Below are positions 1-64,000 of a DNA stretch of 64,000 nt, piece by piece (the stretch's first letter is position 1; every line of letters begins with the position of its first letter). The stretch comes from Chitinophaga pinensis DSM 2588 (GTDB lineage: Bacteria > Bacteroidota > Bacteroidia > Chitinophagales > Chitinophagaceae): NCBI RefSeq assembly GCF_000024005.1, contig NC_013132.1:4520001-4584000 (forward strand), in the 5' to 3' direction. The notes beneath the pieces are model-generated. The model was given only the letters and a program-made list of their open reading frames with translations, was not told where the DNA came from and did not search any database. Position numbers and translations under genes: made by a program.

Positions 1-3000
1 GATCCGGTAGCATTCACACAGACAACAGCGCCTACTGGTGGTAGTGGTACTTATACCTATCAGTGGCAAAGTTCCGTTACAAGTGCAAGTACAGGGTTTA
101 CAGATATCAGTGGGGCTACCGCCGTAGTCTATGATGCCGCCGCTATCAATCAGACAACTTATTACAGAAGAATCACCCGTTCCGGTGTTTGTTCGGATGT
201 GATCAGCAATGTATTGACAGTAACGGTAAACGCTGCGTTGACACCAGGTGTGATTGCAGGTAATCAGACCTTCTGTACCAGTGGAGATCCGGCTGCATTT
301 ACACAGACAACAGCGCCAGCTGGTGGTAACGGAACATTTAGCTATCAGTGGCAAAGTTCTGTAACCAGTACGACGGCAGGTTTCTCTGATATTGCAGGAG
401 CTACTGCTAATATATATGATGCGCCTTCTTTGTCGCAGACCACTTATTTCCGCAGGATTACCCGTTCAGGTACCTGCGCAGATGTTACTTCCAATGTGCT
501 GACTGTAACAGTGAATCCTTCTCTGTCTAATAATACTATAGCTGCATCCCAGACCATCTGTAGCGGCTCAACACCGGCGGCATTAACGGGCAGTACACCA
601 GCAGGTGGGAATGGTACTTATACTTATCTTTGGGAAGTGAGTGTTAGCGGTGGTGCATTTACTACTGCACCAGGCACAAGCAACCTGCAGAATTATACAC
701 CATCGGCACCATTGACACAGACTACCCAGTACAGAAGAACAGTTACTTCTGATGGTTGTGCTACCAGTCTGAGTAATGTGATACAGGTAACTGTGAATGG
801 CAGCACGACTGTTTCAAATGCCGGACCTGATCAGGGACCGTTAAACGCGACAACAGTAACGCTGGCAGCCAATGCGCCTGCTACCGGTACTGGTACCTGG
901 ACACAGGTATCTGGTCCTAATACGGCGAATATTGTCAATCCTTCGGCAAATAATACAAGTGTTACCGGACTGGTTGCTGGTACTTATACTTTCCGCTGGA
1001 CAATCACCAACCCTCCATGTACCCCAAGTACAGATGATGTACTGATCATCATCAATACAGCTCCGGTTGCTGGTAATGATGTCGTCACCACGCCGGAAGA
1101 TGTTGCGGTAAACATCAATGTACTCAGCAATGATAGTGATGTGGATGGTACATTGAACACCGGTAGCGTAGCCATTGTTAATCAACCTACACATGGTACT
1201 GTAAGCGTAGCGGCGAATGGCGTAGTGACCTATACGCCAAATGCTAATTATAATGGTACTGATGTATTTACTTATACCGTAAGAGATAACCTGGGTACTA
1301 TTTCCAATACAGCTACTGTTTCTATTAATATTACGCCGGTGAATGATCCTCCGGTAGCGGTGGACGATGATATCAACCTGACGGAAGATATAACCGTTAC
1401 TATTCCTGCGCCTGGTGTGCTGGGTAATGACTATGATCCGGATGGCGATCAGCTGACAGCAGTGATCGTAACACCGGTGACAGTTGGTACCCTTGTTTTA
1501 AATGGTAACGGTTCGCTGACGTATACACCACCGGCTAATTTTAACGGCATTGCTACTTTCACATATCGTGTGTGTGATGGTTCCGGCGCCTGTGATACTG
1601 CTACGGTACGACTGGAAGTAGGTAATGAAAACGATGCGCCGGTAGCAGTCAACGATAGCTATACTGTAGATGAAGATACTCCACTGGACGTAGCTGCTGC
1701 AGGTGTCTTATCCAATGATACAGACGCTGATAATGATGCCTTGAGCGCGACCCTGGTGACTCCTCCTGCGAGTGGTACCCTGACACTGAACTCAAATGGT
1801 TCTTTCCGTTATGTACCGGCACCTAACTTTAATGGTGTTGTTTCATTCGTATATTCCGCCTGTGATGCAAGCGGTGCATGTAGCAATGCTACTGTAACAA
1901 TTGCAGTAAATAGTGTAAACGATGCACCTGTCGCCAATGATGATGCATACGTTACTGATGAAGACAAGGTGCTGGATGTGGTAGTGCCTGGTGTATTAAG
2001 TAATGATGTTGATGTTGATGGTAATACATTGACAGTAAGTCTGGTGACTACTCCTGCAAGCGGCACTGTAACACTCAATCCGAATGGACGTCTTATTTAT
2101 ACACCGGCACAGGACTTCAACGGTGTGGTGAGCTTTATTTACCGCGCCTGTGATAATGGTACACCTCAGTTATGCGATACCGCGTTGGTAACAATTACAG
2201 TAAGACCGGTGAATGATACGCCGGTTGTCGCCAATGACACCTATACCCTGAATGAAGATACACCGCTTAATATAGCAGCGCCTGGTCTGCTGGCGAATGA
2301 TACGGATGTAGACGGCAATACGCTGACTGCATCTATTGTGACAAATCCGGCTCATGGTACTGTGACCGTGAATGCAGATGGTAGCTTTATGTATATGCCG
2401 GCGGCAGACTACAATGGTACAGATGTATTTACTTATAAAGCCTGCGATGGAAGTGGCGCTTGTGCTACCGGTACGGTAACATTGACTATTACAGCCGTAA
2501 ATGACGCACCAGGTGCAGGAGATGTGAGCTTCTCTGCAAGAGAAGATATTCCGTTGACTATTAATTCTCCGGGATTATTGGGTGCGAGCACTGACAAGGA
2601 GGGAGGTACCCTGACAGCAGCTATTGTTACACAACCCGCGAATGGTACTATTACTGTAAATCCGAATGGTAGTTTCACCTATATACCAAATCCGAATTTC
2701 AATGGAACAGACGTCTTTACATTCAGTGTATGTGATAATGGTACACCACAGCTGTGTGATACGGCCACCGCAACCATTTCTGTAGCTGCAGAGAATGATG
2801 CGCCTGTTGCGGGTGATGATACTTATAATGCGACAGAAGATACGCCATTGACAGTGGCAGCGCCGGGTGTATTGTCCAACGACACAGATCCGGATGGCGA
2901 TCCGCTGACAGTAGCTGTACTGGCCGGACCTGCAAATGGTACCCTGACATTGAATCCGAATGGTAACTTCACCTATACGCCAAGAAGCAATTATAATGGT

Positions 3001-6000
3001 ACTGATACTTATACCTATCGGGTATGTGATGGCAATGGCGGATGCGATACAGGAGCCGTCACCATTAACATCGCGGCCGTAAACGATGCACCGGTTATCG
3101 GACAGATCGGTTACACGGTGACAGAAGATGTACCATTGACTGTAAATGCACCGGGTGTATTGTTTAACGATACAGATCCGGATGGCGATCCATTAACAGC
3201 CGTCTTACAGACGCCGCCTGCTCATGGTACGCTGACACTGAATCCGAATGGTAGCTTTACTTATGCACCGGCAGCTAACTTTAATGGTATAGACAGCTTC
3301 CTGTACAGGGCATGTGATCCTTCCAATGCTTGTGCTACCGGCGTAGTAATACTGACAGTACAGCCGGTAAATGACAGACCGGTAGCGGTTGACGACAATT
3401 ATACCACCAGTGAGGAAACTACACTGACCATTGCTGCGCCAGGCGTATTGGCGAACGATACAGATGTTGATGGCGATGTATTGACATCAAGTATACTGGG
3501 TAATCCGGTTCATGGTTCCGTAACGCTGAACAGCAACGGCGCCTTCGTATATATACCGAATCCAGACTTCAACGGCGTAGACAGCTTTACCTACAGAGCC
3601 TGTGATGGTAGTGGCGTTTGTGATACGGGAATGGTGTCTATTACAGTGACGCCGGTGAATGATACACCACTTGTAGTGAACGATGTATATACTATCAGTG
3701 AGGATAATGTACTGACGGTGGCGCCAACAGGCGTACTATTTAATGATCGTGATAAAGAGGGAGATGCGTTGGCGGCAAGTCTGCTCGCGCCACCATCCAG
3801 CGGTACAGTTGTACTAAATGCCAATGGAGGATTTGTTTACACACCTGCGCCAAACTTCAATGGCACCGTTACATTTACTTATCTGGCCTGTGATAACGGC
3901 ACCCCAAGTCTTTGTGATACGGGTACAGTAACGATCAATGTGACACCGGTCAATGATGCACCCGATGGTGTTGACGATGCGTATACTTTACAGGAAGATG
4001 TACCATTGACGATAGCAGCGCCAGGTCTGCTGGCGAATGATACAGATCCGGATGGCGATCTATTGCAGGTAACCGGTATTTTCAGACAACCTGTCCATGG
4101 TACCGTGGTTGTAAACGCCAATGGTAGTTTTACATACACTCCTGCAAAAGATTACAACGGTACCGATCAGTTTGTATATAATGTCTGCGACAACAATATA
4201 CCGTCCGCTTGCGATACGGCTGTGGTGACACTCACGATCAATGGAGATAACGATGCACCGGTTGCGACAGATGACAACTATACAACCCCTGAAGATGTTC
4301 CGCTGAATATTGCGGCTCCGGGTATCCTGTTTAATGATACCGATGCAGATGGCGATCCGTTGACAATAACGGGAGTCGTGCTTAATCCGGCGAATGGTAC
4401 CGTTACGGTAAATGCGAATGGTGGTTTTGTATATACACCTAATCCAGACTATCGCGGTCTGGATACCTTTGTGTACAGGGTTTGCGATAACGCCGGCGGT
4501 TGTGATACCGGTGTTGTGCGCATTGTGGTGTCTCCTGTGAATGACGCGCCAGTTACCTCATTAGAGACATATACCACACCAGAGGACGTGCCGCTGAATG
4601 TGAATGCCTTCAACGGTGTATTGTCCAATGATACGGATGTGGATGGTGATAGTCTGCGGGTGACACTGCTGAACACCACAACACACGGTATGCTGACATT
4701 GTCACAGGATGGCAGCTTCAGCTACGTACCGGCAAGAGATTATAACGGTAATGATTTCTTTACATATAATGTATGTGATCCTTCCGGCGCCTGTGCCTCA
4801 GATACCGCTTATATCATTATTACACCGGTAAATGACACCGTGATTGCACGCGATGATATCTTAAATGGTGATGAGGATGTTGTGATTAACGGAGATGTAT
4901 CATTGAACGACGATGATGCGGACGGAGATCCATTGACTTTTACACTGCTTGTGCAGCCTGCAAGAGGTACGATTGTATTTAACAGCAATGGTACATTTAC
5001 TTATACGCCGACACTGGATTCAACAGGACTTGATTCTGCCATTTACCGCGTATGTGATCCGTTTGGTGCGTGTGATACTGCACGTATCTATTTCAATGTA
5101 GGCGATGAAAATGATCCGCCGGTGGCGAATGGGAATGCTTATACGATGAATGAGGATGAGATATTGAATGTTGCTGCTCCGGGTATTCTGGCCAATGATA
5201 CAGACCCAGACCTGGGTACACAGCTGAATGCTTCTGTAGTGAATGGCCCGGTTAATGGTAGATTGACGATCTGGTCGGATGGTAGTTTCTCTTATAAACC
5301 GAATCCAAATTATAATGGTACGGATCAGTTCTCCTATAGCGCCTGTGATGCCAATGGGGCCTGTGATACGGCGATTGTAAATATTACAATCAATCCGGTG
5401 AACGACGCACCTAATGCAGTCAGCGATACGGTTACGACGGATGAAGATACACCTGTGAATGGCAATGTATTGACAAACGATACTGATCCGGAAGGTAATG
5501 AACTGACAGCCTCCCTGGTATCCGGACCGTCCAGTGGTACGCTTGTACTGAATGCGAATGGTACGTTTACTTACACACCAGGTACTAATTTCAATGGTAC
5601 AGACATCTTCCAGTACCAGGTATGTGATGCTGGTCCGTTGTGCGATACGGCCTTCGTAACAATCATTGTCAATCCGGTGAATGATCCGCCGGTTACGGAA
5701 AACGATGCTTATACAGTAGCAGAAGATAATACACTTACTGTACCGGCCGCTTCAGGTGTATTGAGCAATGATAGTGATGCAGATGGGGAAGTATTGGTAT
5801 CTACCTTGGTCACTACAACGAACGGTACGCTGACATTGAATCCGGATGGATCATTTGTATATCGTCCGAACCGTGACTTCAATGGCACAGATGGATTTAC
5901 CTATCAGGCATGTGATCTGAGTGGCGCATGTGCGCAGGGTTCGGTGACGATCACTGTTACACCAGTGAACGATGCGCCTATAGCGGTAAATGATTATTTC

Positions 6001-9000
6001 ACAAGGTCAGAGGATACTGTGCTCACATTCCCACCATCTGTTATCCTGGCAAATGATATAGATGTAGATGGCGATGTACTGACGGGCCGACCTATTGGCA
6101 ATCTCCAACATGGTTCTTATGTAAGTAACCCTGATGGTACGTATACTTATACACCGGCGCCAAACTTTAACGGTTTGGATAGTATTCAGTATGAAGTGTG
6201 TGACGGCGCGGGATTATGTGACACCGGTGTGATTATCCTTAACATTACGCCAGTAAATGACCCACCAGTAGCCAATCCGGATGCATATGAAACACAGGAA
6301 GATGTGGTGTTGCAAATACCGGCTACTGCGGGTGTTCTGAGAAATGACACGGATCCGGATGGAGATGCGCTTGTATCTACTATTGTAGATCCGGCAAATG
6401 GTTCGCTGACGCTGAATTCTGATGGTTCATTTAGTTACAGGCCGAATCTGAACTTCAACGGACTTGACTCATTTAGTTATCGGGCCTGTGATCTGGGAGG
6501 ATTGTGTGATACGGCGAATGTGCGGATTACGGTGGTACCTGTAAATGACAGGCCAATAGCTGTAAATGATTATTTTGTAAGATCTGAGGATACGACTATA
6601 ACGTTCCCGCCATCTGTGATCCTGGCGAACGATATTGATGTGGACGGCGATCCGCTGACGGGAAGACCTATAGGCAATCTCCAGAATGGTACTTATGTCG
6701 GCAATCCAGATGGAACATATACTTATACACCGGCGCCGAACTTCAACGGACTGGATAGTATTCAGTATGAAGTTTGCGATGGTGCTGGCCTGTGCGATAC
6801 AGGAGTGATCGTACTTGAAATCACCCCTGTTAATGACAGACCAGTGGCGCAGGATGATCAGTTCTCTGTGAATGAAGATGGCAGTCTGACAGTGAATCCC
6901 CCAGGCGTATTAAGCAACGATGTAGATGTTGACGGAGATCCGCTGGCTGTAAGTGTGCTCACTATTCCGGCACATGGAACGGTGACACTCAACAGGGATG
7001 GTAGTCTTACGTATACGCCTGCGGCGAATTATAATGGGTCGGATAGTTTGTTATACAGCGTCTGTGATCCTTCTGGTGCCTGTGATACGGGTATTGTGCG
7101 CTTCTCGGTGGTGGCAGTTGCTGATCCACCTTTGCCGGGCAATGACGCTTATACAACAAATGAGGATACCCAGCTGACTGTGGTAGCACCCGGTGTATTG
7201 GCGAATGATACTGATCCGGATGGCTTCCCGTTAGTGACTACACTGGAAACTCAGGCAGTCAATGGTACAGTGGTAATGAATAGTGATGGGAGCTTTACAT
7301 ATACGCCGAACGCAGATTTCAATGGTATAGACAGATTTACGTACCAGGTTTGCGATACATCAGGCGGTACGACACAGTGTGCAAGTGGTACGGTGACTAT
7401 TAGCGTATTGCCGGTAAATGACGCACCTGTTGGTCAGCCGGATATTTATGTATTTGACGAGGATAGTACTATTGCGATAGGTACACCAGGCGTACTGGCG
7501 AATGACCTCAACGTAGACGGCGACGTGCTGACGGCTACAATTGTTACTACGGTGGCCCATGGTCAGTTACGGCTGAACCAGAACGGTGGATTTACTTATA
7601 TTCCTAATAAGGATTACAATGGCAGGGATAGTGCGGTGTATAATGTCTGCGATCCTTTGGGCGCTTGTGATACGGCTAAGATCCTCTTTATTATTAATCC
7701 TGTGAATGACCGTCCTGTAGCAGTTGATGATCAGTTTACGAGAAGTGAGGATACGGTTATAACCTTTACGCCGCAGGTAGTCCTCGTGAACGATTATGAT
7801 CCGGATAGAGATGCATTACAGGGCCGGCCGATTGGTAGTCCTATACATGGTTCTTATACTGCTAATCCTGATGGTACTTATACATACAGACCTGATCTTA
7901 ACTTCAATGGTCTGGATAGTGTACAGTATGAAGTATGCGATCCATATGGCGCTTGTGATACAGGTTATATCAGACTGACTATTACACCTGTTAATGATGT
8001 ACCAGTTGCACAGCCTGATTTCTATCAGACAGATGAGGACATTGTACTGAGTGTACCGGCGCCAGGCGTGAAAGGGAATGACAGTGATGTGGATGGAGAC
8101 GAGTTATCCATCGCTATCCAGACGCCGGCATCCCATGGCCGCGTGACGCTGAATGGTGATAACTCATTCCTATATGTGCCTGATCCGAACTTTAATGGTA
8201 TAGATTCATTTATATACAGGGCCTGTGATCCGGGAGGACTGTGTGATACTGCCCTTGTAACCATTACTGTCAATAGTGTGAATGATGCACCAGTTGCATT
8301 GGACAATATATATGCGTTGCCAGAGGATAGTCTGATGACCGGTAATGTATTGGATAATGATACAGATCAGGATGGCGATCCGCTGACGGCTTCACTGATC
8401 TCTACTACGACAAATGGTACTTTATTATTTAATGCGAATGGTACGTTTACTTATACGCCAGATCCGGGATATAATGGTCCGGATCAGGCTGTTTACAGGG
8501 TCTGCGATCCGGCAGACGCCTGTGATACGGCATTATTATCATTTATAGTAACACCTGTGAATGATGCGCCGTTGGCGGTAGATGATAGTGTCAGTGTTGC
8601 GGAGGATACACCTGCGACCGGTAATGTGTTGACGAATGACAGCGATCCGGAGGGGGACGCTCTGACAGCGTCGCTGATAACAGCGCCGGTGAATGGAATT
8701 GTAGTGTTGAATGCAGATGGCAGCTTTACTTATGCGCCAAATCCGAATTACAATGGTGCGGATATTCTGGTATACCGTGTTTGTGATAATGGTGTACCAG
8801 GTCTTTGTGATTCAGCGGTTGTGAGGTTTACTATTACGGCGGTGAATGATGCACCTGTAGCAGTAGATGATAGTGTGAATGTTACAGAAGATGTACCAGC
8901 GACAGGTAATGTACTGTCTAATGATACGGATATAGAGGGTAATACTTTGACGGCTTCATTGGTAACTGCCCCGGTAAACGGCACGGTTGTGCTGAATGCG

Positions 9001-12000
9001 GATGGTAACTTCACATATACACCGAATGCGAATTATAATGGTCTGGATAGCCTTGTTTATCAAGTATGTGACAATGGGGTGCCAAGTCTGTGTGATTCAG
9101 CAGTTGTGAGGTTTACTATTACGGCGGTGAATGATGCACCGGTGGCTGTGGTGGATACTGTTAATGTTATAGAAGATACGCCGGTGACAGGTAATGTATT
9201 GACGAATGATATAGATGTAGAAGGTAATAGCCTGACAGCTTCATTGGTGACAGCGCCGGTGAATGGAACGATCGTACTGAATGCGGATGGTAGCTTCACG
9301 TATACACCGAATGCGAATTACAATGGTTTGGATAGCCTGGTTTACCAGGTATGTGATAATGGTGTGCCAAGCCTTTGTGATGGTTCTGTGGTAAGATTTA
9401 CAGTAAATGCGGTGAATGACGCACCGGTAGCTATTCCGGATACTGTTGTGGTTACGGAAGATGTTCCGGTTACGGGAAATGTGTTGACGAATGATATAGA
9501 TGTAGAAGGTAATAGCCTGACAGCTTCATTGGTGACAGCGCCGGTGAATGGAACGATCGTACTGAATGCGGATGGTAGCTTCACTTATACTCCAAATGCA
9601 AATTATAATGGTCTTGACAGCCTTGTTTATCAAGTATGTGACAATGGTGTGCCAAGCCTTTGCGACAGCGCTGTAGTAAGATTTGTTGTGAATGCGGTGA
9701 ATGACGCACCAGTAGCAGTTGATGATAATGTGACCGTAACCGAAGATGTACCAGCGACAGGCAATGTATTGACCAATGATACAGATGTAGAGGGTAATAC
9801 GCTGACGGCTTCGCTGGTAACAGCGCCAGTGAACGGAACGATCGTGCTGAACGCAGATGGTAGCTTCACCTATACGCCGAATGCGAACTATAATGGTTTA
9901 GATAGCCTGGTTTACCAGGTATGTGACAATGGTGTACCTAGTCTTTGTGATAGTGCTGTGGTAAGATTTACAGTAAATGCGGTGAATGACGCACCGGTAG
10001 CAGTTGATGATAATGTGACCGTAACCGAGGATGTACCAGCGACAGGCAATGTATTGACGAATGATACAGATGTAGAGGGTAATACGTTGACGGCTTCGCT
10101 GGTAACAGCGCCAGTGAACGGAACGATCGTGCTGAATGCCGATGGTAGCTTCACGTATACACCGAATGCGAACTACAATGGTCTGGATAGCTTGGTTTAC
10201 CAGGTATGTGACAATGGTGTACCTAGTCTGTGTGATAGTGCTATAGTAAGATTTACAGTGAATGCGGTGAATGATGCACCGGTAGCTGTGGATGATAATA
10301 TAACAGTGACAGAGGATGTACCAGCGACAGGCAATGTAATGACTAATGATACGGATGTAGAGGGTAATACTTTGACAGCTTCACTGGTTACCGCACCTGT
10401 AAATGGTACGATCGTACTTAACGCCGATGGTAGCTTCACGTATACACCGAATGCGAACTACAATGGTTTGGATAGCTTGGTTTACCAGGTATGTGACAAT
10501 GGTGTACCAAGTCTTTGCGATAGTGCTGTGGTAAGATTTACAGTAAATGCGGTGAATGATGCACCGGTAGCTGTGGATGATAATATAACAGTGACAGAAG
10601 ATTTACCAGCAACAGGTAATGTACTGACGAATGATACGGATGTAGAGGGTAATACGCTGACGGCTTCACTGGTTACCGCACCTGTAAATGGTACGATCGT
10701 GCTGAATGCAGATGGTAGCTTCACGTATGCACCAAATGCAAACTATAATGGTCTTGATAGCCTTGTTTACCAGGTATGTGACAATGGGGTGCCAAGCCTT
10801 TGTGATAGTGCTGTAGTGAGATTCACAGTAAATGCGGTGAATGACGCACCGGTAGCTGTGGACGATAATGTGACCGTAACCGAGGACGTACCAGCAACAG
10901 GCAATGTGTTGACGAATGATACGGATGTAGAGGGTAATACGCTAACGGCTTCGCTGGTAACAGCGCCAGTGAACGGAACGATCGTGCTGAACGCCGACGG
11001 TAGCTTCACGTATACACCAAATGCAAACTATAATGGTTTGGATAGCCTGGTTTATCAGGTATGTGACAATGGTGTACCTAGTCTTTGTGATAGTGCTGTT
11101 GTAAGATTTACAGTAAATGCGGTGAATGACGCACCGGTAGCTGTGGATGATAATGTGACCGTAACCGAAGATGTACCAGCGACAGGCAATGTATTGACCA
11201 ATGATACAGATGTAGAGGGTAATACGTTGACGGCTTCACTGGTAACAGCGCCAGTGAACGGAACGATCGTGCTGAACGCCGACGGTAGCTTCACGTATAC
11301 ACCAAATGCAAACTATAATGGTTTGGATAGCCTGGTTTATCAGGTATGTGACAATGGTGTACCTAGTCTTTGTGATAGTGCTGTGGTAAGATTTACAGTA
11401 AATGCGGTGAATGATGCACCGGTAGCTGTGGATGATAATGTAACAGTGACAGAGGATGTACCAGCGACAGGCAATGTATTGACGAATGATACGGATGTAG
11501 AGGGTAATACCCTGACGGCTTCATTGGTGACAGCGCCGGTGAATGGAACGATCGTACTGAATGCGGATGGTAGCTTCACGTATACTCCAAATGCAAATTA
11601 TAATGGTTTGGATAGCTTGGTTTACCAGGTATGTGACAATGGTGTACCTATTCTGTGTGATAGTGCTATAGTAAGATTTACAGTGAATGCGGTGAATGAT
11701 GCACCGGTAGCTGTGGATGATAATATAACAGTGACAGAGGATGTACCAGCGACAGGCAATGTAATGACTAATGATACGGATGTAGAGGGTAATACTTTGA
11801 CAGCTTCACTGGTTACCGCACCTGTAAATGGTACGATCGTACTTAACGCCGATGGTAGCTTCACGTATACACCGAATGCGAACTACAATGGTTTGGATAG
11901 CTTGGTTTACCAGGTATGTGACAATGGTGTACCTAGTCTTTGTGATAGTGCTGTAGTAAGATTTACAGTAAATGCGGTGAATGACGCACCGGTAGCCGTG

Positions 12001-12060
12001 GATGATAATGTGACAGTAACCGAGGATGTACCAGCGACAGGGCAATGTATTGACGAATGA
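1..12060 (+). CDS. Giant T9SS-exported repeat adhesin, N-terminal part (5'-partial, frameshifted)
   Basis: The frame is open from base 1, so the start and signal peptide lie outside the window; the ATG at 199 is internal. Bases 1 to about 800 encode three Ig-like domains of the type QWQSSVTS...[11 protein letters not shown], followed to about 1060 by a PKD-like domain (SNAGPDQG...WTQVSGP). From about 1066 come cadherin-like 'tandem-95' repeats with the pattern [22 protein letters not shown], then [13 protein letters not shown], then VCDNG.PSLCD. Acidic DxDxxGD runs suggest calcium binding, which is inference. The first 27 or so repeats are diverged, the later ones nearly identical. The frame ends at 12060 in PATGQCIDE because of one extra G; the next frame continues the same repeat, so this and the following entry are one gene. 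Likely role: cell-surface adhesion or gliding. Confidence 0.85.
10200..11880 (+). repeat. Five-unit higher-order duplication in the adhesin (offset 1425 bp)
   Basis: The unit with the rare combination [17 protein letters not shown] and GNVMTND occurs near 10216 and again near 11641. The offset is 1425 bp, exactly five 285-bp units. One difference is VPSLCD in the first copy against VPILCD in the second. Confidence 0.75.
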
Positions 12061-15000
12061 TACAGATGTAGAGGGTAATACGTTGACGGCTTCGCTGGTA
12101 ACAGCACCAGTGAACGGAACGATCGTACTGAACGCAGATGGTAGCTTCACGTATACACCGAATGCAAACTATAATGGTTTGGATAGCTTGGTTTACCAGG
12201 TATGTGACAATGGTGTACCTAGTCTTTGTGATAGTGCTGTGGTAAGATTTACAGTAAATGCGGTGAATGACGCACCGGTAGCAGTTGATGATAATGTGAC
12301 CGTAACCGAGGATGTACCAGCGACAGGCAATGTATTGACGAATGATACAGATGTAGAGGGTAATACGCTGACGGCTTCGCTGGTAACAGCACCAGTGAAC
12401 GGAACGATCGTGCTGAATGCAGATGGTAGCTTCACCTATACGCCGAATGCGAACTATAATGGTTTAGATAGCCTGGTTTACCAGGTATGTGACAATGGTG
12501 TACCTAGTCTTTGTGATAGTGCTGTGGTAAGATTTACAGTAAATGCGGTGAATGACGCACCGGTAGCAGTTGATGATAATGTGACCGTAACCGAGGATGT
12601 ACCAGCGACAGGCAATGTATTGACGAATGATACAGATGTAGAGGGTAATACGCTGACGGCTTCGCTGGTAACAGCACCAGTGAACGGAACGATCGTGCTG
12701 AATGCAGATGGTAGCTTCACCTATACGCCGAATGCGAACTATAATGGTTTAGATAGCCTGGTTTACCAGGTATGTGACAATGGCTTCCCAAGCCTTTGTG
12801 ATAGTGCCGTAGTGAGATTTACGGTAAATGCGGTGAATGACGCACCGGTAGCTGTGGATGATAATGTAACAGTGGCAGAGGATGTACCAGCGACAGGCAA
12901 TGTATTAACTAATGATACGGATGTAGAAGGTAATACCTTGACGGCTTCACTGGTAACCGCACCTGTAAATGGTACGATCGTACTTAACGCCGATGGTAGC
13001 TTCACGTATACACCAAATGCGAACTACAATGGTTTGGATAGCTTGGTTTACCAGGTATGTGACAATGGCGTACCAAGCCTGTGTGATAGTACTGTGGTAA
13101 GATTTACAGTAAATGCGGTGAATGATGCACCGGTAGCTGTGGATGATAATGTAACAGTGACAGAGGATGTACCAGCGACAGGCAATGTATTGACTAATGA
13201 TACGGATGTAGAAGGTAATACCTTGACGGCTTCATTGGTTACCGCACCTGTAAATGGTACGATCGTACTTAACGCCGATGGTAGCTTCACGTATACACCA
13301 AATGCGAACTACAATGGTTTGGATAGCCTGGTTTACCAGGTATGTGACAATGGTGTACCTAGTCTTTGTGATAGTGCTGTTGTAAGATTTACAGTAAATG
13401 CGGTGAATGACGCACCGGTAGCTGTGGATGATAATGTGACCGTAACCGAAGATGTACCAGCGACAGGCAATGTATTGACCAATGATACAGATGTAGAGGA
13501 TAATACGTTGACGGCTTCGCTGGTAACAGCGCCAGTGAACGGAACGATCGTGCTGAACGCCGACGGTAGCTTCACGTATGCACCAAATGCAAACTATAAT
13601 GGTTTGGATAGCCTGGTTTATCAGGTATGTGATAACGGTACACCAAGTCTGTGCGATACCGCAATCCTGAGAATCACGGTAACGGCGGCTAACGACGCAC
13701 CGGTGGCAGTGGATGATAATGTAACAGTAACCGAAGATGTGCCGGCGACCGGCAATGTATTGACTAATGACACCGATCCAGAGGGAGATGCTTTGAGTGC
13801 AAGTCTGATAACTGCCCCTGTGAACGGTACGGTAGTACTGAACGCAGATGGTAGCTTCACCTATACACCAAATGCGAACTACAATGGTCTGGATAGTCTT
13901 GTATATCAGGTATGTGATAACGGTACGCCCAGCCTTTGCGATACCGCAGTAGTAAGATTTACTGTTAATCCGGTTAACGATGCGCCAATAGCCGCAGATG
14001 ACCAGCTGACCGTCATAGAAGACCAGACAGGTAGCGGTAATGTGTTAACCAATGACACCGATCCAGAAGGAGATGCCTTGACGGCAAGTTTGGTGACTGC
14101 TCCAGTAAACGGTACGGTAGTACTGAACGCAGAAGGCAGCTTCACCTACACACCAAATGCGAACTACAATGGTTTGGATAGTCTTGTATATCAGGTATGT
14201 GACAACGGTACGCCAAGTCTGTGTGATACCGCAATCCTGAGAATCACGGTAACGGCGGCTAACGATGCGCCGGTGGCAGTGGATGATAATGTAACAGTGA
14301 CCGAAGATGTTCCAGCAACCGGCAATGTATTGACTAATGACACTGATCCAGAAGGTAACAGCCTTAGTGCAAGTTTGGTAACTGCCCCAGTAAACGGTAC
14401 AGTAGTACTGAATGCCGATGGCAGCTTCACCTACACACCAAATGCGAACTACAATGGTCTTGATAGTCTTGTATATCAGGTATGTGACAATGGTACGCCA
14501 AGTCTGTGCGATACCGCAATCCTGAGAATCACAGTAACTGCGGCTAACGACGCACCGGTGGCAGTAGATGATAATGTGACAGTAACCGAAGATGTCCCAG
14601 CGACCGGCAATGTATTGACCAATGACACTGATCCAGAAGGTAACAGCCTTAGTGCAAGTTTGGTAACTGCCCCAGTAAACGGTACAGTAGCACTGAATGC
14701 AGATGGCAGCTTCACCTACACACCAAATGCGAACTACAATGGTTTGGATAGTCTTGTGTATCAGGTATGTGATAACGGTACACCAAGTCTGTGCGATACC
14801 GCAATCCTTAGAATCACAGTAACTGCCGCTAATGACGTACCAATAGCCGTAGATGATCAGCTGACAGTTATAGAAGACCAGATCGGTACAGGTAATGTAT
14901 TGACCAATGACACAGATCCAGAAGGTAACAGCCTGACCGCAAGTCTGGTAACTGCCCCAGTAAACGGTACAGTAGTACTGAACGCAGATGGCAGCTTCAC

Positions 15001-18000
15001 CTATACACCAAATGCGAACTACAATGGTCTTGATAGTCTTGTTTATCAGGTATGTGATAACGGTACGCCAAGCCTTTGCGATACAGCCGTGGTAAGATTT
15101 ACTATTAATCCGGTTAACGATGCACCAATAGCTGTAGATGACCAACTGACAGTTGTAGAAGACCAGACAGGTAGCGGCAATGTGTTAACTAATGATAGCG
15201 ACCCAGAAGGTAACAGTCTGAGCGCAAGTTTGGTAACTGCTCCGGTGAATGGTACAGTTGTATTGAATGCAGATGGTAGCTTCACCTATACACCAAATGC
15301 GAACTACAATGGTTTGGATAGCCTGGTGTACCAGGTATGTGATAACGGTACACCAAGTCTGTGCGATACTGCAATCCTGAGAATCACAGTAACACCAGCT
15401 AATGACGCACCGGTAGCTGTAGATGATCAGCTGACAGTCATAGAAGACCAGATCGGTACCGGCAATGTATTGACTAATGACACCGATCCAGAAGGTAACA
15501 GCCTGACCGCAAGTCTGGTAACTGCCCCTGTGAACGGTACAGTGGTGCTGAATGCAGATGGTAACTTCACCTATACACCAAATGCGAACTACAATGGTCT
15601 TGATAGCCTGGTTTATCAAGTATGTGATAACGGTACGCCAAGTCTGTGTGATACAGCAGTAGTAAGATTTACTATTAATCCGGTTAACGATGCGCCAATA
15701 GCCGTAGATGACCAGCTGACTGTTGTAGAAGACCAGACAGGTAGCGGTAATGTATTGACCAATGACACTGATCCAGAAGGTAACAGCCTTAGTGCAAGTT
15801 TGGTAACTGCTCCGGTGAATGGTACAGTTGTATTGAATGCCGATGGCAGCTTCACCTACACACCAAATGCGAACTACAATGGTCTTGATAGTCTTGTATA
15901 TCAGGTATGTGACAATGGTACGCCAAGTCTGTGCGATACCGCAATCCTGAGAATCACAGTAACGGCGGCTAACGACGCACCGGTGGCAGTAGATGATAAT
16001 GTGACAGTAACCGAAGATATCCCAGCAACCGGCAATGTATTGACTAATGATACAGATCCAGAGGGAGATGCTTTGAGTGCAAGTCTGGTAACAGCCCCAG
16101 TGAACGGTACAGTAGTACTGAACGCAGATGGTAGCTTCACCTACACGCCAAATGCGAACTACAATGGTCTGGATAGTCTTGTTTATCAGGTATGTGATAA
16201 CGGTACGCCAAGCCTTTGCGATACCGCAATCCTGAGAATCACGGTAACAGCGGCTAACGACGCACCGGTGGCAGTAGATGATAATGTGACAGTAACCGAA
16301 GATGTCCCAGCGACTGGCAATGTGTTGACTAATGACACCGATCCAGAAGGAGATGCTTTGAGTGCAAGTTTGGTGACTGCTCCAGTAAACGGTACAGTAG
16401 TACTTAACGCAGATGGCAGCTTCACCTACACACCAAATGCGAACTACAATGGTCTTGATAGCCTGGTTTATCAAGTATGTGACAATGGTACGCCAAGTCT
16501 GTGCGATACCGCAATCCTGAGAATCACAGTAACTGCGGCTAACGACGCACCGGTGGCAGTAGATGATAATGTGACAGTAACCGAAGATATCCCAGCAACC
16601 GGCAATGTATTGACTAATGACACCGATCCAGAGGGAGATGCTTTGAGCGCAAGTCTCGTGACAGCTCCGGTGAACGGTACAGTAGTACTGAACGCAGATG
16701 GCAGCTTCACCTACACACCAAATGCGAACTACAATGGTTTGGATAGTCTTATATATCAAGTATGTGACAACGGTACGCCAAGCCTGTGTGATACCGCAGT
16801 AGTAAGATTTACTATTAATCCGGTTAACGATGCGCCAATAGCCGCAGATGACCAACTGACCGTCATAGAAGACCAGACAGGTAGCGGTAATGTGTTAACC
16901 AATGACACCGATCCAGAAGGAGATGCTTTGAGTGCAAGTTTGGTGACTGCTCCAGTAAACGGTACAGTAGTACTGAACGCAGATGGCAGCTTCACCTACA
17001 CACCAAATGCGAACTACAATGGTCTTGATAGCCTGGTTTATCAAGTATGTGACAATGGTACGCCAAGTCTGTGCGATACCGCAATCCTGAGAATCACATT
17101 AACTGCGGCTAACGACGCACCGTTGGCAGTAGATGATAATGTGACAGTAACCGAAGATGTCCCAGCGACCGGCAATGTGTTGACTAATGATACAGATCCA
17201 GAGGGAGATGCTTTGAGTGCAAGTCTGGTAACAGCCCCAGTGAACGGTACAGTGGTGCTGAATGCAGATGGTAGCTTCACCTATACACCAAATACGAACT
17301 ACAATGGTCTTGATAGCCTGGTTTATCAAGTATGTGATAACGGTACACCAAGTCTGTGTGATACTGCTATATTGAGAATTACAGTAACTGCCGCTAACGA
17401 CGCACCGGTGGCAGTGGATGATAATGTGACAGTAACCGAAGATGTTCCAGCGACCGGCAATGTATTGACTAATGACAACGATCCAGAAGGAGATGCTTTG
17501 AGCGCAAGTCTGGTAACTGCCCCTGTGAACGGTACAGTGGTGCTGAATGCAGATGGTAGCTTCACCTATACACCAAACGCGAACTACAATGGTTTGGATA
17601 GCCTGGTTTATCAAGTATGTGATAACGGTACACCAAGTCTGTGTGATACTGCTATATTGAGAATTACAGTAACTGCCGCTAACGACGCACCGGTGGCAGT
17701 AGATGATAATGAGACAGTAACCGAAGATGTGCCAGCGACCGGCAATGTATTGACTAATGATACCGATCCAGAGGGAGATGCTTTGAGCGCAAGTCTGGTG
17801 ACTGCTCCAGTAAACGGTACGGTAGTACTGAACGCAGATGGCAGCTTCACCTACACGCCAAATGCGAACTACAATGGTCTGGATAGTCTTGTTTATCAGG
17901 TATGTGATAACGGTACGCCAAGCCTTTGCGATACCGCAGTAGTAAGATTTACTGTTAATCCGGTTAACGATGCGCCAATAGCTGCAGATGACCAGCTGAC

Positions 18001-21000
18001 CGTCATAGAAGACCAGACAGGTAGCGGTAATGTGTTAACCAATGACACCGATCCAGAAGGAGATGCCTTGACGGCAAGTTTGGTGACTGCTCCAGTAAAC
18101 GGTACAGTAGTACTGAATGCCGATGGTAGCTTCACCTACACACCAAATGCGAACTACAATGGTTTGGATAGTCTTGTATATCAGGTATGTGATAACGGTA
18201 CGCCAAGTCTGTGCGATACCGCAATCCTGAGAATCACAGTAACGGCGGCTAACGACGCACCAGTGGCAATAGATGATAATGTAACAGTGACCGAAGATGT
18301 GCCAGCAACCGGCAATGTATTGACTAATGATACAGATCCAGAGGGAGATGCTTTGAGCGCAAGTCTCGTGACAGCTCCGGTGAACGGTACAGTAGTACTG
18401 AATGCAGACGGTAGCTTCACATACACACCAAATGCGAACTACAATGGTTTGGATAGTCTTGTGTACCAGGTATGTGACAACGGTACGCCAAGTCTGTGTG
18501 ATACCGCAGTTCTGAGAATTACGGTAACTGCGGCTAACGATGCGCCGGTGGCAGTAGATGATAATGTGACAGTGACAGAAGATGTACCAGCAACTGGCAA
18601 TGTATTGACTAATGACAACGATCCAGAAGGAGATGCTTTGAGCGCAAGTCTGGTAACTGCCCCTGTGAACGGTACAGTGGTGCTGAATGCAGATGGTAGC
18701 TTCACCTATACACCAAATGCGAACTACAATGGTTTGGATAGCCTGGTTTATCAAGTATGTGATAACGGTACACCAAGTCTGTGTGATACTGCTATATTGA
18801 GAATTACAGTAACTGCCGCTAACGACGCACCGGTGGCAGTAGATGATAATGAGACAGTAACCGAAGATGTGCCAGCGACCGGCAATGTATTGACTAATGA
18901 TACCGATCCAGAGGGAGATGCTTTGAGCGCAAGTCTGGTAACAGCCCCAGTGAACGGTACGGTAGTACTGAACGCCGATGGCAGCTTCACCTATACACCA
19001 AATGCGAACTACAATGGTTTGGATAGTCTTATATATCAAGTATGTGACAACGGTACGCCAAGCCTGTGTGATACCACAGTAGTAAGATTTACTATTAATC
19101 CGGTTAACGATGCGCCAATAGCCGCAGATGACCAACTGACCGTCATAGAAGACCAGACAGGTAGCGGTAATGTGTTAACCAATGACACCGATCCAGAAGG
19201 AGATGCTTTGAGTGCAAGTTTGGTGACTGCTCCAGTAAACGGTACAGTAGTACTGAATGCAGACGGTAGCTTCACATACACACCAAATGCGAACTACAGT
19301 GGTCTTGATAGCCTGGTATATCAAGTATGTGATAACGGTACACCAAGTCTGTGTGACACAGCAATCCTGAGAATCACAGTAACTGCGGCTAACGACGCAC
19401 CGGTGGCAGTAGATGATAATGTGACAGTAACCGAAGATGTCCCAGCGACTGGCAATGTGTTGACTAATGATACAGATCCAGAGGGAGATGCTTTGAGTGC
19501 AAGTCTGGTAACAGCCCCAGTGAACGGTACAGTAGTACTGAATGCAGATGGTAGCTTCATCTACACACCAAATACGAACTACAATGGTCTTGATAGTCTT
19601 GTATATCAGGTATGTGATAACGGTACGCCAAGTCTGTGCGATACCGCAATCCTGAGAATCACAGTAACACCAGCTAATGACGCACCGGTAGCTGTAGATG
19701 ATCAGCTGACAGTCATAGAAGACCAGATCGGTACCGGCAATGTATTGACTAATGACACCGATCCAGAAGGTAACAGCCTGACCGCAAGTCTGGTAAATGC
19801 CCCTGTGAACGGTACAGTGGTGCTGAATGCAGATGGTAACTTCACCTATACACCAAATGCGAACTACAATGGTCTTGATAGCCTGGTTTATCAAGTATGT
19901 GATAACGGTACGCCAAGTCTGTGTGATACAGCAGTAGCAAGATTTACTATTAATCCGGTTAACGATGCGCCAATAGCCGTAGATGACCAGCTGACTGTTG
20001 TAGAAGACCAGACAGGTAGCGGTAATGTATTGACCAATGACACTGATCCAGAAGGTAACAGCCTTAGTGCAAGTTTGGTAACTGCTCCGGTGAATGGTAC
20101 AGTTGTATTGAATGCCGATGGCAGCTTCACCTACACACCAAATGCGAACTACAATGGTCTTGATAGTCTTGTATATCAGGTATGTGACAATGGTACGCCA
20201 AGTCTGTGCGATACCGCAATCCTGAGAATCACAGTAACTGCGGCTAACGACGCACCGGTGGCAGTAGATGATAATGTGACAGTAACCGAAGATGTCCCAG
20301 CGACTGGCAATGTGTTGACTAATGATACAGATCCAGAGGGAGATGCTTTGAGCGCAAGTCTCGTGACAGCTCCGGTGAACGGTACAGTAGTACTGAACGC
20401 AGATGGCAGCTTCACCTACACACCAAATGCGAACTACAATGGTTTGGATAGTCTTGTATATCAGGTATGTGACAACGGTACGCCAAGTCTGTGTGATACC
20501 GCAGTTCTGAGAATCACGGTAACTGCGGCTAACGATGCGCCGGTGGCAGTAGATGATAATGTGACAGTGACAGAAGATGTACCAGCAACTGGCAATGTGT
20601 TGACAAATGATACCGATCCAGAAGGAGATGCCTTGAGTGCAAGTTTGGTGACTGCTCCAGTAAACGGTACAGTAGTACTGAACGCAGATGGCAGCTTCAC
20701 CTACACACCAAATGCGAACTACAATGGTCTTGATAGCCTGGTTTATCAAGTATGTGACAATGGTACGCCAAGTCTGTGCGATACCGCAATCCTGAGAATC
20801 ACAGTAACTGCGGCTAACGACGCACCGGTGGCAGTAGATGATAATGAGACAGTAACCGAAGATGTGCCAGCGACCGGCAATGTATTGACTAATGATACAG
20901 ATCCAGAGGGAGATGCTTTGAGTGCAAGTCTGGTAACTGCTCCGGTAAATGGTACAGTGGTTCTGAACGCAGATGGCAGCTTTACCTACACACCAAATGC

Positions 21001-24000
21001 GAACTACAATGGTTGGGATAGTCTTGTGTACCAGGTATGTGATAACGGTACACCAAGTCTGTGTGATACCGCAATCCTGAGAATCACAGTAACTGCCGCT
21101 AATGACGTACCAATAGCCGTAGATGATCAGCTGACAGTTATAGAAGACCAGATCGGTACAGGTAATGTATTGACCAATGACACTGATCCAGAAGGCAACA
21201 GCCTGACGGCAAGTCTGGTGACTGCCCCAGTGAATGGTACAGTGGTGCTCAAGGCAGATGGCAGCTTCACCTATACACCAAATGCGAACTACAGTGGTTC
21301 GGATAGTCTTGTGTACCAGGTATGTGATAACGGTACGCCAAGTCTGTGTGATACAGCAGTAGTAAGATTTACTATTAATCCGGTTAACGATGCGCCAATA
21401 GCCGTAGATGACCAGCTGACTGTTGTAGAAGACCAGACAGGTAGCGGTAATGTATTGACCAATGACACTGATCCAGAAGGCAACAGCCTGACGGCAAGTC
21501 TGGTGACTGCCCCAGTAAACGGTACAGTAGTACTGAATGCAGACGGTAGCTTCACATACACACCAAATGCGAACTACAGTGGTCTTGATAGCCTGGTATA
21601 TCAAGTATGTGATAACGGTACACCAAGTCTGTGTGACACAGCGATCTTACGCATCACAGTAACCGCAGCTAACGATGCACCAATAGCCGCAGATGATCAG
21701 TTGACAGTTGTAGAAGACCAGATCGGTACAGGCAATGTATTGGCTAATGACACAGATCCAGAAGGCAACAGCCTGACGGCAAGTCTGGTGACTGCCCCAG
21801 TGAATGGTACAGTGGTGCTCAACGCAGATGGCAGCTTCACCTATACACCAAATGCGAACTACAGTGGTTCGGATAGTCTTGTGTACCAGGTATGTGATAA
21901 CGGTACGCCAAGTCTGTGTGATACCGCAATCCTGAGAATCACAGTAACTGCCGCTAATGACGCACCGATAGCCGTAGATGATCAGCTGACAGTTATAGAA
22001 GACCAGATCGGTATAGGCAATGTATTGACCAATGACACAGATCCAGAAGGCAACAGCCTGACCGCAAGTCTGGTAACTGCCCCTGTGAACGGTACAGTGG
22101 TGCTGAATGCAGATGGTAACTTCACCTATACACCAAATGCGAACTACAATGGTCTTGATAGCCTGGTTTATCAAGTATGTGATAACGGTACGCCAAGTCT
22201 GTGTGATACAGCAGTAGCAAGATTTACTATTAATCCGGTTAACGATGTACCAATAGCCGTAGATGACCAGCTGACTGTTGTAGAAGACCAGACAGGTAGC
22301 GGTAATGTATTGACCAATGACACTGATCCAGAAGGTAACAGCCTTAGTGCAAGTTTGGTAACTGCTCCGGTGAATGGTACAGTTGTATTGAATGCCGATG
22401 GCAGCTTCACCTACACACCAAATGCGAACTACAATGGTCTTGATAGTCTTGTATATCAGGTATGTGACAATGGTACGCCAAGTCTGTGCGATACCGCAAT
22501 CCTGAGAATCACAGTAACTGCGGCTAACGACGCACCGGTGGCAGTAGATGATAATGTGACAGTAACCGAAGATGTCCCAGCGACTGGCAATGTGTTGACT
22601 AATGATACAGATCCAGAGGGAGATGCTTTGAGCGCAAGTCTCGTGACAGCTCCGGTGAACGGTACAGTAGTACTGAACGCAGATGGCAGCTTCACCTACA
22701 CACCAAATGCGAACTACAATGGTTTGGATAGTCTTGTATATCAGGTATGTGACAACGGTACGCCAAGTCTGTGTGATACCGCAGTTCTGAGAATCACGGT
22801 AACTGCGGCTAACGATGCGCCGGTGGCAGTAGATGATAATGTGACAGTGACAGAAGATGTACCAGCAACTGGCAATGTGTTGACAAATGATACCGATCCA
22901 GAAGGAGATGCCTTGAGTGCAAGTTTGGTGACTGCTCCAGTAAACGGTACAGTAGTACTGAACGCAGATGGCAGCTTCACCTACACACCAAATGCGAACT
23001 ACAATGGTCTTGATAGCCTGGTTTATCAAGTATGTGACAATGGTACGCCAAGTCTGTGCGATACCGCAATCCTGAGAATCACAGTAACTGCGGCTAACGA
23101 CGCACCGGTGGCAGTAGATGATAATGAGACAGTAACCGAAGATGTCCCAGCGACTGGCAATGTGTTGACTAATGATACAGATCCAGAGGGAGATGCTTTG
23201 AGTGCAAGTCTGGTAACTGCTCCGGTAAATGGTACAGTGGTTCTGAACGCAGATGGCAGCTTTACCTACACACCAAATGCGAACTACAATGGTTGGGATA
23301 GTCTTGTGTACCAGGTATGTGATAACGGTACACCAAGTCTGTGTGATACCGCAATCCTGAGAATCACAGTAACTGCCGCTAATGACGTACCAATAGCCGT
23401 AGATGATCAGCTGACAGTTATAGAAGACCAGATCGGTACAGGTAATGTATTGACCAATGACACAGATCCAGAAGGTAACAGCCTGACGGCAAGTCTGGTG
23501 ACTGCCCCAGTAAACGGTACAGTAGTACTGAATGCAGACGGTAGCTTCACATACACACCAAATGCGAACTACAGTGGTCTTGATAGCCTGGTATATCAAG
23601 TATGTGATAACGGTACACCAAGTCTGTGTGACACAGCGATCTTACGCATCACAGTAACCGCAGCTAACGATGCACCAATAGCCGCAGATGATCAGTTGAC
23701 AGTTGTAGAAGACCAGATCGGTACAGGCAATGTATTGGCTAATGACACAGATCCAGAAGGCAACAGCCTGACGGCAAGTCTGGTGACTGCCCCAGTGAAT
23801 GGTACAGTGGTGCTCAACGCAGACGGTAGCTTCACCTACACACCAAATGCGAACTACGGTGGTCTTGACAGCCTTGTATATCAGGTATGTGATAACGGTA
23901 CGCCAAGTCTGTGTGATACCGCAATCCTGCGCATCACAGTAACTGCGGCTAATGACGCACCGATAGCCGTAGATGATCAGCTGACAGTTATAGAAGACCA

Positions 24001-27000
24001 GATCGGCACAGGCAATGTATTGACCAATGACACCGATCCAGAAGGCAACAGCCTGACCGCAATTCTGGTGACAGCTCCAGTAAACGGCACAGTAGTGCTG
24101 AATGCCGACGGTAGCTTCACCTATACACCAAATGCGAACTACAGTGGTCTTGATAGCCTTGTATATCAAGTATGTGATAACGGTACACCAAGTCTGTGTG
24201 ACACAGCGATCTTACGCATCACAGTAACACCAGCTAACGATGCACCAATAGCCGCAGATGATCAGTTGACAGTTGTAGAAGACCAGATCGGTACAGGTAA
24301 TGTATTAGCTAATGACACAGATCCAGAAGGTAACAGCCTGACGGCAAGTCTGGTGACTGCCCCAGTGAATGGTACAGTGGTGCTCAAGGCAGATGGCAGC
24401 TTCACCTATACACCAAATGCGAACTACAGTGGTTCGGATAGTCTTGTGTACCAGGTATGTGATAACGGTACGCCAAGTCTGTGTGATACCGCAATCCTGC
24501 GTATCACAGTAACACCAGCTAACGATGCACCAATAGCCGCAGATGATCAGTTGACAGTTGTAGAAGACCAGATCGGTACAGGCAATGTATTGACCAATGA
24601 CACTGATCCAGAAGGTAACAGCCTGACCGCAAGTCTGGTGACTGCTCCAGTAAACGGTACAGTAGTACTGAACGCGGACGGTAGCTTCACATACACACCA
24701 AATGCGAACTACAGTGGTCTTGACAGCCTTGTATATCAAGTATGTGACAATGGTACACCAAGTCTGTGTGACACTGCAATCCTGCGTATCACAGTAACAC
24801 CAGCTAACGATGCACCAATAGCCGTAGACGATCAGCTGACAGTTATAGAAGACCAGATCGGCACAGGCAATGTATTGACCAATGACACAGATCCAGAAGG
24901 CAACAGCCTGACGGCAAGTCTGGTGACTGCCCCAGTAAACGGTACAGTAGTACTGAATGCCGACGGTAGCTTCACCTACACACCAAATGCGAACTACAGT
25001 GGTCTTGACAGCCTTGTATATCAAGTATGTGATAACGGTACACCAAGCCTTTGTGACACAGCGATCTTACGCATCACAGTAACCGCAGCTAACGATGCAC
25101 CAATAGCCGTAGACGATCAGCTGACAGTTATAGAAGACCAGATCGGCACAGGTAATGTATTGAACAATGACACCGATCCAGAGGGCAACAGCCTGACGGC
25201 AAGTCTGGTAACTGCCCCAGTAAACGGTACAGTAGTACTGAATGCAGATGGCAGCTTCACCTATACACCAAATGCGAACTACAGTGGTCTGGATAGCATA
25301 ATCTACCGCGTATGTGATAACGGTACACCAAGTTTGTGTGACACAGCGATCTTACGCATCACAGTAACACCAGTTAACGACGCACCAATAGCCGTAGATG
25401 ATCAGTTGACAGTTGTAGAAGACCAGATCGGTACAGGTAATGTATTAGCTAATGACACAGATCCAGAAGGCAACAGCCTGACGGCTAGTCTGGTGACTGC
25501 CCCAGTAAACGGTACAGTAGTACTGAATTCCGACGGTAGCTTCACCTACATACCAAATGCGAACTACAGTGGTCTTGATAGCCTGGTATATCAAGTGTGT
25601 GATAACGGTACACCAAGTCTGTGTGACACAGCGATCTTACGCATCACAGTAACACCAGCTAATGACGCACCGGTAGCCGCAGATGATCAGTTGACAGTTG
25701 TAGAAGACCAGATCGGTACAGGTAATGTATTGACCAATGACACTGATCCAGAAGGTAACAGCCTGACCGCAAGTCTGGTAACTGCTCCGGTGAATGGTAC
25801 AGTGGTTCTGAACGCAGATGGTAGCTTCACATATACACCAAATGCGAACTACAATGGTCTTGATAGCATGGTATATCAAGTATGTGATAACGGTACACCA
25901 AGTCTGTGTGATACTGCGATATTGAGAATCACGGTAACACCGGCTAATGATAAACCAGTAGCGGTAGATGACGTCATCACCGTAATAGAAGACCAGATCG
26001 GCACAGGCAATGTATTGACTAATGACAGTGATCCAGAAGGAGATGCCCTGAGCGCGAGCGTAGTAAAAGGTCCAATAAATGGTACAATAGCGCTGAACAC
26101 CGACGGTAGCTTCACATACACCCCGAATACAAACTACAGTGGTTTAGATAGCATAATCTACCGCGTATGTGATAATGGTACACCAAGCCTCTGTGATACC
26201 GCTGTCCTGAGAATCACCGTGACACCAGCTAATGACGCACCGGTAGCCGTAGATGATCAGCTGACAGTCGTAGAAGACCAGATCGGTACAGGTAACGTAT
26301 TGACCAACGATACCGATCCGGAAGGAGATGTCCTGAGTGCAAGTGTGGTAGCTGGCCCTGTCAATGGTACCATAGTGCTGAACGCCGACGGTAGCTTCAC
26401 ATATACGCCGAACGCGAATTACAATGGTCTGGATAGTGTAATATACCGCGTATGTGATAATGGTACACCAAGTCTGTGTGACACCGCGATATTGAGAATC
26501 ACGGTAACACCGGCTAACGATAAACCAGTAGCGGTGGATGATGCAATGACAGTTGTAGAAGATCAGACCGGCACAGGTAATGTCCTCACTAATGACACCG
26601 ACCCGGACGGCGACGCCCTGAGTGCAAGTGTGGTAACGGGCCCTGTCAATGGTACAATAGTGCTGAACGCCGATGGTAGCTTCACATATACGCCAAACTC
26701 AAACTTCAATGGTCTGGATAGTCTGATATACCGCATCTGCGACGACGGTACACCAAGCCTCTGTGATACCGCGATACTGAGAATCACTGTCACTTCGGTA
26801 AATGATGCACCAACAGCCGTAGATGATCCGCTGACAGTCGTAGAAGACCAGACCGGTACAGGTAACGTGCTGACCAACGACAGCGATCCAGAAGGCGACG
26901 CCCTGAGTGCAAGTGTGGTAACTGGCCCGGTAAATGGCACCATCGTGCTGAACGCCGACGGTAGCTTCACATATACGCCGAACGCGAATTACAATGGTCT

Positions 27001-29263
27001 GGACAGCGTGATATACCGCGTATGTGACAATGGCACACCAAGCCTCTGTGACACCGCGATCCTGAGAATCACTGTGACACCTGTCAACGATAAACCGATC
27101 GCCGTAGATGATGCTGTTGAGCTGATGGAGGACGAAACTGCTACCGGTAATGTCATGACAAACGATAGTGACCCTGATGGAGATCCGCTGACGGCCAGTC
27201 TGATAACAGCACCGGTAAATGGTACATTTGTCCTCAATGCAGACGGTAGCTTTACTTACACACCAAATCCAAACTTCAATGGTGCTGACAGCATGGTCTA
27301 TAAGATCTGTGATAATGGTACACCTGCATTGTGTGATACAGCAGTCGTAAGGTTCAATATCCTTGCTGTGAATGATGCGCCTGTCGCTGTAAATGACATC
27401 ATTACTGTAACAGAAGATCAGCCGCAAAATGGTAATGTCCTGACTAATGACAGTGATCCTGAAAATGATGCCCTGAGTGCAAGTGTAGTGGCAGGACCAG
27501 CACATGGTACAATCGTCCTCAACGCAGATGGTAGCTTCACATATACGCCGAATGCAAACTACAACGGCATGGATACGGTGACCTACCGCGTATGTGATAA
27601 CGGTACACCTAGTCTCTGCGATACAGCACTGATTATTATCACCATCGTGCCTGGTTACGACGCACCGGTAGCAGAAGCAGATTACCTGACAGTAGTAGAA
27701 GATACGCCAACGGATGGTAATGCCCTGGCGAATGATTACGATCCTGATGGTGATAAGCTGACTGCAACATTGGTAACAGCGCCGGTAAATGGTACAGTTG
27801 TCTTCAACGCCGATGGTACATTTACTTACACGCCAAATCCGGATTACGAAGGCCCTGATAGTATGGTTTATAGAATCTGTGATACCGACAACCTCTGTGA
27901 TACCGCTATTATCAGAATCACCGTAATACCTGGTAACGAAGCACCAATCGCAACAGATGATGCAGTAACAATCAACGAAGACGAGGTAGCTACAGGTAAT
28001 GTACTGACCAACGATACCGATCCTGAAGGTGATGCCCTGACTGCAAGTGTTATAACTGGTCCGGTAAATGGCACGATCGTTCTCAACGCAGATGGTAGAT
28101 TCACTTACACACCAAACACGAACTATAATGGTGCAGACAGTGTAATCTACCAGGTATGTGATAATGGCAGTCCATCTCGTTGTGATACCGCTGTCCTGAG
28201 AATTACCATCATACCACAGAATGATCCGCCAGTAGCGAATATTGAAATTATCCGAGTAGAGATCAATACACCTATTGCTGGTAGCGTGAAACCTGTGATT
28301 AGTGATCCGGATGGAGATCCGCTGACTGTCAGCCTGATCAGAGCAACCACTCACGGTGTGATTACACTGAACGCAGATGGTAGCTTCGAATACTCGCCAA
28401 ACACAGACTTCTCCGGAACAGACAGCCTGATCTACAAAGTTTGTGATAACGGTACGCCAAGTCTCTGTGACACCGGTATAGGGATCTTCAATGTGTCCGG
28501 TCCGAACGACAGACCGGTGATTGGTATAGCGAAAGCAGCAGCTGAACCTGTACTGGAACTCAATGGTAATTACACCGTGACCTACACATTCGTAGTGACT
28601 AACCTGGGTAATGAAATACTGAACAGCGTACAGGTAGAAGATAACCTGTTGAATACATTCCCATCGCCGCATACATTTACAATCTCCGGTGATGTAGTGA
28701 CTACAGGTAGTCTGAGACCAAATAACCAATACAACGGTAGTACCATCAGTACATTGCTCGGTGATAACAGCACCCTGGCGATAGGCGCAAGCGATACAAT
28801 CAGATTCAGCGTGAATGTAAACACGCATAAACAGTTCGGTACATTCAATAACAGCGCAACAGCCACTGCAACATCCGCAGGAACCAGCACCGAGGTGACG
28901 GATGTATCAACTAACGGTCTCAACGCAGATCCTGACGGCAACGCAGATCCTTCTGAAAATGAAGCAACACCGATAACGCTGAATCCAACTAAGATTCGCA
29001 TACCACAAGGCTTCTCTCCAAATGGCGATGGTAAGAACGACAGGTTTGTGATCGGTAACGCAGGCAATGACAGGATCAACCTTGAAGTATATAACCGTTG
29101 GGGTAATGTGGTCTACAAAAACGCAAACTATAACAATGAGTGGGATGGCCGCTGCAACTACGGTCTGCACTTCGGAGAGAATATACCGGATGGAACTTAC
29201 TATATCATTGTCATTGTGAATGATTCCGAGCGGTTTGTTAATTATATCACAGTAATACGTTAG
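12026..29263 (+). CDS. Giant T9SS-exported repeat adhesin, C-terminal part with type B sorting domain
   Basis: This frame takes over the repeat interrupted at 12040-12042; the ATG at 12026 is internal to a repeat and is not a credible start, having no signal peptide. It holds about 58 more 95-residue cadherin-like repeats, each with a Cys pair in [11 protein letters not shown]. From about 25.9 kb repeats diverge again. Bases about 28520-28975 encode a DUF11-like domain ([14 protein letters not shown]). The last 90 or so residues are a gliding-motility-associated C-terminal domain (CHU_C, type B T9SS signal): [39 protein letters not shown]. With the upstream part the protein exceeds 9,750 residues. 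The PorP/SprF gene starts two bases after the stop. In this family type B cargo needs such a partner for export and surface attachment. Confidence 0.88.
12040..12042 (+). other. Frameshift site: one extra G in a repeat unit
   Basis: Every other unit of this subtype reads GCGACAGGCAATGT here, whereas this one reads GCGACAGGGCAATGT. The third G shifts the reading frame by one and the upstream frame stops 18 bases later. The protein homology continues without loss in the next frame, so this is a single-base insertion. It could be a sequencing or assembly error in a repeat-rich, short G run, or a genuine inactivating or phase-variable change. The sequence alone cannot separate these. Confidence 0.9.
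17461..19020 (+). repeat. Four-unit higher-order duplication in the adhesin (offset 1140 bp)
   Basis: The rare variants TNDNDPEGD (17476 and 18616) and DDNETVTED (about 17700 and 18840) recur together at an offset of 1140 bp, exactly four units. The bases around them are almost identical from 17461 to about 17800 and from 18601 to about 18940. Confidence 0.75.
19801..23460 (+). repeat. Eight-unit higher-order duplication in the adhesin (offset 2280 bp)
   Basis: Bases about 19801-21180 reappear at about 22081-23460 with only a few substitutions. Lines starting at 19981 to 20761 match those starting at 22261 to 23041 base for base by eye. The offset is 2280 bp, eight units. Rare shared variants confirm common origin: CDTAVARF (about 19935 and 22215) and NYNGWDS (about 21014 and 23294). 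Confidence 0.85.
28985..29263 (+). other. T9SS type B C-terminal sorting domain (CHU_C / gliding motility-associated)
   Basis: The last roughly 90 residues match the gliding-motility-associated C-terminal domain: [10 protein letters not shown], then [11 protein letters not shown], and PDGTYYI with a final beta strand. Type B domains are recognised by the T9SS but need a PorP/SprF partner rather than simple cleavage and lipid attachment. That partner is the next gene. Confidence 0.9.
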
Positions 29264-29265
29264 TT

Positions 29266-30192
29266 ATGAAACAAGTTCTTGCCGTAATAACGTGTCTCAT
29301 CCTGGGCCTTGCTGATGTCAGGGCACAACAGGATGCGATGTATTCCCAGTATATGTTCAATATGATGGGGGTAAACCCGGCCTATGCCGGCAGTCGTGGC
29401 GTATTGAGTGCTACAGCGCTCTATCGGCGTCAGTGGGTAGGAATTGAAGGTGCACCGGAAACTTCCACGTTTTCCTTCGATATGGCTACCCGCGATAATA
29501 AGGTCGGATTGGGTATACAGGCATTTAATGACAAAATAGGGATCATGCGTACCACCGGCTTCTATGCTACTTACGCATACCGCATCCGTTTTGAAAATGA
29601 AGGGTCCCTGGCTATTGGTCTGCAGGGTGGTCTTAGCAATTTCAGGGCTGATCTCACTAAAGTAGACCTGATCGATGAAGATGATCAGGCTTTTTCCCAG
29701 AACATCAACGTCTTACTGCCTTGCTTTGGCGCCGGTATCTACTATAACTCTGACAGGTTTTATGCCGGGTTCTCTATTCCCAATCTGGTGAAAAGCTACC
29801 TGCGGAAAGATGCCGTTTACTACCGCGCAGACGTTGTCGCCAAAAAGTATATGCACTTCTTTTTCATCGCCGGATATGTGTTTGATCTCAATGAAGACCT
29901 CAAACTTAAACCTTCCACACTCGTGAAAGCGGTAAGAGGCGCGCCTGTACAATGGGATATCAATGCAAACCTCTGGATCAGAGATGTGATATCTGTCGGT
30001 GCTTCGTACCGTACGGGTGATGCCATCTGTGGTATGGCGGAAGTACAGATCAACGATCAGTTCAGATTGGGTTATGCATATGATCATACCATCTCCAAGT
30101 TGGTGAAGTACAACCAGGGTACGCACGAGATCATGTTACGTTATGAATTCGGATGGGAAAAAGGTCGCGTACTATCTCCCCGCTATTTTTAA
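29266..30192 (+). CDS. PorP/SprF-family type IX secretion system outer-membrane protein
   Basis: The product has 308 residues and an N-terminal signal peptide (MKQVLAVITCLILGLADVRA) followed by QQDAMYSQYMFNMMGVNPAYAGSRG, split here as QQDAMYSQYMFN and NPAYAGSRG, the hallmark of the PorP/SprF family. The rest alternates amphipathic strands and ends in YEFGWEKG, as in an outer-membrane beta-barrel. It starts two bases after the adhesin stop, so the two genes are very probably cotranscribed. In Flavobacterium SprF is needed to export and anchor the giant adhesin SprB, which also has a type B sorting domain; the same role is inferred here. The next gene encodes a TPR/PD40 protein, a common third member of such modules. 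I do not assign porP or sprF, because many paralogues exist per genome. Confidence 0.93.
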   Translation: MKQVLAVITCLILGLADVRAQQDAMYSQYMFNMMGVNPAYAGSRGVLSATALYRRQWVGIEGAPETSTFSFDMATRDNKVGLGIQAFNDKIGIMRTTGFYATYAYRIRFENEGSLAIGLQGGLSNFRADLTKVDLIDEDDQAFSQNINVLLPCFGAGIYYNSDRFYAGFSIPNLVKSYLRKDAVYYRADVVAKKYMHFFFIAGYVFDLNEDLKLKPSTLVKAVRGAPVQWDINANLWIRDVISVGASYRTGDAICGMAEVQINDQFRLGYAYDHTISKLVKYNQGTHEIMLRYEFGWEKGRVLSPRYF

Positions 30193-30203
30193 AAAACAAC
30201 AGA

Positions 30204-31619
30204 ATGAGATATATGCGTTTGCTGACAGTTTTGTTTCTTAGCTTGATATTTTTCAAAGGGTATGGTCAGTTGAAGAATGCTGAACGGGCCTACGATGGTA
30301 TGCGTTACACGGAAGCAATCGGCTATTACCAGGAAAGTATGAAGAGAGATTCACTGTCAGCAGCGTCTATTGCTAAACTGGCAGACAGTTATGATAAGAC
30401 GCAACAATACACCAAAGCATTATACTGGTACGATAAACTGCTGACCACCCGTGTAGCTGACACTGCTTACCGCTACCGCTATGGTCAGTTGCTCGCAATG
30501 GATGGCCAGTATAAAGCGGCTGCCACCCAGTTTAAATGGGTAAACAGCGTCAAACCGGACCCGCAGCTGGAAAGTACAGTTGGTTTGTATGAAGGCGGAC
30601 TCAATGCGCTGTTAGCTGATTCTGTCAACTGGCAAACAGCCCTGTTGAACATCAACAGTGGCTATGCTGATTTTTGCCCGGTAACCTATGGCGCTGGCCT
30701 GGTATTCGTATCCGACAGACCTCGTAATAAAGTATTCCGGCAAACAAACGCCTGGACAGGCGGAGACTTCCTGACCTTATATCGTGTCGTAGATACCGCC
30801 AGGGTAAAAGATGCCGGTCTGCGTACCAAAGAACTCGAACAGGTGCTCAGCTACGCCTCTAAAGATCTCCGGAATGTAGACAGTCGTACGGAAAGCAGCT
30901 GGGACAGTAAAAAGGTATCCACTAACCCACAGGCGACCTTTGTAGCCGTCCCTAACCAGTTATCGCGGGAAATGATCACGCCCTTTAATACAAAACTGAA
31001 TAAACGCTATCATGAAGGTCCGGTGAGTTTCAGCCGTAACTGGGATAGTATTATTGTGACATATAATGAGCCTTCCAAAGGGAAAGGGGATATATCCAGA
31101 TTACGTCTGCAGACTTACGTCATGCGTTATGGAGATTGGATCCCACAACCCGCATTTCCCCATAACAATAAAGACTATAACGTCGGACAACCTGCCCTGC
31201 ATCCTAACGGAGACGTACTTTTCTTCACTTCGGATATGCCTGGTGGCGTCGGAGGGAAGGATATTTATTATTGCCGTAAATCCGGTAACAGCTGGGGGCC
31301 ACCCATGAATGCCGGTCCGTTGATCAATACCAGTGGCAACGAGATGTTTCCTTACATAGACCCCGCAGGACGCCTCTATTTCTCTTCGGATAAATGGCCG
31401 GGATTAGGCGGACTGGATATCTTCAGTGTAACCCTGGATTCCGCATATAAGCCCTTGTCTGCCCCCAGGAACGAAGGAGTGCCCTTTAACAGCTCTAAAA
31501 ATGATTTTGGGATGTTGATGGAGGCTAATGGTAATAAGGGCTATTTCAGCTCAGACAGACGGGGAAATGACGATATCTACATTTTCTGGAGGATATACCC
31601 CTCTATGGGACGTCAATAA
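30204..31619 (+). CDS. TPR/PD40 beta-propeller protein of T9SS-associated type, no OmpA domain
   Basis: From the ATG at 30204 the product has 471 residues and begins with a signal peptide (MRYMRLLTVLFLSLIFF). An in-frame ATG at 30153 lies inside the PorP gene and would spoil the signal, so the later start is preferred. After the signal come TPR-like helices (NAERAYDGMRYTEAIGYY, LADSYDKTQQYTKALYWYDKL), then PD40/WD40-like blades such as PALHPNGDVLFFTSDMPGG and FPYIDPAGRLYFSSDKWPG with KDIYYC and LDIFSV. PorE-type relatives normally continue into a carboxypeptidase-regulatory domain and an OmpA peptidoglycan-binding domain. Here the protein stops right after the propeller (NDDIYIFW) and no OmpA sequence follows in any frame. 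Likely an envelope partner of the PorP/adhesin pair. Confidence 0.82.
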   Translation: MRYMRLLTVLFLSLIFFKGYGQLKNAERAYDGMRYTEAIGYYQESMKRDSLSAASIAKLADSYDKTQQYTKALYWYDKLLTTRVADTAYRYRYGQLLAMDGQYKAAATQFKWVNSVKPDPQLESTVGLYEGGLNALLADSVNWQTALLNINSGYADFCPVTYGAGLVFVSDRPRNKVFRQTNAWTGGDFLTLYRVVDTARVKDAGLRTKELEQVLSYASKDLRNVDSRTESSWDSKKVSTNPQATFVAVPNQLSREMITPFNTKLNKRYHEGPVSFSRNWDSIIVTYNEPSKGKGDISRLRLQTYVMRYGDWIPQPAFPHNNKDYNVGQPALHPNGDVLFFTSDMPGGVGGKDIYYCRKSGNSWGPPMNAGPLINTSGNEMFPYIDPAGRLYFSSDKWPGLGGLDIFSVTLDSAYKPLSAPRNEGVPFNSSKNDFGMLMEANGNKGYFSSDRRGNDDIYIFWRIYPSMGRQ

Positions 31620-31707
31620 TGCTATTGACCCGCAAATCTGTGCCATAGGTCAAAGAAAATTGAACGCCTTTCCCGGCAGGGATATTTTAGCATAAAAATT
31701 CCCTGCT

Positions 31708-32925
31708 ATGCAAACAATCGCTTCCTCCAGACAGGCATATCTTGATTGGCTACGTATCCTGGCCATCTTTGGCGTACTTATTTTCCATTCCTCCATGCCC
31801 TTCGGCGCAGAACTGGAATGGCATATCCGTAATAAAGAAACCAGCAATCTCTTCCTGGAACTCGTGTTCTTTATGCACCTTTTCCGTATGCCCCTGTTGT
31901 TTTTTATTTCCGGTACGGTCAGCTATTTCATGTTGCAGAACAGATCGGGTGGGGGCTTTGTAGCATTGCGTACCAGGAGACTGCTGATCCCTGTCTTACT
32001 GGCCATATTGGTGGTCGTACCGCCGCAGGTCTACCTGGAAAGGGTGACACAAGGTTATACCGGCAACTTCTGGCAGTTTTACAGGGAAATGTTCACATCC
32101 GGCGCCTATCCCAAAGGAAACCTCAGCTGGCATCATCTGTGGTTCGTCGCTTACCTGCTGATATATGATATTATCTGCGCACCATTGTTCGTCTGGATCA
32201 TCTCCCCCAGGGCACATCACTTTCGCGACAGACTGTTATGGCTGGCCAAAGGCAAACGTGTCTATCTGCTCGCCTTACCGGGGATGATCATATATGCCTC
32301 CCTGACCCTGCAATTCCCGGAAACAAACGACCTGGTGCATGACTGGTGTTATTTCTTCTACTGGCTCTGCTTTCTGATTCCAGGGTTTATCTGCATTACA
32401 CAACCCGCTTTGATGGATAGTCTGGAGAGAAACAGGCATTTCGCACTCCTGATGGCGTTTCTTTCCATTGTTACAATCAATTATTTCCGTTGGAATGATC
32501 TGCAGCCATGGGATGTGCTCAACAGCTGGAAACAGGATCCACGTACTTATGCGTTCCTGGCGCTGAGGGCTTTCTGCGGATGGGCATGGGTATTCGCACT
32601 GGTCGGTTATGGTAAAAAATACCTGAACAAACAGCATTCATCACTGAACTATATTAACCAGGCTGTCTATCCTTTTTATATATTGCATCAGACAATCATC
32701 GTCATACTGGCATTTTATGTAGTAAAAACAACAGATACCATCGGCGCGAAGTATATATTCATCGTAATTACGACCTTTATATCGTCAATGAGCATTTATC
32801 ATCTGTTGATCCGCCCGTATAATATTACCCGCTTTCTGTTTGGTATGAAGCCTGTAAAGAAGAACACACAGCAAAAATATGAGTTAGTGATACAAAATGA
32901 ACAGGCATTATTGTCAGCTTCCTGA
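31708..32925 (+). CDS. Acyltransferase 3 family membrane protein (OpgC/MdoC-like)
   Basis: This 405-residue protein has about ten hydrophobic segments. Its N-terminus shows the acyltransferase-3 signature YLDWLRILAIFGVLIFHSS, with the conserved Arg16 and His27 (shown here in one run of 19 residues). The family transfers acyl groups, for example acetyl or succinyl, to extracytoplasmic sugars; OpgC modifies periplasmic glucans. The real substrate here cannot be read from sequence. The histidine kinase gene follows 21 bases later on the same strand and the response regulator overlaps that, so the three are probably one operon. The acyltransferase may then be the output, or merely a neighbour, of the signalling pair. 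Confidence 0.87.
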   Translation: MQTIASSRQAYLDWLRILAIFGVLIFHSSMPFGAELEWHIRNKETSNLFLELVFFMHLFRMPLLFFISGTVSYFMLQNRSGGGFVALRTRRLLIPVLLAILVVVPPQVYLERVTQGYTGNFWQFYREMFTSGAYPKGNLSWHHLWFVAYLLIYDIICAPLFVWIISPRAHHFRDRLLWLAKGKRVYLLALPGMIIYASLTLQFPETNDLVHDWCYFFYWLCFLIPGFICITQPALMDSLERNRHFALLMAFLSIVTINYFRWNDLQPWDVLNSWKQDPRTYAFLALRAFCGWAWVFALVGYGKKYLNKQHSSLNYINQAVYPFYILHQTIIVILAFYVVKTTDTIGAKYIFIVITTFISSMSIYHLLIRPYNITRFLFGMKPVKKNTQQKYELVIQNEQALLSAS

Positions 32926-32946
32926 TCTTTCAACCGAAATAAACTG

Positions 32947-34035
32947 ATGAATACTTTCCGCAAATATATTTTCCCCGGTCTTTATGGAGTGATCAACTAT
33001 CTCAGTATCCGGCTATTGCTGGATACTGTGACAGGGATGAAGTTCTGGGAACGTCCGTTTTTTCTAAACGGATGGGAGTTCTCACTTTCCTTCCTGTCCG
33101 GGTATCTGTTGCTCGCCATACATCATCGCCTGTACAGGTATTTTGATAAACACTGGAGTAATGAAAACAATTACCGCAGGCGGATGCTGAAAGAACTGCT
33201 GATCATTTCAGTGGCGACGCTTATATTTCAAAACATTACATTAATGCCCTGGGCTGCGCTCACAGATGATGGTTTGCAGTGGTATGACGTGGCTGATATC
33301 AACCTGATTCCGTTGCTGTATTCTCTTATTTATTACGGTGTAAGCAGAACCAACTATTTCCTGCAGGCTTATGTCAGCAATAAAGTCAAACTACAGGAAG
33401 TCATGAATGATCAGTTACAGGCAGAGCTTAAATTCCTCAAATCACAGCTGCATCCGCATTTTATTTTTAATGCACTGAATACAATCTATTTCCAGATGGA
33501 TGAAGATGTAAGTGCCGCTAAAAAGAGTGTTGAACAGTTCTCCGAACTGTTGCGCTATCAGCTCTACGATCAGCAGCAAACCGTTTCTATCCGCCACGAA
33601 ATACAATACCTGCATAGTTTTATCAATCTCCAGAAAGTGAGGGCTTCTGATAAGTTGGTGCTGAACGTACAATTCGATCCGGAGTTATATGACCAGGAAG
33701 TGTACCCCTTGCTGCTGTTTCCCCTGGTAGAAAACGCGTTTAAATATGTAGGAGGGGAGTACTGGATCAACATTACTGCTACGTTGAAGAAAGAGACTAT
33801 TCACTTTATCGTCGAAAATGCCATACCCAAAATAGCAATGTCAACCCGCGCGGGTGGAATCGGATTAGAAAATCTCAAAAGACGTTTACAGCTGTTGTAT
33901 CCAGGTAAACATACCTTTGATATCAGCAAAACGGAACGTACATTTAAAGCTGCATTGTCCATACAACCGGAAGCGGTTGCTTATCAAACTGTAACAATGG
34001 AAGAAGATGAAGATCAGATGCGTCATCACAGATGA
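32947..34035 (+). CDS. LytS-like sensor histidine kinase (His_kinase family)
   Basis: The 362-residue product has four predicted transmembrane segments in its first 140 residues and no recognisable extracellular sensor domain. A short coiled linker (LQAELKFLKSQ) leads to the phosphoacceptor motif LHPHFIFNALNTIYF, with His169 as the likely site. The ATPase part shows LVENAFKY (N box) and AGGIGLENLKRRLQLLYPG (G box), typical of the short HATPase of the LytS/YehU class. The gene overlaps the response regulator by 29 bases, which implies translational coupling and a cognate pair. Signal unknown. Confidence 0.93.
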   Translation: MNTFRKYIFPGLYGVINYLSIRLLLDTVTGMKFWERPFFLNGWEFSLSFLSGYLLLAIHHRLYRYFDKHWSNENNYRRRMLKELLIISVATLIFQNITLMPWAALTDDGLQWYDVADINLIPLLYSLIYYGVSRTNYFLQAYVSNKVKLQEVMNDQLQAELKFLKSQLHPHFIFNALNTIYFQMDEDVSAAKKSVEQFSELLRYQLYDQQQTVSIRHEIQYLHSFINLQKVRASDKLVLNVQFDPELYDQEVYPLLLFPLVENAFKYVGGEYWINITATLKKETIHFIVENAIPKIAMSTRAGGIGLENLKRRLQLLYPGKHTFDISKTERTFKAALSIQPEAVAYQTVTMEEDEDQMRHHR

Positions 34036-34714
34036 TGAACCCTATGCAAGAAAAGGACTACAAGGCTATATCAGTCAGATAGATTTCCTGGAATTAGTAG
34101 CGGTATGCGAAAGCGCCGTCGAACTGAACACTTTTCTTAAAAAAGAACAAGTGGATCTCTTATTTCTCGATATAGAAATGCCTTATCTGTCCGGAATAGA
34201 GTTGTTGAAAACGCTGGCTCATCCACCGAAAGTAATATTTACCACCGCATATGAGAAATATGCGATGCAGGGATATGAACTGGAAGTATTGGATTACCTG
34301 TTGAAGCCTATTTCGCTGGACCGCTTTCTCCGGGCAGCCAATAAAGCCTTTGATTATTTCAATCTGCAGGAGCAGGTGAAACCACGGGAGGACTACTTTT
34401 TTATCAAAGTAGACAGTAAGCTGGAAAAGGTCCTGGTAGAAGACATCTTATTTGCCGAAGGCATGGAAAATTATATTACCATCCATACGAAGCAGAAAAA
34501 GATGATAACGCACCTGACCCTGAAGATGCTGCAGGAACACCTGCCGGCAGATAAGTTTATACAACCGCATAAGTCTTATATAGCAGCCATTGACAAAATA
34601 GACGCCATAGAAGGTAATGTATTGCTACTGGGCGGGTATCAGGTGCCAGTGTCCCGTTATCAGAAGGAAGAGATCATGGAAAGGATCCTGCAGAACAGGA
34701 TCCTTAAAAGATGA
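34007..34714 (+). CDS. LytTR-family response regulator
   Basis: The 235-residue product begins IRCVITDDEPYARKGL, a receiver domain with acidic pocket residues and the phosphoacceptor Asp55 in LLFLDIEMP, followed by VIFTTAYEKYAMQGYE and the conserved Lys in YLLKP. Residues about 130-230 form a LytTR DNA-binding domain (DYFFIKVDSKLEKVLVEDI, ENYITIHT, FIQPHKSYIAAIDKI, VPVSRYQKEEI). Such regulators bind direct repeats upstream of targets; none was identified here. The start lies inside the kinase gene, so coupled translation is likely. The stop codon abuts the stop of the convergent peptidase gene. Confidence 0.94.
   Translation: MKIRCVITDDEPYARKGLQGYISQIDFLELVAVCESAVELNTFLKKEQVDLLFLDIEMPYLSGIELLKTLAHPPKVIFTTAYEKYAMQGYELEVLDYLLKPISLDRFLRAANKAFDYFNLQEQVKPREDYFFIKVDSKLEKVLVEDILFAEGMENYITIHTKQKKMITHLTLKMLQEHLPADKFIQPHKSYIAAIDKIDAIEGNVLLLGGYQVPVSRYQKEEIMERILQNRILKR
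34681..34705. other. Perfect 10-bp inverted repeat at the end of the response regulator gene
   Basis: AAGGATCCTG and CAGGATCCTT are separated by five bases (CAGAA). The hairpin lies in the last codons of the response regulator, just before two convergent stop codons. It has no following T run on either strand, so a bidirectional terminator role is possible but weak. Confidence 0.4.
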
Positions 34715-36169
34715 TCAATAACCTACAGCTGCATCGGCATTGATAATACCCCAACCGAATTTACTGCTTCTGCTGTTGGCAAATCCGGAAGCTCTCGCCA
34801 TCCTGGCAATAATGCTATCCCTCGGATAGGAGGGATATTTACTCCATACCAATGCGGCAATGGCAGCACAACTTGCAGTCGCTACGGATGAACCGCCGAC
34901 AGTAGACGGTGCATCTCCGTTCATCGCAATACTGAGCGGATTCCTGCCGGATGATTTCTGCATGACAATGGCAAAATCCACTTTGCTGCCGGTATGGCAA
35001 TTATCACACCTGTCTTTCAGGTTGTCTTTCATACCGGTGACTGCCACTACCTGTGGCTGATTGGCCGGGAATATAACACCGACAAAGCCGGCAAAGAAAG
35101 AAGTAGACGTACCCGCCGCACAGAACATCAGTTTCTGCTTACTATAAGCATAGACCAGGGCGTCTTTGATCTGCCCCGAACTGAAAAGCGTACCCATACT
35201 CATGCTGATAATTTTCACTGCTGGGTCATCCGCTCCCTGCACATAGGCATACGTAACACCGTTAATGGCGGCCGTAGACAGCAGTACCACGTTTTCTGCT
35301 GCATGTACGATCGCCAGGTCGCAGTTGTACGCAATACCTGCTGTATTGCCGTCGGTACCCCTTGGTCCTGCCAGTACACCCGCCATACTGGTGCCATGTC
35401 CACAGGGATCATCGGGACTGCTGTTGTAGGTACCTAGTTTTTGAATGGTTCTCCCCGTGGATAGTCCCTGATTAAAGGCGCTGCCGAGATTTTCCTGCTG
35501 CGGACTGACACCTGTATCAATGATCATGACCTTTATGCGTTGTCCGGTTGATCGCTGCCATGCCTGTTCAATGCGATGGTAACCATAGTTCCAGGATAGC
35601 TTTGCAGCGGGGGAGATGACCGTATAATCCGTACCGGCAACAAGGTCCGTTTTAGCGTTATTATAGCCGCATCCAGAGGTCAGAATATCAGAGGCTGCTG
35701 CCGCGTCCCTCGGATTCACATCCCGCATGTAATTACCATATCCGACCGGTTCCGCGTAACGGATCTTCGCAGATGAACGCAGCGCTTTCACTGTCGCATA
35801 ACTGCTGACATGCAGTTGCATAAAATGTAATTTGTCACTCGTAGCTGTCCGCACGGGCCGTAGTAAAGCCATCTGCTGACCTGTCAGCTGTAATACTTCA
35901 TCAGCGTTACTATTTGTTGTATAACCCACCGATAATATACTATCTCCATGTAATAACGCACTCCATACCATCGTATCACTAGCCATCTTCCAGTCGAAAT
36001 AACCATAGGTTTCCAGTTGCTGATGCACAAACGCATTGATAGCTGATTTTGAAATGACCTCCTCTGGATTTTCCTGTGCAGGTGGCACAGTATAAGGAGT
36101 ATCTGTTTTACGGCAAGACGTAAAAAGTACGAACGCTACGCCCACCATCATAAAATAAGGGGTCCTCAT
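34715..36169 (-). CDS. Subtilisin-like S8 serine peptidase, lipoprotein
   Basis: The 484-residue protein starts with a lipoprotein signal (VAFVLFTSC, lipid Cys19). Residues about 40-150 look like an N-terminal prodomain region. The S8 catalytic triad is visible: Asp218 in VMIIDTGVSP, His258 in DPCGHGTSMAGVLAG and Ser428 in VGGSSVATASCAAIAALVW. The oxyanion-hole Asn normally seen in an AAGN motif is replaced: the text reads FCAAGTSTS, placing Thr354 there. Several Cys residues (166, 256, 283, 350, 388, 391) could stabilise it outside the cytoplasm. The gene is alone on its strand and convergent with the response regulator. Substrate unknown; activity may be altered by the Thr. Confidence 0.9.
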   Translation of the reverse strand: MRTPYFMMVGVAFVLFTSCRKTDTPYTVPPAQENPEEVISKSAINAFVHQQLETYGYFDWKMASDTMVWSALLHGDSILSVGYTTNSNADEVLQLTGQQMALLRPVRTATSDKLHFMQLHVSSYATVKALRSSAKIRYAEPVGYGNYMRDVNPRDAAAASDILTSGCGYNNAKTDLVAGTDYTVISPAAKLSWNYGYHRIEQAWQRSTGQRIKVMIIDTGVSPQQENLGSAFNQGLSTGRTIQKLGTYNSSPDDPCGHGTSMAGVLAGPRGTDGNTAGIAYNCDLAIVHAAENVVLLSTAAINGVTYAYVQGADDPAVKIISMSMGTLFSSGQIKDALVYAYSKQKLMFCAAGTSTSFFAGFVGVIFPANQPQVVAVTGMKDNLKDRCDNCHTGSKVDFAIVMQKSSGRNPLSIAMNGDAPSTVGGSSVATASCAAIAALVWSKYPSYPRDSIIARMARASGFANSRSSKFGWGIINADAAVGY

Positions 36170-36263
36170 ATGTTCGGTTTTTATTAGTTAACAATCCTGA
36201 CTCTCTAACGTGGTTATTAGAATTTACGCCTTTTTATCGAGGGTGGCAAAATCATTTTTAAGA

Positions 36264-36294
36264 TTTGGTTTTATGAATAAAAACTCTACATTTG
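36264..36294 (+). promoter_or_regulatory. Bacteroidetes-type promoter of the CobW gene
   Basis: TTTG at 36264-36267 is followed after 19 bases by TACATTTG at 36287-36294. This matches the Bacteroidetes housekeeping pattern TTTG, about 19-21 bases, TAnnTTTG. The gene starts 100 bases downstream. Confidence 0.7.
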
Positions 36295-36308
36295 CAACAA
36301 TGATGCAA
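36292..36308. promoter_or_regulatory. 17-bp palindrome, candidate Zur/Fur-family operator
   Basis: TTGCAACAATGATGCAA is a palindrome around a central base with one mismatched pair. It overlaps the -7 promoter element (TACATTTG) and the expected transcription start, the ideal position for a repressor. COG0523/CobW GTPases are often controlled by the zinc regulator Zur, so a Zur-type site is the leading inference. No regulator gene is nearby. Confidence 0.55.
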
Positions 36309-36393
36309 TTATAAGAATGGTCATATAACTACCATTCAGCTACTGCCGGATGTCTTCATCTGGTGAGGAATCTTATTAATAACTACACATAAT

Positions 36394-37593
36394 ATGACAA
36401 CGAACAGATTACCTGTTACTGTGCTGAGTGGCTTTCTCGGTGCTGGTAAGACTACTTTGCTCAATCATGTCCTGCATAATAAACAGGGGATGAAAGTGGC
36501 TGTCATCGTCAATGACATGAGCGAAGTGAATGTAGATGCCCAACTCGTAAGGAACGAGCAGACATTACATAGAACGGAAGAAAAACTGGTAGAGATGAGT
36601 AACGGTTGTATCTGTTGTACGTTGCGGGAAGACCTGCTGATAGAAGTGGAAAGACTGGCAAAAGAAGGCCGTTTCGATTATCTCCTGATCGAAAGTTCTG
36701 GTATCAGCGAGCCATTACCTGTCGCGCAGACATTTACCTACCAGGATGAAACAACAGGTACTGATCTGAGCAGGTTGTCAAGGCTGGACACATTGGTAAC
36801 AGTGGTCGATGCGTTTAATTTCATCCGCGATTTCAGCAGCATCGAAACCTTACAGGACCGACAGATTACCGATATGGAAGGCGATTACAGGACAATTGTC
36901 AATCTGCTCACTGATCAGATCGAATTCGCCAATGTGATCATCCTGAACAAAACAGATCTTGTCACAGCAGAAGAATTGGGTATGCTGCACGCGGTGATCA
37001 AAAAAATGAATGCCGGCGCACATATTGTCGACGCTTCATTTGGAAAAGTAGACCTGCATAGTATTTTAAATACCAGTCTGTTTGATTTCGAAGAAACCAG
37101 TCAGCAGGCAGGATGGATAGAAGAACTCCACAAACCTGCGCATACACCAGAGACAGAAGAATACGGTATCAGTAGTTTTGTGTACCGCAGCCGCCGTCCT
37201 TTTCATCCGGAACGCTTCTGGACTTACTTAAACCAGGAGTGGCATTCCAATATCATTCGCAGTAAAGGACTTTTCTGGCTGGCTTCCCGCAGGGATGAAG
37301 CCCTGAACTGGAGTCAGGCAGGTGGGAGTCTGCGGGCAGAACGTGCCGGTGTATGGTGGGATAGTATGCCTTATAAAGACAGGATACGATATGTTTCCTT
37401 CCTTGATAACCAACAGGAAATTGAAAAACGATGGGATAAACGTTTCGGTGATCGCCAGAATGAACTTGTAATCATCGGACGCACACTTGACAGAGACGCT
37501 ATTGTAAAAGAGCTCGAAGATTGTCTTTGTGATGACAATGAGATCGCAAAAATGGAAATAGGAGGGACTTTCCGGGACGAGTTCCCGCTATAG
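36394..37593 (+). CDS. CobW/COG0523 family GTPase, probable zinc metallochaperone (ZigA/YciC-like)
   Basis: The 399-residue product opens with [20 protein letters not shown], giving a Walker A motif at residues 13-20. The metal-binding CxCC motif GCICC is at 71-75, and ILNKTDLV supplies the guanine-specificity NKxD. A CobW C-terminal domain follows from about residue 250 ([17 protein letters not shown]...[10 protein letters not shown]). Members bind GTP and zinc and are thought to deliver metal to client enzymes, especially in zinc shortage. Monocistronic arrangement with a promoter overlapped by a palindromic operator candidate fits a metal-repressed gene. This zinc role is inferred from the subfamily and the site, not proven. 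Confidence 0.9.
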
Positions 37594-37619
37594 GCAACCT
37601 GACAGAGATGATGAAGGAC

Positions 37620-37643
37620 TGGGCTGGTCTTTTGGCCGGCCCA
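37620..37643 (+). terminator. Weak hairpin after the CobW gene
   Basis: TGGGCTGG and CCGGCCCA pair (one G-T) around an eight-base loop. A clear T run is missing, so it is at most a weak intrinsic terminator. Confidence 0.35.
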
Positions 37644-37729
37644 CACTGTGTTTGCGCCCAGTTAACGTAAACATAACATGCAACTAAAGCCTTGCTTTTT
37701 AATTTCGCGCTGCACTTCAGCCAACTTTT

Positions 37730-38335
37730 ATGATGGAGAATCTGACAGACGCCGAATTACTATCACTCGCGCAAACTGACGACGAGAAAGCATTTGAGGC
37801 GATCATGTATAGATACAATGTACAGCTGTATAAATACATATATACACGCATCCGCAATGAACATGATGCAAAAGATCTTTTGCAGGAGATATTTATTTCC
37901 TGCTGGAAGAACCGTCATACGATTAATAATATCGCCGCATACCTGAAACGCTCTGTTCACTATGCGATCATAGACTGGCAGGTCGGTAATAAAAAAGCCC
38001 TGGCCCGTAATACTACACTTGAAGAAAAAGACGAACCAACCACGTATCCTGTAGAGAATCAACTCATATCGCTGGAAATAAAAGAAGAAGTAGAAACAGA
38101 GATCTCAAAGATGAACGAGACCATGCGTAAGATCTTCGTGTCCAGCAGATGGGAATCCAAGTCAATACCCGAAATCGCCCAGGAATACGGCCTCTCCGAG
38201 CAAACAGTGAAAAATAATCTCTCGATGGCACTTAAACGTATCCGTCTTCGCCTGGCTGCGTACTTCTTTACTTTAGTTTACATTCTGTTAACATTGAGTT
38301 TACAATTCCTTAACGGTACCACTTTTTACTTCTGA
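37730..38335 (+). CDS. ECF sigma factor of the SusC/D-associated type
   Basis: The 201-residue protein has sigma region 2 (AFEAIMYRYNVQLYKYIYTR, NEHDAKDLLQEIFISCWKNR) and region 4 (MNETMRKIFVSSRWE, SIPEIAQEYGLSEQTVKNNL). ATG at 37730 or 37733 could start it. FecR, SusC and SusD genes follow at once, the standard cascade in which SusC senses a ligand, the anti-sigma FecR releases this sigma, and the uptake pair is induced. The last 25 or so residues after region 4 (LAAYFFTLVYILLTLSLQF) are strongly hydrophobic, as in some Bacteroidetes ECF factors, and might tether it to the membrane. Confidence 0.93.
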   Translation: MMENLTDAELLSLAQTDDEKAFEAIMYRYNVQLYKYIYTRIRNEHDAKDLLQEIFISCWKNRHTINNIAAYLKRSVHYAIIDWQVGNKKALARNTTLEEKDEPTTYPVENQLISLEIKEEVETEISKMNETMRKIFVSSRWESKSIPEIAQEYGLSEQTVKNNLSMALKRIRLRLAAYFFTLVYILLTLSLQFLNGTTFYF

Positions 38336-38350
38336 GGACTATACTGATGA

Positions 38351-39316
38351 ATGGGAACATCATCAGACAAAGCAGAACTATTCGCGCTTTTAAAAAAATA
38401 CAGAGCCGGTCAATGCACACCGGAGGAGATTGCTCAGGTAGAAGCATGGCTCGACAGTTTTGAAGAGCTGCCCGATAATGACGCCATGACAGCCGCCGCC
38501 AATGAAGTCGTAGTGAACGTCATGCATTCGCTCTTCCCGCCGAAAGGCAAACTCAGATATATCTTATATGCTGCGGCAGCATTGGTGGTACTGGCACTTA
38601 CCGGTCTGCTATTCCTGTTCCGTTTCAATACAAAAACACCGGTTGCGGTAACCTATGCTGCCATCTCCACCGGTAAAGGAGAACGGAAAAACGTAACACT
38701 GCCGGATGGAAGTCAGCTGACGCTGAATGCAGCTTCTTCTGTTATCATTCCTTCCGATTTCGGCCAGGAACGCAGAGAACTGACCTTGTCGGGTCAGGGC
38801 ACTTTCGATATCAGACAGAATATTAAACAGCCTTTTATAGTGCATACCGGAAGCCTTCGCACAGTGGTGCTGGGTACCGTATTTGACATAAAGGCATATC
38901 CCGGGGATGCCGCTTTACAGGTAGCGGTACTCAGCGGAAAGGTGCGTGTCGAAAAGCAACAACAGCAACATACAGAGATACTCGCTACTGGTATAGAAAA
39001 AGACCAGTTGCTGACCTATAATGCTGGTACAGGCAAACATGAACTGAAGCCATGTAACGCAGAAGATATTGCCGGATGGCAACAAAATAAGCTGTTCTTC
39101 GATCAGGCAACTATCGCGGAAATCGCTCAGGTACTCGAAAGACAATACAATATACACATCATGCTCACAGGTACGGCCAGGAGACAATGCCGCTACACAT
39201 TACAGTTAAAGAATGAACCATTAAACAAGGCCCTGCTACTATTAGAGCAGCTGTCAGGAATCTCTTACCAGGTAAACAACAATGAAATTAAAATCAACAT
39301 TGCGTCATGCGAATAA
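38351..39316 (+). CDS. FecR-family anti-sigma factor with DUF4974
   Basis: The 321-residue product has a cytoplasmic N-terminal domain (residues 1-65, sigma-binding in the family), one transmembrane helix at about 69-91 (YILYAAAALVVLALTGLLF), and a periplasmic FecR domain with GERKNVTLPDGSQLTLNA, LSGQGTFDI, VLGTVFDIKAYPG and VAVLSGKVRVE. Residues about 250-320 are the DUF4974/STN-like end (FFDQATIAEIAQVLERQYNI). The gene starts 15 bases after the sigma gene and its end overlaps the preferred SusC start by 10 bases, so all are cotranscribed. It should relay a signal from the STN domain of SusC to the sigma factor. Confidence 0.94.
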   Translation: MGTSSDKAELFALLKKYRAGQCTPEEIAQVEAWLDSFEELPDNDAMTAAANEVVVNVMHSLFPPKGKLRYILYAAAALVVLALTGLLFLFRFNTKTPVAVTYAAISTGKGERKNVTLPDGSQLTLNAASSVIIPSDFGQERRELTLSGQGTFDIRQNIKQPFIVHTGSLRTVVLGTVFDIKAYPGDAALQVAVLSGKVRVEKQQQQHTEILATGIEKDQLLTYNAGTGKHELKPCNAEDIAGWQQNKLFFDQATIAEIAQVLERQYNIHIMLTGTARRQCRYTLQLKNEPLNKALLLLEQLSGISYQVNNNEIKINIASCE

Positions 39317-42300
39317 AATGTAATGCGCCAACAATGAAGAAGCAATTACGCCTTCTTGTCTTATTTCTTTTCACTCACCTGATCAGTTTCGCCAACGATC
39401 TGAATCATGAGTACATCACTGTTGCCGTGCGTAACGCGCGTATCAGTCTGAATGTTAAAGATCAGCCACTAAAGAATGTGTTCGTGCTGATAGAACAAAA
39501 AACAGGTCTCTCCGTAAATTATAACGCCAGTGCAGTAAATGGCATGGAGACTGTTAACTACAAAGCCGACGATGTAACGCTGGCAACCGTATTTCAGGTA
39601 TTGCTGAAGAATTATCAGGGTACCGTAAAACAGGTAGATGAAAACCACATCTTCCTGAAACTGGAAAAAAGAAGGATCATTGAACAAGCGGTGGCGCCTA
39701 TCATTGCTGCTGCTGCAACGCCTATCACCATTACCGGTACTGTAACGGATGAAAACAATCAGCCGGTACCTGGTGTCAGCATTCATGAAAAAATAAGTAA
39801 GAGGAATACCACCACTGATGTAAATGGCCGTTATTCTATTGCCGTTAATACCGGCGATGTACTGGTCTACAACTTCATCGGTTATGCGCCACAGGAAGTG
39901 ACTGTAGGTGACAAAGCCCTGATGAACGTACAGCTGAAAGTACAGAACAGCCAGTTGAAAGAGATCGTAGCAATCGGTTACCAGTCTGTTAGAAAAAGCG
40001 ACGTGACTGGTGCAATCTCCAGTGTGAAAGCAAGTGAACTGAACCTGACCAGCCCTTCCGTAGGACAGGCCCTGGTAGGTAAAGTAGCTGGTGTACAGAT
40101 CTCCCAGGTAAGCGGCGCTCCTTACGCCAGCACCAAGATCCGTGTACGTGGTGTGGGTTCCATCAACGCAAGCTCCGATCCGCTGTATGTGGTGGATGGT
40201 TTTCCGATGGACAATGACGTGTTCATTAACCCGGAAGATATTGAGTCTATCGACATCCTGAAAGATGCGGCTTCTGCTGCGATCTACGGTTCCCGTGCTT
40301 CGGGTGGTGTGGTACTGATCACTACCAAACGTGGTAAAGAAGGGAAAGGTAAGTTCCAGTATGACCTGCAAACCGGTATCAACCAGCTGGGTAAAAAAGT
40401 GAAACTGCTGAACTCAGAAGAGTTTGCACAGCTGATGATCGATGGTAGAAATAACTCTTATCATGACTTCGTGGTGAACGGTGGTAAAGAATGGAATGAT
40501 GCGATGTATTCTGATGATAATGCTACACGTATCGCTAAAGTAGGTAACGCAAACGCAGTGAGTGTTGATCCTAAGTTCTACGACTTCGCTAACCAGAAAG
40601 TGATCAAGCCTCAGTATAACACGGATTGGCAGGACCTGCTCTACCGTAACGCGATGTTCAGCCGTCATAACCTGTCATTCTCCGGTGGCAGCAAAGAAGT
40701 AAAATACTATATCAGCGGTGGTTACCAGAACCAGGATGGTATTATCTTAAATACCGGTCTGAAAAAGATCAACTTCCGTGCAAATGTGGACGGACAGATC
40801 AACCCTAAACTGAAAGCTGGTATGAACGTTTCGTATACCAATAACCAGAATAGGGAAACAGAAGAAGGCCGTTGGGACCACAACCCGATCATGGCTGCGC
40901 TGCTGATGCTGCCTACTTACCGTGCATATGATGATAATGGCAACATTGTAAAGAATGAAGTAGCTGCACTGTCATCTACCTATGGTTATAATAGCTTTGA
41001 AAACCCGCTGGCTATCGCGAAGGAAATCAATATCCGTCGTAATGGTAACCGCGCTACCTATAATGGTTATGCTGTGTACCAGGTATTACCTGAACTGTCA
41101 TTGAAAGCAAACCTGGGTATGTCCAGCTATGCAGAGAAATATGACTACTATTATCCGACCAGTCTCAGTAGTGGTGTAAACGCTCCCTATTCTGATGCGG
41201 CAAAAGCTGCGGCAAATGCAAGAGCAAAAAATACTAATAAACTGGATCAGTTAGGTGAGTTCACTGCTGCTTATAGCAAACAATTCAACAAACATAAACT
41301 GGATGTACTGGGTGGTTATACCATACAGAAAACAACTGGCGATATCCTTGAAATAAGAGCAGAAGGTTTCCAGGATGACCGTATCCAGGAAGTAAGTGCG
41401 AAAGGTGCTGATGCAGCCTTATTCAAACTGACTACTGCTTCTAAATATGTATACACACTGGTATCTTACCTGGGTCGTATCAATTATAACTACGATAGCC
41501 GTTATTACCTGACGGCCTCTTTCCGTACAGATGCTTCTTCCCGTTTTGGTCCGCAGAACCGTTGGGGTAATTTCCCTTCAGTAGCTGCCGGCTGGAATAT
41601 CTCTAATGAATCATTCTACAATGACTGGCTGGGACAGCACTCTACACTGAAACTGCGTGCAAGCTGGGGTCTGAGTGGTAACAACAACATCGGTAACTAC
41701 AACTCCGCTACCGTAATGGGTACGCCCGCTGGTGTGCCGTTCGGCAACGGTACTATCAATACCGGTACTTTCGCAAACGGTATCAAAGACCCGAAAATTG
41801 GATGGGAATCTACTTCCCAGTACAATGCTGGTCTGGACCTGGGTTTACTCAACGGCCGTCTGAATGTGATTGCCAACTACTATGTGAGCTATTCTTACAA
41901 CCTGCTGTTTGACAGACCAGTGTCAGCTATCTCCGGCGCGACCACCGTAACCACCAACCTGCGTGATTCCAAGATCCGTAACAGAGGTATTGACCTGCAG
42001 ATCGATGGCCGTGTTATTCAGACGAAAGAATTCAACCTGAACTTAACCGGTAACATCTCTGTAAATCGTAACAAGGTACTGGATATGGGTGGTGCGAATA
42101 CCATCTTCAAAGCAGGTGCTGAGCGTTCTTACCTGACACACATCATCCAGACTGGTCAGCCGGTAGGTATGTTCTACGGTTTCAGAGTACTGGGCGTTGC
42201 TACAGAAGAAAACTACAAAAAAGTGGCTCCCTCTGCTTCCAGCACCAACCCAATGCACCCTGGCGACCTGTATTTCTATGATAAGAATGACGACGGTGTC

Positions 42301-42852
42301 GTAAATGATGCAGATAAAGATGTAATCGGCAGCCCTTATCCTAAGTTCACTTATGGCTTTAACCTGTCCGCTACTTACAAAGATTTCTATTTCTCTTCTT
42401 CCTTTAACGGTTCTTATGGCAATCAGGTACTGGATGGCCAGGATTACTACCTGTATAACATGGAAGGTTCCGGTAACCAATATGCTGACGTAGCACAACG
42501 TTTCCGTTCCAATGCACAGCCAGGCGCTGGTAGCGTATACCGTGCTTCCCGTGCAGGTACGCAGAGCAACAGCACCCGTCTGTCTACTTTCTATCTCCAG
42601 GATGGATCTTACTTCAGATGTACGAACATCATGCTGGGATATAATTTCAGATTCCATGCACTGCAACAGAAACTGGGCGTATCAAAAGCTACCCTGTTTG
42701 CAAGCGTAGACAACGCCTTCACCATCACTAAATACAAAGGTTACAATCCGGAAGTAGACTATGGTAACGGTAGCAACATTGCTCCGGGTGTAGACTACGG
42801 TATGTACCCACTGGTACGTGCTTATAATGCTGGTGTTAAATTGGCCTTTTAA
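39307..42852 (+). CDS. SusC/RagA TonB-dependent transporter with STN signalling domain
   Basis: The 1181-residue outer-membrane protein has a signal peptide (KKQLRLLVLFLFTHLISFA), an STN domain at about 48-118 (ISLNVKDQPLKNVFVLIEQ), a carboxypeptidase-regulatory-like domain at about 140-212 (TVTDENNQPVPGVSI), a plug at about 217-335 (LYVVDGFPMDN, IESIDILKDAASAAIYGSRA, GGVVLITTKRGK) and a 22-strand-type barrel ending in AYNAGVKLAF. The STN domain marks a transducer that talks to FecR. ATG at 39334 is an alternative start nearer the signal peptide. It imports an oligomeric nutrient with the SusD lipoprotein; no enzyme in the locus reveals the substrate. Confidence 0.95.
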   Translation: MRIKCNAPTMKKQLRLLVLFLFTHLISFANDLNHEYITVAVRNARISLNVKDQPLKNVFVLIEQKTGLSVNYNASAVNGMETVNYKADDVTLATVFQVLLKNYQGTVKQVDENHIFLKLEKRRIIEQAVAPIIAAAATPITITGTVTDENNQPVPGVSIHEKISKRNTTTDVNGRYSIAVNTGDVLVYNFIGYAPQEVTVGDKALMNVQLKVQNSQLKEIVAIGYQSVRKSDVTGAISSVKASELNLTSPSVGQALVGKVAGVQISQVSGAPYASTKIRVRGVGSINASSDPLYVVDGFPMDNDVFINPEDIESIDILKDAASAAIYGSRASGGVVLITTKRGKEGKGKFQYDLQTGINQLGKKVKLLNSEEFAQLMIDGRNNSYHDFVVNGGKEWNDAMYSDDNATRIAKVGNANAVSVDPKFYDFANQKVIKPQYNTDWQDLLYRNAMFSRHNLSFSGGSKEVKYYISGGYQNQDGIILNTGLKKINFRANVDGQINPKLKAGMNVSYTNNQNRETEEGRWDHNPIMAALLMLPTYRAYDDNGNIVKNEVAALSSTYGYNSFENPLAIAKEINIRRNGNRATYNGYAVYQVLPELSLKANLGMSSYAEKYDYYYPTSLSSGVNAPYSDAAKAAANARAKNTNKLDQLGEFTAAYSKQFNKHKLDVLGGYTIQKTTGDILEIRAEGFQDDRIQEVSAKGADAALFKLTTASKYVYTLVSYLGRINYNYDSRYYLTASFRTDASSRFGPQNRWGNFPSVAAGWNISNESFYNDWLGQHSTLKLRASWGLSGNNNIGNYNSATVMGTPAGVPFGNGTINTGTFANGIKDPKIGWESTSQYNAGLDLGLLNGRLNVIANYYVSYSYNLLFDRPVSAISGATTVTTNLRDSKIRNRGIDLQIDGRVIQTKEFNLNLTGNISVNRNKVLDMGGANTIFKAGAERSYLTHIIQTGQPVGMFYGFRVLGVATEENYKKVAPSASSTNPMHPGDLYFYDKNDDGVVNDADKDVIGSPYPKFTYGFNLSATYKDFYFSSSFNGSYGNQVLDGQDYYLYNMEGSGNQYADVAQRFRSNAQPGAGSVYRASRAGTQSNSTRLSTFYLQDGSYFRCTNIMLGYNFRFHALQQKLGVSKATLFASVDNAFTITKYKGYNPEVDYGNGSNIAPGVDYGMYPLVRAYNAGVKLAF

Positions 42853-42877
42853 TCCGTTTACGATTAAACATTGAAAA

Positions 42878-44410
42878 ATGAAGAATAGATTCGCAATAAT
42901 ACTGGGTTTTGCTACTGTGCTGGCAACATCCGCCTGTAATAAAGATTTCCTGAATCAGATTGATCCGAATAATCAGCCGGTATCAGAATACTTCCAGACA
43001 GAAAACGATGTACAACTGGCGGTAAATGGTATATATCAGTCACTGAGAAGCAGCAATGCAATCGGTGAAAGCAGCGGACTCTTTACGGAAGAGCGCTCTG
43101 ACAATACCGGTCGTAACGATAGCCAGTCCAACGCCGGTGAACCTTTTCAGTTCGGAGATTTTTCTTTACTGTCAAGTAACACCTACCTCAAGTCGCATTG
43201 GGTAGATATGTATAAGTGTATTTCCCGGGCGAACCTGGTACTGACTAATATCGATAAAGTATCTTTCGCAAACGAGAACACAAAGAAGGGCTTTGCTGCG
43301 GAAGCGAAATTCCTCCGTGCACTGATCTATTTTCATATGGTGCGTAAATGGGGAGATGTTCCTTTGGTAACAAAACAGCTGACTACGCTCGAAGAAGTAG
43401 ATGGTGCTACTTTCCGTGCAAAAGATACCGCTGTATACAGCCAGATCGTAAATGACCTGCTGGATGTGGTGAACAGCCCGCTGCCTGATTTCCAGACCGG
43501 CGCAAGCGTAGGCAGAGTATCCAAAGCTGCTGGCAACGGGTTACTGGGACAGGTATACCTGACAATGGCCCTGACGATTGACAATGGTAAGAAAACTGAA
43601 AACCTGACCAAAGCAAAACAATACCTGGACGCTTGTTACAATATGCGTAAGTTCGGTCAGCTGAAAGAAATCCCTTATTCAGACGTATTCAGCGTAGAGA
43701 AGAAATCCTCCTGCCCTGAACTGATCTTCCAGATCGTGTACAAACAGGGTGATGCGACTTATTCTTCCAGCATCGCTGCCAACAACCAGGCAAAAGGTGA
43801 AACCGTGAACTCTCAGAAAGTAGCGACCGGTGTAGGTGGTAACGTAACCGGCGATCTGGTGAATGAATATGAGGCAAACGATCTCCGTAAAGATTTCTCT
43901 ATCAAATATGCTAATGCTGATATCGTAAAAGACTGGTTCATCACTAAATTCCGTGACGCCAGCGACGCCGCCGGTAAAAATGGTTATGGTGGTAATGACT
44001 TTATCCTGATGCGCTATGCAGATATTATCCTGATGCTGGCGGAAGTAAACATGTATCTTGGCGACAACGGCACTGCAATTCAGTACCTGGATATGGTACG
44101 TGCAAGAGCCGGTATGCCTGATTACAATACATCTATGCAGAATACCGCGTACAGCAGCAGGTTCTCTTCGCTGAAACTCGCGATCCTGCATGAGCGCCGC
44201 ATTGAACTGGCTTTCGAAAATCACCGCTGGTACGATCTGTTGCGTACGTTCTCAACAGATGAACTTGTGACTTACTTCCATGCGAAAGACCAGACTTACT
44301 TCGGCATTGCTAAAGTGGCAAACTTCTCTAAGAAGGACCGTTATTACCCGATCCCGTTCGATGAATATAAGCTGAATCCTGAAAAGATGTATCAGAATCC
44401 GGGATATTAA
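42878..44410 (+). CDS. RagB/SusD-family nutrient-binding outer-membrane lipoprotein
   Basis: The 510-residue product has a lipoprotein signal with lipid Cys20 (VLATSACNKDFL). The SusD-like N-terminal region shows VSEYFQTENDVQLAVNGIYQSL, and the RagB/SusD C-terminal part shows FILMRYADIILMLAEVNMYLG, YLDMVRARAGMP, LAILHERRIELAFENHRWYDLLRT and the terminal YPIPFDEYKLNPEKMYQNPGY, here given in two pieces: YPIPFDEYKLNP and YQNPGY. It sits 25 bases after SusC and forms the lid of that transporter. A strong terminator follows, so this closes the sigma-fecR-susC-susD operon. Confidence 0.95.
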   Translation: MKNRFAIILGFATVLATSACNKDFLNQIDPNNQPVSEYFQTENDVQLAVNGIYQSLRSSNAIGESSGLFTEERSDNTGRNDSQSNAGEPFQFGDFSLLSSNTYLKSHWVDMYKCISRANLVLTNIDKVSFANENTKKGFAAEAKFLRALIYFHMVRKWGDVPLVTKQLTTLEEVDGATFRAKDTAVYSQIVNDLLDVVNSPLPDFQTGASVGRVSKAAGNGLLGQVYLTMALTIDNGKKTENLTKAKQYLDACYNMRKFGQLKEIPYSDVFSVEKKSSCPELIFQIVYKQGDATYSSSIAANNQAKGETVNSQKVATGVGGNVTGDLVNEYEANDLRKDFSIKYANADIVKDWFITKFRDASDAAGKNGYGGNDFILMRYADIILMLAEVNMYLGDNGTAIQYLDMVRARAGMPDYNTSMQNTAYSSRFSSLKLAILHERRIELAFENHRWYDLLRTFSTDELVTYFHAKDQTYFGIAKVANFSKKDRYYPIPFDEYKLNPEKMYQNPGY

Positions 44411-44420
44411 GAGCAGTTAA

Positions 44421-44450
44421 AAGGAGAAGCGTAATGCTTCTCCTTTTTTT
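44421..44450 (+). terminator. Intrinsic terminator of the sigma-fecR-susCD operon
   Basis: AAGGAGAAGC and GCTTCTCCTT form a perfect 10-bp stem around a GTAAT loop, followed by a run of T. It lies 10 bases after the SusD stop. Confidence 0.93.
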
Positions 44451-44476
44451 ATTATATTGGGTTTCCCTTCACCCAA

Positions 44477-46210
44477 ATGAACACCATGCGACTGAAACCT
44501 GCTCTGCTGATTGTAACCTGTTTCCTGCTATATGGCAGCCTGCTCTCCGCACAACAAAAGCGATATGTGATAGACAGTACACTGGAAATTCCATTGAAAG
44601 ATGGGACCGTGCTGAGTTGTATGTTATTGTACCAGGAAGGGGCTAAATTGCCCTTACCGGTCGTATTGCGTGCCAACTGTTATCCCTCTAAATATGATAC
44701 ACTGAGAGCCCAGTATGTAGCAGATAGCGGTTATGCAGGCGTTTTTGTCTATAACCGGGGGAAGTCCCGTTCCAGCGGTAGTTTTTATCCTATGGAAAAT
44801 GATGCTGCCGACAACTACGCGGCTATCGACTGGATCAGTAAACAGTCCTGGTGTAACGGAAAGATCGCTATGTACGGTGGTTCTTATCTGGGCTTCGCAC
44901 AATGGGCAACGGTTAAAAAGATACATCCTGCCCTTAAAACCATCGTTCCGCAGGTCGCTGTAGGCCCTGGTATCGATTATCCCAATCCTGGCGGCATCTT
45001 TCTTACTTACATGCTGCAATGGCTGAAATACGTCCGTAATAACCATTATCTCGATGACGCAACTTTTCTTGATGAAAAGAAATGGAAGCAGCTGAACACT
45101 GATTACCTGTTACGGGGAATGCCTTTCAGTGAATTGGATAATCTGGAAGGAAGCGGCATGGATACCATCTTTCAGCGCTGGATCCAGCATCCGGGAAATG
45201 ATGAATACTGGCAACAGATGACGCCCACACAGGAAGAGTTCTCCCGTATTAATATCCCGATCCTCACTACAACGGGTTATTTTGATGATGATCAGCGGGG
45301 GGCTATCTATTACTATAACATGCATAATAAATATGGTCCCGCAGCTGGTGTGAAAGAACATTATCTGTTTATCGGTCCTTTTGACCATGCCGGGGGGCAA
45401 GGAGGCAAACGCAGAAATCCGATACCTCCCTACGAAATTGATACGGTAGCCATGGTAGATCAGAAGCAACTGGTGCTGGATTGGTTCAATTATACCCTTA
45501 AGGATGGGCCTAAACCGGCTTTTTTACAGGACAGGATCTCGGTATTTGCTATGGGAGAAAATAAATGGCATTATTTCCCCTCACTTGAAAAAATGAACAG
45601 GGACACACTGACCTACTATCTGCCTTCCAGGCAGGAAGAGGCCATGAGTATACGGAAGAGAGGAGGGAAGAAGCCGCTGGTATTGTCTTTTGATGCAGCA
45701 GATACTGTTGACGATACGCTTATCATTTACGATGGAACCAGCTCCCTGGTATCAGAAGCTGTATTTAAAAAGAAATACCTGTTGACACTCACTACGCCGC
45801 CACTGGATCATGATATGATACTGAACGGAAGTATTACGGCTGACCTCTGGCTATCGTCCGGTACGCCTGATGCAGACCTGATGTTTAGCTGGTGGGAAGT
45901 AGACAGCGAAGGTAAACGATGGCCGCTGGCGAATACGGCCCAACGACTCTCATTAAGTATTGATAAGGCCAAACCGGTATTCTGGAAGGAAAATGAGACC
46001 CGGCATATCAGTCTGGAGAACCCGGCCTGGATGTGTAAACAGTTAAAAAAAGGCAGCCGTATCGTAATGACGATCAGTCCGGCCGCTAATCTTTACTGGC
46101 AAAAGAACTATGGCGCCGCAAAGGATGTCAGTCAGCAGACCTTACTGGACGCTTTAATGCATGAAATACACTTCTACCCGGAATCGCATATAAGCATTCC
46201 CGTGATGTGA
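44477..46210 (+). CDS. CocE/NonD-type secreted alpha/beta hydrolase (peptidase S15 family)
   Basis: The 577-residue protein has a signal peptide (LKPALLIVTCFLLYGSLLSA). The catalytic nucleophile is Ser136 in AMYGGSYLGFAQWA. The family's acid is likely in TTTGYFDDDQRG and the His in FIGPFDHAGG. A PepX C-terminal beta-jelly-roll domain covers about residues 390-577 (LILNGSITADLWLSSGTPDADLMF, shortened here to GSITADLWLSSGTPDADL). S15 relatives include X-Pro dipeptidyl peptidase, cocaine esterase and glutaryl-acylases, so the exact substrate is open. It follows the terminator of the SusCD operon, so it is probably expressed separately. ATG at 44486 is an alternative start. Confidence 0.88.
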   Translation: MNTMRLKPALLIVTCFLLYGSLLSAQQKRYVIDSTLEIPLKDGTVLSCMLLYQEGAKLPLPVVLRANCYPSKYDTLRAQYVADSGYAGVFVYNRGKSRSSGSFYPMENDAADNYAAIDWISKQSWCNGKIAMYGGSYLGFAQWATVKKIHPALKTIVPQVAVGPGIDYPNPGGIFLTYMLQWLKYVRNNHYLDDATFLDEKKWKQLNTDYLLRGMPFSELDNLEGSGMDTIFQRWIQHPGNDEYWQQMTPTQEEFSRINIPILTTTGYFDDDQRGAIYYYNMHNKYGPAAGVKEHYLFIGPFDHAGGQGGKRRNPIPPYEIDTVAMVDQKQLVLDWFNYTLKDGPKPAFLQDRISVFAMGENKWHYFPSLEKMNRDTLTYYLPSRQEEAMSIRKRGGKKPLVLSFDAADTVDDTLIIYDGTSSLVSEAVFKKKYLLTLTTPPLDHDMILNGSITADLWLSSGTPDADLMFSWWEVDSEGKRWPLANTAQRLSLSIDKAKPVFWKENETRHISLENPAWMCKQLKKGSRIVMTISPAANLYWQKNYGAAKDVSQQTLLDALMHEIHFYPESHISIPVM

Positions 46211-46213
46211 AGA

Positions 46214-46310
46214 AATTAAGAATTAAGAATTAACAATTAACAATTAAGAATTATCGCGAAGATCTCCGCTGCATTCCAATTCTTAATTGTTAATTCCTAA
46301 TTCTTAATTC
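46214..46310. repeat. Heptamer-repeat palindromic element, copy 1
   Basis: Left arm: tandem 7-bp units ATTAAGA/ATTAACA. Right arm: the complementary units TTCTTAA, TTGTTAA and TTCCTAA. Between them is a core, GCGAAGATCTCCGCTGC at 46256-46272, which returns inverted at 58975-58992. The arms can pair into a long AT-rich hairpin with the core as loop. The element starts four bases after the hydrolase stop. Confidence 0.8.
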
Positions 46311-46327
46311 GTTATCTTTTGACACTA

Positions 46328-46459
46328 TTACTTTATAAGAAAGTATCCTACCGCCAGCCACAAAAGGCCTTTGACCAGAAAGAAGATAAATCCCCAGAAG
46401 CCTATACGTTTAATCCACTTGATAAAGTCGCTTCTGTCAGGGGCCGGGCGTTTTTCCAT
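46328..46459 (-). CDS. Small single-pass membrane protein (43 aa)
   Basis: The minus strand carries an ATG at 46459 and a TAA at 46328-46330, encoding 43 residues. The charged N-terminus (MEKRPAPDRSDFIKWIKR) is followed by one hydrophobic helix (IGFWGFIFFLVKGLLWLAV, ending GYFLIK). The composition, with basic residues before a Trp/Phe-rich helix, is that of a real short membrane protein, and the frame fills the gap between repeat element and the divergent promoter of the next gene. I recall similar short proteins in Bacteroidota but assign no function. It is too short for usual ORF cut-offs. Confidence 0.7.
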   Translation of the reverse strand: MEKRPAPDRSDFIKWIKRIGFWGFIFFLVKGLLWLAVGYFLIK

Positions 46460-46560
46460 AACTCAATACTGCTTACTGCAATTTAAGGATTGTAATGTTT
46501 GTATAAAAATCAGGATACAGCTTGAATACTTAAATCCGCTGATATTCATCCTTTTTTGTA

Positions 46561-46568
46561 TATATTTG
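46561..46568 (+). promoter_or_regulatory. Putative -7 promoter element of the scramblase-like gene
   Basis: TATATTTG matches the Bacteroidetes TAnnTTTG element 32 bases before the ATG at 46601. No good TTTG lies at the -33 distance. It argues against the upstream in-frame ATG at 46556. Confidence 0.5.
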
Positions 46569-46600
46569 CGGCATTCTATAACCAGAACTTGATAAACCTC

Positions 46601-47203
46601 ATGGGACAGACGAAATTACCCGAATTCTTTCAGTATGATGATTTCTTTATTGATGAAAAAGTTGGTCTGCTGAAATTTGCGAACGCTTATAAAGTATTTA
46701 ATCAGGATGGACAGCAGATCGGAAATATCCGCCAGGAAGTACCCCTGCTCCACAAATTCCTCCGCCTATTTCTGAGTAAAGCCATGTTTCCCTTTACATT
46801 GAATATTGCCGATGCCAATGAACAGGTAGTGGCTTCTATACATCGTGGATGGACTTTCTGGATGTCCAAGATCGAAATCCGTGATATGAATGGTGTACCT
46901 GTTGGTGGTATTAAACAGAAATTCAAATTCATGAAGCCCCTGTTTCATATCCTGGATGCTAACGGAGAAGTGCTGGCAGAGATCAAAGGCGACTGGAAAG
47001 CCTGGAACTTCAAGATCGTGGACAAAAATGAAAAAGAACTGGGTGCGATCACCAAGAAATGGGCAGGTGCATTTAAGGAAGTGTTCACTACTGCGGATAA
47101 ATACCGTGTGACCATTGCCGAAGAATGTCCGGAAGATATCAATAAAATGGCTATCGTAGCGGGTGCTATCACCATTGATATGGTATTGAAAGAGTCCAAA
47201 TAA
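46601..47203 (+). CDS. LURP-one-related / phospholipid scramblase-like protein
   Basis: From ATG at 46601 the product has 200 residues. It opens LPEFFQYDDFFIDEKVG and repeats the tubby-like pattern of strand pairs: YKVFNQDGQQIGNIRQE, LNIADANEQVVASIHRG, IEIRDMNGVPVGGIKQK, FHILDANGEVLAEIKGD, FKIVDKNEKELGAITKK. It ends with a hydrophobic helix (MAIVAGAITIDMVLKE). This is the LURP-one/scramblase beta-barrel fold with its buried C-terminal helix. No signal peptide is visible, so it is probably cytoplasmic or membrane-associated. Bacterial members have no settled role. It is a lone gene with its own promoter element and a strong terminator. Confidence 0.83.
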   Translation: MGQTKLPEFFQYDDFFIDEKVGLLKFANAYKVFNQDGQQIGNIRQEVPLLHKFLRLFLSKAMFPFTLNIADANEQVVASIHRGWTFWMSKIEIRDMNGVPVGGIKQKFKFMKPLFHILDANGEVLAEIKGDWKAWNFKIVDKNEKELGAITKKWAGAFKEVFTTADKYRVTIAEECPEDINKMAIVAGAITIDMVLKESK

Positions 47204-47218
47204 CAAAAGATATGAGTA

Positions 47219-47254
47219 AAGGGATGGCACATACACATGTGCCATCCCTTTTTT
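47219..47254 (+). terminator. Intrinsic terminator after the scramblase-like gene
   Basis: AAGGGATGGCACAT and ATGTGCCATCCCTT form a perfect 14-bp stem around an ACAC loop, followed by a T run. Confidence 0.95.
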
Positions 47255-47359
47255 ATTTACCGGAAATCCTCTTCTATGTGCTGCTTATTCCTCATGGCCT
47301 GATATTTGACGAGGTTGCTTTTTAGAGACCATGTTATTGTCCCTTAAAACGCACAACAT

Positions 47360-47956
47360 ATGGAAATCACCAGGCAACAACCACTTTTCTGCATCGGAAT
47401 AGGATGTTCTGCGGGAGGATTGGAATCAGTATGTGACTTTTTTCAACAGGTCGTGGAAAAAACCGGGGCCGCTTATGTCATCGTACCGCATCTGACCAGG
47501 GAATATCCCAGCCGGTTCAGTAAAATCTTACGCAGATTTACCGATATGCCGGTGCATAGGGTGGAGAATGATACCAGGCTTGAGCCTGACCATGTGTATG
47601 TATTAACGGAGGACAAGATGATGATCACGGAGGATGGCTATCTCAAGGTCAGGAGACGTTATCACCGGGAAGTGATCAATAAATCCATCGATATATTTTT
47701 TAAATCCATGGCCAGGTCATTTCAGGAAAATGCGATAGGCGTGATCCTGTCAGGCATGGGGACTGATGGGATAGAAGGAATTAAAACGATAGAAGATTAT
47801 CACGGACTGGTCGTAGTACAGGATCCGGACACGACGGAATTCAATGTCCTGCCGCAGACGGCGATCAATAAGGATGATCCGCATGCGATATTGCCCCCGG
47901 CAGATATCGCCCGTTTTCTGCTCAGGCACCTGGGCGCATATAACAGTTTGACCTGA
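47360..47956 (+). CDS. Stand-alone CheB methylesterase domain protein
   Basis: The 198-residue protein is only the CheB catalytic domain, with no receiver domain. The catalytic triad is Ser17 (GIGCSAGGLES), His44 (VIVPHLTREYPSRF) and Asp136 (GVILSGMGTDGIEG). The motif DPDTTEFNVLPQTAI matches the usual D.. ...MP.A. region. CheB removes methyl groups from receptor glutamates in chemotaxis; in non-chemotactic bacteria it appears with CheR-PAS-kinase proteins in signalling of unknown output. The next gene encodes exactly such a CheR-PAS-kinase, 85 bases downstream. Confidence 0.93.
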   Translation: MEITRQQPLFCIGIGCSAGGLESVCDFFQQVVEKTGAAYVIVPHLTREYPSRFSKILRRFTDMPVHRVENDTRLEPDHVYVLTEDKMMITEDGYLKVRRRYHREVINKSIDIFFKSMARSFQENAIGVILSGMGTDGIEGIKTIEDYHGLVVVQDPDTTEFNVLPQTAINKDDPHAILPPADIARFLLRHLGAYNSLT

Positions 47957-48041
47957 GTTGATTTAATTTTTATATATTATCTTTAGCAGTCCTAATAGTA
48001 TGGGAACATAAAAAAACCAGACACAAACTAAAGCTGTTTGT

Positions 48042-51000
48042 ATGCCAGATACACATTCTGAAGGGGAGTTGAACAGAAGGCGATCTGGTTCGGTACCCAA
48101 TGCTGCCTTAAAAAGCATATTAGCGATCCTTTCTGAATTTTCCGGGGTAGATTTTCTGCAATACAAGATATCCACCATCACCAGAAGGCTTCAGCGAAGA
48201 ATGTCGCTTGTGAATATTCAGCGATTTGAGGAATATCTTACGTTTATAAAGGATAATGAGAACGAGCAGAACATTGTCTACGCAGACCTGCTGATCCACG
48301 TATCATCATTTTTCAGGGACGAAGGGAGTTTTGAATACCTGCTCAGGTTCATACTTCCCCAGGTAGTCAGGTCGGCTCGCGAAAAGGAAGAACAGGTGCG
48401 TATATGGGTCGCCGGATGTGCGACCGGCGAAGAAGCCTACTCCATTGCCATGTGTCTCTACGAACTGATGGGAGATGACCATTTTGCCAGCAACGTAAAG
48501 ATTTTCGCCACAGACCTTTCGGAAGCAGTCATCGCTACTGCCCGTAAGGCTTTCTATACTGCATCACAGGTCGCCGGTGTATCCCCCGAGCGCCTGGAGC
48601 GTTTTTTTGTAGAAGTGGATCAGGGATATGAGATATCAGGCGTCATCAGGGATGCCTGTGTGTTTGCCTGCCACAACATGCTAACAGATCCGCCATTTGC
48701 GAAGCTGAACCTTATCAGTTGCCGTAACGTGCTCATTTATATGCAGCCCGTATTGCAAAAGAAAATGCTGAGCATATTCAACTATGCCCTCAAGGACCGT
48801 GGTTTTCTCTGGCTCGGAAAGTCAGAAACAAACCGGTCTCCGGACCTCTTTGAGATGCCTTCCAAGAAAACGAAGATTTATCTTAAAAAGAATGTAGATA
48901 AATGGACGCTGAGAAGTGCGTTCCCGACTAATAAAAAAATAAAGCATATGACACCAAGCTTTGATCAGGAGAGGGATGAAAATGTAGATGCTCAGAAAGC
49001 GGCCGACAGTATAATACTTTCCATGTATGCACCGTCGGCAGTCCTGCTTAATGAAAAACTGGACATCGTAGAGTTCAGAGGTGTTACCATGCAGTTTTTT
49101 GAGCACGGTCCCGGTAAAGCGAGTCTTAATATCCTGAAACTGGCGCATAGAGACCTCGTGCACAGCCTGCGTAGCGCGCTCAGTCAGGCGCAGTCTACCA
49201 AAAGGAATGTCCGTAAGGATGGGCTGACCATCACCACTGCCTCCGGTACACTCAATGTTTCCTTTGAGATCGTACCGATCAGTAACCTGCACGAAAACTA
49301 CTTCCTCGTTATTTTCAATAATCAGCAGAACGATCTTGTCGGTAACGAAATAGCTGCGAAAAGGGTAGACGTTACAGAAACTGCGGATGAACAGAACCTG
49401 CGTATTTTCCAGCTGGAAAGAGAAGTACAGCGTTATAAAGAAGAACTGCGCGCCGTGGCCGAAGCCTATGAGGCGACAAACGAAGAACTACAGTCTGCCA
49501 ACGAAGAACTGAAAAGTCTGAATGAAGAACTGGAAGTTTCCCAGGAGGAATTACAGGTCATCAATGATGAACTCAGCACCCGTAACAATGATCTGCTGGA
49601 AAGGAACAACCAGCTGAATAATGCGCGCCTGTATGCCGAGTCTATCGTCAATACCGTGCATGAATCCCTGTTGATCCTAGATACCAATATCCGGGTAGTC
49701 AGTGCCAATGCTTCCTTCTACCGATCCTTTAAAATGGAACGTAAGGAGACTGAAGGTAAACTGCTCTACGAACTGGGAAATAAACAGTGGAATACTTCGG
49801 ATCTGCGGTCATTGATGGAAAACCTCCTGACTTCCCGCACGCCGTTCGCTAACTACGAACTGACCTATAAATCCACCGGCAACGGTACCCGTACCATCAT
49901 GATGAACGGGCAGCTGATCACTTCTCAGGACCTGAAAGAAGAACTGATCCTCATTGCCATAGAAGATATTACAGAAGTAAGAGAGGCCAGGGAACGCATC
50001 GCCCGGAAACAGGAAGTGGTTCGTAATAATGAAGAGCGACTGCGGCTTGCACTGGAAGGAACTCGTACCGGTACATGGGACTTCAATCCGCTGTCCAAAG
50101 AACTGGTATTGTCTGACAGAAGCCGGGAGCTTTTCGGTATTACTGCGTTAATGCCACTGGACTTTGACAGCTTCCTCAAAGTGATCCATCCCGCAGATGC
50201 AGCCGCTGCACAGGGCCGTATCTATGCAGCGCTGGCAGGAAAAGATAATGGACAGATCAACGTCGATTTCCGTATCAATATCTCCGAAGAAAAAGTGAAC
50301 TGGATCTCCTGCAAGGCGCAGGTGTTTTTCGATGACCATAACACTGCCGTGCGCGTATTAGGCGTAGTCACGGACGTTACAGAAAGCAAACAGTTTGAAA
50401 AACATTTACAGGAGGTCAATGACCGCCTGAATTTTGCTTTACAGACCGGCCGTCTCGGTTCCTGGGAACTCGATCTCACCTCAGGTGTGATACATGGAAA
50501 CGAGCAATTCAAAAGTAATTACGGACTGGCGTCACAGGCCGGCTTCACGTATGAAAAGCTGCTGGCGATGATCCTGCCGGAAGATGTACGTCGTGCGGAA
50601 GAAGCCCTGCAACATGCCCTGAGTAACCGTATGCTGTATGTGGAAGAGTATCGTATCCGCTGGACGGACAGTTCTGTACACTGGATCGCAGCTACCGGTC
50701 AGGGTGTATATGAGGAGGATGGTTCTGTGAAGAAAATGATCGGTGTCACAATGGATATCACCGAAAGAAAGCTGGCACAGTTACACCTGCAGCAAAGTGA
50801 AGCCTATTTCAGGATGATTGCAGATACCGCACCGGCGATGATCTGGATCGCCGAAAAAGATGGATCCTTCTCCTTCTTTAATAAAGCCTGGCAGAAATAT
50901 ACCGGCCGCTCCCTTGATCAGAATAAAGACAATGGCTGGTACGATATCATGCATCCGGAAGATACCGACAAATGGAAGATCAACTTCAGCCGTTCCTCCC

Positions 51001-51953
51001 GTGACAGAAAGAACTTCTACTCAGAGTTCCGCCTGAAACGCCATGACGGTACCTATCACTGGCTGGCCTGTTCAGGTATCCCGCGGTTTAATTCACAGGA
51101 CGAATTTGTTGGATTTATCGGCGCCTGTACAGATATTGATGATCAGAAGATGGTGGAAGATGCACTGGAAAGAAAAGTGCGGGAAAGAACCATAGCCCTG
51201 GAAGACGCCAATGCGAATCTGTCCAAACGAAATCACGAACTGGAACAGTTTGTATTTATCACCTCGCACGATTTACAGGAACCACTCCGGAAGATCCGCC
51301 TCTTTGCCGATATGCTGGAGAGCGTAAAACCTGGAACACCGACCAAAATAGATACCGCCCAGTACCTGAGAAAGGTAAAACAGTCTGCTATCAGAATGTC
51401 TGACCTGATCAGGGACCTGATCGCCTATTCCCGCCTGGAACTGGGTGAGAATGCCTTCCTGCCGGTGGACCTGAACCAGATCGTCGTCAATGTAATTGAA
51501 GACTTCGAACTGCTGATCCGCGATAAAAATGCGAAAATAGATATCACGGAACTGCCGGTTATAGACGCGGTACCTTTGCAGATGAACCAGTTATTTTATA
51601 ACCTGATCGGTAATGCCTTGAAGTTCTCCATTCCGAACGGAGAGTGCCGCATTACCATCACAGCCAATAAAATATCCGATTCAGAACTGAATGACCTGCC
51701 GCTGCTGCCAAAAGGTCCGGGCTATTACCGGATCATTGTGGCGGATAATGGTATCGGGTTTAATCAGACCTATGCGGACAAGCTCTTTGTTATCTTCCAG
51801 CGACTGAATCAGAAGGAAAAATTCGAAGGAACCGGTATCGGTCTGGCCCTCTGCCGTAAGATCATGGATATTCATAACGGTGATATTCAGGCATTTGGAG
51901 TAGAACAACAGGGTGCAGCCTTTCATATTATTATTCCGGAAACACAACAATAA
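48042..51953 (+). CDS. CheR methyltransferase-PAS-histidine kinase fusion
   Basis: The 1303-residue protein contains a CheR domain at about 20-285 (SAM site VAGCATGEEAYS; LISCRNVLIYM), a PAS-like stretch with a linker, and a long coiled coil at about 450-530 (ATNEELQSANEELKSLNEEL). Four PAS/PAC domains follow, starting near residues 535, 665, 800 and 925 (for example HESLLILDTNIRVVSANASF, PAMIWIAEKDGSFSFFNKAW). HisKA carries His1076 in FITSHDLQEPLRKI and HATPase_c ends with NLIGNALKFS, VADNGIGF and GTGIGLALCRKI. It is thus a soluble multi-PAS kinase fused to CheR. No partner response regulator lies nearby. With CheB it should form a methylation-linked sensory unit. Confidence 0.93.
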   Translation: MPDTHSEGELNRRRSGSVPNAALKSILAILSEFSGVDFLQYKISTITRRLQRRMSLVNIQRFEEYLTFIKDNENEQNIVYADLLIHVSSFFRDEGSFEYLLRFILPQVVRSAREKEEQVRIWVAGCATGEEAYSIAMCLYELMGDDHFASNVKIFATDLSEAVIATARKAFYTASQVAGVSPERLERFFVEVDQGYEISGVIRDACVFACHNMLTDPPFAKLNLISCRNVLIYMQPVLQKKMLSIFNYALKDRGFLWLGKSETNRSPDLFEMPSKKTKIYLKKNVDKWTLRSAFPTNKKIKHMTPSFDQERDENVDAQKAADSIILSMYAPSAVLLNEKLDIVEFRGVTMQFFEHGPGKASLNILKLAHRDLVHSLRSALSQAQSTKRNVRKDGLTITTASGTLNVSFEIVPISNLHENYFLVIFNNQQNDLVGNEIAAKRVDVTETADEQNLRIFQLEREVQRYKEELRAVAEAYEATNEELQSANEELKSLNEELEVSQEELQVINDELSTRNNDLLERNNQLNNARLYAESIVNTVHESLLILDTNIRVVSANASFYRSFKMERKETEGKLLYELGNKQWNTSDLRSLMENLLTSRTPFANYELTYKSTGNGTRTIMMNGQLITSQDLKEELILIAIEDITEVREARERIARKQEVVRNNEERLRLALEGTRTGTWDFNPLSKELVLSDRSRELFGITALMPLDFDSFLKVIHPADAAAAQGRIYAALAGKDNGQINVDFRINISEEKVNWISCKAQVFFDDHNTAVRVLGVVTDVTESKQFEKHLQEVNDRLNFALQTGRLGSWELDLTSGVIHGNEQFKSNYGLASQAGFTYEKLLAMILPEDVRRAEEALQHALSNRMLYVEEYRIRWTDSSVHWIAATGQGVYEEDGSVKKMIGVTMDITERKLAQLHLQQSEAYFRMIADTAPAMIWIAEKDGSFSFFNKAWQKYTGRSLDQNKDNGWYDIMHPEDTDKWKINFSRSSRDRKNFYSEFRLKRHDGTYHWLACSGIPRFNSQDEFVGFIGACTDIDDQKMVEDALERKVRERTIALEDANANLSKRNHELEQFVFITSHDLQEPLRKIRLFADMLESVKPGTPTKIDTAQYLRKVKQSAIRMSDLIRDLIAYSRLELGENAFLPVDLNQIVVNVIEDFELLIRDKNAKIDITELPVIDAVPLQMNQLFYNLIGNALKFSIPNGECRITITANKISDSELNDLPLLPKGPGYYRIIVADNGIGFNQTYADKLFVIFQRLNQKEKFEGTGIGLALCRKIMDIHNGDIQAFGVEQQGAAFHIIIPETQQ

Positions 51954-52009
51954 CATAGTATGGCCGGCACAATAAAAAGCCGGTATCAGCGTAATAGAAG
52001 TATACAATG

Positions 52010-52033
52010 AATGGCTCTCTGCGGGGAGCCATT
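52010..52033 (+). terminator. Hairpin after the CheR-kinase gene
   Basis: AATGGCTC and GAGCCATT form a perfect 8-bp stem with an eight-base loop, 57 bases after the stop. There is no long T run, so confidence is moderate. Confidence 0.45.
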
Positions 52034-52112
52034 TACTGTTTCTAGTATTATGCAAACAGTACCGGTTTAAACCACTGGGAATCAGTCTGTATTATTATTG
52101 GAATTTTTAATA

Positions 52113-52120
52113 TAAATTTG
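52113..52120 (+). promoter_or_regulatory. Putative -7 promoter element of the CBM6-like gene
   Basis: TAAATTTG matches TAnnTTTG, 76 bases before the ATG at 52196. The -33 box is poor. Confidence 0.4.
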
Positions 52121-52195
52121 CGTAATTTTTCGACCTAATTAGTATTTTGGACACTGGTCAGGTTGCCTAAAAGACACCTGACTGATTGAATCGCT

Positions 52196-52657
52196 ATGAG
52201 GCCTATCCTATGTCTTTTTTTCTTGATTGTGCAATTGATTGTCCGGGGACAAACGGCTCCAACACCGCCGTCCGCTACGCCGCCACCTGCCGGTACAACT
52301 GTACCTGCTGCACCGTTAAAGAAAGGCAATTTTGAAACAGAATTTAAGATGAAATCGGGTAGTTACCTGGGCTTTGGTCAGGTTAACCTCGGTATGGGTG
52401 AAATTGGCTTTAAAGTGGTCGTATTTTGTCAGAACAAGGAAAAGAAGAGCGGTAGACTGGAATTCCGTATAGACCGTCCAAAAGGGAAGAAAAGCAGGCG
52501 TATCGGTACCCTGCAGATACCTTACACCGGTGATACCACCTATGCCCTGAAACTGGTCGGAAATCCCAAGTATTCGAATGGGATCCATGACCTCTATCTC
52601 GTGGCGAAAGGAAATCCCTTCAGTATCACCTCGATTACGTTTGTACAGGATTATTAA
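52196..52657 (+). CDS. Small secreted protein with CBM6-like beta-sandwich domain
   Basis: The 153-residue product has a signal peptide (MRPILCLFFLIVQLIVRG) and a Pro/Thr-rich linker (residues about 20-42, APTPPSATPPPAGTTVPAAP). The rest resembles carbohydrate-binding module family 6: GRLEFRIDRPKG, GTLQIPYTGDTTYALKLVG, GIHDLYLVAKGNPFSITSITF. In CBM6 domains the corresponding end reads GxHDLYLxFxG. No catalytic domain is attached, which is unusual; it might be a free lectin-like surface or periplasmic binder. It is flanked by its own promoter candidate and terminator. The CBM6 call is by pattern only. Confidence 0.65.
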   Translation: MRPILCLFFLIVQLIVRGQTAPTPPSATPPPAGTTVPAAPLKKGNFETEFKMKSGSYLGFGQVNLGMGEIGFKVVVFCQNKEKKSGRLEFRIDRPKGKKSRRIGTLQIPYTGDTTYALKLVGNPKYSNGIHDLYLVAKGNPFSITSITFVQDY

Positions 52658-52677
52658 ATAATATCTTTTTCAATATC

Positions 52678-52707
52678 AGGCCGGGAGGAATACTTCCGGC
52701 CTTTTTT
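52678..52707 (+). terminator. Intrinsic terminator after the CBM6-like gene
   Basis: AGGCCGG and CCGGCCT pair around an 11-base loop and are followed by six T residues. Confidence 0.88.
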
Positions 52708-52750
52708 ATGTGTTGTCATCGGGCAGATATCGCTTAGATAAGGGTCACCT

Positions 52751-52789
52751 TTCGTTAATCCTTCGTTCACGCAACGAAGGATTAACGAA
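52751..52789. repeat. Long palindrome between convergent genes
   Basis: TTCGTTAATCCTTCGTT at 52751-52767 and its perfect complement at 52773-52789 flank a CACGC loop, a 17-bp perfect stem. Each arm itself contains a direct TTCGTT repeat. No T run follows. It lies 36 bases from the end of the minus-strand gene and may be a REP-like or mRNA-end structure. Confidence 0.8.
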
Positions 52790-52824
52790 GGATAACTATA
52801 GGCTGACTATTATCAGAAAGAAGA

Positions 52825-53391
52825 TTATACACCAAAGGAAACATTATTTACTGCATTTCTCACCTCATTGCCTGATATATTTTCTGCTGACATATAATCA
52901 GCTATAGACAATTGCGCCTGTAATTTCACCAGGAATGTCTGCACAGGTTGTTGGGTGATCTGTTGTAACTGATTGCCTGTTGAAAGCACCAGGTAGTCAC
53001 CGGCAATTCCTAATAGTGTAAGCGCATCGGTTGTATAGGTAATAGCCACCTTATGCGCCCGCTTATCGCTGATGTCGGAAGCGATGATCTCAAACTGGTG
53101 ACCAGTAAACAGCAGCGGTCTGTCCTGGTTGTCTGTCAGTCCGGGAATACGCTGCTGCAGTGACCGGATAAACAGTCCTACGGAAAAACCTACTTTATAA
53201 TGCAGGGAGGCCGCCTTAGGATTGGCCTTACGTACCTCTTCCAGGGTACTGAATTGCTGGTCCCGGTTGTATGCCTGTACCTGTAGGAGAAATTCATTAT
53301 AACTCTCATTAAATACCTCTTTTTCGAAAGTCGTCTGCGCTGCGGCATCGATAATCTGACGGTAGGAGAGTCTGATCAGTGCTTTTTCCAT
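52825..53391 (-). CDS. Conserved-looking hypothetical protein, 188 aa
   Basis: I do not recognise this protein. The 188 residues lack a signal peptide and membrane segments, so it is probably cytoplasmic. The first 90 residues look mainly helical (IDAAAQTTFEKEVFNESYNE, STLEEVRKANPKAA). A central part (HKVAITYTTDALTLLGIAGD) reads like alternating strands, and the end is helical again (FLVKLQAQLSIADYM). Length and codon use match neighbours and the frame is uninterrupted. It is convergent with the CBM6-like gene and divergent from the second SusC gene, so it is probably a single-gene unit. Confidence 0.6.
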   Translation of the reverse strand: MEKALIRLSYRQIIDAAAQTTFEKEVFNESYNEFLLQVQAYNRDQQFSTLEEVRKANPKAASLHYKVGFSVGLFIRSLQQRIPGLTDNQDRPLLFTGHQFEIIASDISDKRAHKVAITYTTDALTLLGIAGDYLVLSTGNQLQQITQQPVQTFLVKLQAQLSIADYMSAENISGNEVRNAVNNVSFGV

Positions 53392-53814
53392 TGTTCCGGT
53401 TTTTAAGAAAAACTAATTTAGCGTAATACGCTGTTCCGGCGGCTATGGGAGCGGGACTTAGCGGTAAAACGGGCTTTTTTTGAGGTCAATCTTACTGCTG
53501 AGCATACATATTTTCACTATACTATCGCCGCAGTATGTTAAAAGAAATATAAAAGTTGATTATTTTTTCTATTTTAGGTGTGAAAATGACACGTTGAGAA
53601 ATTTATCGTTATGAAAACTAGGCTGCACTCTATGTGATAAAACCTATGTAGTTGTGCTATTGACCCGCTACCTTGTATTCTTTAACATGTATAAACCGCA
53701 TTTGATGATGACAACCACTAATAGCGTCTGAAATGAAGATGTTGCCGCATCTCTTTTTACAGCCAAAATCCAGCGATTTGTAATCAGCCTTTATTAACCA
53801 CACAAATCAAACGT
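53392..53814. other. Intergenic region before the second SusC gene
   Basis: These 423 bases separate the divergent hypothetical and SusC genes. No frame of reasonable coding quality was found, and no canonical TTTG/TAnnTTTG pair. A weak TAnnTTTG-like TACCTTGT lies near 53669-53676. The SusC promoter must lie here and its leader may be long. Confidence 0.6.
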
Positions 53815-56800
53815 ATGAAAAATGTAGACCTGTTGAAGGTCAGGCATCGTTATGCCTGGCAGTCAGCACTATTGCGCGTGAAATTTACCTTGCTGCTTTT
53901 TTTACCTGCCCTGTATCCGCTTGTAGCGGCGGCAGATGGTTATCACACCTTATTCTCTGTACAACAGGATGTCACTTTAAAGGGAAAGATCGTTGATAAA
54001 AATAAAGAACCTGTAATCGGTGCTACTGTCAAAGTGGTAGGCACTTCCAAAGGTACCACTACGCTTCCGGACGGGACTTTTACTTTAAACGTCGCGAATG
54101 GCGCTCAAATCACTGTTTCTGCAATCGGTTTCCTACCGCAAACGCTCACTGTAAATGGAAATGGGCCGCTCACTATTACCCTCGATGCCGACACGAAAGG
54201 TCTTAGTGAAGTAGTCGTGGTAGGTTACGGCGCACAGAAAAGAGAAGCCGTATCGGGTTCTATCGCGACTGTAAAAGGTGCTGACCTGGTGAAATCCCCC
54301 GCTACTAACTTATCCAACTCCATCGCTGGTCGTATGCCCGGTGTGACCGCTATGCAAAACAGTGGTGAACCTGGTGCAGACGGTTCCTCTCTGCGTATCC
54401 GTGGATCCAATACCCTGGGTAATAATGACCCACTTGTGGTTATCGATGGTGTGGCAGGTCGTACCGGTGGACTGGAACGCCTGAATCCGCAGGATATTGA
54501 AAGCATCTCCGTATTGAAAGATGCTTCTGCGGCCATCTATGGTGCACGTGCAGCAAATGGCGTTATCCTCGTGACCACCAAACGTGGTAAAAGTGGTAAG
54601 CCGCAGCTGAATTATTCCTTTAACCAGGGATGGTCTCAGCCGACGCATATCCCGGAAATGTCAGACGCAGCTGAATATGCACAGGTGCGTGATGAACTGA
54701 GCCTCTACCGTGATGTTCCCGGCAAGGAATGGTCAGATGCATGGTCCGTATACAAACAGGGGGGGGCTTATACTTCACCTACTACCAATAAAAAATGGGA
54801 TGTCGCTTTCGGTCCTTCCGAAATTGACAAGTTCCGCAACAGCACTGATCCATGGTTGTATCCTAATACAGACTGGTACAAGTCTACATTTAAAACATGG
54901 GCGCCACAGTCAAACCATAGTGTACAGGTCTCCGGCGGCAACGAGAACATGCGCTATCTGACGTCCTTCGGTTATCAGTCACAGGACGCTTATTATAAGA
55001 AATCAGCGACCGGTTATGACCAGTATAGTCTGCGGGTTAACCTCGACGCCAAAATCAATAAATATGTCAACGTGAGCGTAGACATGTTAGGTCGTCAGGA
55101 AGAACGTAATTACCCTACCCGTAGCGCCAGCGATATCTTCCGTATGCTCATGCGTGGTAAGCCGACAGAACCTGCTTTCTGGCCGAACGGCCTGCCTGGT
55201 CCGGATATCGAATATGGAAACAACCCGGTAGTCATCACCACCGACCAGACCGGCTACGATAAAGACAAACGTTATTACGTACAGACCAATGCCCGTCTCG
55301 ACATCCTTGTACCTGGCGTAGAAGGATTGAAACTGAGCGGTAACGTGGCATTTGATAAATACCTGAAACGTACGAAGAGATGGATGACACCATGGTACCT
55401 CTATACATGGGATAAGAAAACGTATGAACAGGATGGTACGACGCCGCAGCTGGTGAGAAGTAAACGTGGTACTGATCAGGCGACACTCAACCAGGGTGAT
55501 GAAGATCAGAGCAACGTATTGCTGCGTGGTTTATTGACTTACGACCGCACCTTTAACAAAAATCATACACTGAACTTTGTGTTTGGTATTGAAAGAGAAA
55601 CTGTACACTCTGATAATTTCAACGCACTCCGCAAATACTTTATTTCTCCATTGATCGACCAGATGTTTGCTGGTGGCGATGCAGAAAAAGACAATGGGGG
55701 CTCTGCGTGGGACCGTGCACGTCTGAACTATTTTGGTCGTGTGGCTTACAACTACAAAGAGAAATACCTCGCTGAGTTTGTATGGCGTAATGATGGTTCC
55801 TACATGTTCCCGTCTACTTCCCGTTTCGGATTCTTCCCGGGTCTGATGCTCGGCTGGCGCGTGTCAGAAGAGAGTTTCTGGAAGGACAACGTGAAGTTCA
55901 TGAATTACCTGAAACTGCGCGCATCCTGGGGTAAACTGGGTAATGACCAGGTATACTTCGATGACAACAATGACGGTACGCTTACCTTACAGGAATATCA
56001 GTACTATTCTACATATGGATTCAGCAGTTACATCCTGGGTGGTAACGTCCTCAAATCATTGTATGAGGCGCGAATTCCGAATCCGTATATCTCCTGGGAG
56101 GTGGCTAACAACTACAACGTTGGTCTGGATGGAGCTTTACTCGACGGTAAGATCTACTTCGAACTGGACGCGTTCATGAACAAACGTTCCGGTATCCTGG
56201 TAAGAAGAAATGCTTCTGTTCCGCAAACAACCGGTATGACGCTGCCAGCAGAAAATATCGGTAAAGTAGATAATAAAGGTTTCGAATTCCGCATCGGATA
56301 CAACAGTACCGTAGGTACTAAATTCCGCTATGATGTGAGTGTGAATGGCGGGTACTCTAAAAATAAGATCGTATTCTGGGATGAAGCACCTGGTGCACCG
56401 GTATGGCAACGTTCCACCGGTATGCCAATGAATACGGCGCTCTATTATGAATATGACGGCGTATTTAAAGATTATGCAGAGATCGATAAGAACACCATTA
56501 ACTACTCTGCACTCACAAACAATCTCCGCCCGGGTGATATGAAGTTCAAAGATATCGATGGTAACGGTAAGATTGATGGTGATGATAAGATCCGTTATAA
56601 TAAAAGTTCCCAGCCTACATTCACCGGCGGTCTGAACGTGAATCTGCAATACAGCAACTTCGACTTCGCCTTGCTCGTACAAGGTGCTACCGGCGGTGCA
56701 TTGCATATCAATACAGAATCCGGTGAGATCGGCAACTTTACACAGGACTATTTCGATCATCGCTGGAGTCCGGACAATCCAAGCAGCGTTGATCCCCGTG

Positions 56801-57075
56801 TAAACGACCGTAACGACACTTATTGGGCTACCGGTAATACTTACTGGGTACGCAGCACTAACTACGTGCGTCTGAAAAATCTGGAGATCGGCTACAGCAT
56901 TCCTGAGTTTCTGAAGAAGAAAGCAGGTATCACAAATCTGAGGATTTACGCCAACTGTTTAAACCTGTTCACCATTGACAACCTGAAGATCCTTGATCCG
57001 GAGTCAGTGAACGGAAATGGCCAGTATTATCCGCAATCAAGGGTATTGAATGCCGGTTTCAATTTAACCTTTTAA
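53815..57075 (+). CDS. SusC/RagA-family TonB-linked outer-membrane transporter (no STN domain)
   Basis: The 1086-residue protein has a long signal region (KFTLLLFLPALYPLVAAA), a carboxypeptidase-regulatory-like domain at about 53-128 (LKGKIVDKNKEPVIGATVKV), the linker LSEVVVVGYGAQKREAVSGS, and a plug at about 150-265 (LRIRGSNTLGNNDPLVVIDG, ISVLKDASAAIYGARAANG, ILVTTKRGKSG). The barrel ends RVLNAGFNLTF. Unlike the first SusC it has no STN domain and no adjacent sigma/anti-sigma genes, so it must be controlled differently. The SusD partner starts 12 bases after its stop. Substrate unknown because no enzyme is attached to the locus. Confidence 0.95.
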   Translation: MKNVDLLKVRHRYAWQSALLRVKFTLLLFLPALYPLVAAADGYHTLFSVQQDVTLKGKIVDKNKEPVIGATVKVVGTSKGTTTLPDGTFTLNVANGAQITVSAIGFLPQTLTVNGNGPLTITLDADTKGLSEVVVVGYGAQKREAVSGSIATVKGADLVKSPATNLSNSIAGRMPGVTAMQNSGEPGADGSSLRIRGSNTLGNNDPLVVIDGVAGRTGGLERLNPQDIESISVLKDASAAIYGARAANGVILVTTKRGKSGKPQLNYSFNQGWSQPTHIPEMSDAAEYAQVRDELSLYRDVPGKEWSDAWSVYKQGGAYTSPTTNKKWDVAFGPSEIDKFRNSTDPWLYPNTDWYKSTFKTWAPQSNHSVQVSGGNENMRYLTSFGYQSQDAYYKKSATGYDQYSLRVNLDAKINKYVNVSVDMLGRQEERNYPTRSASDIFRMLMRGKPTEPAFWPNGLPGPDIEYGNNPVVITTDQTGYDKDKRYYVQTNARLDILVPGVEGLKLSGNVAFDKYLKRTKRWMTPWYLYTWDKKTYEQDGTTPQLVRSKRGTDQATLNQGDEDQSNVLLRGLLTYDRTFNKNHTLNFVFGIERETVHSDNFNALRKYFISPLIDQMFAGGDAEKDNGGSAWDRARLNYFGRVAYNYKEKYLAEFVWRNDGSYMFPSTSRFGFFPGLMLGWRVSEESFWKDNVKFMNYLKLRASWGKLGNDQVYFDDNNDGTLTLQEYQYYSTYGFSSYILGGNVLKSLYEARIPNPYISWEVANNYNVGLDGALLDGKIYFELDAFMNKRSGILVRRNASVPQTTGMTLPAENIGKVDNKGFEFRIGYNSTVGTKFRYDVSVNGGYSKNKIVFWDEAPGAPVWQRSTGMPMNTALYYEYDGVFKDYAEIDKNTINYSALTNNLRPGDMKFKDIDGNGKIDGDDKIRYNKSSQPTFTGGLNVNLQYSNFDFALLVQGATGGALHINTESGEIGNFTQDYFDHRWSPDNPSSVDPRVNDRNDTYWATGNTYWVRSTNYVRLKNLEIGYSIPEFLKKKAGITNLRIYANCLNLFTIDNLKILDPESVNGNGQYYPQSRVLNAGFNLTF

Positions 57076-57087
57076 ATTATCAGTCTC

Positions 57088-58935
57088 ATGAAGCAGTTAT
57101 TGAAGAAAATATATATCAGCATTGGTATTGCGGGCGCCTTTACCGTCGCTTCCTGTAATACTGATTTCCTGAATACAAAGCCATTGGGCGAAGCAACAAA
57201 AGATGATGTATGGCAGGATCCTGCACTGGCAGAAGCCTTTGTCAATGAAATATACAATGGACTGAGCAGCGGTGGTTTCCTGGAAACGATGCTGTCCTCT
57301 GCTACCGATGAAACCATGTTTACACATAACTATGGTATGAAGAACATGGGAGAAGCGACGATCAGTCCGACGGATGCGGAATATGTCAATACCAGGGGTA
57401 CCTTCCAGTGGGGAGAGATGTACAAACGTATCCGCGCCTGTAACGTATTCTTCCAGAATATACAGAAGGTGCCTTTTGATAAAACGGCTACCGGAGAACG
57501 TCTGAAAGGAGAAGTCTATTTCCTGCGTGCTTATTACTATCATCAGCTGGTACGCGCTTATGGCGGTGTGCCACTGGTAGATGTGGTATATACATTGGAT
57601 GATAAAGATTATACGATTGATCGTGCCAGTTTTTCTGATTGTGTGGAGCATATCGTGAAAGACTGTGATTCAGCCGTATTCTATCTGCACGCCAAAGACG
57701 CCAGTATTATTAAAGGCCGTGCCACAGAAGGAGCCGCAATGGCATTGAAGTCACGTATCCTGATTTATGCGGCGAGCGATCTGCATGATTTCCCTACCGC
57801 AAAGGCGAAATCAACTGTGGTAGCAGCTGCCCAGAAACCGGAAGTACTGGCTTATACCAGCGGTAGTCGTACAGAGCGCTGGCAACGTGCAAAGGCTGCG
57901 GCTAAAGCAGTGATGGACCTCGGTCGTTATTCACTGGCATTCCCCTCACCAGCTACACCGGAAGAAGCCAGCACGAATTATCAGCAGTTGTTCCTGGCGG
58001 ATAATACAGAAAGCATCTTCTCCCGTTATTTCCTGAATACAAAATCAGAAGCCGGCGGACAGATCGGCCTTTACAATGGTCTGAATGGTTATCACAACTG
58101 GTCAGGTAACACGCCTACACAGTTACTCATCGATGATTATGAAATGAGTGATGGTACGCTTTTCAACTGGGGAGAAGCCAGTCATAAGGCGAATCCTTAC
58201 CGCAACCGTGATCCGCGTTTTTATGCAAGTATCCTGTATGATGGAGCCAACTGGCGTCAGCGTCCTACCGACGTTGCATCCAAAGACCCGGCTAATCAGG
58301 CGCAGACCGGCGTCTATGAAGTATGGGACCCTGAGCAGCAGCGCATCATTAATTCTCCCGGACTGGACACCCGTCAGGGACCTGTTGAGAACTGGAACGG
58401 TAGCTTCACCGGCTACTACATGAAGAAATTCATCGATCCGAATGTGGATGCGCAATACTTCCGTCAGGAGGTGCCTTATCCGGTATTCCGTTATACAGAG
58501 ATACTGTTCAACTATGCAGAAGCCTGTATCGAACTGGGTGAAGATGGAGAAGCACGGGATTACCTGAATAAGATCAGAACCCGTGCAGGTATGCCGGCTT
58601 TTACAGAATCCGGTGCTGCCCTGAAAGCACGCTTTCAAAGAGAAAAAGAGATCGAAATGGTGTTTGAAGAACAGCGTTTCTTCGATGTACGCCGCTGGAT
58701 GATTGCACCTGCTACAGTAGGTCGTGCATTACGTGGCATCAACGTAGTAGGTAAGCTGAAACCAAATGTAAAGGTGACCTTATATCAGCGTAATGAAACC
58801 AATTATGATTACACCTATACAGCGGTGACCCTGGTCAATGAAAACAGGATCTGGCTGGACAAGATGTATTTCATGCCGCTGCAAAGAGATGAGATGAACA
58901 GGAATAATAAGCTGGTACAGAATCCAGGCTATTAA
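57088..58935 (+). CDS. RagB/SusD-family outer-membrane lipoprotein
   Basis: The 615-residue product has a lipobox with Cys23 (GAFTVASCNTDFLNTKPLGE). Typical SusD segments follow: AFVNEIYNGL, YFLRAYYYHQLVRAYGGVPLV in part (YFLRAYYYHQLVRAYGG), YPVFRYTEILFNYAEACIEL, YLNKIRTRAGMPAF, REKEIEMVFEEQRFFDVRRW and the end MNRNNKLVQNPGY. At 615 residues it is somewhat longer than the first SusD here and belongs to the larger type that often binds complex glycans or peptides. It pairs with the SusC gene just upstream. A heptamer-repeat element begins directly after the stop codon. Confidence 0.95.
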   Translation: MKQLLKKIYISIGIAGAFTVASCNTDFLNTKPLGEATKDDVWQDPALAEAFVNEIYNGLSSGGFLETMLSSATDETMFTHNYGMKNMGEATISPTDAEYVNTRGTFQWGEMYKRIRACNVFFQNIQKVPFDKTATGERLKGEVYFLRAYYYHQLVRAYGGVPLVDVVYTLDDKDYTIDRASFSDCVEHIVKDCDSAVFYLHAKDASIIKGRATEGAAMALKSRILIYAASDLHDFPTAKAKSTVVAAAQKPEVLAYTSGSRTERWQRAKAAAKAVMDLGRYSLAFPSPATPEEASTNYQQLFLADNTESIFSRYFLNTKSEAGGQIGLYNGLNGYHNWSGNTPTQLLIDDYEMSDGTLFNWGEASHKANPYRNRDPRFYASILYDGANWRQRPTDVASKDPANQAQTGVYEVWDPEQQRIINSPGLDTRQGPVENWNGSFTGYYMKKFIDPNVDAQYFRQEVPYPVFRYTEILFNYAEACIELGEDGEARDYLNKIRTRAGMPAFTESGAALKARFQREKEIEMVFEEQRFFDVRRWMIAPATVGRALRGINVVGKLKPNVKVTLYQRNETNYDYTYTAVTLVNENRIWLDKMYFMPLQRDEMNRNNKLVQNPGY

Positions 58936-58937
58936 TT

Positions 58938-59074
58938 CAATTAGGAATTAGGAATTAAGAATTAAGAATTGAAATGCAGCGGAGATCTTCGCGGTAATTC
59001 TTAATTCTTAATTCTTAATTCTTAATTCTTAATTCTTAATTCTTAATTCTTAATTCTTAATTCTTAATTCTTAG
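58938..59074. repeat. Heptamer-repeat palindromic element, copy 2, with (TAATTCT)11 array
   Basis: Left arm: units AATTAGG and AATTAAG. Core: GCAGCGGAGATCTTCGC near 58976-58992, the inverted form of the copy 1 core. Right arm: eleven perfect TAATTCT units at 58995-59071. The core plus five flanking bases on each side match copy 1 with only two differences. The element starts directly after the SusD stop. Confidence 0.88.
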
Positions 59075-59128
59075 CCAGCGTTTTAAAATCTAGCCCATTT
59101 ATCCTTTCAACACACACTAATCGCAAGA

Positions 59129-59163
59129 AATTCCTAATTCTTAATTCCTAATTCCTAATTGTT
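59129..59163. repeat. Short heptamer array overlapping the 3' end of the OYE gene
   Basis: Units AATTCCT, AATTCTT, AATTCCT, AATTCCT and AATTGTT in tandem. The minus-strand stop codon of the reductase (59141-59143) and its last six codons fall inside this array. About 55 unrelated bases separate it from copy 2. Confidence 0.85.
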
Positions 59164-60274
59164 TTCCAACGTTTGAAATCGTCAGACTATCCTTGATCAG
59201 GGTCTTAGAAAATGCGATCAGGGCTTCCCCTCTGGCTATTTTATTAGGCAGATCAGGGTTGCTGATAGCAGCCTTTCCTATAGACACCATATCTGCCTGC
59301 GCCGCATTTAGCAGTTCTGTAGCCAATGTCATATCATGCATTCCTCCATTCACAATGACAGGCCGGCCGGTTATTTTCCTGGCGATACCATTCGAGGATC
59401 GTCCGTCACTGTATAAGGATTCTCTTCCCCAGTTACCACCTTCGGCAGCGATATGGATATAATCTGCTTCCAGTTCTTTTAGGACTTTGAAGATAGCCGT
59501 AGCAGCAGCTGCGCCTTCCGGCCATCTGTAAGAAAGATCGTTTACCTTACTTTCAGAGAGACGCATCCCAACAATGAAATCAGCCGGTACAGCGGCTTTG
59601 ATCTCCTGGTATACTTCCATCAGAAAACGTAATCTGTTCCGATAATTACCCCCATACGCATCCTCTCTGATATTGGTATGAGGAGTAATGAACTGGTCAA
59701 GCAGGTAACCATTGGCGGCATGTATCTCTACGCCGTCAAATCCTGCGGCTACTGCCCTCAGAGCGGTGGCAACAAAACCCGCTTTAGCGGTGGCTAAGGT
59801 AGCCGTGGTCATAACGGCAGGCAACGGAAATGGCCCTTTGAGTCCATTGGCTTCTGTATTTCTGATACCAACAGGTTGTACGGCGGAAGGAGCGATGGTG
59901 TTGTCAGTATGTTGTACGAGGGCGCCACCGTGCATGAGTTGCAGGATGATAAGGGCGGTATTACCATTGGCATCCCGTCCCTCCTCATGGACTTTATCTA
60001 CGACAGTTTTCCATCCTGCGAGTTGTGCTTCGTTGACGAGTCCGGGTTGATGGGCATCTGTCTGACTGAATAATGTATCTGTATAGGTACCTTCTGTAAT
60101 GATCGTACCGAAGCCCCCGGCCGCAAATGCGGCATAATAGGCGGCCATTTCATCAGTAGGTACGCCTGTGGCAGTTGCGCTCCTCCTGGTCATGGGGGCC
60201 AGGGCAAACCTGTTTCTGCTGTATCTTTTTCCCAGTGTTAAGGGCTGAAATAATATCTGCTGCTGCTTAGTCAT
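59141..60274 (-). CDS. Old Yellow Enzyme-type alkene reductase (FMN-dependent)
   Basis: The 377-residue protein is a full-length OYE barrel. Visible family motifs include LFQPLTLGKRYSRNRFALAP, MTRRSA, GTIITEGTY, LQLMHGGAL, and the substrate-binding pair His185 and Asn188 with catalytic Tyr190 in EIHAANGYLLDQF, then PHTNIREDAYGGNYRNR, the flavin-binding VNGGMHD and SIGKAAISNPDLP. Family members reduce activated C=C bonds of enals, enones or nitro compounds with NADPH. The last residues QLGIRN and the stop codon are encoded by heptamer repeats, so the natural C-terminus was probably replaced. The Crp/Fnr gene lies 83 bases upstream on the same strand, and a 24-bp palindrome sits just before the ATG. 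Confidence 0.94.
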   Translation of the reverse strand: MTKQQQILFQPLTLGKRYSRNRFALAPMTRRSATATGVPTDEMAAYYAAFAAGGFGTIITEGTYTDTLFSQTDAHQPGLVNEAQLAGWKTVVDKVHEEGRDANGNTALIILQLMHGGALVQHTDNTIAPSAVQPVGIRNTEANGLKGPFPLPAVMTTATLATAKAGFVATALRAVAAGFDGVEIHAANGYLLDQFITPHTNIREDAYGGNYRNRLRFLMEVYQEIKAAVPADFIVGMRLSESKVNDLSYRWPEGAAAATAIFKVLKELEADYIHIAAEGGNWGRESLYSDGRSSNGIARKITGRPVIVNGGMHDMTLATELLNAAQADMVSIGKAAISNPDLPNKIARGEALIAFSKTLIKDSLTISNVGKQLGIRN

Positions 60275-60276
60275 AA

Positions 60277-60300
60277 ACCTTTGTTTTAGAATACAAAGGT
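60277..60300. promoter_or_regulatory. 24-bp palindrome directly upstream of the OYE start
   Basis: ACCTTTGT and ACAAAGGT are perfect complements separated by TTTAGAAT. The element ends two bases before the ATG (minus strand) of the reductase. Position and symmetry suggest an operator or a hairpin covering the ribosome-binding region. The upstream Crp/Fnr protein is a candidate binder. Confidence 0.55.
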
Positions 60301-60357
60301 CAGTCAGGAGGCGCCTACCGGACGTATAACTAATTTAATTTCGGATCTTATAATAGT

Positions 60358-60960
60358 TTAACGTTTATAGTTTTTCCTGATCTGGCTGAGGAATACGGGT
60401 GTGATTCCCAGGAAGGAAGCGATGAATTTCTGGGGGAGTCTTTGTTCCAGGTCAGGATATTTGGTGATCAGTGCTTCATAGCGTTCTGCACCGCTCATGG
60501 AGATGTTATTCAGGATCCGCTGATCCTGTGAAATCAGGGATTGCTGATTCAATATCCGCCAGAATCTTTCGAATACGGGTACATCATCAAACAGCTGGTC
60601 CAGCCCTGTTTTATCTATCTGTAAGATTGCACAGGGTTCCAGTGCAACGATATTGATACGGGAGGGTTTCTGCGATATAAAGCTGGTAGAGTCGGAGATC
60701 CACCAGTCTTCCATGGCGAAGTGCAGGGTGTGATCATTTCCTGCCTTGTCAGTATAGAAGGAGCGGAGGAAGCCTGAGCAGACGTAGTTCTCATACCGGC
60801 ATACGTCTCCCTGTTGGAGGAGATACTGCCTGGGGAGTAGGCTGCGGAAGGTCAGCAGACTTACAAAACGTTCCTGTTCCGCTGCGCTGAGGCGGATACG
60901 CTGTTGTACATGGCCGATAATCTGTTGGTGAAGGTCCGTTAATGCTGGCGTCGCTCGCAT
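60358..60960 (-). CDS. Crp/Fnr-family transcriptional regulator
   Basis: From ATG at 60960 the product has 200 residues. A cyclic-nucleotide-binding-type beta roll covers about 25-125 (LLPRQYLLQQGDVCRYENYV, GFLRSFYTD, ISDSTSFISQKPSRINIVAL), with a C-terminal helix-turn-helix (LPQKFIASFLGITPVFLSQIR, here LPQKFIASFLGI and TPVFLSQIRKNY). It lacks the Fnr iron-sulfur Cys cluster. Such short forms are common in Bacteroidota and ligands are mostly unknown. A longer in-frame ATG at 60999 would lie above a good -7 element, so the shorter start is chosen. The reductase gene follows on the same strand and is a likely target. Confidence 0.88.
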   Translation of the reverse strand: MRATPALTDLHQQIIGHVQQRIRLSAAEQERFVSLLTFRSLLPRQYLLQQGDVCRYENYVCSGFLRSFYTDKAGNDHTLHFAMEDWWISDSTSFISQKPSRINIVALEPCAILQIDKTGLDQLFDDVPVFERFWRILNQQSLISQDQRILNNISMSGAERYEALITKYPDLEQRLPQKFIASFLGITPVFLSQIRKNYKR

Positions 60961-60976
60961 AAGCGCTGGTTTCGGA

Positions 60977-60984
60977 CAAATATA
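60977..60984 (-). promoter_or_regulatory. Putative -7 promoter element of the Crp/Fnr gene
   Basis: On the minus strand the bases read TATATTTG, matching TAnnTTTG, 17 bases before the ATG at 60960. It lies downstream of the alternative ATG at 60999, so it favours the shorter start. No clear -33 box. Confidence 0.45.
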
Positions 60985-61132
60985 GCCGATTCCGCACAAC
61001 AGGCGGGACCATTCAACGGATATCCCGAAAAATAGTAGGCGATGGATCTGTCTTTCCTGCTGTTTCCGGAAGTTTTCCCTTTTAGTTTTCGTAATTTTCC
61101 CCCGGCTTTATTCTTAATTAATTCAATACCAT

Positions 61133-62437
61133 ATGCCGATGCAAACAACAAGCAAGGTATTACTGATGTCTGTCATTGCGATGACGACTATCACTTCCTC
61201 CGTATTCGCAGGCGGACCTGATAAGCCAGGCGCCGCTGTCGTTAAACCTGATGCAGACAATGCAGGACTGAAACTGCCTGCGGGCTTTGGCGCACTCAAA
61301 GTAGCCGATGGCCTGGGCCGTACCCGCCACATTGCTGTGACTGACAACGGCAGTATCTATGTTAAACTGGACAGGGCAAAGAACAACAATGGTATCCTGT
61401 TCCTGCAGGACACCAATGGTGACGGCAAGGTCGATAAGCAGTCCGGTTTCGGTAACTATGGCGGAACAGGTATCTATGTGAAAGGCGATTACCTGTACGC
61501 TACTTCCAATGAAAACATCTACCGCTATAAGCTGGATGCACAGCAGCAGGTAACTGATCCGGCGCATCCGGAAACAGTGGTAAGCGGTCTACTGGACCGT
61601 CGTCAGCATGAGTCCAAGTCGATCGTACTCGATGATGCCGGCAACATTTATGTGAATGTGGGGGCTTATTCCAACTCTTGCCAGACCCAGGACAGAACAC
61701 AGGGTTCTTTGGGGATGCAGCCTTGTCCGGTGCTGGACTCTGCCGGTGGTATCTGGCAGTTCAAAGCAGATAAACTGAACCAGGCATATGGCGATGGCGT
61801 ACGTTATGCAACCGGTCTGAGAAACGTTGTCGGACTGGATTGGAACAAAAAACAAAACCAGCTTTTCGTCATGCAGCATGGCCGTGATCAGTTACATGAT
61901 CTGTTCCCGTCTTTGTATACAGAGAAACAGTCTGCGGACTTACCGGCAGAATGTATGTATGCGTTGAAACAGGGATCTGACTGCGGATGGCCTTACATCT
62001 ACTACGATCCGTTCACCAGCAAGAAAATGCTGGCGCCTGAATATGGTGGCGATGGCAAAAAGACAGGAGGTGAGACAGCGGAAGATCCTGTAGTAGCATT
62101 CCCGGCACATATGGCGCCTGACGGACTGCTGTTCTATACCGGCACCCAGTTCCCCGAGAAATACCGTAATGGTGCTTTTATCGCTTTCCATGGTTCCTGG
62201 AACCGTTCTCCGGAAAACCAGGCGGGATATTATGTGGTATTTGTACCGTTTAAAGATGGTAAACCATCCGGTAAATGGGAAGTATTCGCAGATGGATTTG
62301 CAGGACCTGGTCCGGTGAAGTCACCAGGAGATGCGCAACACCGTCCCTGCGGACTGGCACAGGGCCCTGATGGTTCACTGTATGTAACAGATGATGCGAA
62401 AGGAACAGTTTACAGGATCGTTTATAAGACAAAATAG
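61133..62437 (+). CDS. Secreted PQQ-type sugar dehydrogenase (GSDH / sorbosone dehydrogenase-like)
   Basis: The 434-residue product has a signal peptide (KVLLMSVIAMTTITSSVFA) and a six-bladed propeller of the glucose/sorbosone dehydrogenase family: RTRHIAVTDNGSIYVKL, GNYGGTGIYVKGDYLYATSN, SKSIVLDDAGNIYVNVGA, GIWQFKAD, GLRNVVGLDWN, FVMQHGRDQLHDLFP, DCGWPYIYYDP, HMAPDGLLFYTGTQFP, FIAFHGSWNRSP, and CGLAQGPDGSLYVTDDAKG. These enzymes oxidise sugars with PQQ in the periplasm. Cys residues, for example in CQTQ, CPVL and ECMYALKQGSDCG, may form disulfides. A c-type cytochrome gene follows one base after the stop and is the likely electron acceptor. PQQ use is inferred from the family. Confidence 0.86.
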   Translation: MPMQTTSKVLLMSVIAMTTITSSVFAGGPDKPGAAVVKPDADNAGLKLPAGFGALKVADGLGRTRHIAVTDNGSIYVKLDRAKNNNGILFLQDTNGDGKVDKQSGFGNYGGTGIYVKGDYLYATSNENIYRYKLDAQQQVTDPAHPETVVSGLLDRRQHESKSIVLDDAGNIYVNVGAYSNSCQTQDRTQGSLGMQPCPVLDSAGGIWQFKADKLNQAYGDGVRYATGLRNVVGLDWNKKQNQLFVMQHGRDQLHDLFPSLYTEKQSADLPAECMYALKQGSDCGWPYIYYDPFTSKKMLAPEYGGDGKKTGGETAEDPVVAFPAHMAPDGLLFYTGTQFPEKYRNGAFIAFHGSWNRSPENQAGYYVVFVPFKDGKPSGKWEVFADGFAGPGPVKSPGDAQHRPCGLAQGPDGSLYVTDDAKGTVYRIVYKTK

Positions 62438-62438
62438 T

Positions 62439-62882
62439 ATGGGCAAATGGATACTGGCAGCAATGCCATTGTTAATAGCGGGATTATACGTGAGCGCGCA
62501 GGTGAAGAAACCAGCCAAATCTGCGGCAAAACCGGTAGCCGCATCTGCAGCAACTATCGCAAGGGGAAAGGCCTTATACCGGCAGTACTGTATCTCCTGT
62601 CACCAGGAGAATGGCAGCGGCGTACCCCGTATGAACCCACCGTTGATTAAAACGGAATATGTATTGGGCGATAAGCCAAGGCTGATCGGCATCTTACTGA
62701 ACGGGTTCAACGAAGACGTAGAGATTAACGGTGATTACTATTCTAATCCGATGCCTTCACAGGCAGCACTGAAGGACCAGGAGATTGCCGACATCCTTTC
62801 TTATGTCAGAAACAGCTTTGGCAACAAGGCAAGTACCGTTTCAGCAACAGAAGTAACGCAGGTACGGGGAGCCAAAAAGTAA
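62439..62882 (+). CDS. Periplasmic mono-heme cytochrome c
   Basis: From ATG at 62439 the protein has 147 residues: signal or anchor segment (WILAAMPLLIAGLYVSAQ), an Ala/Lys/Pro-rich linker, and a cytochrome c domain with CISCH at 51-55 (heme attachment) and Met105 in NPMPSQ as likely axial ligand, followed by LKDQEIADILSYVRNSFG. The longer frame from 62391 would overlap the dehydrogenase by 47 bases and lacks a signal at its start. Tight coupling to the sugar dehydrogenase gene indicates that it carries electrons from that enzyme to the respiratory chain. Confidence 0.93.
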   Translation: MGKWILAAMPLLIAGLYVSAQVKKPAKSAAKPVAASAATIARGKALYRQYCISCHQENGSGVPRMNPPLIKTEYVLGDKPRLIGILLNGFNEDVEINGDYYSNPMPSQAALKDQEIADILSYVRNSFGNKASTVSATEVTQVRGAKK

Positions 62883-62908
62883 TATAACACAAAGAATCTG
62901 AATATCTT

Positions 62909-62951
62909 AACAGCGACATGCACCCAATGTGGGTAAATGTCGCTGTTTTTT
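62909..62951 (+). terminator. Intrinsic terminator after the cytochrome gene
   Basis: AACAGCGACAT and ATGTCGCTGTT form a perfect 11-bp stem, with a smaller ACCC/GGGT hairpin in the loop, followed by a T run. Confidence 0.93.
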
Positions 62952-63001
62952 AATTGCTTTTGTCAAACAGATTTCTAACATTTGCGGAAAATTTTAGGGA
63001 C

Positions 63002-63937
63002 ATGTCAGTGAATCCAGAAGTGGTGCGGGAGGTTAGTGAATTCAATAATTATTACAATAGCCTGGCGGAGTTATTAAACAGGCACTTAGCGGACAATAAT
63101 CTTTCTTTATCAGCACTCCGTGTACTGATAAAGCTGAGGGAAGAGGAAGAACAATGCACGGCGGGAAAACTGATTGCCAATCTGGGTATTGACGGCGGTT
63201 ACCTGAGTCGTATACTTAAATCCTTTGAATCAAATCAGCTTATTGCCAAACGTAAATCCAACCTGGATGGCCGTACCTGGTATCTGCAACTGACCACAAA
63301 AGGGTCTAAATTGCTTGAAACCCTGGAACAGGGTTCAGCAGAACAGATCGGGAAACTGCTTGAGCCGGTACCGGCAGAGCAGCAGCTGGCATTGGCAGGC
63401 GCAATGAAAACCGTGCGTCACATCCTTTCTGACGACGCGAAGATCTCTCCGGAAGATATCACCTACAGACGTGATCTGCAACCGGGAGATGCTGGTTTTA
63501 TCATGCACATGCACGGGTCGCTTTATGCGAAGGAAGCAGGTTACAACCTGGAATTCGAAACGCATACCTGTAAGACCTTCTATGAGTTCCTGGAAGCCTA
63601 CAATTCTTCCAAGGATCAGGTATTCCTGGCGATGCACGGCAATCAGATCATCGGTTCTATCGCGGTACTGGGACATTCCCGTTACGCTACGCAGATGCGC
63701 TGGTTCCTGGTTCATCCGGATTACCGTGGTATCGGTATTGGTCAGCGACTGCTGACGGAAGCGATCAATGCGGCTAAAGAGAAGTTGTTCCAGAAAATCT
63801 ATCTCATTACGACGAGTCAGCAGGTAGCAGCTACCTCCTTGTTTAAAAAGAACGGTTTCCGTAAGTCAGGAGAGAAACACATGCCAATGTGGGGCTTACA
63901 GCTGACGGAAGAACGTTATGAGATTGACCTGATTTAA
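63002..63937 (+). CDS. MarR-type regulator fused to a GNAT acetyltransferase
   Basis: From ATG at 63002 the product has 311 residues; AGGGA lies just before it. Residues about 10-140 form a winged helix of MarR type (LSLSALRVLIKLREEE, TAGKLIANLGIDGGYLSRIL, LIAKRKSNLDGRTWYLQLT). Residues about 160-311 form a GNAT domain (YRRDLQPGDAGFIMHMHG, VFLAMHGNQIIGSIAVLG, FLVHPDYRGIGIGQRLLTEA, ATSLFKKNGFRKSG). The RGIGIGQ loop is the acetyl-CoA site. The order MarR-GNAT is a known fusion class. Target molecule and DNA site are unknown. A TAACATTTG-like -7 element lies at 62976-62984. Confidence 0.93.
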   Translation: MSVNPEVVREVSEFNNYYNSLAELLNRHLADNNLSLSALRVLIKLREEEEQCTAGKLIANLGIDGGYLSRILKSFESNQLIAKRKSNLDGRTWYLQLTTKGSKLLETLEQGSAEQIGKLLEPVPAEQQLALAGAMKTVRHILSDDAKISPEDITYRRDLQPGDAGFIMHMHGSLYAKEAGYNLEFETHTCKTFYEFLEAYNSSKDQVFLAMHGNQIIGSIAVLGHSRYATQMRWFLVHPDYRGIGIGQRLLTEAINAAKEKLFQKIYLITTSQQVAATSLFKKNGFRKSGEKHMPMWGLQLTEERYEIDLI

Positions 63938-64000
63938 GCAGGCGACATTTATTGTTAACCCCCCTTGCTTTATTTAAAATAATTAGATATTTTTATTTCG
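63938..64000. other. Window end, no gene seen
   Basis: The last 63 bases are AT-rich and non-coding as far as visible. No terminator hairpin was found for the MarR-GNAT gene. Confidence 0.6.

Follow-up and report, generated by a model that had tools for sequence, protein, structure and literature searches.

Almost half of the window, meaning the whole 64,000-nucleotide stretch of the Chitinophaga pinensis DSM 2588 genome analysed here, appears to be given over to one surface protein. The locus raises the question of whether a single gene specifies such a chain and how the product would be exported and held at the cell surface. Open reading frames give near-continuous coding on the forward strand from base 1 to 29,263. 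The preliminary description read this as one gene filling nearly half of the window and encoding more than 9,750 residues; the coding extent is confirmed and the figure fits both frames summed, but the frame is broken at 12,060, and a single uninterrupted gene is not what this sequence contains. The adhesin is real, yet it is not one open frame in this genome sequence. Chance coding can be dismissed because the frames span thousands of codons and strong purifying selection is seen where it was measured. The locus contains the following features.

1–12,060, forward strand: first half of the adhesin in frame 1, ending with TGA at 12,060 (4,978 residues including the part upstream of the window)
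1,051–8,838, forward strand: repeats 1–27, a fixed block in which the best cross-species match of a repeat is its own-numbered counterpart
8,839–27,079, forward strand: repeats 28–91, a homogenised block of variable number
11,974–12,259, forward strand: repeat unit 39, in which the frame is lost through a one-base length difference from its sibling units
12,026–29,263, forward strand: second half of the adhesin in frame 2 (5,745 residues)
27,080–28,495, forward strand: repeats 92–96, a fixed block
28,994–29,251, forward strand: CHU_C/Bac_Flav_CTERM type B T9SS sorting domain (PF13585, TIGR04131)
29,266–30,192, forward strand: PorP/SprF-family carrier of 308 residues (TIGR03519, 307.2 bits against a cut-off of 90.55)
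30,204–31,619, forward strand: PorE-like partner with a signal peptide (by eye), TPR and a PD40 propeller

The start lies outside the window, as had been proposed. Upstream extension placed it at an ATG at genome position 4,517,124 (window −2876), 2,877 bases before the window, with an in-frame stop 24 bases further upstream and, directly after the ATG, a signal-peptide-like stretch recognised by eye (basic, hydrophobic, then ARA). Downstream of this N-terminus, the first half comprises a conserved N-terminal region, DUF11, PKD/Ig-like domains and 38 full repeats followed by a 25-residue stub. The second half contains 58 repeats, the first of them partial, a DUF11-like stretch and the sorting domain. 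No open frame joins the start to the sorting domain in the DSM 2588 assembly, the frame changing at approximately 12,040; if the frame were whole, arithmetic from both halves gives a single chain of 10,712 residues, or approximately 1.1 MDa.

The count of about 96 cadherin-like repeats given previously was reproduced, with 96 located at 1,051–28,495 by a purpose-built HMM and the Pfam models Big_9, Cadherin_4 and Cadherin_5. An Ig/PKD-like region precedes them, also as described, and the K319L-like PKD match in the Pfam list lies upstream of the window. The DUF11-like domain stands less well: the C-terminal stretch was recognised by eye only, Pfam placing no DUF11 there, and the Pfam DUF11 match is near the adhesin N-terminus, outside the window. 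The tandem-95 repeat model NF012211 scores 1,912.9 bits (cut-off 90), with 29 matching stretches across the final 2,970 residues, and the BapA/Bap/LapF model NF045619 scores 402.7 bits. The repeats thus belong to the same family as those of the tandem-95, Big_9 and BapA–LapF large adhesins. Export of BapA/LapF-type adhesins is by type I secretion; the adhesin here, unlike them, carries a T9SS type B signal. What had been called a gliding-motility C-terminal domain is this type B sorting domain, for which both TIGR04131 (42.1 bits, cut-off 35) and PF13585 (70.5 bits, cut-off 27) exceed their cut-offs.

In six of the nine congeners fetched, a single open frame runs all the way from the start to the sorting signal (G001, 12,422; G041, 9,286; G049, 7,143; G034, 6,456; G071, 5,777; and G004, 5,269 residues, measured stop to stop, with G001 and G041 beginning with Met). 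Together with the C-terminal domain model, the PorP/SprF carrier gene and SprA in the same genome (TIGR04189, 3,002 bits, cut-off 200), these relatives uphold the assignment as an exceptionally long type B T9SS adhesin. A plasmid search returned no match, and none of the literature matches listed, judged from titles and abstract starts, is a publication on this locus, which is no proof of absence.

The length difference in unit 39 occurs in 1 of the 16 units sharing the local pattern around the break, which lies in a short run of bases among near-identical repeats. Against congeners, dN/dS is 0.043–0.066 over the first 1,300 residues of the adhesin and 0.048–0.093 over the last 260 to 1,000, values that describe regions near both gene ends, away from the break, and that involve a dS of 1.1–1.6, near saturation, for G001 and G041. 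A dN/dS of 0.066 over the last 3,331 residues against YR627 was set aside, its alignment having 665 gaps per row. From the low dN/dS near both ends (0.04–0.09), the break is taken to be either an error of sequencing or assembly or a mutation that arose very recently. A recent true mutation would leave identical dN/dS.

That the type strain truly and recently lost the frame, and with it the adhesin, is a minority possibility, if an appreciable one. The first half, having a putative signal peptide and no sorting domain, would then remain periplasmic, and the second, with a sorting domain and no signal peptide, would stay in the cytoplasm. The genome is described as finished, with a stated error rate of 0.01 in 100,000 and Sanger finishing reads used for repeats (PMC3035255), and this is what keeps a true mutation in consideration. 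The same locus is also broken near the N-terminus in G022, has nine stops inside one match in G036 and gives split matches in the less complete G046 and G064. However, the assembly is a hybrid that includes 454 reads, for which run length is a weak point, and the break falls in just such a run within near-identical repeats; moreover, thousands of codons past it are still open, with dN/dS below 0.1 near both ends. The open downstream frame, selected near its end, would also fit programmed ribosomal frameshifting joining the two halves, but this is very improbable, as in six relatives the frame continues with no shift, the 15 other units that share the local pattern all lack the break sequence, and no known slippery motif was recognised by eye at the break. 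Even less credible are two separate functional genes: the second frame does open with an ATG at 12,026, but that codon is internal to a repeat unit, with repeat sequence rather than a signal peptide after it.

The locus thus probably encodes one giant fibrillar T9SS type B adhesin that has its own carrier and PorE-like partner and acts as a static tether, the break being an error or recent. From computed features (the two frames, the start, the domains, the intact relatives, selection at the ends, the neighbouring genes and the array pattern), we infer its export route, surface position, static anchoring and function in adhesion. The chain would pass through Sec into the periplasm, where SprA would take up the C-terminal signal; the carrier would receive the chain from the translocon and hold its C-terminus at the outer membrane, and the rest would project as approximately 96 cadherin-like domains, the conserved N-terminal region being outermost. 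The '18-beta-barrel-type translocon' of the preliminary description is mistaken, as SprA is described as a 36-strand barrel (PMC10994853) and PorP-like carriers as 14-stranded (PMC10994853, PMC9143113). Its view of export as a puzzle survives in degree only, because SprB, a type B chain of 669 kDa, is already known to be exported (PMC9143113). With intact relatives reaching 12,422 residues, about twice the length of SprB (6,497 residues; PMC9870892), the family offers a test case for T9SS export of such chains.

The carrier gene begins two bases downstream of the adhesin, and we infer that it encodes the cognate carrier. Comparison of the carrier with solved structures gave chance matches only. 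Its C-terminal tail, ending in RVLSPRYF, has no cysteine in the last 20 residues, and the same is true of nine related carriers found. The mechanical open reading frame of the partner starts at 30,153, with 30,204 the likely start. The protein has a PD40 match (48.9 bits, cut-off 20.9), is TPR-like and matches NF052230 (T9SS_PorE) partially, at 182.7 bits, below the cut-off of 600, with the best stretch at 215–416 of 648. Neither Pfam nor the partial PorE-model match shows a carboxypeptidase-like or OmpA domain, and the protein ends just after the last blade. Nine related partners likewise end after the propeller, with 5–12 residues following the last-blade motif in seven of them and approximately 20 in G071 and G022. 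The roughly 10 kb downstream of the adhesin in G049 showed neither a carrier nor a partner.

In pairing a repetitive type B cargo of very large size with a carrier gene directly downstream, the locus recalls SprB–SprF of Flavobacterium johnsoniae, and a moving gliding adhesin of this kind would be in keeping with the type B sorting domain, with a carrier of the PorP/SprF family, with the presence of GldK in the genome and with the gliding of the species (PMC3035255). We consider this unlikely. SprF has a Cys-X-Cys tail with cysteines that bind GldK and on which steady movement depends (PMC12635249); the carrier here and the nine related carriers lack them. A PorE-like gene adjoins the carrier, as at static loci and unlike mobile ones (PMC12618676, PMC9143113); SprF has no such neighbour (PMC9143113). 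The same three kinds of protein occur, in the same gene order, in Fjoh_3952-3951-3950 (static adhesin, carrier and PorE-like protein), and the same three kinds make up PG1035–PorP–PorE of Porphyromonas gingivalis (PMC12618676, PMC9143113). By the published rules for static (Fjoh_3952) and mobile (SprB) adhesins (PMC12618676, PMC9143113, PMC12635249), the cysteine-less carrier and PorE-like partner make a static tether, not a gliding leg, the most likely form of the fibre; the neighbouring genes thus yield a concrete prediction. The argument against gliding is not absolute, because SprF without tail cysteines still makes short, sporadic track contacts (PMC12635249). PorE itself combines TPR, propeller, carboxypeptidase-like and OmpA-like parts (PMC9143113), whereas the partner in this locus stops once its propeller is complete. 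Because it has no peptidoglycan-binding domain, the published static model cannot be transferred whole.

Carrier tails were also surveyed more widely. Cysteine was absent from the last 20 residues in all 13 carriers with a PorE-like, CCL-less partner in a first sample, and likewise, in a wider sample of 60 loci, in all 42 carriers whose PorE-like partners, seen in part, showed no CCL. In the first sample, CCL occurs in the last blade of the partner for 16/16 tail-cysteine carriers with a downstream partner, versus 0/13 cysteine-less carriers. Covariation was nevertheless rejected, as a tree built with the tail columns kept in puts all 16 in one clade, amounting to one event rather than a repeated one. 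No new tail-cysteine switch appeared among the 60 loci: 6 of the 18 partner-less ones have a cysteine in the last 20 residues, two being the query loci themselves and four having it before the tail. Among the 19 rows of the clade to which the window's carrier belongs, tail cysteine occurs in 0/13 partner-bearing and 3/6 partner-less rows, the latter on separate branches.

Fixed blocks flank the variable middle of the array. For repeats 1–27, the best match is the own-numbered repeat in 27/27 cases in G068 and in 26/27 each in G001 and G041, and all five of repeats 92–96 pair with the final five in both G001 and G041. The middle block has 64 units in DSM 2588, 82 in G001 and 49 in G041, copy number in near-identical arrays being unreliable in any assembly. 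Whole arrays of 81, 96 and 114 repeats are thereby represented among the species. Array length would shift by gain or loss of these near-identical units. Every repeat except the first contains a cysteine pair. It is conceivable, although we hold it only tentatively, that these features combine in a megadalton T9SS fibre with an elastic middle in these three species and a reach set by recombination, stapled by a disulfide hairpin in each domain (approximately 95 predicted disulfides) and statically anchored through a carrier without tail cysteine and a PorE-like partner whose peptidoglycan-binding end has been lost. If true, the type B adhesins would include a separate branch that does not glide and that could be told apart by its carrier tail and partner alone. 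The protein is probably a very large, static and fibrillar adhesin with an expandable repeat array, and that array supplies a ready-made gradation of fibre length among proteins that are alike in other respects.

The coding sequence of the giant T9SS type B adhesin, which the preliminary description had presented as a single gene spanning 1–29,263, occupies two frames in the sequence, the first of which stops at 12,060. Extending the sequence upstream, as proposed there, located the start at an ATG at genome position 4,517,124, 2,877 bases 5' of the window and preceded at 24 bases by an in-frame stop; judged by eye, its N-terminus resembles a Sec signal peptide. The frame switch is located within repeat unit 39 (11,974–12,259), the only one of 16 units of the same local pattern with a one-base length difference. 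The two halves comprise 4,978 and 5,745 residues (computed masses of 514.6 and 592.1 kDa); as a single chain the adhesin would have 10,712 residues by coordinate arithmetic, about 1.1 MDa. The features are as follows.

1–12,060, plus strand: in-window part of adhesin frame 1, open up to its stop at 12,060
12,026–29,263, plus strand: adhesin frame 2, open throughout
N-terminal region, about 660 residues: conserved across 26 aligned sequences, this one among them
Adhesin residues 516–636: DUF11 domain (domain search)
After DUF11 and before the repeats: PKD/Ig-like domains (domain search)
1,051–28,495, plus strand: 96 repeats
Between the repeats and the sorting domain: DUF11-like stretch (by eye)

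The 96 repeats agree with the earlier count of about 96 cadherin-like repeats, and the type B C-terminal domain proposed with them was recovered as a sorting domain scoring 42.1 bits (cut-off 35). Repeat totals in relatives are 114 in genome G001 and 81 in G041, the latter possibly off because the assembly carries NODE names. The best cross-species match of repeats 1–27 carries the same number in all 27 cases for genome G068 and in 26 of 27 for each of G001 and G041. Across repeats 28–91, the best match within the genome equals or exceeds that in the other species for 63, 64 and 63 of the 64, and the own-numbered repeat is best for at most one. Repeats 92–96 pair with the last five of G001 (5/5) and of G041 (5/5), the two genomes compared here; the G068 contig stops short of the last repeats. 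The array therefore consists of an elastic block between two fixed blocks, the elastic block having 64 units here, 82 in G001 and 49 in G041.

Exactly two cysteines occur in 95 of the 96 repeats, in 113 of 114 in G001, in 80 of 81 in G041 and in 48 of 49 in genome G034, repeat 1 being the sole exception here, in G001 and in G041. These two-cysteine repeats (1336–28495) are kept across three species that differ in repeat number. In a two-repeat structure model (mean pLDDT 97.1) the cysteines flank the turn joining the last two strands, from which we infer that the two may form a disulfide in each repeat. The 50 best Foldseek rows for this model were mostly cadherin domains, the top two being fucoidan hydrolase. 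Long antisense open frames of up to 809 residues run through the repeats on the minus strand (14045–28828), and are probably by-products of repeat codons.

The N-terminal 692 residues, searched against 79 genomes of the genus including its own, matched in 55, many of the matches covering the DUF11 part only. Among nine other genomes from which the adhesin locus was fetched, six have a single frame that stays open all the way between the start and the sorting domain; these intact frames measure 12,422 (in a single-contig genome), 9,286, 7,143, 6,456, 5,777 and 5,269 residues from stop to stop. In G068 and G048 the frame is open as far as the contig end, and in G022, a single-contig genome, it changes near the N-terminus (locus L049, near 1130–1310). 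Breaks also appear in the N-terminal search rows of G036, G046 (80% complete) and G064 (65% complete), which were left out of the fetched set.

Pairwise dN/dS over the first 1,300 residues is 0.043 (G068), 0.066 (G001) and 0.062 (G041); in comparisons with YR627, G001, G041 and YS-16 it is 0.048–0.093 over the last 260 residues and 0.065–0.078 over the last 1,000 (765 codons only for YS-16). These values cover both gene ends, the repeats beside the break having no positional counterparts in relatives. Purifying selection is thus strong at both ends, and the frame break is either an error or very young. The genome is a single contig of 9,127,347 bases, of which the window covers 4,520,001–4,584,000. 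It is reported to have been assembled from Sanger and 454 data, with 882 finishing reads and an error rate given as 0.01 in 100,000 (PMC3035255). A real mutation is possible; we lean towards a sequence error, because the break site is a short base run within a near-identical array.

Cadherin-like domains measure roughly 4 nm each, so that the repeat array would be about 0.4 micrometre long. The length given for SprB is about 200 nm (PMC12635249). The adhesin would most likely enter the periplasm by Sec export, its C-terminal signal would be recognised, and the chain would pass SprA, which is described as a 36-strand barrel (PMC10994853) and not, as previously suggested, an 18-beta-barrel-type translocon. 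It would then be handed to a carrier, with its C-terminus at the membrane and its N-terminal region at the far end.

A PorP/SprF-family carrier gene begins two bases 3' of the adhesin stop (TIGR03519, 307.2 bits), followed by a partner gene encoding a signal peptide (by eye), TPRs assigned from matches to consensus TPR chains, and a PD40 propeller. The partner matches the PorE model partially (182.7 bits, cut-off 600) and stops just past its last blade, as do nine related partners; 28 other downstream PorE-like partners in the carrier sample have 592–931 residues. At the G049 adhesin (L044–L045, after 21496), roughly 10 kb of 3' sequence showed neither a carrier nor a partner gene; the carrier for this adhesin may lie elsewhere, perhaps as with the orphan F. 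johnsoniae type B proteins. The C. pinensis genome has 17 PorP/SprF genes and 38 type B sorting-domain matches, among which the adhesin locus has the longest open frame. A paralogous locus (genome 7,319,085–7,330,497) has an N-terminal region 44% identical (7,328,488–7,330,497), a frame of 3,528 residues, a cysteine-less SPRYF carrier and a 700-residue PorE-like partner.

In F. johnsoniae, the Cys-X-Cys tail of SprF is reported to be disulfide-bound to GldK and required for steady movement (PMC12635249), and a PorE-like neighbour is described as present for static and absent for mobile type B cargo (PMC12618676, PMC9143113). Unlike that SprF, the carrier here has a cysteine-free tail and is followed by a PorE-like gene. 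Carriers were surveyed in a first sample of 77 among the matches listed, from eight of 24 genomes searched; G092 and G100 contributed two loci each, G075 16 of its 17, and the remaining five genomes every counted match. A downstream PorE-like gene accompanied 29: 13 lacked a tail cysteine, their partners showing no CCL motif in the propeller's last blade (0/13), and 16 had one, with CCL in 16/16. The 48 without a downstream partner divided into 35 with a tail cysteine, six having an upstream partner, and 13 without. A second sample held 60 loci, the best matches to two carriers in 119 genomes each. A partner, seen in part, was present at 42, with cysteine in the last 20 residues in 0/42; among the 18 others, 12 lacked such a cysteine and 6 had one, two being the query loci themselves and four having it before the tail. 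The window's carrier therefore belongs to the partner-bearing, cysteine-less type.

Judged from these neighbours, static anchoring of the adhesin is the better bet. The cysteine-free tail and the PorE-like neighbour favour it; the case is weakened by the many carriers showing neither a tail cysteine nor a PorE-like gene, and by the partner's lack of the peptidoglycan-binding end that the published static model requires. Within the clade of the window's carrier, 0/13 partner-bearing carriers have a tail cysteine. Three partner-less carriers of this clade (L125, L166 and L169), on separate branches, do have one, possibly marking a static-to-mobile switch; the 60 loci of the second sample held no further such case. 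The 16 tail-cysteine carriers with downstream CCL partners (16/16; within L105–L180, for example L172–L174) fall in one clade only. Their arrangement is the reverse of the twin cysteine of SprF and single cysteine of GldK, and a carrier–partner disulfide is conceivable.

Proteins of more than 5,000 residues are a known class, with more than 41,000 described in UniProtKB and Big_9, Cadherin and DUF11 among their frequent domains (PMC11573180). Among candidates of up to about 11,460 residues, 52 related proteins of 3,857–7,091 residues were found, several named Ig-like or tandem-95 in their source. The adhesin is of a known kind, and is notable for its size, its array dynamics and its short partner. 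Further along the window (37730–58935) lie two SusC/SusD-like pairs; an ECF sigma/FecR pair precedes one of them, and genes for CheB and for a CheR/PAS/kinase fusion lie between the two SusC/SusD-like pairs.
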